Assembly: GCA_016187945.1 (NCBI GenBank)
Contig: JACPIT010000004.1
Location: 62,001 to 126,000, forward strand
Reading direction: 5' to 3'
Length of the DNA stretch: 64,000 bases
Source: Opitutia bacterium
GTDB taxonomy: Bacteria > Verrucomicrobiota > Verrucomicrobiia > Opitutales > Opitutaceae
Shown here: positions 1 to 64,000 of the stretch, piece by piece
Layout of the letters: each line of letters opens with the position of its first letter
Numbering within the stretch: the stretch's first letter is position 1
The notes under the pieces: model-generated
Database searches by the model: none
The model's input: only the letters and a program-made list of their open reading frames with translations
Told to the model about the DNA's origin: nothing
Position numbers and translations under genes: made by a program

Positions 1-77
1 CGAGTTCATAGGCGGGGGCAGGTTGCCGGCGACGCGCCACGCTCGCAAGCGGCGAGGCATCGGATTTTCAGGCGCTT

Positions 78-2636
78 TCAGGGCTTGACCACAAGCTGCG
101 CCCGCTGGGCGGTGGTGAAATATTTCCGCGCGAACGTCTGCAGATCGCCGAGCGCCACGCCGTCGATGTGCGCGTCGTAGTTGCGCCAGTCGTTGACCGG
201 CAGTCCGTAGACCGCGTTGAGCGCGGCTTGCATCGCGCGGGCGGAATTCGTCTGCATGCCCATGCGTTTGCCGGCCTTCAGGCGCGTCTGGCAGCGGCGC
301 AGTTCCTCCGCGGTGACGCCGCCGCCCTGCACGCGCGCGATCTCGAGCGCGAACTCCTCGAGCACTTCGCCGTAGCGCGCCGGGCTGGTGCCGGCGTAGA
401 AATAGAACATGCCGTCGCGCAGGCCGGTGACGCGGCTCGAGCGGACGAAATACGCGAGGCTCTTCTGCTCGCGCACGCGCTCGAAGAGATTCGACGACAT
501 GCCGCTGAACAATTCCTCGGCGACCTCGGCGACGTAGTAATCCGGCGCGAGCAAGCCCGGCCCCGGGAACGCCTGGAACACGATCGCCTGCTGGCGCGGC
601 TGCGGTTCGACAAATTCGCCGACGCCGGGGGCGAAAGCCGGGGTCGGATACTTCGCGGCGCCCTTCGGCAATTTCGCGAGGAACGCCTTCAGCTTCGGCG
701 CGAGCCGCTTCGGATCGAAGTCGCCCGCGACGGCGAGCACGGCGTTCGAGGCGACGGCGAGTTTCGCGTGCAGCGTCTTCAGATCGGCGGGCGTAACGGC
801 GGTCAGGCCGGCTTCGTTGCCGCCGGCTTCGACGGCGAACGGATGCGCGCCGAAGAATTTCTCGCGGAGTTTCTTCCGGCCGACGGTGACCGGATCGTCC
901 ATCGCCTCGCGGAGGCTGGCGAGCGCGCCCTCGCGCTCGATCTCGAGGCGGTCCGATTTGAACGCCGGCGCGAGCACGGCGTCGGCGATCAACTCGAGCG
1001 CGCGCGCGGCGTCGCCGGGGAGCACCTCGGCGTAGAGGCCGAAGCTGTTGTTGCCGGAGAAATCGTTGAACGTGCCGCCGACTTCCTCGATGGCCTGCGC
1101 GACTTGTTCGGCGGTGCGTTTCTTCGTGTCCTTCGCGAGCAGCGTGGACATGAGCGCGCAGACGCCGCGGCGGTCGGCGGGCTCGAAGAGCGGGCCGCCG
1201 GCGAAGGCGAGGCGCAGGTGGAGATTCGGGAGGCAGCGGTTCGGCTGGAGGAGGAGGCGCGCGCCGTTGGGGAGTTTGATTTCCTCGAAGTCGAGCGAGG
1301 CGGAGGCGCTCGCGGCGGCGGTTTCCGTTTTCGCGGCGGCGGCTTTCGGGTTGGAGGAAACGACCGTGAGTTTCTCCGGGACGAGGTATTTTTTCGCCGC
1401 GCGCTGGAGATCGGCGGGCTTGAGCGCGGCGAGGCGCTCGAAGTAGCGGCGCGTGTAGTTGACGTCGCCGACGACGACTTCGGCGGAGCCGAGGCGCGAG
1501 GCCTGGCCGGACATCGTCTTGCGCATGTTCACCTCGGAGGTGACGGCTTGGCGGACGGCTTTGGCGAGCGCGCGCGGGCTGACGCCTTTCGTGACGAGGC
1601 GGGCGATCTCGCGGAGCACGGCGGTCTCGGCGGCGGCGCGCTTGTCGGAATCGGCGAGGAAGGAGACGTAGAACAGGCCGCTCGTGCCGGGGCTCCACGT
1701 CATCGCGTCGATGGTGTGCACGAGGCGGCTTTTTTCGCGGATGCTTTGCCAGAGGAGCGAGCTGTCGCCGTGGCCGAGGACCATCGCGAGCATGTCGAGC
1801 GCGGGCATGTCCTCGTGCGCGAGGCCGGGGATTTGCCAGCCGAGGCCGGCGCGGGAGACTTGGACGTCTTCGAAGAGGTGCTGGTCGCGGCGGGAGAGTT
1901 GCGGCGTCTCGTCGGGCACGAGCACGGGCGCGAGGCGGCGGCGCGCGACGGCGCCGAAATGCTGCCCGATCGCGGCACGGGTCGCGGCGGGCTCGAAGTC
2001 GCCGACGATGACGACGACGAGGTTGTTGGGCGCGTAGCGCTCGCGGTAGTAGGCGACGAGGTCGTCGCGCGAGTTGGCGGCGAAGACGTCGCGGTGGCCG
2101 ATGATCGGCTGGCGATACGGGTGCGTGCGGTAGGCGGTCTCGAAGAGCGCCTGGCCGAGGCGCTGGTCGGGATCGTCGAGGCACATGTCGATCTCGCGCA
2201 GGATGACGTCTTTTTCCTTGGCGACTTCGTCGGCGGGGAGCGTCGAGTGGAGCGTGGCGTCGGCGAGGAGGTCGATGGCGACGGCGGTGTGTTCGCCGGG
2301 GACGTCGATGTAGTAGACGGTGCGGTCGAAGGTGGTGTAGGCGTTGATGTAGCCGCCGTGGGCCTGGACGGTGGCGGAGATTTCGCGGCCGGCGCGACGC
2401 TCGGTGCCCTTGAAGAGCATGTGCTCGAGGTAGTGCGAGAGGCCGGCGCCGAGGTGCGCGCCTTCGTGGATGCTGCCGGTTTTTACCCAGACTTGCACGG
2501 AGGCGACGGGCGCGGCGGTGTCGTGCTTGAGGAGCACGGCGAGGCCGTTGGGCAGGACGTAGCGCTCGATGTTTTCGCGCCAGAGCGATTCGAGGAGCGC
2601 GAGGTCGCGCGAGCGGGAGGAGTTTTTTTGCGGCAT
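78..2636 (-). CDS. M16 family zinc metallopeptidase, two-repeat form
   Basis: An 852-residue M16 (pitrilysin/processing-peptidase) protein. The N-terminal half carries the inverted zinc motif HYLEH at residues 68-72, with the downstream glutamate expected in EKDVILREID near residue 148. The C-terminal half (from about residue 450, LPNGARLLLQPN) repeats the fold without the zinc motif, as in two-domain M16B enzymes where only one half is catalytic. No signal peptide is evident, so a cytoplasmic role in peptide degradation or processing is the default; some relatives are periplasmic. It follows the Minf_1886-type gene on the same strand after an 88-base gap holding half a palindromic repeat. 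The ATG start gives a full-length N-terminus. The family is clear; the substrate is unknown. Confidence 0.93.
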   Translation of the reverse strand: MPQKNSSRSRDLALLESLWRENIERYVLPNGLAVLLKHDTAAPVASVQVWVKTGSIHEGAHLGAGLSHYLEHMLFKGTERRAGREISATVQAHGGYINAYTTFDRTVYYIDVPGEHTAVAIDLLADATLHSTLPADEVAKEKDVILREIDMCLDDPDQRLGQALFETAYRTHPYRQPIIGHRDVFAANSRDDLVAYYRERYAPNNLVVVIVGDFEPAATRAAIGQHFGAVARRRLAPVLVPDETPQLSRRDQHLFEDVQVSRAGLGWQIPGLAHEDMPALDMLAMVLGHGDSSLLWQSIREKSRLVHTIDAMTWSPGTSGLFYVSFLADSDKRAAAETAVLREIARLVTKGVSPRALAKAVRQAVTSEVNMRKTMSGQASRLGSAEVVVGDVNYTRRYFERLAALKPADLQRAAKKYLVPEKLTVVSSNPKAAAAKTETAAASASASLDFEEIKLPNGARLLLQPNRCLPNLHLRLAFAGGPLFEPADRRGVCALMSTLLAKDTKKRTAEQVAQAIEEVGGTFNDFSGNNSFGLYAEVLPGDAARALELIADAVLAPAFKSDRLEIEREGALASLREAMDDPVTVGRKKLREKFFGAHPFAVEAGGNEAGLTAVTPADLKTLHAKLAVASNAVLAVAGDFDPKRLAPKLKAFLAKLPKGAAKYPTPAFAPGVGEFVEPQPRQQAIVFQAFPGPGLLAPDYYVAEVAEELFSGMSSNLFERVREQKSLAYFVRSSRVTGLRDGMFYFYAGTSPARYGEVLEEFALEIARVQGGGVTAEELRRCQTRLKAGKRMGMQTNSARAMQAALNAVYGLPVNDWRNYDAHIDGVALGDLQTFARKYFTTAQRAQLVVKP

Positions 2637-2675
2637 GAAAAAAGGTCGGAGCGGGGGCGGCGGAGGCGGAGGCGC

Positions 2676-2702
2676 GGCTCGTCGGGGACGACTCTCCCTA
2701 CC
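2676..2702. repeat. Half copy of REP-like repeat family B
   Basis: A 27-base arm reading GGCTCGTCGGGGACGACTC and ending CCCTACC (GTAG border on the minus strand). The same arm recurs at 40924-40950, 59074-59100 and as a full inverted pair at 61568-61634. It lies in the gap upstream of the M16 gene. Confidence 0.8.
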
Positions 2703-2724
2703 GACGCGATGAGGACGGCGGAGC

Positions 2725-3156
2725 TTAGTTCGAGGCGCCGAACGAGGCGCGGCGTCCGCGGCTCTTCGTCGGCACGAAGGGCTTCACGAAGGCCTCTTCG
2801 AAATCGTAGATGTCGGCGAAGTCCTCGCGCCGGTCGTTTTCGGTTTTCGAGAATACGCTGTATTCGATCAGGTTGAAAACGATGTCGCCGATGTCGCGAC
2901 AGCGGGTGATGCCCCAGGCGTTGAGGACGGTTTTCGCGAGCGGGCCGAACTGATCGAGCGCGAAGTCGCGCACGCCGGCGAGCAGTTCCGGGCCGGTGAC
3001 GTGTTGCGAGCGCGCGGTGCGTTCGGGGGCGCGCTTCTTCATTTCCTTCACCGTGTGATCGAGCGCTTGCCGGACAAAAGTGTAGGCCTTGCGATCGAAA
3101 CGCGGGTCTTCCTTGCAGATGAGTTCGACGACTTCGCTGAATTCCAGGTCTTGCAT
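2725..3156 (-). CDS. Minf_1886 family protein (Verrucomicrobia/Planctomycete conserved protein)
   Basis: A 143-residue protein starting MQDLEFSEVVELICKEDPRF. It has the family landmarks YTFVRQALD, HVTGPELL, ALDQFGPLAKTVLNAWG and REDFADIYDFEEAF. This matches my memory of the Minf_1886 (Plancto_Ver_chp, TIGR04138) family, restricted to Planctomycetes and Verrucomicrobia; its function is unknown. The frame stays open for 78 codons upstream, but that extension is Arg/Pro/Trp-rich and unlike the family, so I start at the ATG at 3156. The basic tail TKSRGRRASFGASN follows the conserved core. It is divergent from the fur-type gene, and it is a useful marker for the phylum. Confidence 0.82.
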   Translation of the reverse strand: MQDLEFSEVVELICKEDPRFDRKAYTFVRQALDHTVKEMKKRAPERTARSQHVTGPELLAGVRDFALDQFGPLAKTVLNAWGITRCRDIGDIVFNLIEYSVFSKTENDRREDFADIYDFEEAFVKPFVPTKSRGRRASFGASN

Positions 3157-3372
3157 CAATGGTTTCGGCGGACAGCTAGCACAGCGCCAACGCGTTCGCA
3201 ACCAGCACGTCGCGCCGGAGCCAAGGGGCCATTTTCGCCACGTAATGCCCGCCGGCCGGGCCGCCGCGTCGGACCCAACCGGACAATACGCCGCTTTTTC
3301 GACGAAACGTCCGGAAAGTCCCTCGCCAAAAGCGACAGATTTCCCACTGTCGTGGACTTCGTTATTTTCCGC

Positions 3373-3915
3373 ATGATTGCCGCCACTCAATCAAATCACC
3401 CGCTCGCCGGAGTGCTTCCGCCGAAGACGGTCGATCCGCTCGTCGATGCGAGCGCGCGCATGCGAAAGGCAGGCATGCGCATCACCAAACCCCGCGTCGC
3501 GCTGATCGAGGCGCTCGCACGCCGCACCGCGCCGGTCGCGATCGAGACCCTGCACCAGGAACTGAACACGGCGCCGTGCGACCTCGTCACCGTCTATCGC
3601 TGTCTCGCCGCGTTCGAGAAGATCGGGATCGTGCGCCGGAGTTTTCAGCACAACGGCACGAGCATGTATGAACTCGTGCTCACCGCGCGCCCGAAGCACT
3701 ACCACATCGTCTGCAAGAACTGCGGCGCGACGGAGCCGGTGGACTATTTCCCGATCGAAGGCGTCGAGCGGGTGCTGCGCGAGCGCGGCTACGCCGAGCT
3801 GACGCACCTCGTCGAATTTTTCGGCACCTGTCCCGCGTGCCAGCAGCAGGCGGCCGGCAATCGCGTGGCGCAGGCGCAAGCCGCCACGAACGTTCCGCCG
3901 ACCGAGCGCAACTGA
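3373..3915 (+). CDS. Fur family metal-responsive transcriptional regulator
   Basis: A 180-residue Fur/Zur/PerR-family repressor. A winged helix spans about residues 30-95 (RITKPRVALIEAL, then DLVTVYRCLAAFEKIGIV, the recognition-helix region). The dimerisation domain has HYHIVCKNCG and two CxxC pairs (C114/C117, C153/C156) for structural zinc. Such proteins bind DNA as dimers when loaded with Fe, Zn or Mn. The canonical HHHDH string is reduced to RPKHYH, so sub-family assignment (Fur versus Zur) is unsafe. The ATG at 3373 precedes the domain by about 30 residues; the ATG for MRKAGMRI at codon 30 is an alternative start. The Gln/Ala-rich tail after residue 157 is unconserved. Confidence 0.88.
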   Translation: MIAATQSNHPLAGVLPPKTVDPLVDASARMRKAGMRITKPRVALIEALARRTAPVAIETLHQELNTAPCDLVTVYRCLAAFEKIGIVRRSFQHNGTSMYELVLTARPKHYHIVCKNCGATEPVDYFPIEGVERVLRERGYAELTHLVEFFGTCPACQQQAAGNRVAQAQAATNVPPTERN

Positions 3916-3995
3916 CGAGCGCGACGGCTCCGAGCGATTCTGCGCAGGCGCGGCCGCAAGCCGCGCCTTTCGTTTCTTCCTAGAAAGCGCAGTTG

Positions 3996-4133
3996 AACCA
4001 CTGATTTTCACTGATGAGCACTCATCGAAGCAGGCTTGCATCGCCGCGATCGCCCACCTGGCAGTTAAGCCACCTCGCGCCGCGCGTTTCGGCCTTCCTA
4101 TTCATCAGTGTGCATGAGTGTTCATCAGTGGTT
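3996..4133. repeat. Inverted pair of quasi-repetitive arms (CACTGAT type)
   Basis: Left arm 3996-4025 begins AACCACTGATTTTCACTGAT. Right arm 4104-4133 is its imperfect reverse complement (about 23 of 30 positions), ending ATCAGTGGTT. Each arm is built of CACTGATG/CACTCATG-like units. The arms flank about 78 bases of unrelated sequence. The rest of the 390-base gap between the fur-type gene and the GlsB gene shows no gene I can support. Confidence 0.75.
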
Positions 4134-4305
4134 AATCTTCTGCGGAATTTAGGTTTTGGGCGTTGGAGATCGGCGAGGGACAACGTCGCGGCCGCCATCC
4201 GGTGACGACCCGACGCGGCGGTGCGCAGAATTTCGCGACCGTCTCGACGGCACGCGCGCGGCGGCGGCGGGGTCGTCAGTGGTTCAACTCAACCAGGAGG
4301 AACGT

Positions 4306-4566
4306 ATGTCCATTCTCGCCACCATTCTCATCGGTCTCGTGGTCGGTATCGTCGCAAAGCTCCTCATGCCGGGCAACGATCCGGGCGGGGTCATCATGAC
4401 CATCCTGCTGGGCATCGCGGGAGCTTTCGTCGCCGGCTGGATCGGTCGTGCCGCCGGCTGGTATGCGGAGGGCGAACCGGTCGGCTTCATCGCATCGGTG
4501 CTCGGCTCGATCCTCCTGCTCGTGCTGTATCGCGCGGCGTTCGGGCGGCGGCACCGACTGCATTGA
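4306..4566 (+). CDS. GlsB/YeaQ/YmgE-type small membrane protein
   Basis: An 86-residue integral membrane protein with three hydrophobic segments (about residues 3-18, 28-48, 60-78) and conserved glycines in GLVVGIVAKLLMPGNDPGG and GIAGAFVAGWIG, as in the transglycosylase-associated / stress-response GlsB-YeaQ family. Function is poorly known; members are often induced by envelope or general stress. The start at 4306 is fixed by a near-perfect Shine-Dalgarno AGGAGG at 4295-4300, five bases before the ATG and one of the best in the window. The longer open frame upstream is compositional. It is monocistronic, flanked by repeats. Confidence 0.88.
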   Translation: MSILATILIGLVVGIVAKLLMPGNDPGGVIMTILLGIAGAFVAGWIGRAAGWYAEGEPVGFIASVLGSILLLVLYRAAFGRRHRLH

Positions 4567-4598
4567 GCGCTGCGCGGTCGCGAGAGCGCAGCGGTCGG

Positions 4599-4713
4599 GC
4601 GTAAAGCCGCTCCTGCAATTTCGCGGTGGCATCGCCGGCGTGCGGTTCTTTTCTGCGCGGCCTTTAGCCCGCGCTGAGAATTCCCCGGTGCGGGCTGAAG
4701 CACCGCACTACCC
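4599..4713. repeat. Cluster of REP-like arms (family A half copy plus family S pair)
   Basis: 4599-4617 reads GCGTAAAGCCGCTCCTGCA, a single arm of family A. 4654-4713 holds a second palindrome with arms GCCTTTAGCCCGCGC and GCGGGCTGAAGCACCGC, ending CACTACC, related to copies at 25160-25220 and 55679-55703. With the next element it fills most of the 418-base gap between the GlsB gene and fliC; I see no gene there. Confidence 0.7.
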
Positions 4714-4734
4714 CAAAACCACGCTCGCGTGAAC

Positions 4735-4810
4735 TGCAGGAGCGGCTTTACGTCGCGATTGGTTCGAAGCGCGCGCCGCGCACGAATCGCGGCGTAAAGC
4801 CGCTCCTACA
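4735..4810. repeat. REP-like inverted repeat, family A copy 1
   Basis: Left arm 4735-4760 (TGCAGGAGCGGCTTTACGTC and on) pairs with right arm 4785-4810 (GGCGTAAAGCCGCTCCTACA). The same element recurs at 25242-25319 and 27995-28073 with loop sequences that vary. Confidence 0.88.
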
Positions 4811-4858
4811 ACTTCGCGATGGCAACGCCGACGCGCGAGCTGAAGCGCCGCGCTACGG

Positions 4859-4897
4859 CAAAAAAAGACCGCCGTCGGTTGCACGCGACGGCGGTCT
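4859..4897 (-). terminator. Rho-independent terminator of fliC / flagellar cluster
   Basis: A perfect 12-base-pair stem (AGACCGCCGTCG 4866-4877 with CGACGGCGGTCT 4886-4897) around an 8-base loop is followed, reading the minus strand, by a run of seven T. It lies about 90 bases past the fliC stop. Confidence 0.93.
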
Positions 4898-4984
4898 GGG
4901 AACGGCGGGTTGTTCTAGTGGTTGGCCCGTCGAAGGGGGCGGCAGCGCGAGGGGGATGAGGTCGCGCCAACGACTGAGCTGAAA

Positions 4985-5863
4985 TTACTGCTGGAGCAGG
5001 TTGAGGACGCTCTTCGGGCTCTGGTTGGCTTGGGCCAGCATCGCGGTGCCGGATTGGACGAGGATGTTGTATTTCGCGTATTGGGTGGATTCCTCGGCCA
5101 CGTCGACATCGCGAATGCGCGAGATGGCGGCGCCGAGGTTTTCGTATTCGACCTGGAGCGTCTTCGCCGCGAGTTCGAGGCGGGATTGCGAAGCGCCGAG
5201 CGAGGCGCGTTCCGTGGCGACGTCCTGAATCGCGGAGGTGATCTTGCCGATCGCGTCGGCATCGGTGACGGCGAGCGCGTAGGTGCCGGACGAGTTCTGG
5301 TCGATGATGTCGAGCATCGAACCGTCGCGGAGATTGGACTCGGGGATGGTCATGTCCTGGCCGACGGCCTGACCGATCGTGACGGTGAGTCCGGTGGCGT
5401 TGGCGCCGAAGAGCGTGATGCCGTTGAACGCGCCGAGCGGCGTGTCGATGTCGGCGGTGCCGCCGATCTCGCTGGTCGGGCCGCCGATGGTGGCGCGGAG
5501 CTGGTCCTGGAGGGCGCTGAACTCTTCCTGGTAGAGGGCGACGTCGGTCGAGTTTTTCGTCACGTCTTTCGCGAGGATCGCGAGTTCGGACATGCGCGAG
5601 AGGATCTTCGTCATGCCGGACATGAAGCCGTCGGCGGTCTGGACGAAGGAGATCGCATTCTGGACGTTCGTCGTTGCGGCTTTGACGCGCTTGTTTTGCG
5701 CGTCGAGTTTTTCGGAGACGGCGAGGCCGGCGGCATCGTCGGAGGGGTTGACGATCTTCGTGCCGGAGGAGAGACGCGTGAGGGAACGCCCGAGCATTTC
5801 CTGCGAAGCAGTGAGGTTGCGGGCGGCGGCGATGGCCTGGATGTTGGTATTGATGACGCTCAT
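4985..5863 (-). CDS. fliC: Flagellin
   Basis: A 292-residue flagellin, the filament subunit exported through the flagellar type III apparatus. The N-terminal D0/D1 helices are clear (MSVINTNIQAIAAARNL, RLSSGTKIVNPSDDAAGLAV). So is the C-terminal D1/D0 part (SRIRDVDVAEESTQYAKYNI, ending ANQSPKSVLNLLQQ). The central variable domain is short (about residues 140-195), giving a compact flagellin. It is the last gene of the flagellar cluster, 18 bases after csrA, and ends in a strong terminator. No good Shine-Dalgarno and no obvious CsrA-type ANGGA motif is visible in the 18-base leader. FliW, encoded just upstream, is expected to bind this protein. Confidence 0.97.
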   Translation of the reverse strand: MSVINTNIQAIAAARNLTASQEMLGRSLTRLSSGTKIVNPSDDAAGLAVSEKLDAQNKRVKAATTNVQNAISFVQTADGFMSGMTKILSRMSELAILAKDVTKNSTDVALYQEEFSALQDQLRATIGGPTSEIGGTADIDTPLGAFNGITLFGANATGLTVTIGQAVGQDMTIPESNLRDGSMLDIIDQNSSGTYALAVTDADAIGKITSAIQDVATERASLGASQSRLELAAKTLQVEYENLGAAISRIRDVDVAEESTQYAKYNILVQSGTAMLAQANQSPKSVLNLLQQ

Positions 5864-5881
5864 GGCGGGTGGTGGTTCGGG

Positions 5882-6223
5882 TTAAGCCGCGTTGACCTTG
5901 ACCGCGGGTTTCGCGGGCAGGGCGGGCGCGGGTTGTTTGCCACCATCCATGGCGGACGACTGAACGGGACCGGCATCCTTGGTCCGGTTGATTTTGGGAA
6001 GGGACGGAAGCGCGGGCGCGCCGGCGGGGCCGTGCGCGGGTTTGAACGCGGCCGCCTGGTTGTTGGCGGCGATGGCGGTCTGCACTTCCTTGCGGAAAAT
6101 GGGGACTTCGCGCGGGGCGATGATGCCGATCTTCACGACGTCGCCGTCGATCCGGTTGATGCGGATCTCGATGCCGTCGCCGATGACGATCGCCTCGTTG
6201 GTTTTTCGGGAAAGGACGAGCAT
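5882..6223 (-). CDS. csrA: Carbon storage regulator CsrA with long C-terminal tail
   Basis: Residues 1-48 are a textbook CsrA/RsmA RNA-binding fold ([43 protein letters not shown]), including the RNA-contacting Arg of APREVP. CsrA dimers bind GGA-containing mRNA leaders and block translation. Typical CsrA is about 60-75 residues; this one has 113, with a Pro/Ala/Lys-rich, probably disordered tail from about residue 58. It sits between fliW and fliC, the arrangement seen where FliW sequesters CsrA until flagellin is exported. The tail could be a FliW-contact or localisation element; that is inference. Confidence 0.95.
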
Positions 6224-6240
6224 GGTGGGGGGCGCGGCGC

Positions 6241-6336
6241 CAGTTGAAGTTTAAGTTCCGAGTTTACGTTGAGGTTTCGCGGGCGGGGCCGGGAGGGCGG
6301 TCGGGCGCTGGAACTTCAACTTTCGTCTTCAACTCG
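6241..6336. repeat. Inverted pair of quasi-repetitive arms (AGTTGAAG type)
   Basis: Left arm 6241-6274 (CAGTTGAAGTTTAAGTTCC and on) and right arm 6308-6336 (GGAACTTCAACTTTCGTCTTC and on) are inverted relative to each other and fill most of the gap between fliW and csrA. The arms are visibly A+T-richer than the flanking genes. Confidence 0.65.
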
Positions 6337-6347
6337 CGCGCAGCGCG

Positions 6348-6812
6348 TTAGGCGGTGGCCTCGTTGGGGACGTCGGTGGTTTCGACGAGCGGGTGATGCG
6401 CGGAGTAGCGCGAGTAGTTGGAGATGACGAGCTGGCGGCCGGTCCTCGTGCGGCGGTTGACGAGGATCGGGCCGATGAGGTTGACCTTCGCTTCGAGCGG
6501 GCGCTGCTGCTCCATGGTGACGATGTTGAGCACCATCGCTTCGGAGCTGTCGCGGAGGTCGAGCTGAGCGGCGTCGTCGTCGAAGACTTCGGGCGAGTAG
6601 CCGGCGATGAGGCCGGCGGGCTCGATGACCACGAAGTGGACGGTGTCGGTGCCGTTGCTGAGCTTCATCCAGAGGAACGGCAGGTGGTCGGGCACGTAGA
6701 GGAGCTCGGCCTGCGTGTAGTCGCGAAAACCGATGATGCCCTGCGGCAAGGTGAAACGGTTTGCGACCGGTTGGTCGATTTCGGCGGAGGGCGTTTCGAG
6801 GAGCACTTTCAT
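6348..6812 (-). CDS. fliW: Flagellar assembly factor FliW
   Basis: A 154-residue FliW. Family landmarks are the early LPQGIIGFRDY, the central LNIVTM and the C-terminal NLIGPILVN. FliW binds free flagellin; when flagellin is exported, FliW is released and captures CsrA, lifting repression of flagellin translation. Its position directly before csrA and fliC supports this partner-switch role. It starts 24 bases after the flgL stop and is followed by a 124-base gap containing an inverted repeat. No odd residues seen. Confidence 0.93.
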   Translation of the reverse strand: MKVLLETPSAEIDQPVANRFTLPQGIIGFRDYTQAELLYVPDHLPFLWMKLSNGTDTVHFVVIEPAGLIAGYSPEVFDDDAAQLDLRDSSEAMVLNIVTMEQQRPLEAKVNLIGPILVNRRTRTGRQLVISNYSRYSAHHPLVETTDVPNEATA

Positions 6813-6836
6813 GGGGTTGGCGGGAGAGCGGGCGGT

Positions 6837-7733
6837 TTACTTGAGATAGTCGAGGAGCGAGAGCTTCATGATGTTGGACGCGGATTGGAGGGCGGCCTGG
6901 TAGGCGACCTGCGTCTGGTTGAGTTTCACGATGGCGGAAGGCAGGTCGCCGTCGGCCTCGGCCGAAACGAGTTTCTCGAGGTTTTCGGCGCGCTCGCTCT
7001 GCTGGGTCTGGTTGACCTCGATGCGCATCTGGACGGCGCCGTGTTCGGAGAGGGCGTCGACGAGCACGTCTTCGCTGCTGAGCAAGTCGGTTTGCGCGGT
7101 CTGCACGGCGGCGGTGGTGCCGCCGCGGAGCGCGTCGCGCAGGGCGACGAGACGGTTGATAAAGTCGCCGATGCCGGTGTTCGTCGCGCCGCTGGTGCCG
7201 GGTGCGACGCTCGAAGACTCGCTGAGCGCGATCGCGGACTGCGTGGTGTTGCCGGCGTAAGTGGCGCCCGTCACCTCGCCGCTCGCGTCGCGCGTGGCGG
7301 CGAACGGCGGAGTGTCGACCGCGGTGCCGGCGTAGATGTAGTCGTTGCGGAACTTCGTGTTGCCGAGCTGCACGGCCTGCTCGATGAGCTGATTGATCTC
7401 GGACGCGTAGGCGGTGCGCGCGTCGGACGAGATGGCGCCGGTGCCGAGAGTGCCGACCTCCGTGGCGCGGTCGGAGAGCTTCTTGATCTGTTGCAGGCCC
7501 GAGTAGGAAGCCTGGCTGACTTCGAGCGCGCGCTCGGCGTTGCGTTGGAACTGCTCGATGCCGCGACGCTCGCTCTCGAGATTGATCACGCGGCTGACGG
7601 CGGCGGGATCGTCGTCGGGGTTGGTGATGCGCTGGCCGTTCGCCACCTGCGACTGCAACCGCGCCTGCTGCGATCCGAGGTTCTGGATCTGGCGGACGAT
7701 GTTGTCGGAGACGGTGCTGGAGGCGATTCTCAT
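6837..7733 (-). CDS. flgL: Flagellar hook-associated protein 3 (hook-filament junction)
   Basis: A 298-residue FlgL with the flagellin-like N-terminus MRIASSTVSDNIVRQIQNL, RITNPDDDPAAVSRV and C-terminal coiled region ending QSASNIMKLSLLDYLK. It forms the outer junction ring between FlgK and the filament. I use the ATG at 7733; ten more codons are open upstream, but they derive from the adjoining repeat and are not family-like. It is followed closely by fliW and preceded by flgK across a 126-base repeat-filled gap. Confidence 0.94.
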   Translation of the reverse strand: MRIASSTVSDNIVRQIQNLGSQQARLQSQVANGQRITNPDDDPAAVSRVINLESERRGIEQFQRNAERALEVSQASYSGLQQIKKLSDRATEVGTLGTGAISSDARTAYASEINQLIEQAVQLGNTKFRNDYIYAGTAVDTPPFAATRDASGEVTGATYAGNTTQSAIALSESSSVAPGTSGATNTGIGDFINRLVALRDALRGGTTAAVQTAQTDLLSSEDVLVDALSEHGAVQMRIEVNQTQQSERAENLEKLVSAEADGDLPSAIVKLNQTQVAYQAALQSASNIMKLSLLDYLK

Positions 7734-7738
7734 GGCGC

Positions 7739-7855
7739 AAAAATCCCAAACGCCAATGGTCAAACGCCAAAGCTCGCGAGCGGGAGTGGGCGCGAGAGTC
7801 CGGAGACGGTGGCGTTACGGTGGATCATTTGGAGTTTGGACATTTGGTGTTTCGG
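7739..7855. repeat. Inverted pair of quasi-repetitive arms (CCAAACGCCAA type)
   Basis: Left arm 7739-7772 contains CCCAAACGCCAATGGTCAAA. Right arm 7825-7855 (TTTGGAGTTTGGACATTTGG) is its imperfect reverse complement. It fills the flgK-flgL gap and is related in style to the element at 62861-62991. Confidence 0.72.
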
Positions 7856-7859
7856 ACGG

Positions 7860-9275
7860 TTAGCGACCGAGGCGGTTCACGACGGTGTCGAGCAGCTCGT
7901 CGACGACGGAGAAGACGCGAGACGAAGCTTGGAAGGCGCGTTGGAAACGCACGAGGTCGGCCATCTCTTCGTCGAGCGAGACGCCGCTGACGCTGTCGCG
8001 TTGCGACTTCACGAGGTTCGCGATGTTGGTCTGGTCCTCGACGCGGGAGTTCGCGCTCGCGAGCGCCTGGCCGAGGTTGGAAACGGATCGCGAGAAAAAC
8101 TGGCTGAGCGTTCCGTCGACGGCGTCGCCGCCGCTCGTGGAGAAGCTCTGGCTCGCGATCGCCGCGACGGCGAGGGCGATGGAGTTGTCGCCCGCCGCGC
8201 CGGTGCCCGCGGTAAGATTCGTAGCGGTGAGGCCGGCGCGCAGGGAAATCGTCCCGGCCGTCGCGCCGGCGGCGTTGAAGAAATCGCCGCCCGGGGCCGA
8301 GGTCGGATTGTAGGCCGCGTTGACGGAGGTGACGAGTTGCTGCGCGAGCGCGTCGAGGCTGTCGCGGAGTTCCTGCACAGCGCCGTCGCGCGCGGAGAGC
8401 TGGCCGTAGATTTTGCCGGAGGAGAAAACGAGCGTCGTGGCCGAGGCGCCGCCGGTGATGTTGGTGCCGTCGAAGGCAACGGGGCCGGACACGGTCGCCT
8501 TGTCGACGAGCACGACATCGGCGTTCGCGGCGTCTTTCATCACGACCTGGATCTGTCCGTCGGTGGAGTTGCGGACTTCGATCGGGAGCTTGGCGGAGAG
8601 TTCTTCGAGCTTGGCCTGGCGCTGGTCGCGGAGGTCGATGGCGGTGCCGGGCGCGCCGACTTCGATGCGGCCGATCTGGGCGTTGAGATCCGCGATCGTG
8701 GAGAGGAGGCGGTTCGCATCGTCGACGTCAGTGGCGATCGAGGTGTCGACGTCGGACTGCACCTGCGCGAGGCGGGCGTCGGTCTGCTGGAAACGGTCGG
8801 TGAGGATCGCGGCCTTTTGCAGGAGTGTCTGGCGTTCGCCGACATCGGTCGGACGCGCGGCGAGGCTTTGGAAGGCGTTGAAGAAATCGTCGAGCGCGGC
8901 GGCGAGGCCGCCGGTGGAAGCGTTGGAACTCGTCGCGGTGGCGGAGGCAGAGCGGTCGATGCTCTGGCCGAGTCCGGCCTGGGCACGGCCGAGGATGTCC
9001 TGCTCGGCTTCGAAGGAGCCTTTGAGGGCTGTCTCGCGCATGACCTGGCGGTCGAGCAGCGCGTCGCGCAACTGCTGGACGGCGAGCGCTTCGAGGCCGA
9101 GGCTCTGCGCACCGTCGGCGGTGACGACGGTGCCGCGATCGCCGTAGATCACGCGCTGGCGCGCGTAGGCGGCGTTGTTGACGTTCGCGAGGTTCTTGCC
9201 GGCGATCTCGATGGCGCGGCTGTGCGCGTTGAGCGCCTTGACCGAGGAACCGAGAGTGGAGAAGAGGCCGGACAT
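7860..9275 (-). CDS. flgK: Flagellar hook-associated protein 1 (hook-filament junction)
   Basis: A 471-residue FlgK. The N-terminal rod-like motif is MSGLFSTLGSSVKALNAHS with IAGKNLANVNNAAYARQRV. The C-terminal FlgK signature is VSLDEEMADLVRFQRAFQAS, ending VVDELLDTVVNRLGR. It caps the hook and connects to FlgL. Length is near the short end of the family (about 450-650). It lies downstream of its export chaperone gene flgN, separated by a 144-base gap almost entirely occupied by an inverted-arm repeat. The start at 9275 is the canonical N-terminus. Confidence 0.95.
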   Translation of the reverse strand: MSGLFSTLGSSVKALNAHSRAIEIAGKNLANVNNAAYARQRVIYGDRGTVVTADGAQSLGLEALAVQQLRDALLDRQVMRETALKGSFEAEQDILGRAQAGLGQSIDRSASATATSSNASTGGLAAALDDFFNAFQSLAARPTDVGERQTLLQKAAILTDRFQQTDARLAQVQSDVDTSIATDVDDANRLLSTIADLNAQIGRIEVGAPGTAIDLRDQRQAKLEELSAKLPIEVRNSTDGQIQVVMKDAANADVVLVDKATVSGPVAFDGTNITGGASATTLVFSSGKIYGQLSARDGAVQELRDSLDALAQQLVTSVNAAYNPTSAPGGDFFNAAGATAGTISLRAGLTATNLTAGTGAAGDNSIALAVAAIASQSFSTSGGDAVDGTLSQFFSRSVSNLGQALASANSRVEDQTNIANLVKSQRDSVSGVSLDEEMADLVRFQRAFQASSRVFSVVDELLDTVVNRLGR

Positions 9276-9286
9276 GGGAGCTATTT

Positions 9287-9415
9287 ATTTTGGATTTTCG
9301 ATTCTCGATTTTCGATTGGCCGAAGGGCTGCGGTGCCAGAGTGGAAGTCGAGAGCTTTGACGGTGTCGGGGTGCGGGTTCGGAAAATCGAAAATCGAGAA
9401 TCCCAAATCGAAAAT
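9287..9415. repeat. Inverted pair of quasi-repetitive arms (TTTTCGATTCTCGAT type)
   Basis: Left arm 9287-9319 and right arm 9383-9415 share, inverted, the core GATTCTCGATTTTCGATT. They flank about 63 bases. The element exactly fills the flgN-flgK gap. A single arm of the same family is embedded in the mutL coding sequence at 31458-31492. Confidence 0.85.
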
Positions 9416-9419
9416 TCCG

Positions 9420-9917
9420 TCAGCCGGCGACCTTGAAGGCGGGCTCGGGGCGGGCGCCGCTGAGCATCACGCGGCCGGTGGGCGCGTAGGTTTGCGTGAA
9501 GGCGTCGGGGCGGAGCTGGCGGAGCAGTTCCTGTTGCGCCTCGACGGTGCGGGCGAGGAGCGAGTGGTTGTGGCGCGAGGTGCGACGGACGCGGTGGATG
9601 AGGAGGTTGATCTCGGAGATGAGCGCTTCGAGGAGCGGGCGGACATCGACCGCGAAGTGCGGGAGGAGCGAGCGCAGCGTGACGGTCGGCAGCTCGTTGT
9701 TCTCGATGGCGAACGCGGCGACGATGGCTTCGCGGTTGCGGCGGGCTTCGTGGAGATTGCGGACCTGCGTCTCGATTTCGCCGCTGAGGCGGAGGACGGC
9801 GTCGGGGTTGCGCGCGAAGAGGTAGCGTTGTTGCTCCTCGAAGAGGTGAAGGAGGCCGCCGTAGTCGGCGATCTCCTGGCGGAGGGCGTCCGCGACGATT
9901 TTCCACTCTTGGTTCAT
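9420..9917 (-). CDS. flgN: FlgN-type flagellar export chaperone
   Basis: A 165-residue, mostly helical protein between flgJ and flgK. Residues 1-140 form long amphipathic helices (EWKIVADALRQEIADYGGLL, ALISEINLLIHRVRRTSRHN) like FlgN, the export chaperone of FlgK and FlgL. The family diverges strongly in sequence; the assignment leans on the fold pattern, the late position of aromatic/Arg residues (TGRVMLSG) and synteny immediately upstream of flgK. It is 3 bases from flgJ. Confidence 0.8.
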   Translation of the reverse strand: MNQEWKIVADALRQEIADYGGLLHLFEEQQRYLFARNPDAVLRLSGEIETQVRNLHEARRNREAIVAAFAIENNELPTVTLRSLLPHFAVDVRPLLEALISEINLLIHRVRRTSRHNHSLLARTVEAQQELLRQLRPDAFTQTYAPTGRVMLSGARPEPAFKVAG

Positions 9918-9920
9918 GGA

Positions 9921-10259
9921 TCAGGAAGCAGCGTCGGCCGCGAGCGCGGCGGACGTGCGGGGGCTGAGTTGGTGTTCGAGAATGCGACCGAGGCCGAGGC
10001 CGCCGGCGGAGGAGAGCTGGTTGGAGAGCACGTCGGTGAGCAAGTAACCGTAGACGCTGCCGGACGGGCCGCCGTCCTTGCCGCCCATGATGCCGCCGAC
10101 GCTCTCCTGGAGAAACTGGCGGAGGAGGATCGCCTCGAATTGGCCGGCGACCGCCTTCACTTGCTCGCTCTGCGGCAGGTTCTGCATTTTGCCGGGATTC
10201 GACATCATGCTGGCGACTTGCGCGGCGGAAGGGTGCGAAGAAATGGCGGAGACGTTCAT
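9921..10259 (-). CDS. flgJ: Rod-binding protein (FlgJ N-terminal domain only)
   Basis: A 112-residue rod-binding domain, with KAVAGQFEAILLRQFLQESV, the MxxGGKDGG-like stretch GIMGGKDGGPSGSVYGYLL and VLSNQLSSAGGLGLGRIL. FlgJ helps build the rod through the periplasm. The C-terminal muramidase domain of enteric FlgJ is absent, as in many non-proteobacterial flagella, so a separate peptidoglycan hydrolase is expected elsewhere. The gene is packed between flgI (4-base spacing) and flgN (3-base spacing), implying one transcript. Confidence 0.9.
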   Translation of the reverse strand: MNVSAISSHPSAAQVASMMSNPGKMQNLPQSEQVKAVAGQFEAILLRQFLQESVGGIMGGKDGGPSGSVYGYLLTDVLSNQLSSAGGLGLGRILEHQLSPRTSAALAADAAS

Positions 10260-10262
10260 GGC

Positions 10263-11408
10263 TCAGTTGATCACAAGTTCGGCCTGGAGGGCGCCGGAGC
10301 GTTTGAGCGATTGGAAAATGGCCATCATGTCGCGCGTGGAGACGCCGAGGGAATTCAGGGCGGCGGCGAGGCGCTCGACGGTGGGCGGCTCGTTGAGGAC
10401 GGTGAAGCCGCCCTTCGTCTCGTTCACGGCGGTCTGCGTGCTCTGCACGCCTTGCGTCGTGCCGCCGCTGAACGCGCCGGGCTGCGAGACGCCTTGGTTG
10501 TTCGTGACCGTGATCGTGAGCGCGCCGTGCGCGATCGCGACGTGCGAGATGCGCACCGTCGAGGTGGCGACGATGGTGCCGGTGCGCTCGTTGATGACGA
10601 TGCGCGCCATCGTGTCGGGCTGCACTTCGATGGTGCCGAGATCGGCGAGGAAGGCGACGTCGCGACTGCGATACTCGGCGGGGACGGCGACCTGCACGGT
10701 GGCGGCGTCGGTGGCGATCGCGCGCGACTCCGGCCAGCGGGTGTTGATCGCGTCGGCCATGCGCGCGGCGGAGGTGAAGTCGGGATTGTGCAGGAGGAGG
10801 CGGAGCTTCTGGTCCTGCACGAATTGCGCGGGAATCTCGCGCTCGACGATGGCGCCGTTGGAAATCGTGCCGACGGTCGGGTGATTTTTCTGCACCGTGG
10901 CGCCGCCCGCACCGCCGGCGCCGCCGAAGAAGCCGCCGATGGCGATCGGACCTTGCGCGACCGCGTAGACGCGGCCGTCGGCGCCGATCATGGGCGTCTG
11001 GAGCAGCACGCCGCCCTGGAGCGTCTTGGCATCGCCCATCGAGGAAACCGTCACGTCGATGCGCGCGCCGGGTTTCATGAACGCGGCGATGTCGGCGGTG
11101 ATCATGACGGCGGCGATGTTCTTCGACTTGATGTCGGTCGCGGCGATGGAGAGGCCGTAGCGCTGCAGCGTGTTCGAGACGGCGCGCAGGGTGGAGAGCG
11201 CGTTGCTGTCGCCGTCGCCGGCGAGGCCGACGACGAGGCCGTAGCCGACGAGCTGGTTGTCGCGACCGCCTTCGACGAGCGTGAGATCTTTCACGCGAGC
11301 GGCGGGGAGCGAAGGGCTGAAGAGCTGAAAAACTGAAAGGCTGAACGCAACCAGCAGCAGGTGGTGGCGGCGGCAAACGGGGAAAATTTTTTGCGTCCGT
11401 GCAATCAT
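10263..11408 (-). CDS. flgI: Flagellar P-ring protein with repeat-encoded signal peptide
   Basis: A 381-residue FlgI, which polymerises into the P-ring in the peptidoglycan layer. Conserved stretches include ARVKDLTLVEGGRDNQLVGY, GLVVGLAGDGDS, the Gly-rich loop FFGGAGGAGGA and the C-terminal LVEALN-like end LKRSGALQAELVIN. The signal peptide (about residues 1-36) is odd: residues 22-34 are encoded by one arm of an inverted repeat (11313-11346) whose partner arm lies just outside the gene at 11414-11446. The start codon therefore sits between the arms, and the hydrophobic core partly comes from the repeat. Confidence 0.95.
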   Translation of the reverse strand: MIARTQKIFPVCRRHHLLLVAFSLSVFQLFSPSLPAARVKDLTLVEGGRDNQLVGYGLVVGLAGDGDSNALSTLRAVSNTLQRYGLSIAATDIKSKNIAAVMITADIAAFMKPGARIDVTVSSMGDAKTLQGGVLLQTPMIGADGRVYAVAQGPIAIGGFFGGAGGAGGATVQKNHPTVGTISNGAIVEREIPAQFVQDQKLRLLLHNPDFTSAARMADAINTRWPESRAIATDAATVQVAVPAEYRSRDVAFLADLGTIEVQPDTMARIVINERTGTIVATSTVRISHVAIAHGALTITVTNNQGVSQPGAFSGGTTQGVQSTQTAVNETKGGFTVLNEPPTVERLAAALNSLGVSTRDMMAIFQSLKRSGALQAELVIN

Positions 11409-11446
11409 GTTTCGATCCTTCAGCTCTTCAGTCTTTCAGCCTTTTG
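11313..11446. repeat. Inverted pair of arms (CTGAAGAGCTGAAA type) straddling the flgI start
   Basis: Left arm 11313-11346 (AGGGCTGAAGAGCTGAAAAA and on) and right arm 11414-11446 (CTTCAGCTCTTCAGTCTTTC and on) are inverted copies. The right arm ends directly at the flgH stop codon; the left arm is translated as part of the FlgI signal peptide. Confidence 0.85.
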
Positions 11447-12112
11447 TCAGAACGGGCGGAGTTTTTCGTAGAGCTTCGACAGCCAGCCGCGCTTCTGCGC
11501 GTCGGTGAGCGCGCCTTCGGTGACGAACTCGACGCGGGCGTCGGCGATGTTGGACGAGAGAATGGTGTTGTCCGCGGCGATGTCGTCGGGACGCACGAGG
11601 CCGTGGAGGACGACGTATTGCGTCTCGCCGGAGAAGGTGACGACGCGCACGCCCTCGATCACGAGGTTGCCGTTCGGCATGACGTCGGTGACGAGCACGG
11701 CGGCGCGGCTGCTGAGCGACTGGTTGTTCACGGTCTGGCCGCCGCCGGAGTAGTCGCCCTTGCCGGTGATGTTGGTCGAGGGGAGCTCGCCGTTGTGGGT
11801 GCCGAGTTTGCTGGCGGCGACGGAGAAGATGAACTGGCCGACGGCGTCCTCGACGGCGGACTTGCGCGTGGAGGATTTGCTCTGGGTGTTCGTCGCCGCG
11901 ACGCTTTCGATGACGACGATCGTGAGGATGTCGCCCGAACGCGAGGCCTTGCGATCGGCGAACATGCCGCGCGGGCCGGCGTCGGCGGTCCACAACGAGG
12001 CGGCACGCGCGTCGGCGGCGCCGAGGGCGAGCAGCGCGATCAGGGCGGCGGCGGCGAGTCCGGACGGACCGGCGACGCGGAGATCAGAAGCGGACTTGAA
12101 CGCGGTTTTCAT
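11447..12112 (-). CDS. flgH: Flagellar L-ring protein
   Basis: A 221-residue FlgH. Core motifs are GDILTIVVIESVAATNTQS, AAVLVTDVMPNGNLVIEGVR and VRPDDIAADNTILSSNIADA, the last very characteristic. It forms the outer-membrane bushing for the rod. Unlike typical FlgH, the N-terminal signal region (residues 18-38, GLAAAALIALLALGAADARA) has no lipobox cysteine, so it seems to be a plain exported protein rather than a lipoprotein. Its start overlaps the end of flgA by 29 bases, suggesting translational coupling. A later start is not obvious because the signal peptide follows immediately. Confidence 0.95.
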   Translation of the reverse strand: MKTAFKSASDLRVAGPSGLAAAALIALLALGAADARAASLWTADAGPRGMFADRKASRSGDILTIVVIESVAATNTQSKSSTRKSAVEDAVGQFIFSVAASKLGTHNGELPSTNITGKGDYSGGGQTVNNQSLSSRAAVLVTDVMPNGNLVIEGVRVVTFSGETQYVVLHGLVRPDDIAADNTILSSNIADARVEFVTEGALTDAQKRGWLSKLYEKLRPF

Positions 12113-12830
12113 CGATGACGAACGCGGAAAAATCTTTCTTCGAATCGAGATTGCGGACGGTAACGACTTCGCCCTGCGCGCCGTTCTGCATGGCGAGGGC
12201 CTTCATGGTGACGACGAGCATGCCGTCGGCGGCGGAGACCTCGACCATCTCGCCCTTGCGGACGAGCGGGCGGCGGCCAATGTCGCGCCAGGTGAGGAGG
12301 CGACCGGCTTGGACGCCGCGGACGAAATTGAAAGAGCGGTCGCCGACGGCCGCGGGCAGCGCGTCGCGTTCGCGGAGCAGGTCGACGCGGCGCGTCTCGA
12401 GCTGCGCGGCGTCGAAGGGCGTGTTGTTCAGGAGCGGCTGGCGCGCGACCCAGGCGTCGCGCCAGAGCGCAGCGCGGAGCGTGAGCGTTGTTTCGCCGAA
12501 GGATTCGCCGTCGGCGATGACGCGGCAGCGCAGCAGCATCGACGACGCGACGACGGACGGATACTCGGTGATCAGCACCTGCCAGTCGCGCGCGACGCGG
12601 TCAGGCGACGACCACGGGCGAAGGAACTCAAGCTGGAGATCGCCTTCGAGGTTGAAGTGCGACGCGAGGTCGCGCGTGAGCGCAGCGGTGAAATTTTCCT
12701 GCGTGAACGGCGACGAGACAGCCGCGTCCGCGGCGGGGACCGGAGCGACGTTCGTCGGCGCGGGCGCGTCGGCGGAAAACACGACGGCGGCGGAAACGAG
12801 GAGCGCGAGGCTGGCGGCGAGGCGGTGCAT
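12084..12830 (-). CDS. flgA: Flagellar basal body P-ring formation protein FlgA
   Basis: A 248-residue periplasmic chaperone with an N-terminal signal peptide (LAASLALLVSAAVVFSADA) and a C-terminal SAF/ChapFlgA domain. The relevant stretches are GRLLTWRDIGRRPLVRKGEM, MKALAMQNGAQGEVVTVRN and NRVQVRF at the very end. FlgA assists FlgI polymerisation. The N-terminal half is more variable, as usual. It lies 5 bases after flgG and overlaps flgH by 29 bases within the co-directional cluster. Confidence 0.88.
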   Translation of the reverse strand: MHRLAASLALLVSAAVVFSADAPAPTNVAPVPAADAAVSSPFTQENFTAALTRDLASHFNLEGDLQLEFLRPWSSPDRVARDWQVLITEYPSVVASSMLLRCRVIADGESFGETTLTLRAALWRDAWVARQPLLNNTPFDAAQLETRRVDLLRERDALPAAVGDRSFNFVRGVQAGRLLTWRDIGRRPLVRKGEMVEVSAADGMLVVTMKALAMQNGAQGEVVTVRNLDSKKDFSAFVIDENRVQVRF

Positions 12831-12835
12831 GGCGA

Positions 12836-13615
12836 TCAGCGCTTCATGTTGGCCACATTTTGCAGCATCTCGTCGGACGACTGCACGGACTTGGAATTAA
12901 TTTCGTAGGCGCGCTGCGCGACGATGAGCGCGACCATTTCTTCGACGATGTTCACGTTCGAGGCCTCGATGTAGCCCTGGATCGTGCGGCCGAAGCCGTT
13001 TTCGCCGGGGTTGCCGGTCTCGGGCGTGCCGGAGGCGCCGGTCTCTTCGTAGAGGTTGCCGCCCATGGAGCGGAGGCCCGCGGGATTGGCGAAGCGCGTG
13101 AGCGTGAGGCGGAAATTCGTGGTGCCGGAGGAGCCTTGGACGGTGACCTGGCCGTCCTCCGAGATCGAAACGTTGGAGCCGGCGGGAATCGTCTGCATGC
13201 CGCTGAGGATCGGCATGCCGTCAATGGTGACGACCTGGCCTTGGGCGTTGAGCTTGAACGAGCCGTCGCGCGTGTAGCCGATCGTGCCATCGGGGCGCTG
13301 CACTTCAAAAAAGCCGTCGCCTTGGATCGCGACGTCGAGCTTCTCGCCGGTGTTGGTGAGCTGGCCCTGGGTGAAAACCTTCGAGGTGGCGGCGACGCGT
13401 GAGCCGTTGCCGACTTCGATGCCGGTGGGGACGAGATTGCCGCCGCCGGAGTCGGAGCCCGACGCGCGCGGCTTCTGGTAGAGGAGATCCTGGAACTCGA
13501 TCTTGCTGCGCTTGAAGCCCGGGGTGTTCACGTTCGCGAGGTTGTTCGCGATCGTGTTCAGGTTGAGCTGCTGAGCCTCCATGCCGGTGGCCGCGGAGTA
13601 GAGCGAGAGGTTCAT
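12836..13615 (-). CDS. flgG: Flagellar distal rod protein
   Basis: A 259-residue FlgG at the usual length (about 260). Landmarks are MNLSLYSAATGMEAQQLNLN, TIANNLANVNTPGFKRSKIE, the central LDVAIQGDGFFEVQRPDG and the C-terminal GYIEASNVNIVEEMVALI. It forms the distal rod that crosses the P- and L-rings. It follows flgF after a 133-base gap that carries a short GC palindrome (GGGGCCGGCCCGGCCCC, 13657-13673) but no recognisable gene. Confidence 0.97.
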   Translation of the reverse strand: MNLSLYSAATGMEAQQLNLNTIANNLANVNTPGFKRSKIEFQDLLYQKPRASGSDSGGGNLVPTGIEVGNGSRVAATSKVFTQGQLTNTGEKLDVAIQGDGFFEVQRPDGTIGYTRDGSFKLNAQGQVVTIDGMPILSGMQTIPAGSNVSISEDGQVTVQGSSGTTNFRLTLTRFANPAGLRSMGGNLYEETGASGTPETGNPGENGFGRTIQGYIEASNVNIVEEMVALIVAQRAYEINSKSVQSSDEMLQNVANMKR

Positions 13616-13748
13616 GGCGTCAGGTCAGCGTGGAAAATCCCCGCATCGCGACTGGGGCCGGCCCGGCCCCACACCGGGCGCGGCCATGCAGTCGTGATAG
13701 CGGTTGTCTATATGGGGAATTCATTGCGGCGGGGCGGCGCAGCGTGGA

Positions 13749-14501
13749 TCAGCCGAGGGCTTGGAGGGTTTTCTCCATCTGCTGGTCGGCGGTGGTGATG
13801 ATTTTCTGGTTGGCCTCGTAGGCGCGGCTGATGAGGACGAGGTCGACCATTTCGCGGAGCGGCTGAACGTTGCTCTGCTCGAGGTAACCCTGCATGAGCT
13901 CGGGTTCGTCGACCGTTTCCTTGCCGGCGTTGGGGCCGGCGACGAACATGCCGCCGGCGGTCGGGATCAGCGCGCTGGGGTTGGTGAATTTTTCGACCGC
14001 AAGTTTGCCGAGCGCGGTGCTGCCTTGGAAAATCGTGCCGTCGCGGTTGATCGTCACGGAGCCGCCGCCGGGGAGCATCGTGATCTGGTTGCCGCTGTCG
14101 GTGAGCACCGGCAGGCCGCCAGCGCCGACGAGCACGCGCTCAGGCGTCATGCGGAACTCGCCGCTGCGCGTGTAGAGTTTCTGGCCGCCGGGGCCGTCCA
14201 TCTCGAAGAAGCCGTCGCCCTGGATGGCGACGTCGAGTTCGCGGCGCGTCGGCTGCGTCTCGCCGGTCATGAAATTGATACCGGTGGTGACGTGGGTGAA
14301 GAGCACGGCGTGCTCGTTTTCGGGGCCGGCGTTCTTGGCGTCGGGGCGGATGTTCCACTTGCCGGCAACGTCGGTGGAGAACTGCACGGTGCGCTTCCGG
14401 TAGCCGGTCGTCTGCGCAGAGGTGATGTTCTGCGAAGTCGCATCCTGCCAGCGCTCGAGGGCCGACATGGAAGAGGCGCTTTGGTAGAGACCGATGTTCA
14501 T
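13749..14501 (-). CDS. flgF: Flagellar proximal rod protein FlgF
   Basis: A 250-residue rod protein of the FlgF/FlgG family, with N-terminal MNIGLYQSASSMSALERWQD, central LDVAIQGDGFFEMDGPGG and C-terminal GYLEQSNVQPLREMVDLVL. FlgF rather than FlgG is chosen because a better FlgG follows immediately and because the N-terminal Asn-rich patch is less canonical (ATSQNITSAQTTGYRKR). It is the first gene of the cluster; a sigma-54-like motif lies at 14516-14532, just upstream. Confidence 0.9.
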   Translation of the reverse strand: MNIGLYQSASSMSALERWQDATSQNITSAQTTGYRKRTVQFSTDVAGKWNIRPDAKNAGPENEHAVLFTHVTTGINFMTGETQPTRRELDVAIQGDGFFEMDGPGGQKLYTRSGEFRMTPERVLVGAGGLPVLTDSGNQITMLPGGGSVTINRDGTIFQGSTALGKLAVEKFTNPSALIPTAGGMFVAGPNAGKETVDEPELMQGYLEQSNVQPLREMVDLVLISRAYEANQKIITTADQQMEKTLQALG

Positions 14502-14515
14502 CCGGCCCCGCGAAA

Positions 14516-14532
14516 AGCAACGCCGGTGCCAA
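14516..14532 (-). promoter_or_regulatory. Candidate sigma-54 (RpoN) promoter before flgF
   Basis: Minus-strand sequence TTGGCACCGGCGTTGCT has the -24 (TTGGCAC) and -12 (TTGCT) elements with the exact five-base spacing of the RpoN consensus. Sigma-54 control of flagellar operons is common. The caveat is that predicted transcription would begin only about four bases before the flgF ATG, leaving no room for a ribosome site. Confidence 0.4.
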
Positions 14533-14737
14533 CGATTTTTGCCGCGGCATTAGCGGCGGCCGGCCAACGAATTAAAAAATTCTCCGCCCCGAGGCTATTT
14601 TTGCCGCCCGTCCCGCCCCACCCTTTTCAGGCAAACTTTGCCGCGCGCTGGAAAAAAGTGCCTGGGGACTAAAGCCGCCGCTCGTGTTCGGCGCGTGCGC
14701 GCATCCGATTGTAGAAATCGGCCAGACAGACCGACAC

Positions 14738-15394
14738 TTAAAAATTGAGCGCGATCTGATCCAGCTTGGGCGGCTTCGGCATCGTGTAGGCCTTGCCGAA
14801 AGTTTTTCCGCCAAACGTGTTCACCTGTTCCGGCGCCTCGTTGCCCCAAACGGTCCAATTCGGCTTTTTTTCGCGGGCAAAAAGTTCGAGGTAAGGCCCG
14901 CGCGAGCAGCTTTCGATCAGGGGATAAATCTCGTCCGGTTTGCGACTGTGTTCGCGTTTGCGCGTCGCCAACAGGTTTACCTGCGTGCGGCCGGCTTTCA
15001 ACGTCCGGTTTTTCGTTCCACGCACCCCGAACAGGAGTAGCTCGGTGACGTTTCGGAAATAGAACCCTACGCCACGACCATCGGGGCCGCCGTCTTTTCT
15101 CACCTTAAACCAGACTATATTGCTCTTATACTCGAAACCCCATGCTTTCATCGTGTCCAAGCCTTCCTGCAAAAGTGCGTTGGGAACCCACAAGTAGAGA
15201 TGGGACTTGTCGCCCGCGAGCAGGGGAACGGGCAGCTCCTTGATCTCCTGCAGAGTCATCGTGGCGTATCGATTTAGCCGCTTGTGCTCCGGGGCCATTT
15301 TGCCGGTGCGATTGGCAAATTGCCACGGGGGATCGGCGAGAATCGTGCCGAATTTCCCGTGGACACTGGTCAAAAGCTGTTCAGCGGCGTTCAT
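14738..15394 (-). CDS. MT-A70 family DNA N6-adenine methyltransferase (modification enzyme)
   Basis: A 218-residue MT-A70/IME4-like methyltransferase with catalytic DPPW at residues 21-24 (TILADPPWQF), HLYLWVPNALL and NVTELLLFGVRG. It should transfer methyl from SAM to N6 of adenine. Its ATG overlaps the stop of the preceding BglII-like nuclease gene by four bases (ATGA). This marks it as the cognate protective methylase and implies translational coupling. The pair is noticeably lower in G+C than dnaJ and the flagellar genes on either side, suggesting acquisition as a unit. A 236-base gap to flgF holds the sigma-54-like motif and little else. Confidence 0.9.
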   Translation of the reverse strand: MNAAEQLLTSVHGKFGTILADPPWQFANRTGKMAPEHKRLNRYATMTLQEIKELPVPLLAGDKSHLYLWVPNALLQEGLDTMKAWGFEYKSNIVWFKVRKDGGPDGRGVGFYFRNVTELLLFGVRGTKNRTLKAGRTQVNLLATRKREHSRKPDEIYPLIESCSRGPYLELFAREKKPNWTVWGNEAPEQVNTFGGKTFGKAYTMPKPPKLDQIALNF

Positions 15395-16167
15395 GTTTCA
15401 GCGTCGTAATCTTCTTGCTCATCCTCTCCGACCAAGTCGAGAGGGATAGCTCCACCTCCGCCCTTTTTCTTCCGCTTTTCGATCACAGCGCGCCGTTGCG
15501 CTTTTTTCGCCGCTGTCGCCGCGCGGATTAGCTCTCGCGCTTCATGGTCAGAGACATCTTCGGTGTAGAGTTTTTGCGTGATTCCGAACGCCAAGACCGG
15601 GCACCCACCTCCGGCTCCGCCCTCCAAGCGCGGCAACAATTTGCCCCAATGCGTCGTGGACTCACCAAACGACGACGACGGTTTCAGCCCTCGGTCGGTG
15701 AGATCGCGAAAAAGATCTTTCAAGTCCTCAGCGCGAGTGAGAATCACGCCCACCGAAATCGTCCGAAGTTCGAATAGGAGACGAAAATTATTCAGATCCC
15801 GATCGAAGAACGGATCTTTGTTGTTCCATTCGATCTCGAAACCGATGCCTCCAAGTTCGGTCGCCTTGTAACAATCAACCTTGTGCGTCGGACTTTCGAT
15901 ACGGCGCTCATCGACCATGAAAGCTGTTTTGAACTGCTTCTCGATCCATCCTTTCGTGCGCAGTTCTCCGTCGATCCAGCCGGCGATCTTCGTCTTGCTG
16001 CCACCTCCGACGACCACCTCGCTTTTCTTAAGCCGGAATCGGGTGAGCACGTCACAGATTTCTTCGAGCAGCACCGGGAAATCGGCCTGAAGGATGGACG
16101 ACGCGTGGCGCCACTCCTTAACGGTATAGTTATCACGGATGAACTTCGGCAGACGGGCGATTGCCAT
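15391..16167 (-). CDS. BglII/BstYI-family type II restriction endonuclease
   Basis: A 258-residue restriction enzyme of the BglII family. The diagnostic region is GWIDGELRTKGWIEKQF, HKVDCYKAT, GFEIEWNNKDPFFDRDLNNF (acidic catalytic residues of the PD-(D/E)xK-like core), STTHWGKLLPRLEGG and GGCPVLAFGIT. By family, the target should contain GATC (AGATCT or RGATCY), cut to leave 5' GATC overhangs. I start at the ATG at 16167; a TTG seven codons upstream (16188) is also possible. It precedes and overlaps the methylase gene. The C-terminal Lys/Gly-rich tail is unconserved. Lower G+C than neighbours. Confidence 0.87.
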   Translation of the reverse strand: MAIARLPKFIRDNYTVKEWRHASSILQADFPVLLEEICDVLTRFRLKKSEVVVGGGSKTKIAGWIDGELRTKGWIEKQFKTAFMVDERRIESPTHKVDCYKATELGGIGFEIEWNNKDPFFDRDLNNFRLLFELRTISVGVILTRAEDLKDLFRDLTDRGLKPSSSFGESTTHWGKLLPRLEGGAGGGCPVLAFGITQKLYTEDVSDHEARELIRAATAAKKAQRRAVIEKRKKKGGGGAIPLDLVGEDEQEDYDAET

Positions 16168-16264
16168 GTCGGATTTGAACCACGGCAATCGTCGAACGCA
16201 AACGCGCTCTTTCTCGAACGCAACCTAACCGGACCGGTGAAGAACGACCTTCGGTTCGCAGGCC

Positions 16265-17443
16265 TCAGAAGAACTTCTTCGCCTTGTCGAAGAAGCTCTT
16301 TGCCACCGGCTGGTCGGCATCGCCGCAGGCCTGCGCAAAGTCTTCCAGTTTTTTCCGCTGCTCGCTGTTGAGCGAGGTCGGCACTTCGACGTGCACGCGG
16401 ATCAGCTGGTCGCCGTGCGCGCCGCCACGCAGGTGCGGCATGCCGCGGCCCTTCAGGCGGAACGTCGTGGCGGATTGCGTGCCGGCGGGGATCTTCAGCG
16501 TCGCCTTGCCTTGCAGCGTCGGCACCTCGATCGAGCCGCCGAGCGTGGCGACAGTGAATTTGATCGGGATTTCCGTGAACAGGTCGTCGCCCTGCCGCTC
16601 GAAAATCTCGTGCTCTTTCACGTGCACGACGATGTAGAGATCGCCCGGCGGGCCGCCCATGACGCCCGCCTCGCCGTTGCCGGCGGAGCGCAGCTTCGAG
16701 CCGGTGTCGACGCCCGGCGGGATGCGGACGTTGATCTTCGTCGTCTCCTGCACGCGGCCTTCGCCGTCGCACTTCGCGCACACGCGCTCGAAGCGCGCGC
16801 CGCTGCCGTGACACGTCGGGCAGACCTGCCGCACGTGGAAAAACCCGCGCGAGGTCGTCACCTGCCCCGCGCCGCGGCAAGTCGGGCACGTGGTGCGTTT
16901 CGAGCCCGGCTCGGCGCCGGTGCCTTCGCAATGCGAGCACACGCCGAGGCGGCGGAAGGAAATCTCCTTCTCCACGCCGTGCGCGGCTTCCTCGAGGGAA
17001 ATTTCGAGATCGTAGCGCAAATCGGAGCCGCGCGCGGCGCCGCCGCCCTGGCCGCCGCCTCCGCCGAAGAACTCGTCGAAAATCCCGCCGCCACCGCCGC
17101 CGCCGCCCTGTCCGAAGACTTCGCGGAAGATGTCGAACGGGTCGTGGAAGCCGCCGCCGCCCGGGAAGCCGCCCGCGCCCCCGCGACCGCCGCCGCCCAT
17201 GCCGCCCTGCTGGAACGCAGCGTGGCCGAACTGATCGTAGGCCGCGCGCTTTTGCGGGTCCTTGAGCACTTCGTAGGCCTCGGAGACTTTTTTGAACATC
17301 TCCTCCGCCTCCTTGTTGCCCGGATTTTTGTCCGGGTGAAACTGCACGGCCTTCTTGCGATAGGCCTTCTTGAGTTCCTCGTCGGAGACGCCTTTCGCGA
17401 CGCCGAGCAGCTCGTAGTAATCTTCCTTCTTGGTGCTCGCCAT
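16265..17443 (-). CDS. dnaJ: Chaperone DnaJ (Hsp40)
   Basis: A 392-residue class A DnaJ that delivers substrates to DnaK and stimulates its ATPase. It has a J domain (residues 5-72) with HPD at 36-38, then a long Gly/Phe region (about 80-135). The zinc domain at 169-230 has four CxxCxGxG motifs ([32 protein letters not shown]). Client-binding beta domains and a dimer end follow ([20 protein letters not shown]). It starts 3 bases after grpE, forming a grpE-dnaJ operon; dnaK is not in the window. Confidence 0.98.
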
Positions 17444-17445
17444 GG

Positions 17446-18057
17446 TCAGGCCTTCGTCTCGGGCTTAGCCGGGCCGCTGGACACGATGACCGAGGCCGGA
17501 CGCACGAGGCGTCCGTTCAGCGAGTATCCGAGCCGCACCACGGAAATGACTTTCTCCTCGGCGACCTCCTCGTCCGGCTGGTGCGCGATGCACTCGTGCT
17601 GGTGCGGGTCGAACGCCGCGCCGACGGGATTGATTTCCTTCAACCCGTGGCGGCCGAGCGCGCCCTTGAACTGCTCCAGCACCATGCCGACGCCGTCGAC
17701 GATCGATTTCGCGTCGCCGCTCTGCTGCTTCGCCGCGGCGAGGCCGAGGCTGAGGTTGTCGAGAATGGGAATGAGATCCTCGACGACGTTGGCGGCGGCG
17801 AATTGCCGCAGCTCGTCCTTCTCGCGCAGCGTGCGTTTGCGGAAATTCTCCATGTCCGCCACGGCGCGCAGATAGCGTTCCTGCGCTGCGACCGCATCGG
17901 CGCGGGCGGCGGCGAGCAATTCGTCGGCCGATGGCGCGGCGGTGGGCTTCGCGGCCTCGGGTGCCGGCGCGGATTTGGCGTCGGCGGGCTTGGCCGCAGC
18001 CGCCTCGGGCGGGGGCGGAGGAGTCTTCGGAGTATCGGTTTGGCTGGTTTCGCTCAT
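17446..18057 (-). CDS. grpE: GrpE nucleotide exchange factor
   Basis: A 203-residue GrpE that releases ADP from DnaK. The N-terminal 60 residues are Pro/Ala/Lys-rich and disordered. Residues 62-125 form the long dimeric helix ([20 protein letters not shown]). The beta-domain ends with [17 protein letters not shown], a family signature. No CIRCE element lies upstream. A modest sigma-70-like pair (TTGAAA, 17 bases, TACTTT) sits at about 18070-18098 on the minus strand, but very near the start codon. Confidence 0.96.
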
Positions 18058-18192
18058 GCGGAACGGCGGAAAGTAGGCGCAGGTTTTACGGTTTTCAAGT
18101 GTGGTGCGAGTGCTCTTCGGGCGATTGCTGCCATCCCGGCGGCAACGAACACGGGCGTGGTGCGGGCGGCGCCATCGCGGAGCCGCCCCTAT

Positions 18193-19152
18193 TCACGGGC
18201 GAACAAAATTCTCGGTGACCAAAACGGTGGTGGCTTCGTCCGCGACAAACGAAAATGCCTCGGCGAACGGCAGCAACACGTTCTCGCCGCGCGCGACGAC
18301 AGCGCGACCGGCATCGTTCGCTGTGAGACGTCCGTCCACGACCGAAAGGAGCCGCGGCTGTTCGCGCGCCGCGATCTCGAGTTTCGCGCCGTGCGCGAGT
18401 CGCACGCGGCGGAGGCGAAACTCGGCGCAATCCGCCAGCACGTCGTGCGCTTCGCCCGCGCGCAGCAGGCGCGGCGCCGGCGCGCGGTTGGCGGTGAGGC
18501 ACGCGAGCGATTGCTCGACGTGCATCTGCCGCGGCTTGCCGTCGAGGCCGACGCGGCCCCAGTCGTAGACGCGGTAGGTCGTGTCGGAGTTCTGCTGGAT
18601 CTCGAGGATAACGTTGCCCGCGTCGATCGCGTGCATGACGCCGCTCTGGATCAGCACCGAGTCGCCGGCGTGCGTCTCGTGGCGCACGAGGAGTTTTTCC
18701 GCGGTGTTGTTCGCGAGCGCGGCGCGGAATTTCTCCGCATCGACGCCGTCCACGAGTCCGGCCAGCACCGCCGCACCGGGCTCGGTGCGGGCGACGAACC
18801 AGTTTTCCGTCTTCGGCTCGCCGCCGAGCGAGAGCGCGATTGAGGCGGGCGGGTGGACTTGCAGGCTCAGCCGCTCGCGGCAATCGAGCCATTTGACCAA
18901 AATCGGAAACACGCGCGTCCGCTCCCACTCCGGGCCCATGACACGCTCGGCCGCCGCTTCGATGACCTCGCGCAGCGTCTGGCCGGCGAACTCGCCGTCG
19001 CGCACGCGCGATTGCGCTTCGGGACGATCCACGATTTCCCAACTTTCGCCGATCGGCCGACCCGCCGGCAACGCGCGGCCGAGCCAGTCCGCGAGGGCGC
19101 GGCCGCCCCAGACGCGTTCTTGAAAAATGGGATCGAAACGGAGAAATGACAT
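18193..19152 (-). CDS. manA: Class I mannose-6-phosphate isomerase
   Basis: A 319-residue cupin-type phosphomannose isomerase interconverting mannose-6-P and fructose-6-P. The zinc site is visible in SLQVHPP (H100) and KTENWF (E116), with VMHAIDAGNVILEIQQNSDT carrying the later metal His and active-site region. The short, Bacillus-like ManA length fits. The ATG at 19152 begins SFLRFDPIFQERVWGG, the family N-terminus; 42 further upstream codons are open but unrelated. It is divergent from ftsK, and the shared upstream region is only 88 bases. Confidence 0.92.
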   Translation of the reverse strand: MSFLRFDPIFQERVWGGRALADWLGRALPAGRPIGESWEIVDRPEAQSRVRDGEFAGQTLREVIEAAAERVMGPEWERTRVFPILVKWLDCRERLSLQVHPPASIALSLGGEPKTENWFVARTEPGAAVLAGLVDGVDAEKFRAALANNTAEKLLVRHETHAGDSVLIQSGVMHAIDAGNVILEIQQNSDTTYRVYDWGRVGLDGKPRQMHVEQSLACLTANRAPAPRLLRAGEAHDVLADCAEFRLRRVRLAHGAKLEIAAREQPRLLSVVDGRLTANDAGRAVVARGENVLLPFAEAFSFVADEATTVLVTENFVRP

Positions 19153-19240
19153 CGTGGTTGAGAGAGTGTGGCGCGTCGCGCGCGTAACGGGGAATTTACA
19201 TTGACCCTCGTGCGCGCTACACGTCTCTAAAGGCAACGAA

Positions 19241-21793
19241 ATGGCCAAAGCTGCGAGCACAAATCCCAAGGACTCCAATCCGTCGTTCGAAGCGCCGCGC
19301 CACCGCCCAAATTGGGGCGGGTTTGTGCTTTGCGCGATTCTCGGCGTGCTTGTGCTGGTCGCGATGGCGTTCTTTTCTCCGAGTCAAAACTACCTCGACC
19401 AGGCCGGCGGCCGCACCGAAGTCATCAACGGCAAGCTGCAGCAAATCGCGATTCAGCCCGCGGACAAAAATCCCGTCGGCGACGTCGGTGTGGTGATCTC
19501 GGTTTTCAGCTTCAAGTTCCTCGGCGGCGCGGCGTGGCTGATCCCGGTTTTCCTGCTCTGGATGGCGTTCACCTACGTGCGGAGCGCGCGGCACCTCACG
19601 GGCACGCGCATGATCGCGATGTTTTTCTCGTTCGCCGCCGGCGCGCCGCTGCTCGCGATGCAAGGCCTGGCATTCATGAACCGCCAGGTCTACCCGTCCG
19701 GCCCCGGCGGCTGGACCGGCAAGGCGCTCTACGACGGTTTCTTCGAGTCGACGTTTGGCGGCTTCGGGTCGTTCTTCCTGCTCACCGCCGTCTACGTGAC
19801 GAGCATGGTGTTCATCTTCACGCGCGACATCGGCGCGGAATTCGAGAAGTTGCTGAATAATTTCGCCGAGTGGCGCAAGAAACGCGCCGCGCTCGCCGCC
19901 GCCCTCGCGGAAGAGCGCCGCAAGCAGAAGGAGGAATTCGCAAAGCAAAAAGCTGCGGCCGCAGCAGCAGCGGCCGCAGCGCCCGCCGCACCGACGCGCC
20001 CCGGTCCGGCCCCGCAGCCGTTGCAGGCGCCGAAGAAGCTCGTCGTGCCGAAGTCCGAGGATCCGCTCGCCGAAGCGCCGAAGCCCGGCGCGCGCGCGTC
20101 CGCCGCTGCCGCCCCCGAGGCCGAACCGGTCAAGCCCGCAGCGACCGCCAAGCCCGCCAAACCCGCGCCGACCGCGACCGACACCAAACAGCTCGCCGTC
20201 GCCGCCGCCGGCAAGATCGAGCTGAACATCGTCAAACCCGAAGAGACGAAGAAGGCCAAAGTCGTCCTCCCGCAGACCGACGACAAGAGCTACGAGTTTC
20301 CGCCGCTCTCATTGCTCAAGGAGCAGGTAAAGCTCGACGCCGCGAACTCCGAGGAGGAACACCGCGGCAACGCCGAGAATCTCCTGCGCATCCTGAGCGA
20401 GTTCGGTGTGGAAGTTTCCCTCGGCGAAATCCACGTCGGCCCCGTCATCACGCGCTACGAAGTCGTCCCCGCCGCCGGCGTGCGCGTCGAAAAAATCTCC
20501 GGCCTCGACAAGAACATCGCCCTCGGCATGCGCGCGCAATCGGTGCGCATCCTCGCGCCGATCCCCGGCAAGGCCGCCGTCGGCGTCGAAGTGCCGAACC
20601 AGAAGCCCACGCCCGTCGGCATGCGCGAGATTCTCGAGAGCGAAGACTGGGCGCACGCCAAGGCCGAGCTGCCCATCGCGCTCGGCAAGGACGTCTCCGG
20701 CAAACCGCTCGTCTCCGACCTCACGAAGATGCCGCACTTGCTCATCGCCGGTGCGACGGGCTCGGGAAAATCCGTGTGCATCAACTCCATCGTCGCCTCG
20801 ATCCTCTACTCGAAGAGCCCGAAGGACGTGCGCCTGATCATGGTCGACCCGAAGGTCGTCGAATTAAAGGTCTTCAACGCGCTGCCGCACATGTTGATTC
20901 CGGTCGTCACCGAACCGAAGAAAGTGCCGGCCGCGCTCAAGTGGCTGCTCGGCGAGATGGAGCAGCGCTACCAGATTTTCGCGAAGGTCAACGTCCGCAA
21001 CATCGCCGGCTTCAACAACCGCAAAAAGGACAAACCCGCCGAGCTCCCGCCCGAACAGCAAGGCGAGCTCGCCGGCGTCGCGCCGGACGACATCGAGATT
21101 CCCGACCGCCTGCCCTACATCGTCGCGATCGTCGATGAACTCGCCGACCTCATGATGATCGCGCCGGCCGAGATCGAGACGAGCATCGCGCGCCTCGCGC
21201 AGCTCGCCCGCGCCGCCGGCATCCACCTCATCATCGCCACGCAGCGCCCGTCGGTGAACGTCATCACCGGCGTCATCAAGGCCAACCTTCCCTCGCGCAT
21301 CGCCTTCCAGGTCGCCTCGCAAGTCGACTCCCGCACGATCCTCGACGGCAAGGGCGCCGAGACGCTCATCGGCCGCGGCGACATGCTCTTCACCCCGCCC
21401 GGCACGTCGCGCATCGTCCGCGCGCAAGGCGCCTTCGTGGCCGACGAGGAGGTCGGCGAGATCGTCGAATTCCTCAAGCGCAACGGCCCGCCGCAATACG
21501 CCCAGGCCGTCCAACAGCAGATCGACCGCGCCGCGCGCGAAGACGACGAAGATGGCGAGGGCGGCGAAAGCGACGGCGACTTGGGCGACGACGAGGATTT
21601 GTTCCGCCAGGCCTTCGACGTGCTGAAGTCCACGCGCCGCGCCTCCACATCGATGATGCAGCGCCGCCTGCGCATCGGCTACAACCGCGCCGCTCGCATC
21701 ATGGACCTGATGGAGGACAAGGGCATCGTCGGCCCCGAAAACGGCTCGAGTCCGCGCGAAATCCTCGTCGACCTCGACACCTACGAGCCGTGA
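19241..21793 (+). CDS. ftsK: DNA translocase FtsK
   Basis: An 850-residue FtsK/SpoIIIE ATPase that pumps chromosome ends through the closing septum. The N-terminus has four membrane segments (about residues 25-45, 83-108, 120-140, 170-195), followed by an Ala/Pro/Lys linker to about 340. The motor has Walker A GATGSGKS near residue 504 and Walker B YIVAIVDELADLM. ATQRPSVNVITGVIKANLP follows. The C-terminal gamma winged helix (STRRASTSMMQRRLRIGYN) reads KOPS-type polarity sequences. The linker is modest compared with enteric FtsK. It is co-directional with rodZ 146 bases later. Confidence 0.97.
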   Translation: MAKAASTNPKDSNPSFEAPRHRPNWGGFVLCAILGVLVLVAMAFFSPSQNYLDQAGGRTEVINGKLQQIAIQPADKNPVGDVGVVISVFSFKFLGGAAWLIPVFLLWMAFTYVRSARHLTGTRMIAMFFSFAAGAPLLAMQGLAFMNRQVYPSGPGGWTGKALYDGFFESTFGGFGSFFLLTAVYVTSMVFIFTRDIGAEFEKLLNNFAEWRKKRAALAAALAEERRKQKEEFAKQKAAAAAAAAAAPAAPTRPGPAPQPLQAPKKLVVPKSEDPLAEAPKPGARASAAAAPEAEPVKPAATAKPAKPAPTATDTKQLAVAAAGKIELNIVKPEETKKAKVVLPQTDDKSYEFPPLSLLKEQVKLDAANSEEEHRGNAENLLRILSEFGVEVSLGEIHVGPVITRYEVVPAAGVRVEKISGLDKNIALGMRAQSVRILAPIPGKAAVGVEVPNQKPTPVGMREILESEDWAHAKAELPIALGKDVSGKPLVSDLTKMPHLLIAGATGSGKSVCINSIVASILYSKSPKDVRLIMVDPKVVELKVFNALPHMLIPVVTEPKKVPAALKWLLGEMEQRYQIFAKVNVRNIAGFNNRKKDKPAELPPEQQGELAGVAPDDIEIPDRLPYIVAIVDELADLMMIAPAEIETSIARLAQLARAAGIHLIIATQRPSVNVITGVIKANLPSRIAFQVASQVDSRTILDGKGAETLIGRGDMLFTPPGTSRIVRAQGAFVADEEVGEIVEFLKRNGPPQYAQAVQQQIDRAAREDDEDGEGGESDGDLGDDEDLFRQAFDVLKSTRRASTSMMQRRLRIGYNRAARIMDLMEDKGIVGPENGSSPREILVDLDTYEP

Positions 21794-21824
21794 CGGATCG
21801 TCGGCGCCCAACCGTCATCCGTCG

Positions 21825-21851
21825 ATGGAGGGCCGAGCTCCCGCGAGGCCG
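21825..21851. repeat. Half copy of REP-like repeat family D
   Basis: The arm ATGGAGGGCCGAGCTCCCGC and on matches the arms of full elements at 26693-26775 and 32792-32871. It lies between ftsK and rodZ. Confidence 0.75.
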
Positions 21852-21867
21852 TCGCACGGACGCGCCG

Positions 21868-21886
21868 GCCGTCCCAACGGCTTTTT
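21868..21886 (+). terminator. Weak candidate terminator after ftsK
   Basis: A five-base stem GCCGT/ACGGC with a CCCA loop is followed by five T. It is short for a terminator, so partial read-through into rodZ is likely. Confidence 0.4.
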
Positions 21887-21939
21887 CACTCGGCTTTTAG
21901 CTTTCAAACCCACTCTCAACCCGAAATAAGGTCACTCTC

Positions 21940-22710
21940 ATGCAGACGCTCGGCGAACGACTCGAGGAAGCGCGCAAACGCAAAGGCATCTCCATCCGCG
22001 AAGCCGCGGAAGCCACGAAAATTCGCGGCGACTACCTCCAGAAATTCGAGGCCAACTCCTTCGACTTCGACCTGCCGCCGCTCTACATCCGCGGCTTCCT
22101 GCGCACCTACGCGAAGTTTCTCGAATTCGATCCGCAGCGCCTCGTCGCCGAGTTCGACACGCTGATGGCCGACGAAGGCCGCGCGCCGCGCCGCGAGACG
22201 CGCGAGAACTACGGTCGCGTCGAAATCGGCGGCGGCGAGAGCGCGGAGTCCGCACCGCGCGGCGGCGCGGGCCTCGATCCGGTGATGCTGAAATACGCCC
22301 TCTTCGGCGGCGGCGCGCTCGTGATCGTCGTCGTCGTCGTGCTCCTGATCAACGTGTTCTCGGGCCACACCGAGCCGCGCGCCAGCGCGCCGAAGCAGAC
22401 GGCGACGGAAAACACGCCCGAGCGCTCCACGCTTCAGCCGCTGACTCAAAACGAAGGCACGTTCACGCTGATCATCGCCGAGCCGACGCGAGTGAAAGTC
22501 GCTTACGAAGACAACAGCGTCGTCTTCCTCGACGGGAAATACCCGATGAACCGCGGTGAGACGCGCAGCTTCAACTACTCGCGCGATCTCATCATCGTCG
22601 CCGAGCACCCCGATCGCATCCGCATGGAAATTAACGGCGCGGCGGTCAGCGTGCCGGACTCGGTCAAACCGATGACCAAGTTTCGCGTGCCTGTCGTTCT
22701 CCGTCGCTGA
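21940..22710 (+). CDS. rodZ: RodZ-like cytoskeletal membrane protein
   Basis: A 256-residue RodZ-type protein. Residues 1-75 form a Cro-like helix-turn-helix of the HTH_25 kind (LGERLEEARKRKGISIREAA, PPLYIRGFLRTYAKFLEFDP). A single transmembrane helix follows at about 120-140 (ALVIVVVVVLLINVF). The periplasmic DUF4115-like domain runs about 165-256 (FTLIIAEPTRVKVAYEDNSV, GETRSFNYSRDLIIVAE). RodZ links MreB filaments to the elongation machinery. It is 32 kb from mreBCD here, beside ftsK instead. A strong bidirectional terminator follows. Confidence 0.9.
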   Translation: MQTLGERLEEARKRKGISIREAAEATKIRGDYLQKFEANSFDFDLPPLYIRGFLRTYAKFLEFDPQRLVAEFDTLMADEGRAPRRETRENYGRVEIGGGESAESAPRGGAGLDPVMLKYALFGGGALVIVVVVVLLINVFSGHTEPRASAPKQTATENTPERSTLQPLTQNEGTFTLIIAEPTRVKVAYEDNSVVFLDGKYPMNRGETRSFNYSRDLIIVAEHPDRIRMEINGAAVSVPDSVKPMTKFRVPVVLRR

Positions 22711-22730
22711 ACAAGCCTGGAGTCCTTGCA

Positions 22731-22766
22731 CAAAAAAGGCCGGCGCCAGCCGGCCTTTCTGTTTTT
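22731..22766 (+). terminator. Rho-independent terminator of rodZ
   Basis: A perfect 10-base stem AAAGGCCGGC/GCCGGCCTTT around GCCA is followed by TCTGTTTTT. The A-run on the other flank makes it usable for the converging ydbL transcript too. Confidence 0.9.
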
Positions 22767-22779
22767 CCGCTTCGCAACA

Positions 22780-22858
22780 GGTAGGGCGGACCGGCCCGGT
22801 CCGCCGCAAACGTCATCGCCATCCTCGTCGCAGTGCGCCGCGACCGCCGCGCCCTACC
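22780..22858. repeat. REP-like element abutting the ydbL stop codon
   Basis: Begins GGTAGGGCGGACCGGCCCGG (self-complementary) and ends GCCGCGCCCTACC, giving GTAGGG borders at both ends. The minus-strand ydbL stop TGA is separated from the GTAGGG border by only one base. Confidence 0.75.
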
Positions 22859-23227
22859 TCACTTCTTCTTCCACGCGCCGCTCTCGTCCTGCACCCACAC
22901 GCCGGACTTCGCGCTGGCCGCGATCTGCTTCGCGCGCGCGCGGCCCACCGAGTCGGCCGTCGCGCCGGTCTGCTGCGCGATGAGCGCGTAGACGGCTTCG
23001 CGATCGCGATTCTCGTCCGCGACGAGCGCAGCGGCGTTGCCGGCAGACCCGCGGACTTCGACGAAGCCGCGGTTGTTCTCGCCGATCGCGCCCTTCGCTT
23101 TCAGGTCGTCGAGTTGCGAGAGCCGCTGCTCCATGCGTTGGCGAATCGCGGCCGCACTCTCGGCGGCGACGACGGTGGCGGTAAACGCGCAGAGCGCGAG
23201 GCAGGCGGCAAAGAGTCGGGCGATCAT
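22859..23227 (-). CDS. ydbL: YdbL-like periplasmic protein (DUF1318)
   Basis: A 122-residue exported protein. The signal peptide covers residues 1-22 (LFAACLALCAFTATVVA). The DUF1318/YdbL body contains QLDDLKAKGAIGENNRGFVE and REAVYALIAQQTGATADSVG. In Escherichia coli YdbL is encoded with YdbH and YnbE and modulates their inter-membrane bridge. Here the same gene order (ydbH-ynbE-ydbL) holds, and the ATG overlaps the ynbE stop by four bases. The C-terminus SGVWVQDESGAWKKK is characteristic of DUF1318. Confidence 0.9.
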   Translation of the reverse strand: MIARLFAACLALCAFTATVVAAESAAAIRQRMEQRLSQLDDLKAKGAIGENNRGFVEVRGSAGNAAALVADENRDREAVYALIAQQTGATADSVGRARAKQIAASAKSGVWVQDESGAWKKK

Positions 23228-23433
23228 GGATTGTTCTCCTGTTTGGCTTCGGGGGCGACAGTGGCGGACTTCTTGTCGAGGTCGCCGAAGAAATCCTCCA
23301 GCGCGCGTTCGACCTTCACGTTCACGTCGACGGTGATGTGGATCGGCTTCACCTCGATCGGCTCGGTGCGGACGCTGAGGCAGCCGCCCAAGAAGAGCGG
23401 AGCCGCCGCCGCGAGGAACAAAGGACGTTTCAT
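23224..23433 (-). CDS. ynbE: YnbE-like lipoprotein
   Basis: A 69-residue lipoprotein with lipobox LGGC (Cys18) and short mature part SVRTEPIEVKPIHITVDVNV, resembling YnbE. In E. coli YnbE forms an outer-membrane beta-stack that docks onto the C-terminus of YdbH, making a lipid-conducting bridge. It overlaps ydbL by four bases. The acidic, charged tail after residue 45 extends beyond the E. coli protein (61 residues). Confidence 0.85.
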   Translation of the reverse strand: MKRPLFLAAAAPLFLGGCLSVRTEPIEVKPIHITVDVNVKVERALEDFFGDLDKKSATVAPEAKQENNP

Positions 23434-23562
23434 GCAGGGAAAGGGTTCAGCGATTCGACGCTACGAGGCGATGGAAAATTCAAAGTGAACGACGAGAACC
23501 ACAAATGGATTGGAGTTAGTCAGGTCCGTAACTGTCCGGTTCCACTCGGTTGCGTCGGCAGC

Positions 23563-23620
23563 AGGTAGCGCAGACGCCCCGCCTGCTTCGACCGAGAGGC
23601 AGGCGGGACGCCTGCGCTAC
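23563..23620. repeat. REP-like palindrome supplying the ydbH stop codon
   Basis: Arms GGTAGCGCAGACGCCCCGCC and GGCGGGACGCCTGCGCTAC flank a 12-base loop. Read on the minus strand the border GTAG contains the TAG stop of ydbH (23617-23619). The remaining gap to ynbE (23434-23562) shows nothing clear. Confidence 0.85.
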
Positions 23621-25116
23621 TTCCCGCCGAAGCTCACACGGCTGTCCAACCCGAGATTCAGCAACTGCTCGAAGGCGCCGTTCACGTTCAGGTCGAGCAT
23701 CACGGGCGCCTTCACCTCGGGATCGACCGGCTCGCCGGCGAGGTGGATGATTGCGGAGCGGCCCGCGGGCGCTTTCGGCGGGCGGATGTCGAGGCGCAGT
23801 TGCGAGAGTTTCAGTCGCAGCAGGCCGGCCTCGATTTTTTTCATCACGGCGTATTGCGGGCTGTTCGGCGCCATGCCGCGCGTCAGCAGGCCGTTCGCGT
23901 TGAACTGCACCTCGGCATATACGCCGCGCTTCAACTCCAGCCAGCCCGTGCCGAATCGGACGCCGCTGCCATCGATCCGCAACGGCACCCGCCCATCCAC
24001 GCGTCCAGTCGCCTTCGCCGGCACGTCTTTCGCGAGCGCGAGCAGTTGTTCCACGACGAGTCCGTCGACGAGCAACACCGCCTCGAGCTCGTTCTGGCGC
24101 GGGAAAAACTTGAACGGCTCCGCCGCCAGCCGCCCGCCGAACGCGTCGAGCGTCGCGCGCAACACGGCGATGCGCTCGACGGTGTCGAACGCGAGTTGCA
24201 GCTCGAGATTGGTCGTATTGATCTCACCGGCCGTGAGCGACGCGATGCGCACTTCGCCGGGCTCCGAGATGAAATTGTCGAGATCGCGAAACTTGAATTT
24301 CGCCGACACGCCCGCCGCGGTGACGTTGCGCTGCGGGAACGCGAAACGCCCCTCGCTCAGCTCCACGTCGCCCGTGAGCGTCAGCTTGCCATCCGCATAG
24401 CCGCCGGCGGCACTGCCGCGCAGTTGGCCTGCGAGGGACCAGTTGCCGCCGGGCAACACGACCATCTGGGTGATGAACCCCTGCCAGCGTTCGAGATCGA
24501 TCGTCGCGTCGGTGACGCGAAACTGCAGCGCGCTTTTCGCGTGGTCGAACTCGCCATCGAGCTTCGCCGCAAAACCCGGCGCGCTCGCGGCGAGGTTGCC
24601 CGACCAGCGGTTTCCCGCGCCGAGCTTCGCCGCGAACTGCACGCGCACTTCCTCCTCACGCTGTCCCGCCGCGCCGACGATGAGAACGCCGTCCACGCTC
24701 AACTCCTCCGCGGGCACGGCCACGGCCGGCGCGGCCGCCGGAGCCTTGCCGCTGTAGGTGGCCCACTCCCACGGATTCACGTCGGAGCCATCGAGAGTCA
24801 CGGGCACACGCGCGCCGGCGACGCGCACGGCGCCGAGCGTCGGCGACCACCAATGCGGGCGCTGAAACGTGACGCGCTGCGCGTCGAACCGCTGCGTGCG
24901 CACCGTGAAACCGACGTTCTGCATCTCGACGCTCCACGGCGACGCGCGCGTGACGTCCAACTTCACGTCGCCCGCGCCGACCATGCGCAACGATGCGGAG
25001 ATCGCCGCCGCCGCGAGCGGCCGGCGCAGCAACACGAGCAGCAACAGCGCCGCCACCAACGCGACGAGCAGGCGGATCACCCAGTGTCGGCGAGAGGGAG
25101 CGGCGGCAGCGGACAT
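23617..25116 (-). CDS. ydbH: Compact YdbH-family AsmA-like inter-membrane bridge protein
   Basis: A 499-residue protein with one N-terminal membrane anchor (residues 13-32, WVIRLLVALVAALLLLVLLR). A repetitive beta-rich periplasmic body follows, typical of the AsmA/YdbH group (AGEINTTNLELQLAFDTVER, GRVDGRVPLRIDGSGVRFGT, RLKLSQLRLDIRPPKA). Such proteins form hydrophobic grooves carrying phospholipids to the outer membrane. E. coli YdbH is roughly 880 residues, so this is about half length. The ATG at 25116 begins the anchor region; longer frames add only basic repeats. It leads the ydbH-ynbE-ydbL operon. The terminal TAG comes from a REP-like element. Confidence 0.82.
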   Translation of the reverse strand: MSAAAAPSRRHWVIRLLVALVAALLLLVLLRRPLAAAAISASLRMVGAGDVKLDVTRASPWSVEMQNVGFTVRTQRFDAQRVTFQRPHWWSPTLGAVRVAGARVPVTLDGSDVNPWEWATYSGKAPAAAPAVAVPAEELSVDGVLIVGAAGQREEEVRVQFAAKLGAGNRWSGNLAASAPGFAAKLDGEFDHAKSALQFRVTDATIDLERWQGFITQMVVLPGGNWSLAGQLRGSAAGGYADGKLTLTGDVELSEGRFAFPQRNVTAAGVSAKFKFRDLDNFISEPGEVRIASLTAGEINTTNLELQLAFDTVERIAVLRATLDAFGGRLAAEPFKFFPRQNELEAVLLVDGLVVEQLLALAKDVPAKATGRVDGRVPLRIDGSGVRFGTGWLELKRGVYAEVQFNANGLLTRGMAPNSPQYAVMKKIEAGLLRLKLSQLRLDIRPPKAPAGRSAIIHLAGEPVDPEVKAPVMLDLNVNGAFEQLLNLGLDSRVSFGGK

Positions 25117-25159
25117 GCGCGGAAACTTGGCGAAGCGCCGCGCCTTGCCAATCGCGAAG

Positions 25160-25220
25160 GTAGCGCGGTGCTTCCGCCCGCGCAGAAAGTCCGCCGGCGC
25201 GGGCCAAAGCACCGCGCGAC
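25160..25220. repeat. REP-like inverted repeat, family S
   Basis: Left arm GTAGCGCGGTGCTTCCGCCC (25160 on) and right arm GCGCGGGCCAAAGCACCGCG (25198-25217) flank a short loop. Related copies lie at 4654-4713 and 55679-55703. Confidence 0.8.
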
Positions 25221-25241
25221 CCCAAACCCGTGCACCGTGAA

Positions 25242-25319
25242 TTGTAGGAGCGGCTTTACGCCGCGATACGAACGCGGCGCGCGCATCGAACCAATCGCGG
25301 CGTGAAGCCGCTCCGACAA
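25242..25319. repeat. REP-like inverted repeat, family A copy 2
   Basis: Arms TTGTAGGAGCGGCTTTACGC (25242 on) and GGCGTGAAGCCGCTCCGACA (right, to 25319). Closely matches the copies at 4735-4810 and 27995-28073. Confidence 0.9.
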
Positions 25320-25368
25320 AATCACGTTCCTCCGCCGCCTGACGGCGGCCGCAACGCCGAGCGCCGGG

Positions 25369-26652
25369 CTACCGCACCTGACCTTCGCCGCGAATGACGT
25401 ATTTGTAGGTCGTCAGCTCCTCGAGCCCCATCGGACCGCGGGCGTGGAGGCGGTCCGTGCTGATGCCGATTTCCGCGCCGAAGCCGAACTCGCCGCCGTC
25501 GGTGAAACGCGTGCTGGCGTTCCAGTAAACCGTCGCGCTGTCGACGGCGTTGAGAAACTTCTCCGCCGCCGCCGCATCGGCCGTCACGATCGCGTCGCTG
25601 TGATGCGAGCCGTGCGCGTCGATGTGCGCGATGGCCGCGTCGAGGCTATCGACGACCTTCACGGCCAGGATCAGGTCGAGAAATTCGGTGCGGAAGTCCT
25701 GCGGCTGCGCCGCCGAGATGAGAGTTGAGTGTTGAGAGTTGAGAGACGAACCCAGCGCGGCGTGGGCCGCAGCGTCCATGCGGAGTTGCACGCCGCGCTC
25801 GAGCAATGCGCGACCGGCGCTCGCGAGGAATTTCTCGGCCACGGCGCGGTGCACGAGGAGCGTCTCGATGGCGTTGCACACGCCCGGGCGCTGGCACTTC
25901 GCGTTGAGCGCGATCTTCTCCGCCATCGCAAGATCGGCCGCGGCGTCGACGTAGAGCGCGCAGATGCCGTCGTAGTGCTTGATGACCGGCACGCGCGCGT
26001 TCGCGACGACGGCTTCGATCAGGCCGCGCCCGCCGCGCGGGATGATCAGGTTCACGAATTCGTCGAGCGCCGCGAGGTGCTTCACCGCGTCGCGGTCGGC
26101 GACGGGGACGAGTTGCACGGCGTCGCCCGGCAGCCCGCTCGCGGCGAGCCCGCGCGCGAGCGCGGCGGCGACGGCAAGATTGGTGCGCAGCGATTCGGAG
26201 CCGCCGCGCAAGATGACGGCGTTGCCGGCCTTCAGGCAGAGCGACGCGGCGTCGCTGGTGACGTTCGGGCGCGACTCGTAGACGATGCCGATGACGCCGA
26301 TCGGCACGGAGACTTTGCTGAAGCGCACGCCGTTGGCGTGCGACCACTCGCGTTGCACGCGGCCGACCGGATCGGGCAACTCCGCCACGGTGCGCACGCC
26401 GTCGGCCATCGCGGCGAGGCGTTTTTCATCGAGCCGCAGGCGGTCGAGCATCGCTTTCGCGAGTCCGGTTTTTTCGGCCGCAGCGAGGTCGTCGGCGTTG
26501 GCGGAGAGAATTTCCGCGCGCGCGGCCAGCATCGCATCCGCCATTGCGCGGAGCGCGCGGTCCTTGTCAGCACGCGAGGCGAGCGCGAGCTGCGTCGCCG
26601 CGGCGCGAGCGCGCCGGCCCATTTCGCGGATGGTCTGTTGGAGATCAGACAT
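25369..26652 (-). CDS. proA: Gamma-glutamyl phosphate reductase
   Basis: A 427-residue aldehyde-dehydrogenase-fold enzyme reducing glutamyl-5-phosphate to the semialdehyde with NADPH, step two of proline synthesis. Landmarks are VGVIG-like VPIGVIGIVYESRPNVT, AGNAVILRGGSE, PVIKHYDGICALYVD and the nucleophile Cys in NAKCQRPGVCNAIETLLVH. Start at the ATG at 26652 (SDLQQTIREMGRRARAA). Oddity: residues about 301-312 (SLNSQHSTLISA) are encoded by a CTCAAC-type repeat arm (25721-25746), in a region that is a variable loop in other ProA. The TAG stop may also be repeat-derived. Confidence 0.96.
   Translation of the reverse strand: MSDLQQTIREMGRRARAAATQLALASRADKDRALRAMADAMLAARAEILSANADDLAAAEKTGLAKAMLDRLRLDEKRLAAMADGVRTVAELPDPVGRVQREWSHANGVRFSKVSVPIGVIGIVYESRPNVTSDAASLCLKAGNAVILRGGSESLRTNLAVAAALARGLAASGLPGDAVQLVPVADRDAVKHLAALDEFVNLIIPRGGRGLIEAVVANARVPVIKHYDGICALYVDAAADLAMAEKIALNAKCQRPGVCNAIETLLVHRAVAEKFLASAGRALLERGVQLRMDAAAHAALGSSLNSQHSTLISAAQPQDFRTEFLDLILAVKVVDSLDAAIAHIDAHGSHHSDAIVTADAAAAEKFLNAVDSATVYWNASTRFTDGGEFGFGAEIGISTDRLHARGPMGLEELTTYKYVIRGEGQVR
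25721..25746. repeat. Single quasi-repetitive arm (GAGAGTTGAGTGTTGAG type) inside proA
   Basis: AGAGTTGAGTGTTGAGAGTT and on is embedded in frame in proA. The same type forms an inverted pair in the gap at 42379-42460. Confidence 0.8.
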
Positions 26653-26692
26653 GCGAGCGGCCTTGGCTTCGCCCAGCGTCGATTCGGCCAGC

Positions 26693-26775
26693 AATGGAGG
26701 GCCGAGTTCCTGCAAGGCCGAGCGCGTCGCACGCGACAAGATTTCCGCGGCCTCGCGGGAGCTCGGCCCTCCATT
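26693..26775. repeat. REP-like inverted repeat, family D copy 2
   Basis: Arms 26693-26720 (AATGGAGGGCCGAGTTCCTG and on) and 26748-26775 (GAGCTCGGCCCTCCATT at the end). It lies in the 156-base gap between proB and proA. Confidence 0.88.
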
Positions 26776-26808
26776 TGAAACCCATGACGCGAGCGCAGGT
26801 CATGCGCG

Positions 26809-27570
26809 TTAAGCGGGAAACACCGTGCCGACGTCTTGGCCGGCGAGTGCGGCCTTGAGCAGGCCGGGCTTGCGGCCGTTGAGGATTTGCACGCGCGTGC
26901 CGCCGTGCGCGGCGATCTTGGCGGCTTGAAGCTTCGTCGTCATGCCGCCGACCGAGAGGCGGCCTTTTTCCTGGCGGACGAGACAGGTGACGCTCGCGAC
27001 GTCGCGCACTTCCGGCACGACCTTGCCGTCGGCGTCGAGCACGCCGTCGACGCTCGTGAGGAGGAAGAGGCGGTCGGCTTTGACGAGCAGCGCGACTTCG
27101 GCGGAGAGGCGGTCGTTGTCGCCGAAGTTGAGTTCCTCGACCGCGACGGAGTCGTTTTCGTTGATGACCGGGATGACGTGGCCGCGGGCGAAGAGTTGCT
27201 GAAGCGTGTTGCGGGCGTTGGCGTAGCTGGTGCGGCTGTCGAGGTCGCTGTGCGTGAGGAGCAGTTGCGCGACGGTGAGGCGGTGCTTCGCGAACATCGC
27301 GGCGTAGAGCTGCATCAGGCGCGCCTGACCGACAGCGGCGCAGCCCTGTTTCGCCGCGAGATCCTTCGGACGCTCGGCGAGGCCGAGGGCGGACATGCCG
27401 GCGGCGACGGCGCCGCTCGAGACGATGAGGCACTCGTGACCGGCCCGGACGAGCGCAGCGACCTCGGCGGTGAGCCGGGAAAACTGGCGGCGATCGAGCG
27501 CGTTGCCCTTCGGATTCGTGAGAATGCCGGAGCCGAATTTGAGAATGATGCGTTGCGCGCGCGCGGCCAT
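26809..27570 (-). CDS. proB: Glutamate 5-kinase without PUA domain
   Basis: A 253-residue amino-acid-kinase-fold enzyme phosphorylating glutamate at the gamma carboxyl, first step of proline synthesis and normally feedback-inhibited by proline. Motifs are RIILKFGSGIL, LIVSSGAVAAGMSALGL, PVINENDSVAVEEL, FGDNDRLSAEVALLV and GVGGM-like LSVGGMTTKLQAAKIAAHGG. It ends after the kinase domain, lacking the C-terminal PUA domain of E. coli ProB (367 residues); short forms exist. I start at the ATG at 27570; longer frames upstream run through repeat sequence and are not family-like. proA follows 156 bases on. Confidence 0.93.
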   Translation of the reverse strand: MAARAQRIILKFGSGILTNPKGNALDRRQFSRLTAEVAALVRAGHECLIVSSGAVAAGMSALGLAERPKDLAAKQGCAAVGQARLMQLYAAMFAKHRLTVAQLLLTHSDLDSRTSYANARNTLQQLFARGHVIPVINENDSVAVEELNFGDNDRLSAEVALLVKADRLFLLTSVDGVLDADGKVVPEVRDVASVTCLVRQEKGRLSVGGMTTKLQAAKIAAHGGTRVQILNGRKPGLLKAALAGQDVGTVFPA

Positions 27571-27704
27571 GGGAGCGGGAAATTCGCCCGGGGCGCCGGC
27601 CCCGGCAAGGGCGAATGGTGGCATAGGGGGGTGAGGCGACTGAGCCGGACTCATGCAGTTGGCCCCGATTCCCCTCCGAAATTCCAAGACTGAAAAATGC
27701 GACG

Positions 27705-27759
27705 GTGGGCCAGCCCGCTGGCGGGCGCCCAACGAGCGCGAGCAAGCTCGCTGGCCCAC
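27705..27759. repeat. REP-like palindrome upstream of proB
   Basis: Outer arms GTGGGCCAGCCCGCTGGCGG and AGCAAGCTCGCTGGCCCAC. The stretch 27760-27994 that follows is G+C-rich with one further possible hairpin near 27858-27892 and no gene I can support. Together with the next element it accounts for the 551-base gap between proB and glgP. Confidence 0.7.
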
Positions 27760-27994
27760 AGGCAACGGCATGATCCCGGCTGAGCGCCGCGCCTGCCCGA
27801 GGTGGTCGCCGCCGTCGCCGGTGGCGACAAGCGCGAGCGAGGCCTGTGCTGCGATCGCGGCGGTCCTGGCGCCGCTGGGACCGCGGCGCCCACCTTCGCT
27901 GCGCACGGCGTTGAGGCCAGCGCGCACGCGAACACGGCGGGGGTTCACGGCCGGTTCGACGCAGCGCAGTCGTTTACGCGCGCGTTCGCGTGAA

Positions 27995-28073
27995 TTGTAG
28001 GAGCGGCTTTATGTCGCGATACGAACGCGGCGTCCGCCGCGCACCGGTCGCGGCGTGAAGTCGCTCCTACAGT
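27995..28073. repeat. REP-like inverted repeat, family A copy 3
   Basis: Arms TTGTAGGAGCGGCTTTATGT (27995 on) and GTGAAGTCGCTCCTACAG (to 28072). It lies about 50 bases past the glgP stop. Confidence 0.9.
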
Positions 28074-28121
28074 TGACCGCGCGTGCGCGCGTGGGCTGCC
28101 ACGCGCGAGCCAGACTGCGGC

Positions 28122-30617
<2,496 letters not shown>

Positions 30618-30744
30618 GACGAGCGCATCCAACATCCGAAGCGAGCAGCGGCGCAAGGCGCGATTCCTGCTTGGCGTGTGTCAGACCGGATTTCTCCGCG
30701 AGGACTAAGAAATTTCCGGACCGCGGGCGGAGCTGTCTCCCGAT

Positions 30745-30823
30745 GTAGGGGGCAGTCTTGCTGCGCCCTTGATCCGACTGTTGCGACACCCCGAGCGAGG
30801 GCGTAGCGAGCCTGCGCCCCTAC
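30745..30823. repeat. REP-like inverted repeat between glgP and mutL
   Basis: Arms GTAGGGGGCAGTCTTGCTGC (30745 on) and GCGAGCCTGCGCCCCTAC (to 30823). A further arm CCGCCGGGAAGCCGGCGCTAC (30842-30862) lies 3 bases past the mutL stop TAG. Confidence 0.75.
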
Positions 30824-30865
30824 AAGCATCGAATGCCCGAGCCGCCGGGAAGCCGGCGCTACTGG

Positions 30866-32713
30866 CTACCGCTGAAACCGCCGCGCCAGCTCGCCGCGAC
30901 TCAACTCGAAATGCGTCGGGCGGCCCGTCGGGCTCGTGTGCGGCTGCGAACACGCGAACAATTGCGCGACCAGCGCGAGCGCCTCCGTGTCCGAAATCGT
31001 CTCCGGCAGGCGCACCGCCCGTTGCGCGGCGAGGCGCGCGAACTCGTCTTCGGCGAGGCGCGGATTCTTTTCATCGAGCCGGCCGTCGCGCATCAACGCG
31101 AGCACGTCGCGCAGGAATCGCTCAGCGCCCTCCGGCTCAAGCCACGTCGGCACGGACTCGATGCGGAAGAAATTGCGCCCGAACTCCGCGACCTCGACAC
31201 CGTGGCGCGCGAGCCACTTCAGCTTGTCGAGCAGCATCGCGCTCGCGACCGGGTCGAGTTCCACCGGCACGGCGAACAGCAGGCGCTGACTCTCGACCTT
31301 GCCGTCGGCGAACTGCGCGGTGAGCCGCTCGAACCACACGCGCTCGTGCCCCGCGCGGCGATCGACGACCACGACGCCCGCCGGCGACTCGAAGAGTGCG
31401 AAGTCGCCGTGCGCCGTGCCGAGGAAACGCCAGCCCAGCAGCCGCGACGCGGCGGCGGGATTTGGGATTTTCGATCCTCGATTTTGGATTGGAGGCGGCG
31501 CGAGGTGGCCCGCGACCTCCGGGCGCGGGGCGAACGTCGGCACCGGCACGCTCGGCGCACTTGGAGGCGGGGCCATCAGCCCCGCGGGCGGCGACGTGCG
31601 CTGCGGAACTTGCACCTCGCCGGGCTGATGGCCCGGCCTCCACTCGGGAAATGGCGCGGCGATACTCGGCGCGACCGTCGGCGGAAGCAGCACGGGCGCC
31701 GCGTCCACCACCGGCGCGCCCATGCCGAACTCGCGCAGGCATTGCAGCACCGTGCGCACGACGAAGCCCCTCACCTGCCCTTCGCTGCGGAAACGCACCT
31801 CGCGCTTCGCCGGATGCACGTTCACGTCGACCGCCGCCGGGCTCATTTCGAGAAACAGCACCGCGACCGGATAGCGGCCCTTGGGCAACGACGTCGTGTA
31901 GGATTCGATCAGCGCGTAATTGAGCGTGCGGCTGTCGACCGGCCGGTGGTTCACGAACGTGATCATCTCGTGCCGCGCCGCGCGCGAGACGCCGGGTTTG
32001 CCGATCAGGCCGGTGAGGCGCAGGCCTTCTTCGGTCGCGTCGACGGCGAGCGAGTCGGTCGTGAACTGCCGGCCGAAGATTTCCGCGACGCGCTCTTCGA
32101 GCGTCGTGCACGCGGGCGATTGGAACAGCACGCGCCCGTCCTCGATCAGCGTGAACGCCGTCTGCGGACACGCCAGCGCGTAGAGTCGCACCGTCTGGAT
32201 GATGTGCGCCGACTCGGTGGCGTCGCTCTTGAGGAACTTCCGGCGCGCGGGCACGGCGTTAAAGAGGTGCGTGACCGTCATGCGCGTGCCGGGCGCGATG
32301 CCGCACTCGCGCACGTGCACGAGCTTGCCGCCGTTCACGAGCACCTCGGTGCCGGCGGGCGCGTCGGCGGGACGCGTCTGCAGCTCGAACTTCGACACGC
32401 TCGCGATCGACGGCAGCGCTTCGCCGCGGAAACCGAACGAGTGCAACGTATCGAGGTCGACCGTCTCGACGATCTTGCTCGTGGCGTGGCGCTCGAGCGA
32501 GAGCAGCGCGTCGTCCTTCGACATGCCGCAGCCGTTGTCCTCGACGCGCAGGTAACTGCGTCCGCCGTGGCGGAACTCGACTTCGATGCGCGTCGCGCCG
32601 GCATCGAGGGAGTTCTCGACGAGTTCCTTGATCACCGCCGCCGGCCGCTCAATGACCTCGCCCGCCGCGATCTGATTCGCGACGCGATCGGAGAGGACGC
32701 GGATGCGGGGCAT
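30866..32713 (-). CDS. mutL: DNA mismatch repair protein MutL with degenerate endonuclease motif
   Basis: A 615-residue MutL. The GHKL ATPase (residues 1-330) has ELVENSLDAGATRIEVEF, RVEDNGCGMS, GFRGEALPSIASVS and KREVRFRSEGQV. A Pro-rich linker (about 340-425) follows, then the C-terminal dimerisation domain. In nuclease-active MutL the C-terminal domain carries DQHAxxE, ACxxA and CPHGRP. Here these read VDRRAGHER, AAQRAV and SPTGRPT, so metal ligands appear lost. The linker contains two in-frame repeats, giving residues about 358-384 and 408-419. I start at the ATG at 32713; a GTG eleven codons earlier is less likely. Confidence 0.95.
   Translation of the reverse strand: MPRIRVLSDRVANQIAAGEVIERPAAVIKELVENSLDAGATRIEVEFRHGGRSYLRVEDNGCGMSKDDALLSLERHATSKIVETVDLDTLHSFGFRGEALPSIASVSKFELQTRPADAPAGTEVLVNGGKLVHVRECGIAPGTRMTVTHLFNAVPARRKFLKSDATESAHIIQTVRLYALACPQTAFTLIEDGRVLFQSPACTTLEERVAEIFGRQFTTDSLAVDATEEGLRLTGLIGKPGVSRAARHEMITFVNHRPVDSRTLNYALIESYTTSLPKGRYPVAVLFLEMSPAAVDVNVHPAKREVRFRSEGQVRGFVVRTVLQCLREFGMGAPVVDAAPVLLPPTVAPSIAAPFPEWRPGHQPGEVQVPQRTSPPAGLMAPPPSAPSVPVPTFAPRPEVAGHLAPPPIQNRGSKIPNPAAASRLLGWRFLGTAHGDFALFESPAGVVVVDRRAGHERVWFERLTAQFADGKVESQRLLFAVPVELDPVASAMLLDKLKWLARHGVEVAEFGRNFFRIESVPTWLEPEGAERFLRDVLALMRDGRLDEKNPRLAEDEFARLAAQRAVRLPETISDTEALALVAQLFACSQPHTSPTGRPTHFELSRGELARRFQR
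31458..31492. repeat. Single arm of the TCGATT repeat type inside mutL
   Basis: GGATTTGGGATTTTCGATCC and on matches the arms at 9287-9415. On the coding strand it yields residues PIQNRGSKIPNP in the MutL linker. Confidence 0.85.
31563..31642. repeat. REP-like inverted repeat, family E copy 1, inside mutL
   Basis: Arms GGAGGCGGGGCCATCAGCCC (31563 on) and GGGCTGATGGCCCGGCCTCC (31622-31641) form an 80-base element wholly within the mutL reading frame. Its sister copy at 34457-34531 is intergenic. Confidence 0.9.
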
Positions 32714-32791
32714 GGGAGAAGAGGACGAGGAGTCGGAGGGAACCACTAATTCGCACTAATTGGGCACTAATTCACGACGCGGTTCACCCGA

Positions 32792-32871
32792 TTTGGAGGG
32801 CCGAGCTTCTGCGAGGCCGAGCGCGAGCGCGCGGCACGGCGTTCGCGGCCTCGCGGGAGCTCGGCCCTCCA
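32792..32871. repeat. REP-like inverted repeat, family D copy 3
   Basis: Arms TTTGGAGGGCCGAGCTTCTG (32792 on) and GCGGGAGCTCGGCCCTCCA (to 32871). The same 264-base argH-mutL gap also holds a CACTAATT triplication (32744-32774) and a CTGGATTCTTCGCTGCGCTC arm (32935-32954). No gene seen. Confidence 0.88.
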
Positions 32872-32977
32872 GTTGTCGAAAGTGTGATTTTGAGCGATGC
32901 GACGAATCCAGTCATGACCGCACCGCCCATCCTTCTGGATTCTTCGCTGCGCTCAGAATGACAGGCGGGAAATTCGT

Positions 32978-34378
32978 TCATCCCAGCAGTTTCTTCCAGC
33001 GTGCGAGCTGGCGCTTCACCTGCGCGGGGCCGGGCATGCCGGTGCCGGTGCGGCGCGCCATCGCCTTCGCGAGGACGAACGAGTCGGACCAATCCGGCCC
33101 GAAATTCGGGTGCACGGCGGCGACGTCGGCGTTGGAGAGTTTGTCGAGCGGCACGCCTTTTTGCTCGGCGAGTTTCACGACGGCGCCGACGGCGTGGTGC
33201 GCCTCGCGGAACGCCACGCCGGCACGCACGAGGTAATCAGCAAGATCGGTCGCGAGCAGCGCGGGATCGGCGACGGCGGCGGCGCAGCGTTCCTCGTTGA
33301 ACTTCATGCCGGCGAAGGTGCCCGCGAGCACTTCGAGGCAGATCGCCGTTTGGTCGTGGCTGTCGAATACAGGCGGTTTGTCCTCCTGCAGGTCGCGATT
33401 GTAGGTGAGCGGCAGGCCCTTCGCGAGCGTGAGGAGCGTGTGGAGATTTCCTTGGAGACGCGCCGACTTGCCGCGGATGAGTTCCATCGAGTCGGGATTC
33501 TTTTTCTGCGGCATGAGGCTCGAGCCGGTGCAGAACGCGTCGGGCAGATCGACGAACTTGAACTCGGCGCTCATCCAGAGAATCAAATCCTCAGCCATGC
33601 GCGAGAGATGCACGCCGACGAGCGCGCACGCGGAGGCGAACTCGATGTAGAGGTCGCGGTCGCTGACGGCGTCCATGCTGTTCTGCGTGACGCGCGGGCG
33701 GCCAGCGTCGTCGATGAAACCGAGTTGTTTCGCCGTGAACTCACGGTCGATCGGGAGCGTCGTGCCCGCGATCGCGCCGGAGCCGAGCGGGCACCAGTTG
33801 GCGTGGTCCTGCACGACGACGAAGCGCTCCGCGTCGCGCTGGAGCATTTCGAGATAGGCGAAGAGGTGGTGCGCGACGAAGACCGGCTGCGCGCGCTGGA
33901 GGTGCGTGTAGCCCGGGATGAGCACGGTCGGGTTGGCCTCGGCGACGGCGAGGATGGCGCGCTGCGCGGCGTCGATGCGCTGGATGATGTCGGTGCACGC
34001 GGCCTTGAAATAGAGGCGCATGTCGGTCGCGACTTGGTCGTTGCGGCTGCGCGCGGTGTGGAGCTTGGCGGCGGCCGGCTCGCGCTTCGTGAGCGCCTGC
34101 TCGATGTTCATGTGCACGTCTTCGAGCTGCGTGCTCCAAGTGAATTTGCCGGCCTGGATTTCGGCGAGGATGGCGTTCAGGCCGGCGTGGATCGCGTCGC
34201 GCTCTTTCGCGGTGAGGATGCCGACATGCGCGAGCATGGCGCTGTGCCCCTTGCTGCCTTGGATGTCGAACGGCGCGAGGCGCGAGTCGAAGGAGACCGA
34301 CTCGCTGAACTTGAGCATGAGTTCCGCGGGGCCCGCCGAGAACCGACCGCCCCACGTGGCTTGGGCTTTCTTTGCCAT
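32978..34378 (-). CDS. argH: Argininosuccinate lyase
   Basis: A 466-residue fumarase/aspartase-superfamily enzyme cleaving argininosuccinate to arginine and fumarate. Landmarks are [52 protein letters not shown] and the superfamily signature [12 protein letters not shown] with its catalytic Ser. The start at 34378 yields the usual short N-terminal stretch [13 protein letters not shown]. It is not linked to other arg genes. A REP-like element follows its 5' side at 34457-34531. Confidence 0.97.
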
Positions 34379-34456
34379 AGGAGTGCGAAGCAACGTCGCG
34401 CCGCGAGGGGTGGCAACGAGATTTTGGACGAAACCGGTTCGAACGCGCGTCGCGCT

Positions 34457-34531
34457 GGAGGCGGGGCCATCAGCCCCGCGGCGCAGGCGCTCCGAAGCCC
34501 GTTACACGCGGGGCCGATGGCCCCGCCTCCA
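34457..34531. repeat. REP-like inverted repeat, family E copy 2
   Basis: Arms GGAGGCGGGGCCATCAGCCC (34457 on) and GGGGCCGATGGCCCCGCCTC (34511-34530). Located in the divergent gap between argH and the exported hypothetical gene. Confidence 0.9.
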
Positions 34532-34588
34532 TGTGACCGCAGGCGAGTTCCGGTTTGCGGAGCGCGTCGGGCGGGGCATGGTGCGGGC

Positions 34589-35023
34589 ATGCGTTTCGTT
34601 GCGTTGGTTGCCGTTTGCCTGCTCTCCGCGCTGCCTGTGCGGGCGGCGGAGGCTGCCTTCGCGCGCGCGACCGTGCCGGCGATGAAGACCTCGATCTACG
34701 TCGGCAGCGTGACGCTGACGGTCGGCACGTTCGAGCGCGCGGGCGACCGTTGGACGACGACCTACAACGCGAAAGTCTTCCCGTGGTTTCCGTGGAGCGA
34801 GCACGGCGACATCACGATCACCGTGACCGACGCCGACCTCGCGCGGCTCGCGAAGGGCGAGACGGTCGAATTCACCGGCGACGCGCAGAATCACAAAAAG
34901 AAGCCGCGCAAAGTCACCGGCCGCGCGCAGCCGGCGAACGAACGCTCGGGCAAGATCAAGGTCCGCATCCACGTCGACGACGTGGAGCTGATCTTCAACG
35001 GCACCTACGAGCTGACGCGGTGA
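34589..35023 (+). CDS. Exported hypothetical protein
   Basis: A 144-residue protein with a clear signal peptide (residues 1-19, MRFVALVAVCLLSALPVRA). The mature part is about 125 residues, basic and beta-looking (SIYVGSVTLTVGTFERAG, DITITVTDADLARLAKGET, KVRIHVDDVELIFNGTYELT). I do not recognise the family. The start at 34589 is chosen because the signal peptide begins there, although the frame is open for nearly 500 codons upstream, antisense to argH. It converges with osmC. Confidence 0.7.
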   Translation: MRFVALVAVCLLSALPVRAAEAAFARATVPAMKTSIYVGSVTLTVGTFERAGDRWTTTYNAKVFPWFPWSEHGDITITVTDADLARLAKGETVEFTGDAQNHKKKPRKVTGRAQPANERSGKIKVRIHVDDVELIFNGTYELTR

Positions 35024-35041
35024 GGCGAACGGTGGCTCGAA

Positions 35042-35133
35042 GTAGGGCCGGTTTTAACCGGCCCAGTTGGGCGTAGCTCGCACGCTGCATTCGCGAGCGA
35101 GAATCGATTTGGGCCGGCTGAAGCCGGCCCTAC
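35042..35133. repeat. REP-like inverted repeat, family K copy 1
   Basis: Arms GTAGGGCCGGTTTTAACCGG (35042 on) and CCGGCTGAAGCCGGCCCTAC (35114-35133). The GTAGGG border lies one base beyond the osmC-type gene's TGA stop. Confidence 0.88.
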
Positions 35134-35134
35134 C

Positions 35135-35548
35135 TCACTCCGCCCAGTGAAACGTCACCGGCGTTTCCACTTCGGCGGAGAGGCTGCGTTTCACCGGGCA
35201 GGCGAGCGCAGCGCGTTCGAGGATTCCCTCGGGATCCTTCGATTTCGGAAACGGCATCCAGACCTGCGTCGCGATGCGCACGATGCGGCGCGGCGCGTCG
35301 GCCGACATTTCCTTGGTCACTTCCCACTTCACGCCCGGGATGTCGGTGCCGAGGCGGTTGCGGGCGGCGATGGCCATCGTCGTGACCATGCAGGACGCGA
35401 GCGAGGCGCAGAGCAGATCGGTCGGCGAGAACGCCGCGCCGCGGCCCTGGTTGTCCTTCGGCGCGTCGGTGTCGATCGTCTGGCCGGACGGGCCGTGCGT
35501 GAGCTGGCAATTCAGCCCGCCAATGTAGGTGCCGGTGCTTTTGACCAT
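35135..35548 (-). CDS. OsmC/Ohr family protein
   Basis: A 137-residue OsmC-like protein with the two reactive cysteines of the family, C53 in LCASLASCMVTTM and C117 in ALACPVKRSL. These typically reduce organic hydroperoxides using a thiol or lipoyl donor. The N-terminal beta-strands (STGTYIGGLNCQLTHGPSG) fit the short OsmC subgroup. The cytoplasm is the expected location. It is convergent with the exported hypothetical gene; a REP-like element starts immediately after the stop. Confidence 0.9.
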   Translation of the reverse strand: MVKSTGTYIGGLNCQLTHGPSGQTIDTDAPKDNQGRGAAFSPTDLLCASLASCMVTTMAIAARNRLGTDIPGVKWEVTKEMSADAPRRIVRIATQVWMPFPKSKDPEGILERAALACPVKRSLSAEVETPVTFHWAE

Positions 35549-35560
35549 GCGCTGAGGGAA

Positions 35561-35590
35561 ACCACGAAACGCACGAAAGACACGAAAAAA
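35561..35590. repeat. Single arm of the ACGAAACACACGAA repeat type
   Basis: ACCACGAAACGCACGAAAGA and on matches one arm of the inverted pair at 49692-49892. It lies just upstream of the osmC-type gene. Confidence 0.7.
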
Positions 35591-35614
35591 GCCGGACGTG
35601 ACGCGCGCCGCCTT

Positions 35615-35686
35615 TTGTAGCGGCGGGTTGTGGCCGCCGTCGTATCTCGCACCTCGTTCGCCCGGCGGTCATAGACCGCCGCTACA
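35615..35686. repeat. REP-like inverted repeat, family L
   Basis: Arms TTGTAGCGGCGGGTTGTGGC (35615 on) and GCGGTCATAGACCGCCGCTA (right, to about 35686). GTAGCGG borders at both ends. Confidence 0.85.
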
Positions 35687-35697
35687 GGAAAGGCGTC

Positions 35698-36552
35698 TCA
35701 GGCGAATTTTTTCAGGCGCGCGACGACGTCGGCGCGGAGGCGGTCGATGTAGGCGAGCGTGAACTGCTCCACGTCGAGCTGCGGGTCGCGGACGAGCGGC
35801 GTGAGGTCCATCGCCCACGTGAGCGCGTTCGCTTTGTCGGTCGCGTGGGAGGTGAAGAAGGTTGCGTTGGCGAGGCGGCGGCCGGCGATGGCGAGGTCGT
35901 AGCGTTTGCCGCCGGCGACCTGCGATTCGAAGGCGCCGATGAGTTGCGCCGCGACGTCGGGCAACGCGGAGTCGTCGAGCACGGTCTTGTCGGCGTCGAG
36001 CAGCCAGTCGAGGTTGCGCCAGACTTCGCAGCCGAGCACTTGCGGCGGACGTTTCTCCGGCGGCAAAGCGCGGAGCGCGGCGAGGCAGCGCCAGAACACG
36101 GCGATGTGCGTGTCGTGCTTGTCGGCGGGATTGTGCAGGTAGACGACGCGCGGCGACATCGTGGCGAGCAGAGCGGAGATGTCGTCGACCACGACGGGGG
36201 TCTTCGCGTCTTTCACGACGCTGCTCGGGTGCGCGAGCTGGATTTGCGCGGCGTAGCGGCCGATCTCGGCGGCGCGGCGTTGCTCGTCGCGGCGCACGCG
36301 TTTCATTTCCTCGTCGGTCATCGTGGCGAAGCGGCCGGCGCGCGGGCTGCCGCCACCGTCGGTGACGACGACGCCGGTGAAGCCGGCATCGGCGCGGCCA
36401 TAGCAGGCGGCGATGGCGCTGTGCGCCATGATCTCGATGTCGTCCTGGTGCGCGGCGAGGCAGAGGTGCGTGGTGCGCGCGAGTGCGGCGGCGACGGGCG
36501 CGCCGTCGGGGATGAAGACGTCAGCGGCGGGTTGGTGGAACTTCGGCGTCAT
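35698..36552 (-). CDS. PIG-L/LmbE-type deacetylase
   Basis: A 284-residue zinc deacetylase-like protein. The metal motif AHQDD is at residues 34-38 (LCLAAHQDDIEIMAHSA), followed by VVVTDGGGSPRAG, EQRRAAEIGRYA and the distal HNPADKHDTH. Relatives remove N-acetyl groups from sugars such as GlcNAc derivatives; the substrate here is unknown. No signal peptide. It is followed by an L-family repeat and preceded by a 232-base gap mostly filled with a family K repeat. Confidence 0.9.
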   Translation of the reverse strand: MTPKFHQPAADVFIPDGAPVAAALARTTHLCLAAHQDDIEIMAHSAIAACYGRADAGFTGVVVTDGGGSPRAGRFATMTDEEMKRVRRDEQRRAAEIGRYAAQIQLAHPSSVVKDAKTPVVVDDISALLATMSPRVVYLHNPADKHDTHIAVFWRCLAALRALPPEKRPPQVLGCEVWRNLDWLLDADKTVLDDSALPDVAAQLIGAFESQVAGGKRYDLAIAGRRLANATFFTSHATDKANALTWAMDLTPLVRDPQLDVEQFTLAYIDRLRADVVARLKKFA

Positions 36553-36646
36553 GGGCGGTTCGACACAAAAGGCGGAGACGCGGCAAAAGACGAGGCTGTG
36601 TTGGCGGGGGTGCGGTGGGAGCGCGCGGTGCGAGTGCGAGCGGGAG

Positions 36647-36788
36647 GTAGGGCCGGTCTTCGACCGGCCGAAGCGGAGTCGCAGCAGAAAAGATAACCAA
36701 ATGAGCCAGCACCGACCGACGCCCGGGGTTCTTCGGGGGTGCGATCCGTTTCGCGACTCGGTTTAGGCCGGTCGGAGACCGGCCCTAC
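36647..36788. repeat. REP-like inverted repeat, family K copy 2, supplying the ymdB stop
   Basis: Left arm GTAGGGCCGGTCTTCGACCG (36647 on) and right arm CGGTCGGAGACCGGCCCTAC (36769-36788). The right border read on the minus strand, GTAG, contains the TAG stop of the YmdB-type gene. Confidence 0.88.
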
Positions 36789-37558
36789 TTCACGCTTAGC
36801 CACTCGATTTTTTCGGCGCGGCCAGCGGCGTTGAATTCGACCAGCGTGCCGGAGAGGCGCACGTCGCCGCTCGCGACGTCGAAGCGGCGCGGCATGCCGT
36901 CGCGGAAACGCGCGATCACCGGCTCGATCTCGCGGCCCAGCACGGAGTGATGCGGGCCCGTCATGCCGACGTCGGCTTGAAAGGCGGTCTGCTTCGTCAA
37001 CAGCGAGCAATCGGCCGTGGCGACGTGCGTGTGCGTGCCGAGCACGGCGGTGGCGCGGCCGTCGAGGAACCAGCCCATCGCCTGCTTCTCCGACGTCGCT
37101 TCGGCGTGGATCTCGACGAGCGCGCCGTCGAATTTGCCGGCGTTCTCCGCGAGGAGTTTTTCTGCGGTATCGAACGGGCAGTCGACTTTCGGACCCATGA
37201 AATTCCGGCCGAGCACGGTGAACACGAGCAGACGAAACCCGTTTTTCTCGAACACGAGGTGCGTGCGGCCCGGGCATGCGGCGGGGAGATTCGCGGGGCG
37301 GCACACGCGGTCGAACTGCGCGATCTCGCGCTCCCAGCCTTTCTGGTCCCAGACGTGGTCGCCGAGCGTGAGCGCGTCGCAACCGGCGTCGAGGAGCGAC
37401 TTCGCGAGCGTGCCGGTGATGCCGGCGCCGGCGGCGCAGTTCTCGGCGTTGGCGATGACGAAATCGATCGCGCGCTCGGCGCGGAGGCGCGGCACGTGCG
37501 CGGCAACGGCGTCGCGTCCGGGGCGGCCGACGATGTCGCCGATGAAGAGGAGTTTCAT
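36785..37558 (-). CDS. ymdB: YmdB-type metallophosphoesterase (TIGR00282 family)
   Basis: A 257-residue two-metal phosphoesterase. Motifs are FIGDIVGRPGRDAV (Asp8), VIANAENCAAGAGIT (Glu/Asn ligands), LGDHVWDQK (His), VEIHAEATSEKQAMG and VLGTHTHVATAD (paired His). Bacillus YmdB acts on cyclic 2',3'/3',5'-AMP and affects RNA turnover and biofilm switching; the physiological substrate here is not known. It ends in a repeat-derived TAG. Its start is 111 bases downstream of the tolB stop on the same strand. Confidence 0.92.
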   Translation of the reverse strand: MKLLFIGDIVGRPGRDAVAAHVPRLRAERAIDFVIANAENCAAGAGITGTLAKSLLDAGCDALTLGDHVWDQKGWEREIAQFDRVCRPANLPAACPGRTHLVFEKNGFRLLVFTVLGRNFMGPKVDCPFDTAEKLLAENAGKFDGALVEIHAEATSEKQAMGWFLDGRATAVLGTHTHVATADCSLLTKQTAFQADVGMTGPHHSVLGREIEPVIARFRDGMPRRFDVASGDVRLSGTLVEFNAAGRAEKIEWLSVK

Positions 37559-37669
37559 GGGTGCAATTTCAGCCGCGAGTCGAGGCGGCGCGCCCGTAAC
37601 GCATGCCCGGCCGGCGCGGTCGCGCGGAGCGGCAGGCGGGCGTCGGGTGGGCGGTCCGCGGTCATCGGA

Positions 37670-38848
37670 TCACGGCGCGAGATACGCGGCGCCCCAGGCG
37701 TTGCCGAGAGCGGTCGGGCTGAGGCGTTTGGCGTTGCCGGTTTCCGTATCGAGGAGGAAGAGCGCGCGATCGGTTGCGGTGCGGAACGTGCAGACAACGT
37801 GACGGCCGTCTGCGCACCAGACGGGCTCGACGGCGTCGTAGGGCGCTTTCGAGGACTGCTTCGCGGTGCGCGCGGCGAAATCGAACACGGCGATCTGGTA
37901 GCCTTTGCCGATGCCGGCGGTGAAGACGATCTTGTTGGGGTCGGCGCGGCTCCAGTCGGGCTCGGCACAGTAACGGGAGATGTTGGTCGAGAGGCGCGAC
38001 ATCGCGCCGCCGCTCGCGGACATCACGTAGAGTTGCGGGCCGCCGGCGGCGTCGGAGGTGAAGACGAGGCGCGCGCCGTCGGGCGACCAGCACGGCGAGG
38101 CTTCGACGGATTGGTTGGTGGTGAGGCGGCGGATCTGGCGGCCTTGGGCGTTGCCGACGTAGATCTCGGGGTTGCCTTCGCCGGAGAGCACCATCGCGAC
38201 GCGCGAGCCGTCGGGCGAGAAACGGCCGCCGCTGTTGGTGCCTTTGAAACTGACGAGGGTGTCGAGCGTGCGCGTGCGGAGATTCAGCGTGTAGATGTCG
38301 GGGAAACCAGTGCGGTAGCTCGTGAAGATGATGCGATCACCGCTCGGCGACCAGCGCGGACCGATGATGGTTTTGCCCTGCACCGGATAGCTCTGCACGT
38401 CGCCGAAGAAAAGATCGCCGGTCATGATCGTCTGTTGACCGCCGCGATCGGTGACGAAGGCGAGCTTGCCGGCGAAGAAGCCGGGCAGGCCGCTCGTTTT
38501 CGTTACGGCGAGGTCGGCGGCTTTGAGCAGGGCGTTGCGCGTGCTGGAGCCGCTGACGGTTTGCGTGAAGATCGCGTTGCCGCGCTGCGAGACGGTGACC
38601 GTGACTTGGTTCGCGCCGGCGCTGTCGAATTTCAGCGCGAAGGCGCCGCCGCTGCCGACGACGCGGTATTTGCCGTGGACGTCGAACGCGCGACGCGCGA
38701 GGGCCTGCAACTCGGGGTTGCTCGACGAGATCGAGACGGCGAAGGCGGTCGTGTCGTTTTTGACCGTGATTTCGCCGATGTTGACCGGTTGCGCGAAAAT
38801 CGGCGTCGCCAGCGCGAGCGCGGCGAGGAGGGCGAAAGTTTTCTGCAT
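37670..38848 (-). CDS. tolB: TolB-like periplasmic beta-propeller
   Basis: A 392-residue exported protein. The signal peptide spans residues 1-19 (MQKTFALLAALALATPIFA). A TolB N-terminal domain follows (ALARRAFDVHGKYRVVG). A six-blade propeller then carries repeated WSPDG/FSPDG blades (RWSPSGDRIIFTSYRTGFPD, RFSPDGSRVAMVLSG, CWSPDGARLVFTSDAAGG). TolB belongs to the Tol-Pal outer-membrane constriction system. No tol/pal partners are adjacent, so the name rests on architecture. The ATG at 38848 is fixed by the signal peptide. It is divergent from mrp; a TAAAAT box in the shared 119-base gap may serve tolB. Confidence 0.88.
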   Translation of the reverse strand: MQKTFALLAALALATPIFAQPVNIGEITVKNDTTAFAVSISSSNPELQALARRAFDVHGKYRVVGSGGAFALKFDSAGANQVTVTVSQRGNAIFTQTVSGSSTRNALLKAADLAVTKTSGLPGFFAGKLAFVTDRGGQQTIMTGDLFFGDVQSYPVQGKTIIGPRWSPSGDRIIFTSYRTGFPDIYTLNLRTRTLDTLVSFKGTNSGGRFSPDGSRVAMVLSGEGNPEIYVGNAQGRQIRRLTTNQSVEASPCWSPDGARLVFTSDAAGGPQLYVMSASGGAMSRLSTNISRYCAEPDWSRADPNKIVFTAGIGKGYQIAVFDFAARTAKQSSKAPYDAVEPVWCADGRHVVCTFRTATDRALFLLDTETGNAKRLSPTALGNAWGAAYLAP

Positions 38849-38967
38849 GGGAAAGGGACGGACGTTAATGGTGAACGAGCGGGCGGGTTTTGATTTTACT
38901 CCCGACCCTTTAGGAACAACTTCAAAGCCTTTCGTTTTCCAAGCCCATTTCATCGCCACCGATCATC

Positions 38968-40029
38968 GTGAATTCCGACGCCATCAAAGAAGCGCTCAAG
39001 CAAGTGAAGTATCCGGGTTTCAGCCGCGACATCGTGTCGTTCGGGCTGGTGCGCGGTGCGGCGTTCGACGCCGGGACGGCGAAGGTCTCCGTTGCGATCA
39101 CGACGTCGGACCCGAAGGTTCCGACGATGCTGAAGCAGGAAATCGAAAAATGCCTGCGCGCGCAGCCCGGCGTGACCGACGTGATCGTCGAACTCGCGGT
39201 GTCGGCCGCGAAAGCGGCGCCGAAGCCCGGCCAGAGCAACCTCGGCGGCGGCGCGACGCCGACCGGCATCGCGCACTCCGTCGCGATCGCGTCGGGCAAG
39301 GGCGGCGTGGGCAAATCGACTTTTGCCGTGAATCTCGCGTGCGCGCTCGCGCAAGTGCTCGAGGCGCGCGGCCGCCCGGGTCGCGTGGGCCTGATGGATT
39401 GCGACATCTACGGGCCGAGCGTGCCGCTGATGATGGGCATCGAGGGCCGGCCGGAGATCGAGGGCGAGTCGCTCGTGCCGCTCGAGCGCTACGGCGTGAA
39501 GGTGATGTCGATGGGTTTTCTCGTGGACGACAACACGCCGGTCGTCTGGCGCGGGCCGATGGTGATGAAAACCATTCAGCAATTCGTGCAGAACGTGAAA
39601 TGGGGCGAGCTCGACGTGCTGCTGGTGGATTTGCCGCCGGGCACCGGCGACGCGCAGCTCTCGCTCGTGCAAACGCTGCCGCTCGACGGCGCGGTGCTCG
39701 TCACCACGCCGCAAACCGCCGCCACGAACGTCGCGCGCAAGGGCGGCCTGATGTTCCAGAAGGTGAACGTGCCGCTGATGGGCGTGGCGGAGAACATGAG
39801 CTGGTTCGAGGATGCCGCCGGCAACCGCCAGGCGCTCTTCGGCGAGGGCGGCGGTGCGGCCACGGCCGAATCGCTCGGCACCGTGTTGCTGGGGCAAGTG
39901 CCGCTGTTCCCCGAGATTCGCGCCGGCGGCGATTGCGGCCTGCCGGTCGTGGTAAATCAACCGGACAGTAAACCGGCGCGGGTTTTCCGCAGCATCGCGG
40001 AAACGATGCTCGCAAAACTGAAGGTCTAG
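38968..40029 (+). CDS. mrp: Mrp/NBP35-type Fe-S carrier ATPase (ApbC)
   Basis: A 353-residue P-loop protein carrying Fe-S clusters to apo-proteins. An N-terminal MIP18/DUF59 domain (about residues 4-75) is followed by a deviant Walker A GKGGVGKST (110-118), MDCDIYGPSVPLMMG, VWRGPMVMKTIQQF and LLVDLPPGTGDAQLS. In most Mrp proteins the ENMS motif is followed by a CxxC cluster ligand. Here ENMSWFEDAAGNRQALFG has no cysteine, so cluster binding may differ. The GTG start at 38968 gives the canonical N-terminus. Confidence 0.93.
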   Translation: MNSDAIKEALKQVKYPGFSRDIVSFGLVRGAAFDAGTAKVSVAITTSDPKVPTMLKQEIEKCLRAQPGVTDVIVELAVSAAKAAPKPGQSNLGGGATPTGIAHSVAIASGKGGVGKSTFAVNLACALAQVLEARGRPGRVGLMDCDIYGPSVPLMMGIEGRPEIEGESLVPLERYGVKVMSMGFLVDDNTPVVWRGPMVMKTIQQFVQNVKWGELDVLLVDLPPGTGDAQLSLVQTLPLDGAVLVTTPQTAATNVARKGGLMFQKVNVPLMGVAENMSWFEDAAGNRQALFGEGGGAATAESLGTVLLGQVPLFPEIRAGGDCGLPVVVNQPDSKPARVFRSIAETMLAKLKV

Positions 40030-40132
40030 CCGGTTGACACGGCGCGCCGCCGAACTCTACTTAGCGGCAATGAAGGTCACCTCTTCACCTCTTGCCCGCT
40101 GCGCTGTGCGGCTGCTGCGCCGTCGTTGACCC

Positions 40133-40432
40133 ATGCCGACCGTCATGACGCCCCCCCCGACCAGCGAGAGCAAAGGCAGCAAGGAGTTCGTCAAGCAGTC
40201 GAGCCTCTACCAGGAGTTTCTCGCCGAGCGCGAAGAGATCCTGAAGCACAAGTGGATCGAGTCGGAGCGACTCGGCTACGACATCGGTTTCGAGCGCGCG
40301 CTGCTGGACTGGATTCGCAAGCACCGCGACGCCTGGCGCGCGAACCGCCGCGCCCAACTGGCCGCGCAAGGTGGCGCGAGCGCAGCGGCACCAGCGACGA
40401 CGACGCCCTCGCAAGCGGCGGGGAAGAAGTAA
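40133..40432 (+). CDS. Small helical protein, possibly DUF4032-like
   Basis: A 99-residue protein with a conserved-looking helical core FLAEREEILKHKWIESERLG followed by DIGFERALLDWIRKHRDAWR. The pattern 'H-K/R-W-x-x-S/E-x-x-G-x-D-I/V-G' resembles DUF4032 as I recall it; function unknown. Terminal regions are low complexity (Thr/Pro/Ser start, Ala/Thr/Pro end). It follows mrp by 103 bases on the same strand. Similar short proteins are, to my knowledge, common in Verrucomicrobiota and Planctomycetota, but I cannot verify that here. Confidence 0.65.
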   Translation: MPTVMTPPPTSESKGSKEFVKQSSLYQEFLAEREEILKHKWIESERLGYDIGFERALLDWIRKHRDAWRANRRAQLAAQGGASAAAPATTTPSQAAGKK

Positions 40433-40465
40433 CGCGGCGGCGGCCGCGGCGGCGGAGCCGAAAGC

Positions 40466-40537
40466 GACGTAGCAGCCGACGTAAGGAGGCTGGAGATTGC
40501 GTTCGCGCGTCAGCCTCCTCACGTCGGCTGCTACGTC
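40466..40537. repeat. REP-like inverted repeat, family J
   Basis: 27-base arms 40466-40492 (GACGTAGCAGCCGACGTAAG and on) and 40511-40537 pair with one mismatch, making this one of the most perfect stems in the window, with an 18-base loop. Confidence 0.93.
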
Positions 40538-40575
40538 GTCGTCGAGAAACGGGTCGCGCCTTCGGGGAACCCAAC

Positions 40576-40603
40576 GCAAAAGGCCGGTCTCGCGACCGGC
40601 CTT
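40576..40603 (-). terminator. Rho-independent terminator of rpmG
   Basis: A 10-base stem AAGGCCGGTC/GACCGGCCTT around TCGC is followed on the minus strand by a short T-run. It lies 40 bases past the rpmG stop. Confidence 0.85.
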
Positions 40604-40642
40604 GGAAATTTGCGGGCGCCTCGAATGGGCGCCGGAGACGAC

Positions 40643-40807
40643 TTACTTGATCTCCTTGTGGAGCGTGTGGCGCTTCAGGTGCGGGTTATACTTCTTCTTC
40701 TCGATGCGCTCGGTGACGGTCTTCTTGTTGCGCTTGGTGAGGTAGCGCGAGACGGGTTTGCCCTCTTTGCGGGCCTCAGTGCACTCCAGGATGACGGTTT
40801 CTTGCAT
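40643..40807 (-). CDS. rpmG: 50S ribosomal protein L33
   Basis: A short 54-residue gene beginning [20 protein letters not shown] and containing [20 protein letters not shown] and [14 protein letters not shown]. These are L33 hallmarks (VxLxCTEA, RYxTxKNKxxxxxRLExKKYxPxLxKHTxHKE). Only one cysteine (C9) is present, so this is the zinc-independent (C-minus) L33 type, useful under zinc limitation. It is monocistronic with its own terminator. Confidence 0.95.
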
Positions 40808-40923
40808 GACTTAAATGGGTTGGAAGGGACGAGAGCAAAGCTCCGGTCCGGCGGTGCGCAATAGAAAACTTTTTCGCGGCGAGCTTGATGGTGGGGCGCG
40901 GATTCCGCTTCGCGCCGCGGACT

Positions 40924-40950
40924 CGGCTCGTCGGGACGACTCGCCCTACC
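40924..40950. repeat. Half copy of REP-like family B
   Basis: CGGCTCGTCGGGACGACTCG followed by CCCTACC. It sits in the gap between the EIIA-DAC stop and rpmG, where nothing else is recognisable. Confidence 0.8.
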
Positions 40951-41010
40951 GTCTGCCGCGTCGATGGTGAAGGGATTCGCCGCCCTACCCGGCCGACAAG
41001 CGCCAGCCGC

Positions 41011-42363
41011 TCAGGCGGTTACCTTTTTCTCGGTCAGCGGCATCATCACGCCGCGCCGGAAGAGCGTCACCTGTCCGGTGCTCGACGAAACGACGATCGC
41101 GATGCAATCGCACGCCACCGAGATCGCCGCCGCGGCGGCGTGCCGCGAGCCGAGGCCGCTCGGGAGCGAGTGGTTGAAATCGGCCGCTTGCAGGAGCGCG
41201 CCGGCGGCTTCGACGACGCCGTCGCCGCCGATGATGAACGCGCCGTCGATGGACGAGAACTCCTTGATCGTCTCGTCCATGAAAGGATTCAGGATGTTCC
41301 GATCCTCTTCCTTGTAGCCGTAAAACGGATTCAGCACGAGCGGCTTGGAGGCCTTCTCGACCTTCTTCGCGTCGCCGACGACGAACAGGCAGCCGACCGG
41401 GCGGCCTTCGCGGCCCTCGACGCCGAGTTCGGTGGCGACGCCGATCACACGTTCGAGCACCTCGGGTTTCACGTCCTCGGGCAACAAGTCCGCGTGGCCC
41501 GAGAGCAGCGTCTGAAATTCCTTCTCCACGTCGACCACCACGACGGTGTCGAACTGGTTCGAGCCCGCCATGCCACCGACGCAGCAGAGGCGATCCGTGA
41601 ACGCGATCGTGCCGCGCGTGAGGCCGACGAGCACGGCGCTGCGGAGTTGCGCAAGCCGCTGGTTCGAGAACGAGCGCACTTGGATCGTCTCGTTGTAGCG
41701 CGCCGGGTGGTCTTCGCCGTCGACGAGATTGCGCGTGACGAGAAACGTCTTCAGCGCGGCGCCCCACTTCGGCGTGTCGAAACCGCCCGTGAAGGTGTCG
41801 CCGAAAACCATCAGCGCCTTGCAGCCGGTGGCGCGCGCGATTTTTTCCGCCTCCTTCAGCACGATGTGGCTGACGCGGTTGGCGGACGTCGGCACGCGCT
41901 TTTCCGAGATGCCGCCGAAGCCCGCGAAGAGGCGCTCGTAAACCGTGTCGAGGTCGGGCGCGTTGACGAGGCTGTCGACGAAATCCTGCTCCTTCAGCAG
42001 CCGCGCGAGCGAGGCGAGCACTTGCAGGTAATCGCGCGCGCGCTCATCGGCGATGAGCATGATGACGAGCCGCACCGGCTCGCTCTCGATCGCGCCGTCG
42101 TAGCGGATGCCGTAATGGCTGCGGCCGATCGCGATGACGTAGCGCCGGCCCATCTTCGCGCGCACGTGCGGCAGCGCGACGCCGAGGCCGAGGTAGGTCG
42201 TCATCGTGTTCTCGCGACGGAGCAGACCTTTTAGGAGCGCGCTCTTGTCGAGATCCGGGAAGCGATCGACGGTGAGATTGAGCAACTCCTCGAGCGCGCC
42301 CTCCATGTCGGCGCTGGCGAGATCGACCACGCGACTGCGGGTAATGTATTTATCGAGACGCAC
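41011..42363 (-). CDS. PTS EIIA - diadenylate cyclase fusion (c-di-AMP synthase)
   Basis: A 450-residue two-module protein. Residues 1-145 form a PTS EIIA type-2 (fructose/nitrogen) domain with the phospho-acceptor His66 in LGLGVALPHVRAK. Residues 160-330 are a linker domain. The C-terminus is a DisA_N/DAC diadenylate-cyclase domain with DGA at 373-375 (SIDGAFIIGGDGVV) and the RHxxA-type motif at 407 (GLGSRHAAAAAIS). DAC domains make c-di-AMP from two ATP. The canonical RHR is RHA here, so activity should be tested. The arrangement predicts c-di-AMP synthesis tuned by PTS phosphorylation. It is downstream of nuoA on the same strand, separated by a repeat. Confidence 0.87.
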   Translation of the reverse strand: MRLDKYITRSRVVDLASADMEGALEELLNLTVDRFPDLDKSALLKGLLRRENTMTTYLGLGVALPHVRAKMGRRYVIAIGRSHYGIRYDGAIESEPVRLVIMLIADERARDYLQVLASLARLLKEQDFVDSLVNAPDLDTVYERLFAGFGGISEKRVPTSANRVSHIVLKEAEKIARATGCKALMVFGDTFTGGFDTPKWGAALKTFLVTRNLVDGEDHPARYNETIQVRSFSNQRLAQLRSAVLVGLTRGTIAFTDRLCCVGGMAGSNQFDTVVVVDVEKEFQTLLSGHADLLPEDVKPEVLERVIGVATELGVEGREGRPVGCLFVVGDAKKVEKASKPLVLNPFYGYKEEDRNILNPFMDETIKEFSSIDGAFIIGGDGVVEAAGALLQAADFNHSLPSGLGSRHAAAAAISVACDCIAIVVSSSTGQVTLFRRGVMMPLTEKKVTA

Positions 42364-42378
42364 CGGTTAGACGCTACA

Positions 42379-42460
42379 GTTGAGAGCTGAGAGTTGAGGA
42401 TTGAGAGACAGGTTCCTTGCGAAAGCGGCTGAGCGGGCTCTCAACTCTCAGCTCTCAACT
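42379..42460. repeat. Inverted pair of quasi-repetitive arms (GAGAGTTGAGG type)
   Basis: Left arm 42379-42408 (AGTTGAGAGCTGAGAGTTGA and on) and right arm 42437-42460 (CTCTCAACTCTCAGCTCTCA and on) fill the gap between nuoA and the cyclase gene. The unit matches the arm inside proA. Confidence 0.85.
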
Positions 42461-42471
42461 CGAGACTCGGC

Positions 42472-42846
42472 TCACTTCTCCCACTCGAGCGCGCCCTTGC
42501 GCACTTCGTAGAAAAGGCCGAGCACGAGCACGCCGAGGAAGAACATCATCGGCGCGAGGATCGCGATGTGGTTGGCGAGAAAATCGCGGTAGACGAACGC
42601 CCACGGGATGAGGAACACGACCTCGATGTCGAAAAGGATGAAGAGCATCGCGGTGACGTAGAACTTCACCGAGAACCGCGTGTGCGTGCTGCCGTCGGAG
42701 TGGATGCCGCACTCGTAGGCCGAGTCTTTGATCGCGTTTTTCTTGAAGCGCTGGCCGAAGAGATGGCTGGCGGCGATCACGCCACCGGTGATGAGCGCGG
42801 CGAGCGTTACTTGAACGAGGATCGGCAGGTAAGCGGCGGAAGACAT
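42472..42846 (-). CDS. nuoA: NADH-quinone oxidoreductase subunit A
   Basis: A 124-residue membrane subunit of respiratory complex I with three membrane helices (about residues 7-30, 62-84, 90-113). The NuoA signatures are KDSAYECGIHSDG and KFYVTAMLFILFDIEVVFLI. NuoA contributes to the quinone-site/proton path region. The remaining nuo genes are not adjacent: downstream is the c-di-AMP synthase and upstream a divergent exported protein gene. The subunit is therefore encoded alone, at least on this side. Confidence 0.95.
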   Translation of the reverse strand: MSSAAYLPILVQVTLAALITGGVIAASHLFGQRFKKNAIKDSAYECGIHSDGSTHTRFSVKFYVTAMLFILFDIEVVFLIPWAFVYRDFLANHIAILAPMMFFLGVLVLGLFYEVRKGALEWEK

Positions 42847-43009
42847 CGACGCGCTAGCGTTGCCGGGAGCGTCGCGGGTTCAAGGGGAAAGTCCTCGGAA
42901 CACGCACGTTGTTCGCCGCCGGGGCGGCGTGAGCGAGTTCGTGAATCGGTTTGAACCGCGCCGCGCCGCGGCTGTCATTGCCCGTGCGGGCCGCCTCCTC
43001 TCCTTCCCC

Positions 43010-43483
43010 ATGAAAATCACCCTGCTCGCCGCCGCGCTCGCGGCTGCCGCGTCCGCTTCGGCCGGACTTGCCCCGTCGTCCGCGAACTCCGTCCGCGATG
43101 TGCCGCCCGCCGAACCGATCTTCGAATCCGACCTCCGGGTGCGCAACGCGCGCGGCAAAGTGCGGGCGGATATTCTGGATCCTGCCGCCGAAACCGGAGG
43201 GCCGCTCTATTTCGAATCGCCGAGTTTGCGCGACGGCCGCTCGTCCGCGCCGCGCCCGTGGAATCTGCCCTACCCGAAGCCGATCACGCCGGAGGGCGAC
43301 GGAGAGTTTCCGGCGATTCACCACGTGCCGAAACCGGATATCCGTTTCCCTGTCCCGATGCCGGTCGCGAAGGGTGAATTCATCGATCCGAAGATGCCGA
43401 TGAAGACGCCGGACCCCGCGGTCGACTACAAGCTGCACATCCGCGAGATGACACCGCCTGCGAGCGGTGACGCGAAAAAGTAG
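43010..43483 (+). CDS. Exported proline-rich hypothetical protein
   Basis: A 157-residue protein with signal peptide MKITLLAAALAAAASASAG (residues 1-19). A proline-rich, probably extended mature region follows (GRSSAPRPWNLPYPKPITPE, GDGEFPAIHHVPKPDIRFPV). No cysteines or recognisable domain. The start at 43010 is set by the signal peptide. The stop TAG (43481-43483) is the GTAG border of a REP-like element, read AAG-TAG-CGCCGG. It is divergent from nuoA. Function unknown. Confidence 0.72.
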   Translation: MKITLLAAALAAAASASAGLAPSSANSVRDVPPAEPIFESDLRVRNARGKVRADILDPAAETGGPLYFESPSLRDGRSSAPRPWNLPYPKPITPEGDGEFPAIHHVPKPDIRFPVPMPVAKGEFIDPKMPMKTPDPAVDYKLHIREMTPPASGDAKK

Positions 43484-43573
43484 CGCCGGTCTTCGACCGG
43501 CGTCGGCGGACGCGCGCTCTCGCTTCTCCCTCCCGCCTGCTCCCCAGAGCAGCCGGTCAGAGACCGGCTCTAC
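43480..43573. repeat. REP-like inverted repeat, family K copy 3, supplying a stop codon
   Basis: Left arm GTAGCGCCGGTCTTCGACCG (43480 on) and right arm CCGGTCAGAGACCGGCTCTAC (43553-43573). It separates two convergent genes. Confidence 0.85.
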
Positions 43574-43585
43574 TCCACGCCTCGC

Positions 43586-44683
43586 TCACGGCGCGATCGG
43601 CCGCACTGCGTCGCCGTCGACCTTGCGGTTGCCGACGCCGAGCTGCGCCGCGAAATCGAGCATGCGCGTCTCCTCGTCGTCGATCGGCGGGAAACCAGTG
43701 CGTTTGCGCGCGGCGTTCATGCGGTCGAGCATCAACGAGTCGAGCAGCACCGGATCGGCGCTGGCCCAGAGCCGCGGCTCGGAGAGCGTGTAGAGCGAAT
43801 TGAAATACGGGCCGCCGATGAACTGGTAGAGTTGCAGGCTCACGAGCGTCATCGCCCAGCCTTCGCGCAACTCCGGGATCGCAGCCATCTCGGCCACGGC
43901 GGCGGGCGCGGTCGCGGGGCTCTTGAAAAAGCGGAACGTGTTCGAGGCGTTCCAGAGCGTGGCGTTCACGAGCGCGCCGTTCACGCCAAGCACGGGATGG
44001 TCGGTGTAGACGGGCAAGTTGATCCAAAAATCTGCGTCGAGGAACAGCGGCGTCGCGAGGAAGCTCTTGCGGTCCTCCTCGAGCGTGGAGGCGTTCTTGC
44101 CACCCGCGGCCGCTTCGACGGCGCGCTCGTTCGTCACCGGGTCGAAACGCGCCGGCAGCGGGCTGTCGTAGAACCAGGCCGGATCGTAGAACTTGCCCGA
44201 CTCGAGCACGAAAACCTGATGACCCGGGAACGGCGAAATGCCGGTCGCGAACGACGGCAGGAAACCGGTGAGGCGCAGCCGCAGCGGGTTGAGGCCGACG
44301 AGGAAGATGCTTTCGCGCGGGTAGCCGCGCTTCTCGAGCGACTCGATCACGGCGCGCACGAGCGGGAATGGCGTGGCGAGCCCCGGGCCGGAATCGGCGT
44401 AGATTTTCAGGCCGACCTTTTTCTTTTTGCCCGGCCGGATCGGATGGCCGCTCGTCTCCTCGAATTTCTGAAACACCTGCTCGACCGCGTAGCGATAGGC
44501 CGCATCGCTGAAATCCGGCAGGCGCGCCTCCCACACGGGCACCTGCGGTGCAGCGGCGGGCTTGGTCGCGGCTGGAGCCGGTGCGGCGTTGGTTTCGGGC
44601 TGCTGCGCGCGGGCGACGACGAGGCTGGCGAGAGCGAGAGGGAGCGAGAGCAGCCGGAGGCCGCGAGCGGAGAACAAGGTCAT
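43586..44683 (-). CDS. Exported protein, possibly DUF362-like
   Basis: A 365-residue protein with signal peptide (residues 1-24, ending ALASLVVARA) and a Pro/Ala-rich spacer. The body runs from about residue 50. Stretches such as KKKVGLKIYADSGPGLATPF, LVRAVIESLEKRGYPRESIF, DADFWINLPVYTDHPVLGVN and GALVNATLWNASNTFRFF have the layout of DUF362-type proteins (paired substrate-binding loops, N-terminal 'GLK' strand). I do not see the ferredoxin-like Cys clusters some of them carry. The start at 44683 is fixed by the signal peptide. Function unknown. Confidence 0.55.
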   Translation of the reverse strand: MTLFSARGLRLLSLPLALASLVVARAQQPETNAAPAPAATKPAAAPQVPVWEARLPDFSDAAYRYAVEQVFQKFEETSGHPIRPGKKKKVGLKIYADSGPGLATPFPLVRAVIESLEKRGYPRESIFLVGLNPLRLRLTGFLPSFATGISPFPGHQVFVLESGKFYDPAWFYDSPLPARFDPVTNERAVEAAAGGKNASTLEEDRKSFLATPLFLDADFWINLPVYTDHPVLGVNGALVNATLWNASNTFRFFKSPATAPAAVAEMAAIPELREGWAMTLVSLQLYQFIGGPYFNSLYTLSEPRLWASADPVLLDSLMLDRMNAARKRTGFPPIDDEETRMLDFAAQLGVGNRKVDGDAVRPIAP

Positions 44684-45320
44684 GAAGTGAGTGGAGACGG
44701 TGGGGCGCACCGGCCCGTTGCAAGGGCGGCGCACGTTGACAGACCGCCCCGGCGCGGAAAAGTTTAATCTCTGTCGCAAAACGCCGCGCGTGCGCGACGC
44801 GCCGGCGGGACGAAGCAAGGCCGGCGCGGGACGACGGGCGCACGCCCCAGCCACGCGAGGCCGATCAATCCATTGGCCTCGAAAAACACAAAGCTCCCGA
44901 CCGCATCGCCCGCTTCCGGGGCGGCTATAGCCGCGCGGTCGCTCGCTTCGAATCGGGGCTGAGCTTTTCGTGGCCATGCCTCCACCGCTCGGCGTGCGGT
45001 CCGGATTCCGGTGCCGCTCCGCGTCCTCCGCGAACTCCGCGTTTCATACCAATCGTCCACGGCTGCGGCGCTGCAGGGCCGGCCCTTGTGGCCGGGCCGC
45101 GAACGTCAATTCGATCGCGGCCCGCCGACCCGCCTTCGCCAAGGCTTTGGCGGGGCGGGCCAGGCGGCGGCCCCACAGGGCAAATTCAGCGGCCGATCGG
45201 TTTCATTCCTCTGCCCTCCTCCGCTTTGGGCTGATCTCGCTGCGCTCGGTAGCGGCCCACCGCGCCGACGCCGCACTTTTGTCTCGGCGCGCGCCGTCGC
45301 GCGGCTCTACTGCTCTCGAC
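44684..45320. other. 637-base gap before dnaG, no supported gene
   Basis: Very G+C-rich sequence with several short palindromes (for example GGGCCGGCCCTTGTGGCCGG near 45077-45096 and GCCAAGGCTTTGGCGGGGCG near 45138-45157). Open frames exist on both strands but look compositional (Arg/Ala/Pro-rich, no domain). Presumably it contains the dnaG-rpoD promoter; I cannot place it with confidence. Confidence 0.5.
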
Positions 45321-47225
45321 GTGCCCGTCATCAAAGCCAGCAGCCTGCGCGACCTGAAGCTCCGCGTGAACATCCACGACGTCGTAGCTCGCACGGTGGC
45401 GCTGCGGAAAGCGGGCGGCAATCGCTTCAAGGGACTCTGCCCGTTTCACTCGGAAAAGACGCCGTCGTTCCACGTCACGACCGACAAGGGTTTCTACAAG
45501 TGTTTCGGCTGCGGCAAGGCGGGCGACATCCTCTCGTTCGTGATGGAGACGGAGGGCCTGCAATTCACCGAGGCGGCCGAGACACTCGCGAAACGCTTCG
45601 GCGTCGAACTCGAATTCGAGGCCGGCAGCGGCGGCCCGTCGCGCGAGGAGCGTTCGCTGCGTCAGGAGATTTTCGACATCCACGACGTCGCGGCGGATTT
45701 CTACCGGCAGGCGTTCCTCGCGACGAACAACCACGGCGGTTGGATTCGCGACTACTGGGTGAAAAACCGGAAGTTCACGCTCGAACTCGCCGACGATTTC
45801 AAAATCGGCTTCGCGCCCGTCGAGGATCGCGCGCTCGCCGAGGCGTTGATCAAAAAACATTTTTCGGACGACGCGCTGCGGCAATGCGGCCTGTTCTTCG
45901 TGCGGGACGGCGCGCCGCTCACGTCGGCGACGCTGCGTCCGCGTTTCCGCGGGCGGCTGATGATCCCGATCCGCGATCACCAGGGCCGCGTCGTGGCGTT
46001 CACCGCGCGCCAACTCGAGCTCACGCCGCAGGACGACCCGGCGCGCGAGGCGAAATACGTCAACTCGCCCGAGACGCCGATCTTCACGAAGAGCAACCTG
46101 CTGTTTAACCTCGATCGCGCGCGCACCGCCGTCGGCGACGGACATCCGTTCGTGATGGTCGAAGGCCAACTCGACGCGCTGCGCTGCTGGAGCGTCGGCC
46201 TGAAAACCGCCGTCGCCCCGCAAGGCACGTCGATCACCGACGGCCAGTTGCTGCTGATGCGCCGCTATCACTCGCAGGTGGAGTGCTTCTTCGACAGCGA
46301 CGCCGCCGGCCAGAAAGCCGCGCTGCGTTTCCTGCCGCTCGCGTTGAAGGCCGGACTCGAAGCGCGCTTTCTTACGCTCATCGGCGAAGCGAAGCTCGAT
46401 CCCGATCTGCTGTTCCTCGAGCGCGGCCTCGCCGCTTACGAGGAAGTGCGCAAGCAGTCCGTCGGGGCGATGGAGTTCGCAGTGCGCTCGTTGTTGCCGA
46501 ACGTCGGCTCCGCCGGCGCGGAGCATAAGGCGCGCGTCGCACAGGAGCTTTTCGCGATCATCGCGCAGGCCGAGAGCGCGGTGGCGCGCGCGGGCTTCGT
46601 TTCCGACCTCGCGCAATTGCTGCGCCTGCCCGTCGCCGCGCTCGAGCGCGATCTGCGGGCATTCGTGGCGCGTCAGGCCGGCCGCGAGCGTTTCGCCCCA
46701 CCCGGCGCGCAAAACGGCGCGAACAACGACAATGGCGCCGCGAGCGGCGGTTCGCCCCCGCCCAACGCCGGCGACGCGCACACGAAAGGCACCGAGGAGC
46801 ATCTGCTCTATCTTTGCCTGCATCACGAGCCGCTGCTCGTCGCTCTCTCGCACCAGCTCCCGCACGACTGGATCGACGCCTCAACGCCCGCCGGCAGCCT
46901 GCTTGATCGCATCCTCGCCGAGGCGCAGCACAACGGCTGGCCCGGTCGAGAGGCGCTCGACCAACTCCTTGAGACAGAGGAAGAAAAAGCCCTTGCCGCA
47001 AACCTGCTCTTCGAGAACCCGGGCGACGACGACCTCGTCAAATTCGCCAACGAAGGTCTGCGCGCGCTCCAACGCCGCTTCCTCGAACCGAAGGTGAGGC
47101 AAATAGAACTTGAAATAGCCTCTCAGGGCACAAATGGTGACGCGCACTTATTTTCACTCTTGAAGCAACGCGCCGAAATCATCCGACAGCTCCAAAATCC
47201 GCCGAAGCTCACCCTCGCTTCCTGA
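45321..47225 (+). CDS. dnaG: DNA primase
   Basis: A 634-residue DnaG that makes RNA primers at the replication fork. The CHC2 zinc module has ligands C40, H43, C61 and C64 (GLCPFHSEKTPSFHV, YKCFGCGKAGDI). The catalytic core includes a TOPRIM fold at about 275-360 (MVEGQLDALRCWSVG, VECFFDSDAAGQKAA). A C-terminal helicase-interaction region follows a Gly/Asn/Pro linker (about 450-485). The GTG at 45321 begins VIKASSLRDLKLRVN, the family start; the open frame upstream is not family-like. It is followed after 66 bases by rpoD, a common pairing. Confidence 0.96.
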   Translation: MPVIKASSLRDLKLRVNIHDVVARTVALRKAGGNRFKGLCPFHSEKTPSFHVTTDKGFYKCFGCGKAGDILSFVMETEGLQFTEAAETLAKRFGVELEFEAGSGGPSREERSLRQEIFDIHDVAADFYRQAFLATNNHGGWIRDYWVKNRKFTLELADDFKIGFAPVEDRALAEALIKKHFSDDALRQCGLFFVRDGAPLTSATLRPRFRGRLMIPIRDHQGRVVAFTARQLELTPQDDPAREAKYVNSPETPIFTKSNLLFNLDRARTAVGDGHPFVMVEGQLDALRCWSVGLKTAVAPQGTSITDGQLLLMRRYHSQVECFFDSDAAGQKAALRFLPLALKAGLEARFLTLIGEAKLDPDLLFLERGLAAYEEVRKQSVGAMEFAVRSLLPNVGSAGAEHKARVAQELFAIIAQAESAVARAGFVSDLAQLLRLPVAALERDLRAFVARQAGRERFAPPGAQNGANNDNGAASGGSPPPNAGDAHTKGTEEHLLYLCLHHEPLLVALSHQLPHDWIDASTPAGSLLDRILAEAQHNGWPGREALDQLLETEEEKALAANLLFENPGDDDLVKFANEGLRALQRRFLEPKVRQIELEIASQGTNGDAHLFSLLKQRAEIIRQLQNPPKLTLAS

Positions 47226-47291
47226 CCGCTGTCCCTCGCGCCCCCGCCGCTTCCTCGTCACCTCGTTTCGAGACCGCCTAACTTTTCGCCC

Positions 47292-49334
47292 ATGTCGCGT
47301 CCATCCAAGCACGAACCCGCCGCCAAGCCTTCCACCAAAGCCAAAGAAGCCCCCGCGAAGCCGACCGCTCACGGCCACGAGCCCAAGCACGCGCCGGCGA
47401 AGCCCGTGCCCGACAAGCACCCCGCCGAAAAGCACGCGGAGAAACACGCTGAGAAGCACGCCGCCGCCGAGCCGGCCAAGCCCGCGTCCGCCCAGCTTGC
47501 CGAGGTCGCCGACGCCGCGAAGGAATTCAAGGAGAAGGCGCTCGAGAATCTCTCCGGCGATCTCAACGACAAGATTCGTTACCTGATCCGGCTCTCCAAG
47601 GAGCAGGGCTACCTCACCTACGCGGACATCAACGAGGCGCTGCCAGAATCCGTCGATAATCCCGAGGACATCGAGAACGTCATCTCCGTCCTCCAGAACC
47701 TCGAGATCGACATCCTCGATCCGCAGGAAGTCGAAGGCTACAAGGCGCGCCAGGAAGAAGCCGAGGAGGAAGAGTCGCGCACGTCGAACAACGACATCCT
47801 CGACGATCCGGTGCGCATGTATCTCAAGCAGATGGGCCAGGTCCCGCTGCTGACGCGCGAGCAGGAAGTCGAAATTTCCAAGCGCATCGAGACCGCCGAG
47901 ATGAACGCGCAAGCCGCGCTCTTCGCCATCGGCCCCGTCGGCAAATACCTCGCCGATCTCGGCGAAAAACTCCTCCAGCGCGCCGAGCGTTTCGACCGCC
48001 TCGTCATCGACAAGAAAATCGAGAGCCGCGAAGCCTATTTCAAGAACCTCGAGAAGCTCGTGCAGAGCACGCGCGAGAACGACGCCGCCGCCACCGAGGC
48101 GTGGCTCGACGCGCAGAAATCGCGCGACGAGAAGACGCGGAAGAACGCGATGATCCGCTTCAAGAAGCGCGACAACGTGCTCAAGCAGAACTACGTCAAA
48201 TTCTACTTCAAGCTGAAGGTCTTCGAAGACTTCCTCATCGAGTTCGCCCCGAAGATCGAGGACATCGAGAAGTGCAACAACGACCTCGCGCGCGCCAAGC
48301 ACCCGAAGTCGAAGAAGGACGCCTCGATCGACGTCAAGGCCGTCAACGCCCGCCTCCGCGAGCTCGAAGCCGAGCTCCGCATCACGCCGGCGGACCTGAT
48401 GGAGACGCTCAAGACCGGCCGGAAGCACATCCGCGAGGCGCACCAGGCGAAGACGGAGATGGTCGAGGCCAACCTTCGTCTCGTGATCTCGATCGCGAAA
48501 AAATACACGAACCGCGGCCTCTCCTTCCTCGACCTGATCCAGGAAGGCAACATGGGCCTCATGAAGGCCGTCGAGAAATTCGAATACCGCCGCGGCTACA
48601 AGTTCTCCACCTACGCCACGTGGTGGATCCGCCAGGCCATCACCCGCTCCATCGCCGACCAAGCCCGCACCATCCGCATCCCGGTCCACATGATCGAGAC
48701 GCTGAACAAGGTGATGCAGGTCCAGAAGCAACTCCTCCAGGAATTCGGCCACGAGCCGACGCCCGAGGAAGTCGCCGAGGAGATGAATCTGCCCGTCGAG
48801 CGCGTGCAGCAAATCATGAAGATGGCGCAGCAGCCCATCTCGCTCCAATCGCCCGTCGGCGACGGCGACGACACGAGCTTCGGCGACTTCATCGAAGACA
48901 AGTCCGCGGAAAATCCTTACGACATGACCGCCTTCTCGCTCCTGCGTGAGAAGATCATGGACGTCCTCGACTCGCTCACCGAGCGCGAGCGCCGCGTGCT
49001 CACGCTGCGCTTCGGCCTTGTCGACGGCTACAGCCGCACGCTCGAGGAAGTCGGCAAGCAATTCAAAGTCACCCGCGAGCGCATCCGCCAGATCGAAGCC
49101 AAGGCGCTCCGCAAGATGCGCCACCCGACGCGCATTCGCCAACTGCACGGCTTCTTCGACGCCGAGCAGATCGACAACCCGCAGAACCTGCTCAAGAAGC
49201 CGCCGCAAATCCCGCCGCAATTCATCAAGCAAGGCGGCCCCGGCGGCGGCGGCAGCAGCTTCGGCCGTTCGGGCAATCCGCTCAGCGGTCTGCCGCCGTT
49301 CCTCGGCGGTTTCCCGCCGCCTCCGTCGCACTAA
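47292..49334 (+). CDS. rpoD: Primary sigma factor RpoD with Gly/Pro tail
   Basis: A 680-residue sigma-70. A His/Lys/Pro/Ala-rich leader (residues 1-90) precedes region 1.1 ([20 protein letters not shown]). Then come region 1.2 ([20 protein letters not shown]) and region 2 from about 417 ([40 protein letters not shown]), which melts the -10. Region 3 and region 4 near 565-620 ([35 protein letters not shown]) complete the core. Unusually, about 57 residues rich in Gly, Pro, Ser and Phe follow region 4. It is co-directional with dnaG. Confidence 0.97.
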
Positions 49335-49388
49335 ACGCACAGGTTTGCGCCTTTACTCGCCCGCCTCGCAAAGTAGCCTCCGCTCACC

Positions 49389-49631
49389 ATGTCCCACGTC
49401 ACTCCCCCTCTGGCCGGTCTGTTCGGTCTCGGTGCGCCCGAGCTGATCCTGGTCCTCGTGATTCTGCTCCTCCTCTTCGGCGGAGCGAAACTCCCGGCCC
49501 TCGCGAAGGGACTCGGCCAATCGATCAAGGAATTCAAACAGGCCGCGAAGGACGATCCCGCCGCCGAGAAGAAGCCCGAAGCCAAATCCGAGACCAGCGG
49601 CAACGACGCGAGCAAGCTCCGCAACAACTGA
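49389..49631 (+). CDS. tatA: Sec-independent translocase subunit TatA
   Basis: An 80-residue TatA/B-type protein. The short N-terminus precedes one membrane helix (about residues 17-34, APELILVLVILLLLFGGAKL). The hinge and amphipathic helix follow (LPALAKGLGQSIKEFKQAAK), then a charged disordered tail. TatA multimers form the pore for folded substrates. tatC is not in the window. It starts 54 bases after rpoD and is followed by a hairpin terminator. Confidence 0.94.
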   Translation: MSHVTPPLAGLFGLGAPELILVLVILLLLFGGAKLPALAKGLGQSIKEFKQAAKDDPAAEKKPEAKSETSGNDASKLRNN

Positions 49632-49662
49632 GCGACCGCGACCGCTCCCCGCCCGATTTCCA

Positions 49663-49688
49663 AGCGCGCCCGACCCGGCGCGCTTTTT
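49663..49688 (+). terminator. Rho-independent terminator after tatA
   Basis: An 8-base stem AGCGCGCC/GGCGCGCT with loop CGACCC is followed by a run of T. It lies about 30 bases past the tatA stop. Confidence 0.85.
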
Positions 49689-49691
49689 CAT

Positions 49692-49892
49692 TTGGCCTAC
49701 GAAACACACGAAGGGACACGAAAAAAATCCGAGCAACGGCGTCAGCCATTCTGAGGGGTGCAAAGTGCAGCCGAAAGCAAGCCGGCCATCCAGTGGTGCA
49801 TGCACCGCACATGCCTCCGGATTCTTCGCTCAGAAGGGCGCGTCTCGTGGGTTGATTCTCTTTCGTGACTATTCGTGTGTTTCGTGGGCCAA
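49692..49892. repeat. Inverted pair of arms (ACGAAACACACGAA type)
   Basis: Left arm 49692-49728 and right arm 49855-49892 are inverted copies with about 80 per cent identity (shared ACGAAACACACGAA core). The 126-base interior contains nested inversions (GCCATTCTGAGG against CTCAGAAGGGC; TGGTGCATGCACC) but no gene. It separates tatA and the antiporter gene, which converge. Confidence 0.85.
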
Positions 49893-49923
49893 ACCTCTGC
49901 CTCTTTCCGCGCCGTCGCCCAGC

Positions 49924-52209
49924 TCACGCCGTCCCCTCTCGCGTCCACGCCTTGAACGCCGCGATCTGATCCGGACTGCCGAGCACGAGCACGTCGTCGC
50001 GCGGCAGCAGCTTCTCGTCGCCGCTCGGATTCAGAATGCGCAGCCCGCCGCGGTGGATGCCCGCCACCTGCACGCCGCAACGGCGCGTCGGCGCGAGCTC
50101 CGCGAGCGTCTTGCCCGCCAGCTTGCTGTCCACCGGCAATTCGCACGTTTCCATCCGCACTTCGTCGAAATTCGACGACGCGTGCTCGCCCGCGACGCCG
50201 AGCAGAAACGCCTTCCCCGCCGCCGTCTGCTTCGGATCGCCGAGCAATAGAATCTTGTCGCGCGGATAGAGCGCCGTCTCCGGCGACGGATTGCCGACCA
50301 TCACGCCCTGCCGCTCGATCCCGGCCACCACGACGCCGAACTTCGCCCGCAACGCCAGCGCGCCGAGCGTGCAACCGCGCACGTCGGCCTGATCCGGCAG
50401 CACGCACTCCGTCAGCCCGAGGTGCCATTCGCTGTGCTGCGCCAGCCAGGGCGCCGCCGTGCCGGTGAACTTCTCGTCGTTCTGCACGATGCGGTCCTGC
50501 AGCTCCATTTCGACGACGCTGTGCCAGTAAACCAGTTTCTGCCGCGCGAAAATCACCACCGCCGCCGCGAGCAGCACCGCGATCACCGGCACCCAGCGCC
50601 CCATCACGCCGAGCGGCATCACCGCGCTGAGCCACACGAACAGCACGATGCCCGCCACGACCTTGATGCCCGTCTCCACCATCGGGCGCAGCTTCGCGCG
50701 ATTCGCCTGCCCCACCGTCGTCACCTCCGCGTAGAGCATCGCCATCGCCGCCACGTTGCGCCAGATCGCGATCAACGGCGCGAGCACCACCACCGCGAGC
50801 CCGCTCCAGAAAATCACCCGCGGCGCGTTGGGGAAAAACCGCTCTCCCGGGATGAACGGCAGCGCCGCATCGAGGAGATTTTCCGCGAACGACAGCAGCC
50901 CGGAAACGAACAACACCTCCACCGCGACCTGGATCAGACGCTTGCGACTGAGCTGCCAGAGCAGATTTTTCTTCTGCCTCGCCAGCAACCGCTCGATCCA
51001 CTGCCGGTAATAGCCCAGCCAGTCCTCGAGCCACTTCGGCTGCCGGTCCTCGATCCAGTCGCCGATCCGGCCCGCCCGCCGCATCAGCACCGGCGCCGCG
51101 AGCGTCGTGAGCAACGACACCCCGACCGCCACCGCCTGAAACTCCGGCGCCAGCACGCCGGCCGCGATGCCGAGCTGCGCAATGATGAACGAAAACTCGC
51201 CGAGCGCCGTCGCCGACACGCCCACGCGCACCGCATCGCGCGTCGCCGCGCCGGTTACCATCATGCCGACCGATACCGCGAGCGTGCGCCCCGCGAGCGT
51301 CACCGCCGCGAGCAACAGCATCAGCCACCACAGGTGCGCCGCCGTCTTCAGGTCGATCATCATGCCGATCGCCACGAAGAACACCGCGCTGAACACGTCG
51401 CGCATCCCCTCGAACGCCCGATCGACCTGCGTGCGATGCGGCGTCTCCGCCACGATCGCGCCGAGCAGGAACGCTCCAAGCGCGAGCGAGAACCCCGCCC
51501 GATGCGCCAGGATCGCGAGCATGAACAGCAAACCCGCCGTCACGATCGTCATCAGCTCGTCGTCGGCCGTGATCGTGAGTTTTTTCAGCAGCCACGGCAC
51601 GACGAGCAACCCCGCCACGCCCGCCAGCACGATGAATCCACCGAGCAGCCCGAGCGTTTCGCCCATCGCCCCCTCCGCGCCCGTCGCCGAAATCAGCGAG
51701 TTCAAAATCGCCAGCATCACGACCGCGACGATGTCCTCCAGCACCGACACGCCCATCGCGAGCTGCCCCGCCTTGTCGTGCGTCGCGCCGATGTCCTGAA
51801 GAACTTTGCTGATGATCGCCGAGGACGAGACCATCAGCATCGCCGCCAGAAAAACCGTCTGCACCGGCGGCCAGCCGATCCCCGCTCCGACCGCGCGCGC
51901 GATCGAATACATCAGGAACGCGCCCACGAGCGTCGCCACGATCAGCGAGACGCCGAGCCGCCGCAGCTTGCGCAGGCTCAGCTTCATGCCGATGGAAAAC
52001 ATCAGGAACACGAGGCCGACCTGCGCCAGCGTCTCGATCCGCGCGACGCTCGACACGAGCGTGAACGGCGGCGTGTGCGGACCGATCACGACCCCCGCGA
52101 CCAGATAGCCGACCACCACGGACAGCCCGACGCGATGACACACCCAGCCGACGAGGCCGGCGATGAGCATGACGATGGCGAGATCTTGGACGAATTCCGT
52201 GCCGTGCAT
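49924..52209 (-). CDS. CPA2-type monovalent cation/proton antiporter with two RCK_C domains
   Basis: A 761-residue Kef/CPA2-type exchanger. Residues 1-390 form the 12-13-helix antiporter core (GYLVAGVVIGPHTPPFTLV, VFLMFSIGMKLSLRKL, GQLAMGVSVLEDIVAVVML, SATALGEFSFIIAQLGIAAG). About 430-565 adds extra membrane helices (IQVAVEVLFVSGLLSFAENL, VVLAPLIAIWRNVAAMAMLY). The tail has two RCK_C (TrkA_C)-like modules (about 605-680 and 685-755; DKILLLGDPKQTAAGKAFLL, DDVLVLGSPDQIAAFKAWTR). No NAD-binding RCK_N is visible. In other bacteria RCK_C domains bind c-di-AMP; that role here is inference. Confidence 0.88.
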   Translation of the reverse strand: MHGTEFVQDLAIVMLIAGLVGWVCHRVGLSVVVGYLVAGVVIGPHTPPFTLVSSVARIETLAQVGLVFLMFSIGMKLSLRKLRRLGVSLIVATLVGAFLMYSIARAVGAGIGWPPVQTVFLAAMLMVSSSAIISKVLQDIGATHDKAGQLAMGVSVLEDIVAVVMLAILNSLISATGAEGAMGETLGLLGGFIVLAGVAGLLVVPWLLKKLTITADDELMTIVTAGLLFMLAILAHRAGFSLALGAFLLGAIVAETPHRTQVDRAFEGMRDVFSAVFFVAIGMMIDLKTAAHLWWLMLLLAAVTLAGRTLAVSVGMMVTGAATRDAVRVGVSATALGEFSFIIAQLGIAAGVLAPEFQAVAVGVSLLTTLAAPVLMRRAGRIGDWIEDRQPKWLEDWLGYYRQWIERLLARQKKNLLWQLSRKRLIQVAVEVLFVSGLLSFAENLLDAALPFIPGERFFPNAPRVIFWSGLAVVVLAPLIAIWRNVAAMAMLYAEVTTVGQANRAKLRPMVETGIKVVAGIVLFVWLSAVMPLGVMGRWVPVIAVLLAAAVVIFARQKLVYWHSVVEMELQDRIVQNDEKFTGTAAPWLAQHSEWHLGLTECVLPDQADVRGCTLGALALRAKFGVVVAGIERQGVMVGNPSPETALYPRDKILLLGDPKQTAAGKAFLLGVAGEHASSNFDEVRMETCELPVDSKLAGKTLAELAPTRRCGVQVAGIHRGGLRILNPSGDEKLLPRDDVLVLGSPDQIAAFKAWTREGTA

Positions 52210-52421
52210 TCAGCGCCCGCGCGGGGCAGTTCGACGACGTTCAGAAACCCGCACTGCGTCAAGCCCCGCGTCGGCGCGCGCGAGCGCTTCGGAAAAATTC
52301 CGGCGCGCCCCAGCCGCACCGCACCTCGCAGCTTGATTTCGCAACGGCACTTCGTTTTCTCTGACCGCTCGCCGCTCGGGCCAACCGGACGGACGCGAAC
52401 ACATCGCGTCGCACTCTCCGC

Positions 52422-54317
52422 ATGCCCTCCGTCTCCGGTAAACGCTTCCTTCTCGCCACGAGCGCGCTCCTGGTGCTCGCCACCCTCGCGACCGTTTCGG
52501 TCCGCCGCTCGCTCGCGCGTCCCGCCGCCGCGCCCTCTCCGCGCCCGGCCGCCTCTCGCGTCGCGCCACCGGACACACGCCGCACGCCCGCGAGCCCGGA
52601 AACCGTCGCCGCCGCCGGGCCGTCGCCACTGACGCCCGCATCTCTGGCCACCGCGACGCAACGCGTCGTCACCCTTCCGTTCGCCACCGCTTTTCCAAAT
52701 GCGCCCGAGCGCCGCGGCGATTGGCGCAGCTTTCAACCGGAATCGCTCACCGTCGCGCCACACGCCGATCTCCCGGTCACGTTCACCCGTGTCGCGATGA
52801 AACAGGAAGGCCCCTACACGACATGGCTGGGTCGCAATTCCGCCATCCCCGGCGCAAGCCTAGTCGCCGTCGCGACCGCGACCGGCTACGATGCCATTCT
52901 CGTTTTGCCGGGCTCGAGCCAGTTCAGTTTCCACGTGCGCGGGAGCGAGGTGGTCGTCGCCGAAGCCGCTCCCGGCGAGGAAGGCTGCAGCGTCGCGCCC
53001 GCCCAAGCCGATCGCCCCGCGGCCATAGCGGCCGCCCCGAGTCTCCTCGAAGTCGTCACCGATGCCGCCACCGCGCCGAAGGCCGACACGGTTACGACGA
53101 CCGTCACGACGCTCGTTCCCGCCACGGTGGACGTGCTCTTCGCCTACGATGCCGACACTCTCGCGGCCGCCACAACGGTCGCGAGCAGCGACCCCGTCGG
53201 CTACATCGATCGCCAATGCAAGGCGATGATCGAGTCCTCCAACCTCGCTCTCGCCCAAAGCGACGTCTCGACCTTCACGTGGCGGCATCTCGGCGTTGTC
53301 GCCGCGCCGGCCTACACCCGCGACGGCACCAGCCTGCGCGACGTCCAGGCGCTCACCGATCCTGCGATGTTGCGCGACTGGGTGCTTGAGACGCGCTATC
53401 GCCGCGGCGCCGATCAGGTGATGCTGCTCGTCGCCGGCAAAATGGATTTCGGCGGCCGCGCCTACAGTCAGGTGCAGACGCCAGTCGTGCGCGAATACGC
53501 CGTCGCCGTCATGCGTTGGGGCAATTCCTTCAAGACGCTCGCTCACGAACTCGCCCACAACTTCGGCTGCCAGCACGACCGCGCCCACCTCAACGTGAAC
53601 GCGCCCGGCGACTACGGTCCGGCCGCTCCCGACAGCGACGGCGTCTACGCCTACGGCCAGATGTGGCAAAACGGCCCGCTGCCGCCCGGCTCGGTCGGCA
53701 CGTCTGGCACCGGCGGCACGATCATGTCCTACGCGGATTGGGTGGTGCCGTATTACAGCAATCCGGGCATCTCGCTGCGCGTCGGCGGCGCCATGTTCGG
53801 CTGGTCGTGGAATCCCGACCTCGGCACGCATCAACTCGGCCTCGCCGAGACCGACCCCAAAGCCGCCTACAACGCCCGCGTGCTCCGCGAGAGCGGCCCG
53901 CTCATGGCGGCGATCGAAGACGAGATCACCGCTCCAACAATCACCGCCCAACCGCGCAACGTCACCGTCGTCCGCGGTGAGAGTTTCCTCCTGACCGTCG
54001 CCGCCAGCGGCGGAGGACTGTTCTTCCAATGGCGCAAGGGCGGCGTCGACATCCCTGGCGCGACCACCGCGACCTTTTCCAAGATCGCCGACAGCAGCGA
54101 ACCCGAATCCTACAGCGTCAAAGTTTCCAACTTCGCCGGAGCGGTCGTCAGCGATGCGGTCGCAATCACCGTCACGACGCCGCCTCCGCCGCCCAGCGCC
54201 GGCGGCAGCAGCAGCGGTGGCGGAGGCGGCGGCAGCCCGAGCAGTTGGTTCTTCGGCGCCGTCGTGTCGCTCGCGCTCCTCCGCCACCTCGGAAGCCGGC
54301 GATCGCATCGCCGTTGA
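52422..54317 (+). CDS. Secreted metzincin protease with Ig-like domain and Gly-rich C-terminal sorting tail
   Basis: A 631-residue exported zinc protease. The N-terminal signal/anchor is at residues 8-26 (FLLATSALLVLATLATVSV). A Pro/Ala region and pro-like domain follow. The reprolysin/metzincin core has the extended zinc motif HELAHNFGCQHD near residue 375, with Met-turn TGGTIMSYADW. One Ig-like domain spans about 505-585 (PTITAQPRNVTVVRGESFLL, FFQWRKGGVDIPGATTATFS). The last 45 residues, a poly-Gly/Ser linker then SPSSWFFGAVVSLALLRHLG and a basic end, resemble a GlyGly-CTERM-style surface-sorting signal. The start is the first ATG before the signal helix. Confidence 0.86.
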   Translation: MPSVSGKRFLLATSALLVLATLATVSVRRSLARPAAAPSPRPAASRVAPPDTRRTPASPETVAAAGPSPLTPASLATATQRVVTLPFATAFPNAPERRGDWRSFQPESLTVAPHADLPVTFTRVAMKQEGPYTTWLGRNSAIPGASLVAVATATGYDAILVLPGSSQFSFHVRGSEVVVAEAAPGEEGCSVAPAQADRPAAIAAAPSLLEVVTDAATAPKADTVTTTVTTLVPATVDVLFAYDADTLAAATTVASSDPVGYIDRQCKAMIESSNLALAQSDVSTFTWRHLGVVAAPAYTRDGTSLRDVQALTDPAMLRDWVLETRYRRGADQVMLLVAGKMDFGGRAYSQVQTPVVREYAVAVMRWGNSFKTLAHELAHNFGCQHDRAHLNVNAPGDYGPAAPDSDGVYAYGQMWQNGPLPPGSVGTSGTGGTIMSYADWVVPYYSNPGISLRVGGAMFGWSWNPDLGTHQLGLAETDPKAAYNARVLRESGPLMAAIEDEITAPTITAQPRNVTVVRGESFLLTVAASGGGLFFQWRKGGVDIPGATTATFSKIADSSEPESYSVKVSNFAGAVVSDAVAITVTTPPPPPSAGGSSSGGGGGGSPSSWFFGAVVSLALLRHLGSRRSHRR

Positions 54318-54465
54318 CGCGACCGACCTCACCGTGGCGGCGAAGCGCGCGGCTTCGTCTTCGCAAAAACGCGCGTAATCGCGTCCAAACCTCCGCCGCT
54401 CAAGGCTTTGGTTTTGACAATTTCTCTCGGCCGACGCTTTGATTCGCAAACCCCGCCACCGCGAC

Positions 54466-55491
54466 ATGTTCAACCAACTGCTGGGACTTTTTTCCAACGA
54501 CATCGGCATCGACCTCGGCACCGCCAACACCCTCGTCTACGTCAAAGACAAGGGCATCGTGCTTCGCGAGCCCTCCGTCGTCGCAGTCCACACCGGCAGC
54601 CGCAAGGTTCTCGCCGTCGGCGACGAGGCGAAAAAGATGCTCGGCCGCACACCCGGCAACATCACCGCCATCCGCCCGATGAAAGACGGCGTCATCGCCG
54701 ACTTCGACATCACCGAGGCGATGCTCCGCTATTTCATCAAGAAAGTGCACAACAACTCGAAGGTCGTCTCGCCGCGCGTCGTCGTCGCGATCCCCTCGGG
54801 CATCACCGAAGTCGAGAAGCGCGCCGTGAAGGAGTCTGCCACGCACGCCGGCGCCCGCGAAGTCCTCACCATGCTCGAGCCCATGGCCGCCGCCCTCGGC
54901 GTCGGTCTCCCGGTCGACGAGCCCGCCGCGAACATGATCGTTGACATCGGCGGCGGCACCACGGAGATCGCGATCATTTCGCTCTCCGGCATCGTGTTTT
55001 CGAAATCCATCCGCGTCGCCGGCGACGAGCTCGATCTCGCCATCATCAACTACATGAAGCGCGCCTACAACCTGCTCATCGGCGAGCGCACGGCGGAAGA
55101 AATCAAGATGACCATCGGCTCCGCCTACCCGCTCGAGCAGGAGCTCTCGATGGAGGTCAAGGGTCGCGATTCCGTCGCCGGCCTCCCGAAGACGATTCAC
55201 ATCACCTCGCAGGAAATCCGCGAAGCCCTCGCCGACACCATCGCCGCGATCGTCGAAGCCGTCCGCGCCTCGCTCGAGCGCTGCCCGCCGGAACTCTCCG
55301 CCGATCTCGTCGACCGCGGCTTCGTCATGGCCGGCGGCGGCTCGCTCATCCGCGGCATCGACAAACTCCTCTCCGAAAAAACCGGCCTGCCCGTCACCGT
55401 CTCGGACGACCCGCTCTCCGCCGTGGCCAACGGCACCGGCGTGCTCCTGAGCAACATCGACGAATACTACAAGACGCTCGCGGATTTCTGA
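54466..55491 (+). CDS. mreB: Rod shape-determining actin homologue
   Basis: A 341-residue MreB. The phosphate-1 loop is DIGIDLGTANTLVYVKDKG, phosphate-2 IVDIGGGTTEIAIISLSG and the adenosine motif GFVMAGGGSLIRGI. The N-terminal MFNQLLGLFS is the usual amphipathic membrane helix. It guides cell-wall elongation complexes with MreC/D, PBP2 and RodZ. Start at the ATG at 54466; a TTG nine codons earlier (54439) is also possible. It leads mreBCD-mrdA, although 220 bases of repeat-rich sequence separate it from mreC. Confidence 0.97.
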   Translation: MFNQLLGLFSNDIGIDLGTANTLVYVKDKGIVLREPSVVAVHTGSRKVLAVGDEAKKMLGRTPGNITAIRPMKDGVIADFDITEAMLRYFIKKVHNNSKVVSPRVVVAIPSGITEVEKRAVKESATHAGAREVLTMLEPMAAALGVGLPVDEPAANMIVDIGGGTTEIAIISLSGIVFSKSIRVAGDELDLAIINYMKRAYNLLIGERTAEEIKMTIGSAYPLEQELSMEVKGRDSVAGLPKTIHITSQEIREALADTIAAIVEAVRASLERCPPELSADLVDRGFVMAGGGSLIRGIDKLLSEKTGLPVTVSDDPLSAVANGTGVLLSNIDEYYKTLADF

Positions 55492-55586
55492 GCGCGTGTC
55501 CCTCCGCCGGAACTTGCGCCACTTGACCGCAGCCGTGCGCCGCCCCGTAGCAACCGAGGTGACGAGGCTGTTTTTCACGAAACAAA

Positions 55587-55661
55587 GTAGGTGGCGCGCT
55601 CGTCGCGCCACTTTTTTTCCCGTGTCTCCACGCGCGAGTTGCGCGCAAGCGCGCAACCTAC
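55587..55661. repeat. REP-like inverted repeat between mreB and mreC
   Basis: Starts GTAGGTGGCGCGCTCGTCGC and ends AAGCGCGCAACCTAC, with GTAGGT borders. The first half alone is a hairpin (GTGGCGCG/CGCGCCAC) followed by seven T (55612-55618), so it could attenuate transcription between mreB and mreC. Confidence 0.75.
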
Positions 55662-55678
55662 GACGCTGGGATGTGTCC

Positions 55679-55703
55679 AGCGCGGGCTAAAGCACCGCGC
55701 GAC
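55679..55703. repeat. Single REP-like arm, family S
   Basis: AGCGCGGGCTAAAGCACCGC and on matches arms at 4687-4712 and 25198-25218. Confidence 0.7.
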
Positions 55704-55711
55704 TCACCACC

Positions 55712-56548
55712 GTGCCTCATAAACGCTTCGATCAAGCCCGCCCCTTCGCCACGCTCGGCCTCGTGCTGCTGCTCTGGCTGCTCGTGCCGCTGGCCGTGAA
55801 ATCGCTCACGCGCTCGACGCTCTTCGAGATTCAGATCCCGATCGGCATGGCCGATTCCTTCGTCGCCGATCTGCAGAATTTCTGGGCCAATCGGCTTCAC
55901 TCCAAGGATGAACTCTTTGTCGCCGGAAAGAAGACCGCCGCGCTGATCGCTGACTACGCCTTTAGCGCTCAGGAAAACGAGCAACTCCGCGCCGAGATTC
56001 TCCGCCTCGAAAATCTCCTCAAGCTCCCGCCGCTCCCCGCCCACCGCCTCGAGCCCGCACGCGTGGCGAAGCGCGACTTCACCGCGTGGTGGCAGCGCCT
56101 CGTCATCCGCAAGGGCCGCAACTACGGCATCCCCGTCGGCGCGCCGGTCGTGTTTGTCGGCGGCGTCGTCGGCCGCGTCGTCGAAGTCCACGCCTACACC
56201 GCCATCGTCGATCTCGTCTCGAGTCCGACCTTCCGCATCGCCGCCAGCGCCGAGGGCGACAACCGCCCGATCTCCTACCAAGGCGGCGTGAACGACGCCT
56301 TCAAGACGCCGCATGGCAGCGTCGAGTTCGTGCCGTCCGATATTTCCGTCGCACCGAGCCAGCCCAAGCGCCTCGTCACTTCCGGCCTCGGCGGCGTTTT
56401 CCCCGCGGGACTGACCATCGGCGACATCGTGCACCTCGAACCGTCGACCGACGGCCTGTTCTCCACCGGCGACGTCCTCCTCGACAACCGACTCGGCGCC
56501 CTGAGCGAAGTGACGGTGCTCATCCCGATCAACGCGGAGACGCCGTGA
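55712..56548 (+). CDS. mreC: Rod shape-determining protein MreC
   Basis: A 278-residue bitopic protein. The N-terminal membrane helix is at about 12-30 (FATLGLVLLLWLLVPLAVKS). A coiled coil spans about 78-105 (SAQENEQLRAEILRLENLLK). The periplasmic beta domains contain GRNYGIPVGAPVVFVGGVVG, VDLVSSPTFRIAAS and TSGLGGVFPAGLTIGDIV, all typical. It activates PBP2. The GTG start at 55712 is the family N-terminus. The stop overlaps the mreD GTG by four bases. Confidence 0.95.
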   Translation: MPHKRFDQARPFATLGLVLLLWLLVPLAVKSLTRSTLFEIQIPIGMADSFVADLQNFWANRLHSKDELFVAGKKTAALIADYAFSAQENEQLRAEILRLENLLKLPPLPAHRLEPARVAKRDFTAWWQRLVIRKGRNYGIPVGAPVVFVGGVVGRVVEVHAYTAIVDLVSSPTFRIAASAEGDNRPISYQGGVNDAFKTPHGSVEFVPSDISVAPSQPKRLVTSGLGGVFPAGLTIGDIVHLEPSTDGLFSTGDVLLDNRLGALSEVTVLIPINAETP

Positions 56549-57078
56549 AATCCCGCGACATCCGCTGGCTGCTCGTTCTGCTCGCGAACCTGCTCCTCAT
56601 CTGGCTCGCCGGCCTCGCGAACCACTACCTCGCGCCCTACGCGATTTCGCTCTACATCGCCGGCCTCTTCGTCCCCTACGCCGCGCTGCGCCTCGACTAC
56701 CGCCACGGCTTCCTCGCCACCGCGCTCACCGGCCTCGCCTACGACGCACTCACGCCTGCGCCCTTCGGCACGCACCTCGTGCTGCTCGGCTTCGTGCACG
56801 CCGTGCTGCTCTACGGCCGCCGCCGTTTCCCGCGCGACGAGCCGATCTTCGCCACCGTGGTCGCGCTGCTCGCGAATCTCTTTCTCGTCCTCGCGCTCAC
56901 GACGTTGATGGTCGGCGACAATCCCCACCCCGCCAGCGCCTGGCTGCGCGTCTTTGTCGACCTGCTCTTCTCCCAACTCGTCATCGGCCTCGTCACCCCG
57001 TGGTTCATGGCGATCAACGCCCAGCTCCTCACCCGCGCCCGTCTCGATCCTGAGAGCGGCCGTCGCGTGGAGCTTTGA
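56545..57078 (+). CDS. mreD: Rod shape-determining protein MreD
   Basis: A 177-residue integral membrane protein with about five hydrophobic helices (IRWLLVLLANLLLIWLAGLA, AISLYIAGLFVPYAALRLDY, FATVVALLANLFLVLALTTL and others). Position and hydropathy identify MreD, whose sequence is poorly conserved. The GTG start overlaps the mreC stop (GTGA), implying coupling. The next gene, mrdA, starts 30 bases later. Confidence 0.88.
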   Translation: MKSRDIRWLLVLLANLLLIWLAGLANHYLAPYAISLYIAGLFVPYAALRLDYRHGFLATALTGLAYDALTPAPFGTHLVLLGFVHAVLLYGRRRFPRDEPIFATVVALLANLFLVLALTTLMVGDNPHPASAWLRVFVDLLFSQLVIGLVTPWFMAINAQLLTRARLDPESGRRVEL

Positions 57079-57108
57079 TTTTCCGCCGCGACGCGTTTTG
57101 TTCCCGTT

Positions 57109-59058
57109 GTGAGCTCCGCCCCGATCGAAACCCACGCCGCGCGCAATCCGCGCCTGCTCGCGTTCTACGGCCTCGTGGCGCTGCTCGTGCTCGTGCTCAC
57201 CGCCGGCGTCGGCTACCAGCAGTTGTTCCAGAGCTGGAAAAACTCCGAGGAGGAACGCATCCAGAGCCAGCGCCGCATCATCGTCCCCGGCCCGCGCGGC
57301 AACATCTACGATCGCGAGGGCCGCACGCTCGTCGGCAACCGCGCGCGTTTCTCCGTCGTGCTCAACCTCGCCGATCTCCGCGGCGAGCTGCGCGCCGAAT
57401 ACCGCCGCATCCTCGAGAACTACCGCCAGCTTCCGAAAAACGACCGCCCCTCGGGCGACCAGCTCGCGCGCATCGCCCGCCAGTCCGTCGCGCAGCGCTA
57501 TCTCGATCAGATCAACGGCATCCTCGCCCGACGCGAGCAGGTGAAGCCCCGCGATCTCGACCGGCATTTCAACCAGACGCTGCTGCTCCCGTTCACGCTG
57601 CTCGACGATCTCTCGCCCGAGGAATACGCGCGCCTCGTCGAGAAACTCCCCGTCAACTCGCCGCTGCAAGTCTTCGCCTCGAGCGTGCGCCACTATCCCC
57701 ACGGCAGCGCCGCCGCGCACGTGCTCGGCTACGTCGGCGTCGACAACGACCCCGAGGCGGAAGACTTCGGCAGCGACGATCTGCTCACGTTCAAGATGAA
57801 GGGCGCGTTCGGCCGCGACGGCCTCGAGAAAAAATTCGACGACACGCTCCAAGGCCAGGCCGGCGGCGCCATTTTTCGCGTCGATCCCGCCGGCTACAAA
57901 ATCAATCCGCCCCTCGAGAAAAAGGCGCCGAAGCAGGGCCAGAACCTCACCACGTCGCTCGACATCGATCTCCAGCTCGCCGCCGAGGAAGCTATCGGCG
58001 ACCGCACCGGCGCGGCGGTCGCGATCGACGTCCGCACCGGCGAGGTGCTCGTGATGGCCTCGAAGCCCGACTACGACCTCAACAAATTCGTCCCGCGCCT
58101 CGCCTCCGCCACCGCCAAGGAAATCAACGACTCCGGCGCCTGGCTCAACCAGGCGATGAACGGCCTCTACCCGCCGGGCTCGACCTTCAAGATTCTCACC
58201 ACCATCGCCGCGCTCCAGCACGCCGCGATCGTGCCCGACCGCCCGATCACGTTCTGCGACGGCACCGTGCAGATCGGCGGCCGCACCTTCTACTGCGACA
58301 ACGGCCGCGGCCACCACGGCTACGTCACACTCTCCGACGCCATCGCGCACAGTTGCGACATCTACTACTACGAAGCCGGCCGCCTCACCACGCCCGACGG
58401 CATCGCGGAAGAAGCCCGCAAATTCCACTTCGGCCTCCGCACCGGCATCGAGTTGCCGAGTGAAACCGGCGCTTCGCTCGTCCCCGACACCGCGTGGAAA
58501 AAGCTGCGCAAGGGCGAGAGCTGGTATGGCGGCGACACCGCGAACTACTCCATCGGCCAGGGCTTCCTGCTCGTCACGCCGCTCCAGATGGCGTGTTTCA
58601 CGGCGTCGGTCGCGCGCAACGAGCTCTACACGATTCCCACGCTCATTCATCGCGACAACGCCCCCACGCAGCACGCGCCGCCGATCGGCCTCTCCGACCA
58701 CGAACGCGATGCGATCGTCACCGGCATGATCGGCACAACGACTTTCGGCACCGCTTCGATCATCACGAAAGGCCCCTATCGCGTTTCCGGCATCGAAATC
58801 GCCGGCAAAACCGGCACCGCGCAGAAAGACGTCTACAAGGACGGGAAGTTCGCCGGAAAAATAAACATCGCCTGGTTCATCTGTTTTGCGCCCGCGGAGG
58901 ACCCCGAGATCGCCATCGCCGTCGCCCTCGAAGGCGACACCATCGGCGAAACCTACGGCGGCGGCCTGAACGCCGCCCCCGTGGCGAACGAGATCATCCG
59001 CAAACTCGTCGAGAAAAAGACCGCCACCGCCGCGCGGCCGGATTTGAAGCTGAAGTGA
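57109..59058 (+). CDS. mrdA: Penicillin-binding protein 2 (elongasome transpeptidase)
   Basis: A 649-residue class B PBP. The N-terminal membrane anchor is at 16-34 (FYGLVALLVLVLTAGVGYQ). The pedestal domain has RGNIYDREGRTLVGNRARFS. The transpeptidase has the SxxK serine near residue 357 (YPPGSTFKILTTI), SxN-type motif in AHSCDIYYYEAG and KTGTA at about 567 (IAGKTGTAQKDVYK). It cross-links peptidoglycan during rod elongation with MreCD and RodA (rodA is not adjacent here). The GTG start is supported by the anchor. REP-like elements follow. Confidence 0.96.
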   Translation: MSSAPIETHAARNPRLLAFYGLVALLVLVLTAGVGYQQLFQSWKNSEEERIQSQRRIIVPGPRGNIYDREGRTLVGNRARFSVVLNLADLRGELRAEYRRILENYRQLPKNDRPSGDQLARIARQSVAQRYLDQINGILARREQVKPRDLDRHFNQTLLLPFTLLDDLSPEEYARLVEKLPVNSPLQVFASSVRHYPHGSAAAHVLGYVGVDNDPEAEDFGSDDLLTFKMKGAFGRDGLEKKFDDTLQGQAGGAIFRVDPAGYKINPPLEKKAPKQGQNLTTSLDIDLQLAAEEAIGDRTGAAVAIDVRTGEVLVMASKPDYDLNKFVPRLASATAKEINDSGAWLNQAMNGLYPPGSTFKILTTIAALQHAAIVPDRPITFCDGTVQIGGRTFYCDNGRGHHGYVTLSDAIAHSCDIYYYEAGRLTTPDGIAEEARKFHFGLRTGIELPSETGASLVPDTAWKKLRKGESWYGGDTANYSIGQGFLLVTPLQMACFTASVARNELYTIPTLIHRDNAPTQHAPPIGLSDHERDAIVTGMIGTTTFGTASIITKGPYRVSGIEIAGKTGTAQKDVYKDGKFAGKINIAWFICFAPAEDPEIAIAVALEGDTIGETYGGGLNAAPVANEIIRKLVEKKTATAARPDLKLK

Positions 59059-59073
59059 TGGCCCGCATCGCAA

Positions 59074-59100
59074 GGTAGGGCGAGTCGTCCCGACGAGCCG
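59074..59100. repeat. Half copy of REP-like family B
   Basis: GGTAGGGCGAGTCGTCCCGA followed by CGAGCCG, 16 bases past the mrdA stop. Confidence 0.82.
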
Positions 59101-59114
59101 CGCCACGGCGCAAT

Positions 59115-59208
59115 GTAGCGGAACTCGTCAGAAGTTCGCACACCGCTCGACGGCGCATTCGTCAGAATTTCGCACGCTGACTCGCGAAAGCCTCACGGCT
59201 TCCGCTAC
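59115..59208. repeat. REP-like inverted repeat between mrdA and the transglutaminase gene
   Basis: Borders GTAGCGGAACTCGTCAGAAG and CCTCACGGCTTCCGCTAC with internal CGTCAGAA copies. Together with the previous half copy it fills the convergent gap. Confidence 0.72.
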
Positions 59209-59233
59209 GACGCACCAGTTCGCGGTCCGCATC

Positions 59234-61489
59234 CTACCCGCGTGCCACCTTCCGCGCCCGCCGGAAAACCCCGCGCGGCTCCGGCCACGTCTCGCGCCGC
59301 CCGTAGCGCAGACGCTGCAACTCGTCTACGACGATTCCCCATTCGACTTCGCGTCCCCTCGTTTGCACGCTTGGTGCTTGGTGCTTGGTGCTTCGCATCT
59401 CGCGCAGCCGCGCGAGATGCGCTCCCGCCTCGCGTCGCACCGGATCGAACGCCGCCGGATTCCGCCAAAGCTGCCAGCGCATCCACAGCCACCGCGCCGC
59501 GCGCACGCCGCCGACGAGCACCGCCGACGCCAACGCCATCCCCGCCAACGCCCGCGCCACCCGCGCCCAATTCCACGGGCCCGCGAGCCACGCCTTCACG
59601 CGCTTCGCCCATTCCTCGAGTCGCGCGCGCAGCACGTCGCCCGTGCTCGTCGTCGCGCTCTTCACGCTGTCGAGCAGCTCGACTTGCTGCCGCGAATCGA
59701 AATTCACCACGCGCCGATACCACAGCACGCGCAAGCTATCGAGCCGCGCCGTCCAACTGTTGTCGCGCTCCCGCTCCGCCGCTTGCGCGACCTCGCTCGC
59801 GCGCTCGCCCACCGCGCCGCCGGGCGTCGGATCGACGCGCGTCCAAGCGTCGCGTCCGTTGAAAACCTCCACCCACGCGTGCGCATCCGAGTTGCGCACC
59901 ATCAGGTAATCCTCGAAGCCGTTCAGCGCGCCGCCGTGGAAACCGGCGACGACCCGCGCCGGATGTCCCGCCGCGCGGCACACCACCGCGAGCGCCGACG
60001 CGAAGTGCTCGCAGAAACCCGGTTCGTTCGAGTCGAGCCAGCGCACGATGTCGTCGCCGCTCCCGCGCGGAATGCGCACCGAGAGCGAATACGCGTGCCG
60101 CTTCCGCAGCCACGCCGTCGCGCGCTCGGCGAATTGCTCCGGCTGCAACGTCGCGCCGCCCGTCACCTCGGCAACGACCCGGTGCAACACCGCCTCGTTG
60201 TCCACGCCGGCCGGTCCGGCGAGCGTCGTCCGCGCGTCGTAGCGCCGCTCGCGCCGCATGGCCTCGTCGCCGCGCACCCAGCCGCTCAGCAACGCCGCAA
60301 ATCCCGCGTCGCGCACGATGGGCGCGAGCGAAATGCCTTCGATCTGGAACGCCGTCATCGTCGCCGGGTCGTTTTGCAGCGCGACGAGCCGGTTGGGCAG
60401 ACTCACCTGCACCGCCGCGATGTCGCGCAGCCGCAACACCGCGAACGATCCCGGCAACGGCAGGTAGCGACTCACGCCCGGCTCGACGTAAACCGTCCAC
60501 AGGCCGGGCACCATCTGCCCCGCCGTCCACGCGCCGCCGCCCGGCACCACGCGTTTCACGCTCTGACTCGCGCGGAGATGCGCCTTCATCCAACTCGAGA
60601 CGCGGAAGCCCTGCGGCGTGTATTCGTCGAGCGTGACGAGCCGCCAGTAGAGATCGGCGTTCGGCTTCGCGCCGCTCGCGAGATCGACGCGCAGCGCCAC
60701 ACTGTTGTCCTGCACCAGTTCGCTCACGTCGCCGAAACGCACCGTCTCCGAGAAGCCGGTCCGGCTCTTGCGCGTGATGTATTTGTCCAAAAAGAAACTG
60801 CTCCCGATCTCGAAGCGCGGGATGAGCAGAAACAGCAACGCCGACACGCCGACCACGCCCAGGAACAACGCGCCGCCGAAGCCGAGCAGCCGCCAGTCGG
60901 CCACCGCGCGCAGCTTCGCGAAAAACGGCCGCCACGCCCCGCGCGCCCACGCCGGCACTTCGCGCATCTCCTCCGGCCGCATCACGCGCGGACCGGTGTC
61001 GACCATGTCGATGAGCGTCACGACGAACAAAAACCCCAGCGCGCACGCCGTGAACACCAGCAGCAACGCCGCGAACTCCATCGCCACCGTCAACACGCCC
61101 GCCACGACGATCAGGAACAAACCGAGCACGATGAGCTGCAAATCCTCGCGCTTCCGCCGATACGCCACCGCTCGATAAAGCACGAGCAGCACCGCCAGCC
61201 GGATGAGCACCGGCAGCGTTTCGCTGCTGAAATAGAAATCCGCCGCGACCGCCGCGATGATCGCCGGCACCGCCAGCCGCCAGACGAGCGCCGGCACACG
61301 CGCGGGGAGTTGCGGCCAGACCACCGCCGCACCGATCACCACGCTCGCGACCGCGACGAGCCCGAGCGCCTCCACGTCGAGGAAGAACACGGTCCACAAC
61401 GACACGAGCGCGAGCACGCCGCCGAGCAGCCACTTGAGCCGCCGCAACTCGTCGAGACTAAGCTGAGGCCGTGGGGACGCCATCGACAT
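59234..61489 (-). CDS. Transglutaminase-like membrane protein (DUF3488/TgpA type)
   Basis: A 751-residue protein. N-terminal membrane helices (about 15-175) of the DUF3488 type include LGLVAVASVVIGAAVVWP and LQLIVLGLFLIVVAGVLT. A long periplasmic part carries the papain-like transglutaminase triad: Cys in EPGFCEHFASALAVVCR (near 490), His in NSDAHAWVEVF (near 537), Asp in TRVDPTPGG (near 552). One more membrane helix lies near 645 (VARALAGMALASAVLVGGVR), and a DUF4129-like tail ends the protein. A tandem AGCACCA repeat (59369-59393) encodes residues about 699-707. Start at the ATG at 61489, overlapping the DUF58 gene by 32 bases. Confidence 0.88.
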   Translation of the reverse strand: MSMASPRPQLSLDELRRLKWLLGGVLALVSLWTVFFLDVEALGLVAVASVVIGAAVVWPQLPARVPALVWRLAVPAIIAAVAADFYFSSETLPVLIRLAVLLVLYRAVAYRRKREDLQLIVLGLFLIVVAGVLTVAMEFAALLLVFTACALGFLFVVTLIDMVDTGPRVMRPEEMREVPAWARGAWRPFFAKLRAVADWRLLGFGGALFLGVVGVSALLFLLIPRFEIGSSFFLDKYITRKSRTGFSETVRFGDVSELVQDNSVALRVDLASGAKPNADLYWRLVTLDEYTPQGFRVSSWMKAHLRASQSVKRVVPGGGAWTAGQMVPGLWTVYVEPGVSRYLPLPGSFAVLRLRDIAAVQVSLPNRLVALQNDPATMTAFQIEGISLAPIVRDAGFAALLSGWVRGDEAMRRERRYDARTTLAGPAGVDNEAVLHRVVAEVTGGATLQPEQFAERATAWLRKRHAYSLSVRIPRGSGDDIVRWLDSNEPGFCEHFASALAVVCRAAGHPARVVAGFHGGALNGFEDYLMVRNSDAHAWVEVFNGRDAWTRVDPTPGGAVGERASEVAQAAERERDNSWTARLDSLRVLWYRRVVNFDSRQQVELLDSVKSATTSTGDVLRARLEEWAKRVKAWLAGPWNWARVARALAGMALASAVLVGGVRAARWLWMRWQLWRNPAAFDPVRREAGAHLARLREMRSTKHQAPSVQTRGREVEWGIVVDELQRLRYGRRETWPEPRGVFRRARKVARG
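59369..59393. repeat. Tandem GCTTGGT repeat inside the transglutaminase gene
   Basis: Three head-to-tail copies of GCTTGGT, in frame, read as STKHQAPS on the coding strand. The same unit builds the inverted-arm element at 62861-62991. Confidence 0.85.
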
Positions 61490-62834
61490 AGGCCGTGACA
61501 CCGCGCGCTCCTTCGGGCGCGAACGTGATGAGGTTGCGAGAAACATCCCGGCGGTCACCGCCCGCCCGGTAGGGCGAGTCGTCCCCGACGAGCCGCTCCG
61601 TCGCGCGCGGCTCGTCGGGACGACTCGCCCTACCCGCTGCTAATGGATGTAGGGTGGGTTCTCCCGACCCCGCCGTGTCGCGCAGGTCAACCGACGTCCG
61701 CGGCAGGGTCGGGAGACCCCGCCCTACAGGCTCGGCGACCGCCAGCAAATCCAACACCGCCTCGACATCGCGCAACCGCCGCGTGTCGACCCACTGGCCG
61801 TTCACGCTCACGCCGCGCAGGCGTCCGTCCGCAAACAAATCCTCCGCGAGCGTCGCCGCGAAACGACACAACGTCTCGAACTGCTCCGCCCGCGTCCACA
61901 GTTCCGCCGCTGCCTCCACGCACAACGCGTAGCCCTCCGGGCTCTCCGCCGCGAACTGCCGCACCATCAATTGCCCGAGCCGCGCGCTGGCTTTCCAGTG
62001 CACGAGCCGGTGCGAGTCGCCCGATTGGTAGCGCCTCAACGCCAGCAAATCCTCGCCCGCTCCCGCGCGCACGGAACGCACGCCTTCCGCGCCACCGGTC
62101 GCAGCGGCGGCGCCGCGCCACTGGTATTCGATCTGCGCCGGCCAGACCAGCACGGCGCGCCGCAGCCCGGTGCCCACGCTCTTGCGCAGAAAGCCGAACG
62201 GAAAAAACGAGCCGATCGCCGCGAGTTCGAGCACGTGTTCGCCACGCTGCTCCGGCTTGTGCACCCACTCGAGCGTCAAGTCGGCGCCCGGCTCGATCCG
62301 CTCGCGCAGGAAGACGCGTCCGCGCGTCACGGCCTTCTCCGCCGCGGCGAGGATTTCGCGCACGCGCTCCTTCGAGAGATCGGGGCCGGGATCGGATTCC
62401 TTCGCGCGCGGATGTGTCGCGAGGTCGAACCACAGCCCGTAGGTCGGCAGCCAGCGCTTCGTGTTCTTCACCTCCACGGTCACGATCGTCTCGTGTCCCG
62501 CGCGCCACGCCGCCGTCGGCCGCAGCCGCCAGCACAGTCCCATGAAGTTGAACCACGACATCAGCCCGCTGAGCAACAGGCAGGCGAGCAACAGGGAGAG
62601 CGTGATGAACAGGATGTTGCTCGCGGTGTTGTAGGCGGCGGTGCCGATGCCCATCGCGAGGCCGATCAGAAAAATGCCCGGCAGCGTCACGCCGATGCGG
62701 TGACGTTTCGGCGGGAAGACCAGCGACCAGACGAGCGTCTGCCACGAAAAGACGCGCCGTGCACGATCGGGCGCGCCGGGGCCGGACCAATCGGCGGGGC
62801 TCGGGGACGAGATGACCGCAGCGTGGGCTTTCAT
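61458..62834 (-). CDS. DUF58 protein carrying two in-frame REP-like elements
   Basis: A 458-residue DUF58 protein. Two membrane helices lie at about 50-90 (GVTLPGIFLIGLAMGIGTAA, ILFITLSLLLACLLLSGLM). The cytoplasmic/periplasmic domain has the DUF58 signature QSGDSHRLVHWKASARLG with GQLMVRQF. The end is unusual: after EAVLDLLAVAEPV, about 55 residues are encoded by two palindromic elements (61568-61634 and 61649-61728). The terminal NLITFAPEGARGVTAYVDG then looks like a native C-terminus. The gene lies between moxR and the transglutaminase gene, a standard trio. I start at the ATG at 62834. Confidence 0.87.
   Translation of the reverse strand: MKAHAAVISSPSPADWSGPGAPDRARRVFSWQTLVWSLVFPPKRHRIGVTLPGIFLIGLAMGIGTAAYNTASNILFITLSLLLACLLLSGLMSWFNFMGLCWRLRPTAAWRAGHETIVTVEVKNTKRWLPTYGLWFDLATHPRAKESDPGPDLSKERVREILAAAEKAVTRGRVFLRERIEPGADLTLEWVHKPEQRGEHVLELAAIGSFFPFGFLRKSVGTGLRRAVLVWPAQIEYQWRGAAAATGGAEGVRSVRAGAGEDLLALRRYQSGDSHRLVHWKASARLGQLMVRQFAAESPEGYALCVEAAAELWTRAEQFETLCRFAATLAEDLFADGRLRGVSVNGQWVDTRRLRDVEAVLDLLAVAEPVGRGLPTLPRTSVDLRDTAGSGEPTLHPLAAGRASRPDEPRATERLVGDDSPYRAGGDRRDVSRNLITFAPEGARGVTAYVDGVPTASA
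61568..61634. repeat. REP-like inverted repeat, family B full copy, inside the DUF58 gene
   Basis: Arms GGTAGGGCGAGTCGTCCCCG (61568 on) and CGTCGGGACGACTCGCCCTA (61612-61631). It lies wholly within the reading frame, giving residues like ASRPDEPRATERLVGDDSPY. Confidence 0.93.
61649..61728. repeat. REP-like inverted repeat, family C, inside the DUF58 gene
   Basis: Arms GTAGGGTGGGTTCTCCCGAC (61649 on) and GGGTCGGGAGACCCCGCCCT (61706-61725), in frame, giving LPTLPRTSVDLRDTAGSGEP. Confidence 0.93.
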
Positions 62835-62860
62835 GACCCGCCCCGCCGGCCGCTGCGCGG

Positions 62861-62991
62861 AAGCTCCAAGTTCCAAGCGCCAAGCGCCAAAAAAGCACCA
62901 AGCGAGAAAATGCCCCTCGCCCGAGCAGCGCATTCAAGAGTTTGGAGCTTGGTCATTCTCTGGAGCTTGGATGTTGGAGCTTGGAGCTTCG
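62861..62991. repeat. Inverted pair of quasi-repetitive arms (AAGCGCCAAG type)
   Basis: Left arm 62861-62904 (AAGCTCCAAGTTCCAAGCGC and on) and right arm 62941-62991 (TTTGGAGCTTGGTCATTCTC and on). It occupies the moxR-DUF58 gap. Confidence 0.85.
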
Positions 62992-63008
62992 CGCGCGCAG
63001 CGCGCGCG

Positions 63009-63980
63009 TCACTCGGGCGTCGGAATCGCTCCCACGATCCGCCGCAGCGCGGCGAGCACCGTGCGGCGCTCCTCGAGCGCGTCGGAGGTCTGCCGCGCCA
63101 GCCCGAGGCGGTGCGCGAACACCGGTCCGGTCATTTCCTGCACGTCGCTCGGAATTACGAAATCGCGTCCGAGCAACAGCGCGCGCGCCTGTGCGGCCGA
63201 GCGCAGCGCGAGCCCGCCGCGCACGCTGACGCCGGCCTTGAACTCGGTCTCGGTGCGCGTGGCGGTGACGATCTTCAAAAGGTAGTCGAGCACGCTGTCC
63301 TCCACGAAAACCTTTCCCGCGAGCGCCTGGAGTTTCAGCAAGTCGGTGCGCGTCGCCACCGGGTCGAGCGCGATGGCGTCGTAGCTGGTTTTCGCCGCGC
63401 GGAGGATTTCCAGTTCGTCGGCCGGCTGCGGGTAACCCATGTGCAGCCGCATCAGGAAGCGGTCCATCTGGCTTTCCGGGAGCGGAAATGTGCCCTCGTA
63501 GTCGACCGGGTTTTGCGTGGCGACGACCATGAACGGCGCGCCGACCGCGTGCGCGGCGCCATCCACCGTCACCTTGGCGCGGTCCATGACTTCGAGCAGC
63601 GCGGACTGCGTTTTGGGCGTGGCGCGATTGATCTCGTCGGCGAGCACGATGTTCGCGAAGACGGGGCCGGGCTTGAAGACGAACTCCCTCACCGTCTCGT
63701 CGTAGATCGACACGCCGGTGACGTCGCTCGGCAGCAGATCGCTGGTGAATTGGATGCGCGAGAAACTCGCGTCCATCGCGCGCGCCAGCGAGTAGGCCAG
63801 CGTGGTCTTGCCGACGCCGGGCAAATCCTCGATCAGCAGGTGTCCGCCGGCGAGCAGGCAGACGAGCGTCTGGTCGATAACGTCGTCCTTGCCCTTGATG
63901 GTATCGCGCATCGTGGCCTTGAGGCGGACGAGCAGGTCGCGGGCGGAGGCGACCTCGGCGGCGGGAGCAAAGTCACTCAT
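63009..63980 (-). CDS. MoxR-type AAA+ ATPase
   Basis: A 323-residue MoxR ATPase. Walker A is [14 protein letters not shown] (about 51-64) and Walker [21 protein letters not shown]. Sensor 1 lies in [20 protein letters not shown] and the lid ends near [20 protein letters not shown]. MoxR proteins act as chaperone-like activators of neighbouring DUF58/VWA proteins. It is first in the moxR-DUF58-transglutaminase operon. I start at the ATG at 63980; a GTG three codons earlier (63989) is possible. The promoter lies at or beyond the window edge. Confidence 0.95.
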
Positions 63981-64000
63981 GGTTGGCACCGTAGGACTAC

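Follow-up and report, generated by a model that had tools for sequence, protein, structure and literature searches.

Two independent repeat systems appear to have left copies inside protein genes of this Opitutia bacterium (we put the probability at about three in four), namely REP palindromes, which would be spread by RAYT transposases, and arms of small elements built around a PF05635 (23S-rRNA-IVP) gene, hereafter IVP elements. All seven repeat stretches in the window (the whole 64,000-nucleotide stretch of DNA analysed) were confirmed at their coordinates within open reading frames, and Pfam identifies their host genes as DUF58, TgpA_N/Transglut_core, MutL, Aldedh, and FlgI. Coordinates, open frames, and domains thus agree with the claim of an earlier note that repeats lie in frame inside at least five protein genes, and its view that they entered these genes and, like Rickettsia palindromic elements, persist where the protein is a loop, linker, or tail was likewise upheld. 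Its single repeat system was not: three of the repeats, both DUF58 ones and the large one of mutL, are palindromes of the REP/RAYT kind (GTAG/GGAG type), and the other four, in flgI, proA, the transglutaminase gene, and the small mutL stretch, are degenerate tandem arrays of 7-nt (in flgI, 8-nt) units. The repeats were not assigned to one common element because REPs have constant stems and adjoin RAYT genes, whereas the period-7 arrays adjoin IVP genes.

Similarity of in-gene repeats to intergenic copies

The best match of each repeat outside core genes in 400 kb of the same contig was compared with those of 100 coding segments per length (three lengths), picked randomly from coding cores, which may contain arrays. 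The asserted identity to intergenic copies stood for six of the seven repeats, whose scores exceeded the 99th percentile of these controls: the first DUF58 repeat (69.8 vs 47.3 bits), the large (55.4 vs 47.3) and small (47.3 vs 33.7) mutL repeats, the flgI repeat (41.0 vs 33.7), the proA repeat (39.2 vs 32.0, tying the control maximum of 39.2), and, marginally and under the control maximum, the transglutaminase repeat (32.8 vs 32.0). The exception was the second DUF58 repeat, which has no good match outside core genes in the 400 kb (27.4 bits); copies at 77-79% occur elsewhere in the genome (C9:1166258, C6:327967, and C9:276612). ORFs were taken stop-to-stop, and therefore some "in-gene" places in the REP, period, and IVP-arm counts below, which use coding cores from these ORFs, may precede the true start; a count of 137 gaps obtained in this way, many of them N-terminal artefacts, was set aside. 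Orthologue rows were compared by eye.

REP palindromes and RAYT transposases

Within the DUF58 gene, a family A palindrome (61568..61634; peptide GRASRPDEPRATERLVGDDSPYR) and a family B palindrome (61649..61728; GTAGGGTGGGTTCTCCCGACCC...) are both in frame, and a family C (GGAG-type) palindrome occupies the mutL linker (31562..31642). Intergenic members include a family D palindrome (4735..4810) and a family E inverted pair (36639..36796), and a family A half-element on the forward strand (59074..59103) is 100% complementary to 61605-61634. The stems end in GTAG-type tags, GGTAG in families A and E and TGTAG in family B, with GGAG in family C; family D has TGTAG in the copies at 25236 and 27989 and TGCAG on one side of the copy at 4728. 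REP copies are dispersed genome-wide (84 match rows, palindromes counted on both strands), with 59 places in 400 kb, query elements included, vs 0-1 with shuffled queries; nine of these places are within coding cores, three of them window elements that served as queries. In L196, family A REPs bracket a Y1_Tnp ORF and have the same inner spacer, and Y1_Tnp genes are bracketed by family D REPs in L194 and by family E arms in L193, so that among families A-E cognate bracketing of a Y1 transposase gene is found for A, D, and E.

By eye, a REP-A-like peptide is present at the same DUF58 place in four of ten other same-genus rows (G001, G003, G005, and G012); the G007 row lacks the family A palindrome and has a degenerate REP-B. 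The peptide of the large mutL repeat is in no other orthologue row. It is likely that RAYT (Y1) transposases spread these GTAG/GGAG palindromes, and copies landing in frame in tolerant protein segments, such as those of DUF58 and MutL, would persist. O. terrae belongs to the genus Opitutus. In-frame intragenic REPs were published in 2013 (Di Nocera et al.), in a survey that gives O. terrae as richest in intragenic GTAG cases (PMC3733652). As in the GTAG REP/RAYT "REPtrons" outlined there and in PMC2817692, the palindromes here have GTAG ends, many copies, and a Y1 transposase gene with the same kind of REP on either side, and, as described in PMC3733652, intragenic copies are translated in frame and tolerated in loops and linkers; family C differs in having GGAG in place of GTAG. 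The consulted sections of PMC3733652 name neither DUF58 nor mutL as a target gene. Rickettsia palindromic elements, as portrayed in that paper, are also palindromes translated in frame inside unrelated genes, a likeness of effect only; a difference is that RAYT genes between cognate REPs accompany the repeats here. The REP half is already known, one further case that is unsurprising alone, and the leading suggestion of the earlier note, an undescribed system, does not apply to the DUF58 and large mutL palindromes; the IVP element, the less-known part, went unrecognised in that note.

Heptamer arrays inside genes

The small mutL repeat is a solo array of the GATTYTS dialect in the linker (31458..31492, reverse strand; PIQNRGSKIPN), matching an arm of the genome's own IVP element at C8:215035 (84% over 32 nt, E 1.8e-4). 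In the proA (Aldedh) gene, a solo TTGAGAG array (25713..25751, reverse strand; SLNSQHSTLIS) matches an arm of the own IVP element at C9:1297754 (94% over 32 nt, E 1e-8). Both array peptides look like translated solo arms of IVP elements, judging from these matches. The proA array is shared with G007 only, and the other ten same-genus rows are just 3-15 nt shorter, indicating that it partly replaced native sequence. A solo array of the CTTGGTG dialect lies in the C-terminal tail of the transglutaminase (59363..59403, reverse strand) and matched no arm in the own-IVP-arm search; it is absent in G007, where another heptamer-like insert occupies that place, and, by eye, different heptamer-like tails occur in the transglutaminase tail and mutL linker of other species. 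An octamer array of the CTGAAAGG type encodes part of the FlgI signal peptide (11313..11346, reverse strand). It is in no same-genus row and was not tied to an IVP element in a search with the own IVP arms; in G002, an octamer of this type is found between genes as an inverted pair (by eye). G017, from another genus, has a FSVFSFSAF stretch resembling the flgI array at the peptide level. By likeness of kind only, the transglutaminase and FlgI arrays may be solo arms as well. The proposed comparison with orthologues showed in-gene arrays to be absent or of another dialect in most rows, and, in proA, an array shared with G007 that partly replaces native sequence.

Across 175 coding cores (192.5 kb; 6/181 genes with fewer than 60 aligned residues dropped), period-7 arrays scoring at least 17 of 21 occur six times vs a mean of 0.05 in 20 codon shuffles. 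At this threshold, periods 8, 10, 11, and 13 gave no hits, and other periods gave 1 vs 0 (period 5), 1 vs 0 (period 14), and 6 vs 1.15 (period 6). At no less than 16 of 21, 12 period-7 hits were obtained, three of which resemble plain GC-rich repeats by reading. In one U32 peptidase gene, a TTGAGAG array occurs together with a REP-A piece and a weak GATT-like one.

Anatomy of the PF05635 element

In the same genome, an element at C8:214973-215389 encloses a PF05635 ORF (49.2 bits; cut-off 33.8) and sits between two conserved ORFs. A single PDB relative was found (2rld, five chains), and proteins of the PF05635 four-helix-bundle family are not known to act as nucleases, transposases, or polymerases. 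Of 51 loci in relatives, 35 have a period-7 array no more than about 150 nt to the left of the domain and 23 have one to the right, vs 8/297 control windows. The same arrays are rare beside control genes: 1 (left) and 0 (right) of 19 for Y1_Tnp, 0 of 6 for the own Y1_Tnp genes, 0/18 for proA, 0/17 for flgI, and 2 and 2 of 26 for mutL. Judged against 1,872 mismatched flank pairs, flank complementarity exceeds the 95th percentile in 88/111 elements from relatives and the 99th in 64/111, leaving 23 not above the 95th; this set, collected with a narrow profile (94 domains) that was then iterated (L480 being dropped as a duplicate of L377), includes one weak element (L423) and contains L373 twice. 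Among 25 plasmid records (19 from Cyanobacteria, one each from Spirochaetota and Bacillota, and one pass of two from Bacteroidota), complementary flanks were found in 23, and period 7 in 22 left and 23 right flanks; outer windows gave 0/25 and 1/50. Such element counts are not independent, given orthologous copies in relatives, near-identical plasmid records, and the 19 Cyanobacteria. Phage records gave two IVP matches.

The arm period is mostly 7, less often 6 or 8, and the letters vary between element lineages. Arm dialects are alike in 7/10 pairs of elements with at least 80% protein identity, 25/96 at 60-80%, and 5/234 at 45-60%. Below 45%, arms are shared in 7/3,483 pairs; close protein relatives thus have a common dialect, and a fixed terminal inverted repeat, as in MITEs or IS elements, was not found. 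Overall, arms and proteins correlate weakly (rho 0.115, p 0.002). L439, which falls outside the main GATTYTS clade, likewise has a GATT-like dialect, and Planktothrix IVP arms are of the AATCCCC type.

Intergenic hairpins and possible movement

Between genes, heptamer arrays are mostly inverted pairs. In the window, an ORF-less GATTYTS hairpin lies between flagellar genes (FlgK-like and FlgN-like by reading), with its left arm at 9287..9324 (forward) and its right arm at 9378..9415 (reverse). An ORF-less CCAAGCT hairpin has a left arm at 62860..62903 (forward; 84% over 45 nt to an arm of the own IVP element C15:181401) and a right arm at 62947..62990 (reverse; 94% over 50 nt, E 1e-16, in the own-IVP-arm search). 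The ORF-less TTGAGAG hairpin at 42376..42469 (arms 42376-42406 and 42438-42469) is conserved in G007, and paired places at 7740..7852 match arms of the own IVP element C10:127110 (CAAACGC dialect). Own IVP arms match 41 places in 400 kb (two being an element's own arms) vs 0-1 for shuffled arms, and an inverted partner accompanies 25/34 matches outside core genes vs 1/7 in genes. One "in-gene" arm match, C8:69828, is probably intergenic, its ORF overlapping flagellar genes on the opposite strand. The IVP domain occurs in 2/118 named stretches picked by the GATTYTS pattern alone, among the matches listed (L277, about 210 nt from the array, and L282, 2.4 kb away). Therefore, most such arrays are solitary and some may originate otherwise, and the idea of an IVP gene at every heptamer array was dropped. 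Dialect pattern counts score overlapping matches within one array separately.

Between species, two orthologous sites vary from occupied, through occupied by another dialect, to nearly empty. At the 9287-9415 site, for example, the flagellar genes are 15-24 nt apart in G001, G003, and G010, and arrays of other dialects are present in G007, G008, and G002. Mobility, as claimed earlier, is thus supported by presence and absence at orthologous sites, but transposition itself was not seen, the proA case is a replacement rather than a clean insertion, and comparison by eye of filled and empty versions of one site revealed no clear target-site duplication.

An IVP element thus consists of a small PF05635 gene between two arms in inverted orientation, both of them degenerate arrays of 7-nt (less often 6- or 8-nt) units, whose letters diverge between lineages while period and mutual complementarity persist. 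We propose that the element moves as a unit; ORF-less hairpins of the same dialects would be MITE-like derivatives, and solo arms are present as well. The IVP protein, a relative of Avd, which serves retrohoming, may bind the arm hairpin in RNA or single-stranded DNA form and help to copy it into new sites, favouring gene junctions in operons, and in-gene arms would be partial insertions or decayed elements.

Comparison with known elements and alternative explanations

A close known counterpart is the 23S rRNA intervening sequence (IVS) of Coxiella, in which, according to PMC4990558, an S23p (PF05635) ORF is combined with inverted repeats, tandem heptamers precede the S23p start codon, and earlier ideas of mobility are cited. 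Complementary inverted ends are found here too (88/111; 23/25 on plasmids). Unlike that IVS, the own C8 element lies between conserved ORFs and the plasmid copies lie among protein genes (annotated neighbours), and heptamer arms stand on both sides, in dialects varying by lineage, with ORF-less hairpins and solo arms. Among the matches listed in open-licence PubMed Central, as far as their text was available, no paper links PF05635 genes to inverted heptamer arms, PMC4990558 being nearest. PF05635 has been described as resembling Avd of diversity-generating retroelements (PMC10053308); unlike there, the annotation next to the 25 plasmid copies includes no reverse transcriptase. MITEs, too, are short inverted-repeat elements that are not autonomous and have a coding parent as relative, but the IVP ends are alike in period and self-complementarity without a fixed terminal sequence, and there is no transposase of a known class. 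STRR are cyanobacterial heptameric repeats of comparable kind. The heptameric repeats of Xanthomonas and Nostoc (PMC4692102) and the TAACTGA repeats (PMC4679880) are also degenerate 7-nt tandem arrays, mostly intergenic and sometimes intragenic, but the consulted parts of the two papers draw no link to an IVP gene, and those of PMC4679880 contain neither "S23" nor "four helix".

Non-mobile explanations have to be weighed against this proposal. The hairpins might be RNA structures kept by selection for a regulatory role, as terminators, attenuators, or sites of mRNA processing, with IVP binding them as a non-mobile regulator; this could be argued from the Coxiella IVS, which is excised by RNase III (PMC4990558), from the hairpin conserved in G007, and from the plasmid IVP genes, 21 of which, among 23 with two annotated neighbours, lie between codirectional genes (a hand count on an incomplete gene table). 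We regard this as improbable in view of the patchy occurrence at orthologous sites, where other species have short gaps, differing dialects at one site, two copies between cas2 and cas1, and solo arms inside genes. Ordinary slippage, which would make the arrays simple-sequence repeats with incidental in-gene and IVP-adjacent positions, agrees with their degenerate, low-complexity nature and with the over-representation of heptameric repeats in bacteria reported in PMC4692102. Periods 6 and 9 also exceed shuffles in 400 kb (11 and 10 hits), and in G007 period 7 is less prominent (seven hits vs 12 for period 6). Yet period 7 leads here with 27 hits, above shuffles, and periods 5, 8, 10, 11, and 13 give 4, 2, 2, 0, and 0; moreover, one dialect recurs at many unlinked places, arrays are seldom beside RAYT or other control genes, and arms are inverted and matched within an element. 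The last point, seen in the relatives' elements and the plasmid records, disfavours slippage as sole source, and we consider this explanation very unlikely.

RAYT transposases alone might move both kinds of repeat, since REPs and heptamer hairpins coexist here, both are hairpins, and pieces of both meet in the U32 peptidase gene; this is highly improbable, as period-7 arrays are nearly missing beside Y1_Tnp genes but accompany most IVP genes, and the arrays lack the constant stem and GTAG-type end of REPs. Equally hard to sustain is an origin of the in-gene arrays as ancestral coding sequence repetitive by chance: some do lie in naturally variable linkers and tails, and MutL linker peptides are similar in several relatives, but most orthologue rows have no array or another dialect, matches to intergenic copies beat coding controls in most cases, and arrays exceed codon shuffles.

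Returning to the IVP element, the heptamer-armed PF05635 element outside rRNA is the less-known half and perhaps a new class of mobile element. A broader reading, which we offer tentatively as falling somewhat short of an even chance, is that PF05635 is a widespread mobile-element core whose ends are set by the 7-nt period and complementarity and not by sequence, that an IVP pentamer reads the periodic hairpin, that one arm is copied from the other, that ORF-less and solo derivatives seed genomes and proteins, and that this class takes in 23S-rRNA IVSs as well as the long-known heptamer repeats of Cyanobacteria, at least in part. If true, degenerate heptamer repeats in several phyla would have an origin, the puzzling 23S-rRNA intervening sequences would join a larger family, and the small protein accompanying heptamer repeats would become predictable. 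As the annotation places several plasmid IVP copies within or next to operons of DISARM, CRISPR-Cas, or restriction-modification genes, an effect on those operons would be testable. There would also be a route from mobile-element ends to protein sequence, in linkers, tails, and perhaps a signal peptide.

Two kinds of repeats within protein genes

All seven stretches that the earlier note had regarded as in-frame insertions of one mobile system were recovered and are translated within open genes, which according to Pfam encode DUF58 (two repeats, 61568-61634 and 61649-61728), MutL (large, 31563-31642; small, 31458-31492), FlgI (11313-11346), the aldehyde-dehydrogenase fold of ProA (25721-25746) and TgpA/transglutaminase (59369-59393). 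When compared with 400 kb of the window's contig, six of them exceeded the 99th percentile of 100 coding control segments of similar length in how well they match sequence outside core genes, the transglutaminase stretch being marginal and the proA stretch equalling the control maximum but no higher; for the remaining stretch, the second repeat of DUF58, copies of 77-79% lie elsewhere in the genome. In the orthologue alignments, most rows of the same genus lack the insert or have a different or partial one. Coding cores contained 6 period-7 matches (at least 17 of 21) versus a mean of 0.05 after codon shuffling. The observation itself stands and its interpretation is supported in part: the in-gene repeats are not one system but of two kinds, REP palindromes (both repeats of DUF58 and the large one of mutL) and tandem arrays (the other four).

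REP palindromes and RAYT genes

The three palindromes belong to families that are also present outside core genes. In 400 kb, 59 REP places were detected versus 0-1 with shuffled queries, nine of which lie within aligned coding cores (three being the query elements themselves). The terminal motif is GTAG in families A, B, D and E (GCAG in one arm of one D copy) and GGAG in family C. Among eight matches to Y1_Tnp, the RAYT transposase domain, in the genome, one gene (locus L196) has family-A REPs with identical inner spacers on both sides, and those of L194 and L193 are bracketed by families D and E, respectively. The palindrome half is a REP/RAYT system. A 2013 paper describes GTAG REPs inside genes, which may be neutral where they fall in linkers or loops and of which O. 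terrae has the record number (PMC3733652); REP insertions of this sort are already known in kind. Their dynamics are displayed by DUF58, in which the window's species carries REP-A and REP-B just before the conserved C-terminus; by eye, only a degenerate REP-B is present in G007, a stretch resembling REP-A is seen in G001, G003, G005 and G012, and neither occurs in the remaining five of ten same-genus rows.

Further cases were noted. A Mur-ligase (Mpl-like) gene (L196:987-2519, G000:C11) contains an in-frame REP-A (GRASRPDEPKESPRAGDGSSGG), its C-terminus being encoded by the left REP of the adjoining RAYT unit. A REP-A half-element at 2671-2702 of the window falls in the aligned core of a minus-strand ORF around 78-2783, and may represent a 5' region rather than coding sequence. 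A U32 peptidase gene (G000:C8:203673-206369, plus strand) carries part of a REP-A together with a TTGAGAG array and a short, weakly GATT-like segment (16 nt, E 0.007), and was perhaps struck three times.

Heptamer arrays and their association with IVP genes

The repeats of flgI, proA, the transglutaminase gene and the small one of mutL consist of degenerate units of 7 nt (8 nt in flgI) arrayed in tandem. With an array defined by at least 17 of 21 matches at a given period, period 7 was found 27 times in 400 kb versus a shuffle mean of 1, and periods 5, 6, 8, 9, 10, 11 and 13 were found 4, 11, 2, 10, 2, 0 and 0 times. The G007 stretch contains only 7 period-7 arrays; at equal length and at least 16 of 21 matches, the counts were 10 in G007 versus 39 in the window's genome, which gives the impression of an array expansion in the window's genome. 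Several dialects (the letters of the repeat unit) coexist, GATTYTS, TTGAGAG, CCAAGCT, CTTGGTG and CTACTCG among others. The GATTYTS pattern occurs in 18 of 57 relative genomes (reversed control, 0) and 99 times in the window's genome, overlapping matches counted, where a shorter version has 171 matches. By eye, arrays of the CACAAAGG/CACAGAGG type seem to be nested within CCAAGCT hairpins (G000:C8:359003-359162 and 37793-38120), which suggests element-in-element insertion. MutL linkers from several genera (L018, L031, L032 and L036) contain IENRESKIEN-like or PNPNTQIPN-like peptides that, known here as protein only, look heptamer-encoded, and this linker may be a recurrent landing place.

An inverted array pair in the window's contig (C8:214973-215389), which G007 lacks at the syntenic position, encloses a gene matching PF05635, the 23S-rRNA intervening-sequence protein (IVP; PDB relative, 2rld). 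In the sequence ATGA (G000:C8:214972-214975), the stop codon of IVP and the start of the gene that follows overlap; judging from this arrangement, translation may be coupled across the element. PF05635 was found in 39 of 57 relatives versus 0 of 14 control genomes; the window's genome has seven matches (six above cut-off), none of them within the window. Of 51 relative loci, 35 have a period-7 array to the left of the domain and 23 have one to the right, in each case no further away than about 150 nt, versus 8 of 297 control windows. In 88 of 111 elements (110 loci), the complementarity between the left and right flanks of the element exceeded the 95th percentile for mismatched flanks, and in 64 the 99th. 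Beside Y1_Tnp genes and members of three other gene families, such flanks are few or absent. The analysis also covered every one of the 25 plasmid records that match IVP, near-identical ones included (19 Cyanobacteriota, 2 Chloroflexota, 2 Bacteroidota, 1 Spirochaetota and 1 Bacillota): flanks are complementary in 23 (one Bacteroidota record fails and one is marginal), and 22 left and 23 right flanks have period 7; the outer plasmid windows gave 0 of 25 and 1 of 50. However, only 2 of 118 GATTYTS-picked named stretches, among those listed, contain an IVP domain, which counts against a universal array-IVP link. Locus L354 has, beside its IVP gene, a (TTCTGTC)n array that is nearly perfect, comprises about 19 units and reaches the contig end.

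Counted by hand, 21 of the 23 plasmid IVP genes with two annotated neighbors are flanked by mutually codirectional genes (17 in the sense of the IVP gene), and cas2 and cas1 flank it in two copies. The annotated genes adjoining IVP genes in the plasmid loci L481, L482, L484, L486, L487, L494, L498, L503 and L505 are DrmD; MmeI or PglX; DUF1156 with Swt1; a helicase with an N-6 methylase; cas1/cas2; and HsdS with HsdR.

Lineages, solo arms and turnover at fixed sites

Over short distances, the letters of the arms track the lineage of the protein. The arms resemble each other in 7 of 10 pairs of elements at 80% protein identity or more (the closest pairs being possibly orthologous copies), 25 of 96 at 60-80%, 5 of 234 at 45-60% and 7 of 3,483 below 45%, with a Mantel rho of only 0.115 (p 0.002). 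Most GATTYTS elements, from three genera, fall into a single clade with a support of 0.988 (nine tips, of which two are second entries of the same copy), yet L439 with a GATT-like dialect lies outside it.

Some in-gene arrays match arms of the genome's own elements: C9:1297754 (TTGAGAG) matches the proA array (94% over 32 nt) and a gene for a U32 peptidase (91% over 44 nt), and C8:215035 (GATTYTS) the mutL array (84% over 32 nt). The arms of C15:181401 (CCAAGCT) match ORF-less hairpins, including the 62860-62990 pair of the window, with up to 94% over 50 nt. None of the own IVP arms matches the transglutaminase array, and the flgI octamer is tied only to another intergenic array and, by eye, a G002 hairpin. 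An inverted partner lies within 600 nt in 25 of 34 places outside core genes matching own IVP arms but in only one of seven in-gene places; in-gene copies are therefore mostly solo arms.

At the site of the C8 element, 5 of 13 same-genus genomes carry an element and 8 carry none; the flanks almost abut in G012, and the element in G008 differs in dialect and encodes a protein that is not part of the GATTYTS clade. At the ORF-less hairpin site 9287-9415 of the window (16 loci compared, 14 of them read, arms by eye), five loci have an inverted pair, of GATTYTS (G000 and G015), TAAGC (G007 and G008) or octamer type (G002). The genes are separated by 15-24 nt in G001, G003 and G010 and by 41-78 nt in six further loci, including G016 with a single array-like stretch. 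The states of these two sites suggest that some gene junctions are preferred and have repeatedly undergone insertion or replacement. A contrasting case is the hairpin at 42376-42469, which is conserved in G007.

Possible mechanism and known relatives

The IVP element consists of an ORF between two complementary periodic arms, shares dialects among close relatives, has ORF-less and solo derivatives and is present or absent at orthologous sites. It probably moves as a unit, and its protein may recognize the hairpin formed by the arms. An RNA or single-strand intermediate would be plausible because PF05635 is reported to resemble Avd, which is essential for retrohoming (PMC10053308). In the C8-site alignment, the two arms agree by dialect and not unit by unit, hinting that one arm could be renewed from the other. 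No target-site duplication was recognized when filled and empty states of one site were compared by eye.

The 23S rRNA intervening sequence (IVS) has the same protein and inverted repeats, and a paper on the Coxiella IVS reports tandem heptamers right before the S23p start codon and cites earlier ideas of mobility (PMC4990558). Given these likenesses, the IVP element is a wider variant, outside rRNA, of a known kind residing in 23S rRNA. In Planktothrix, the IVP arms belong to the AATCCCC type. Accounts of heptamer repeats in Xanthomonas, Nostoc and Beggiatoaceae mention, in the portions of the sources consulted, no partner gene. The interesting part is the heptamer-armed IVP element together with its solo arms in genes.
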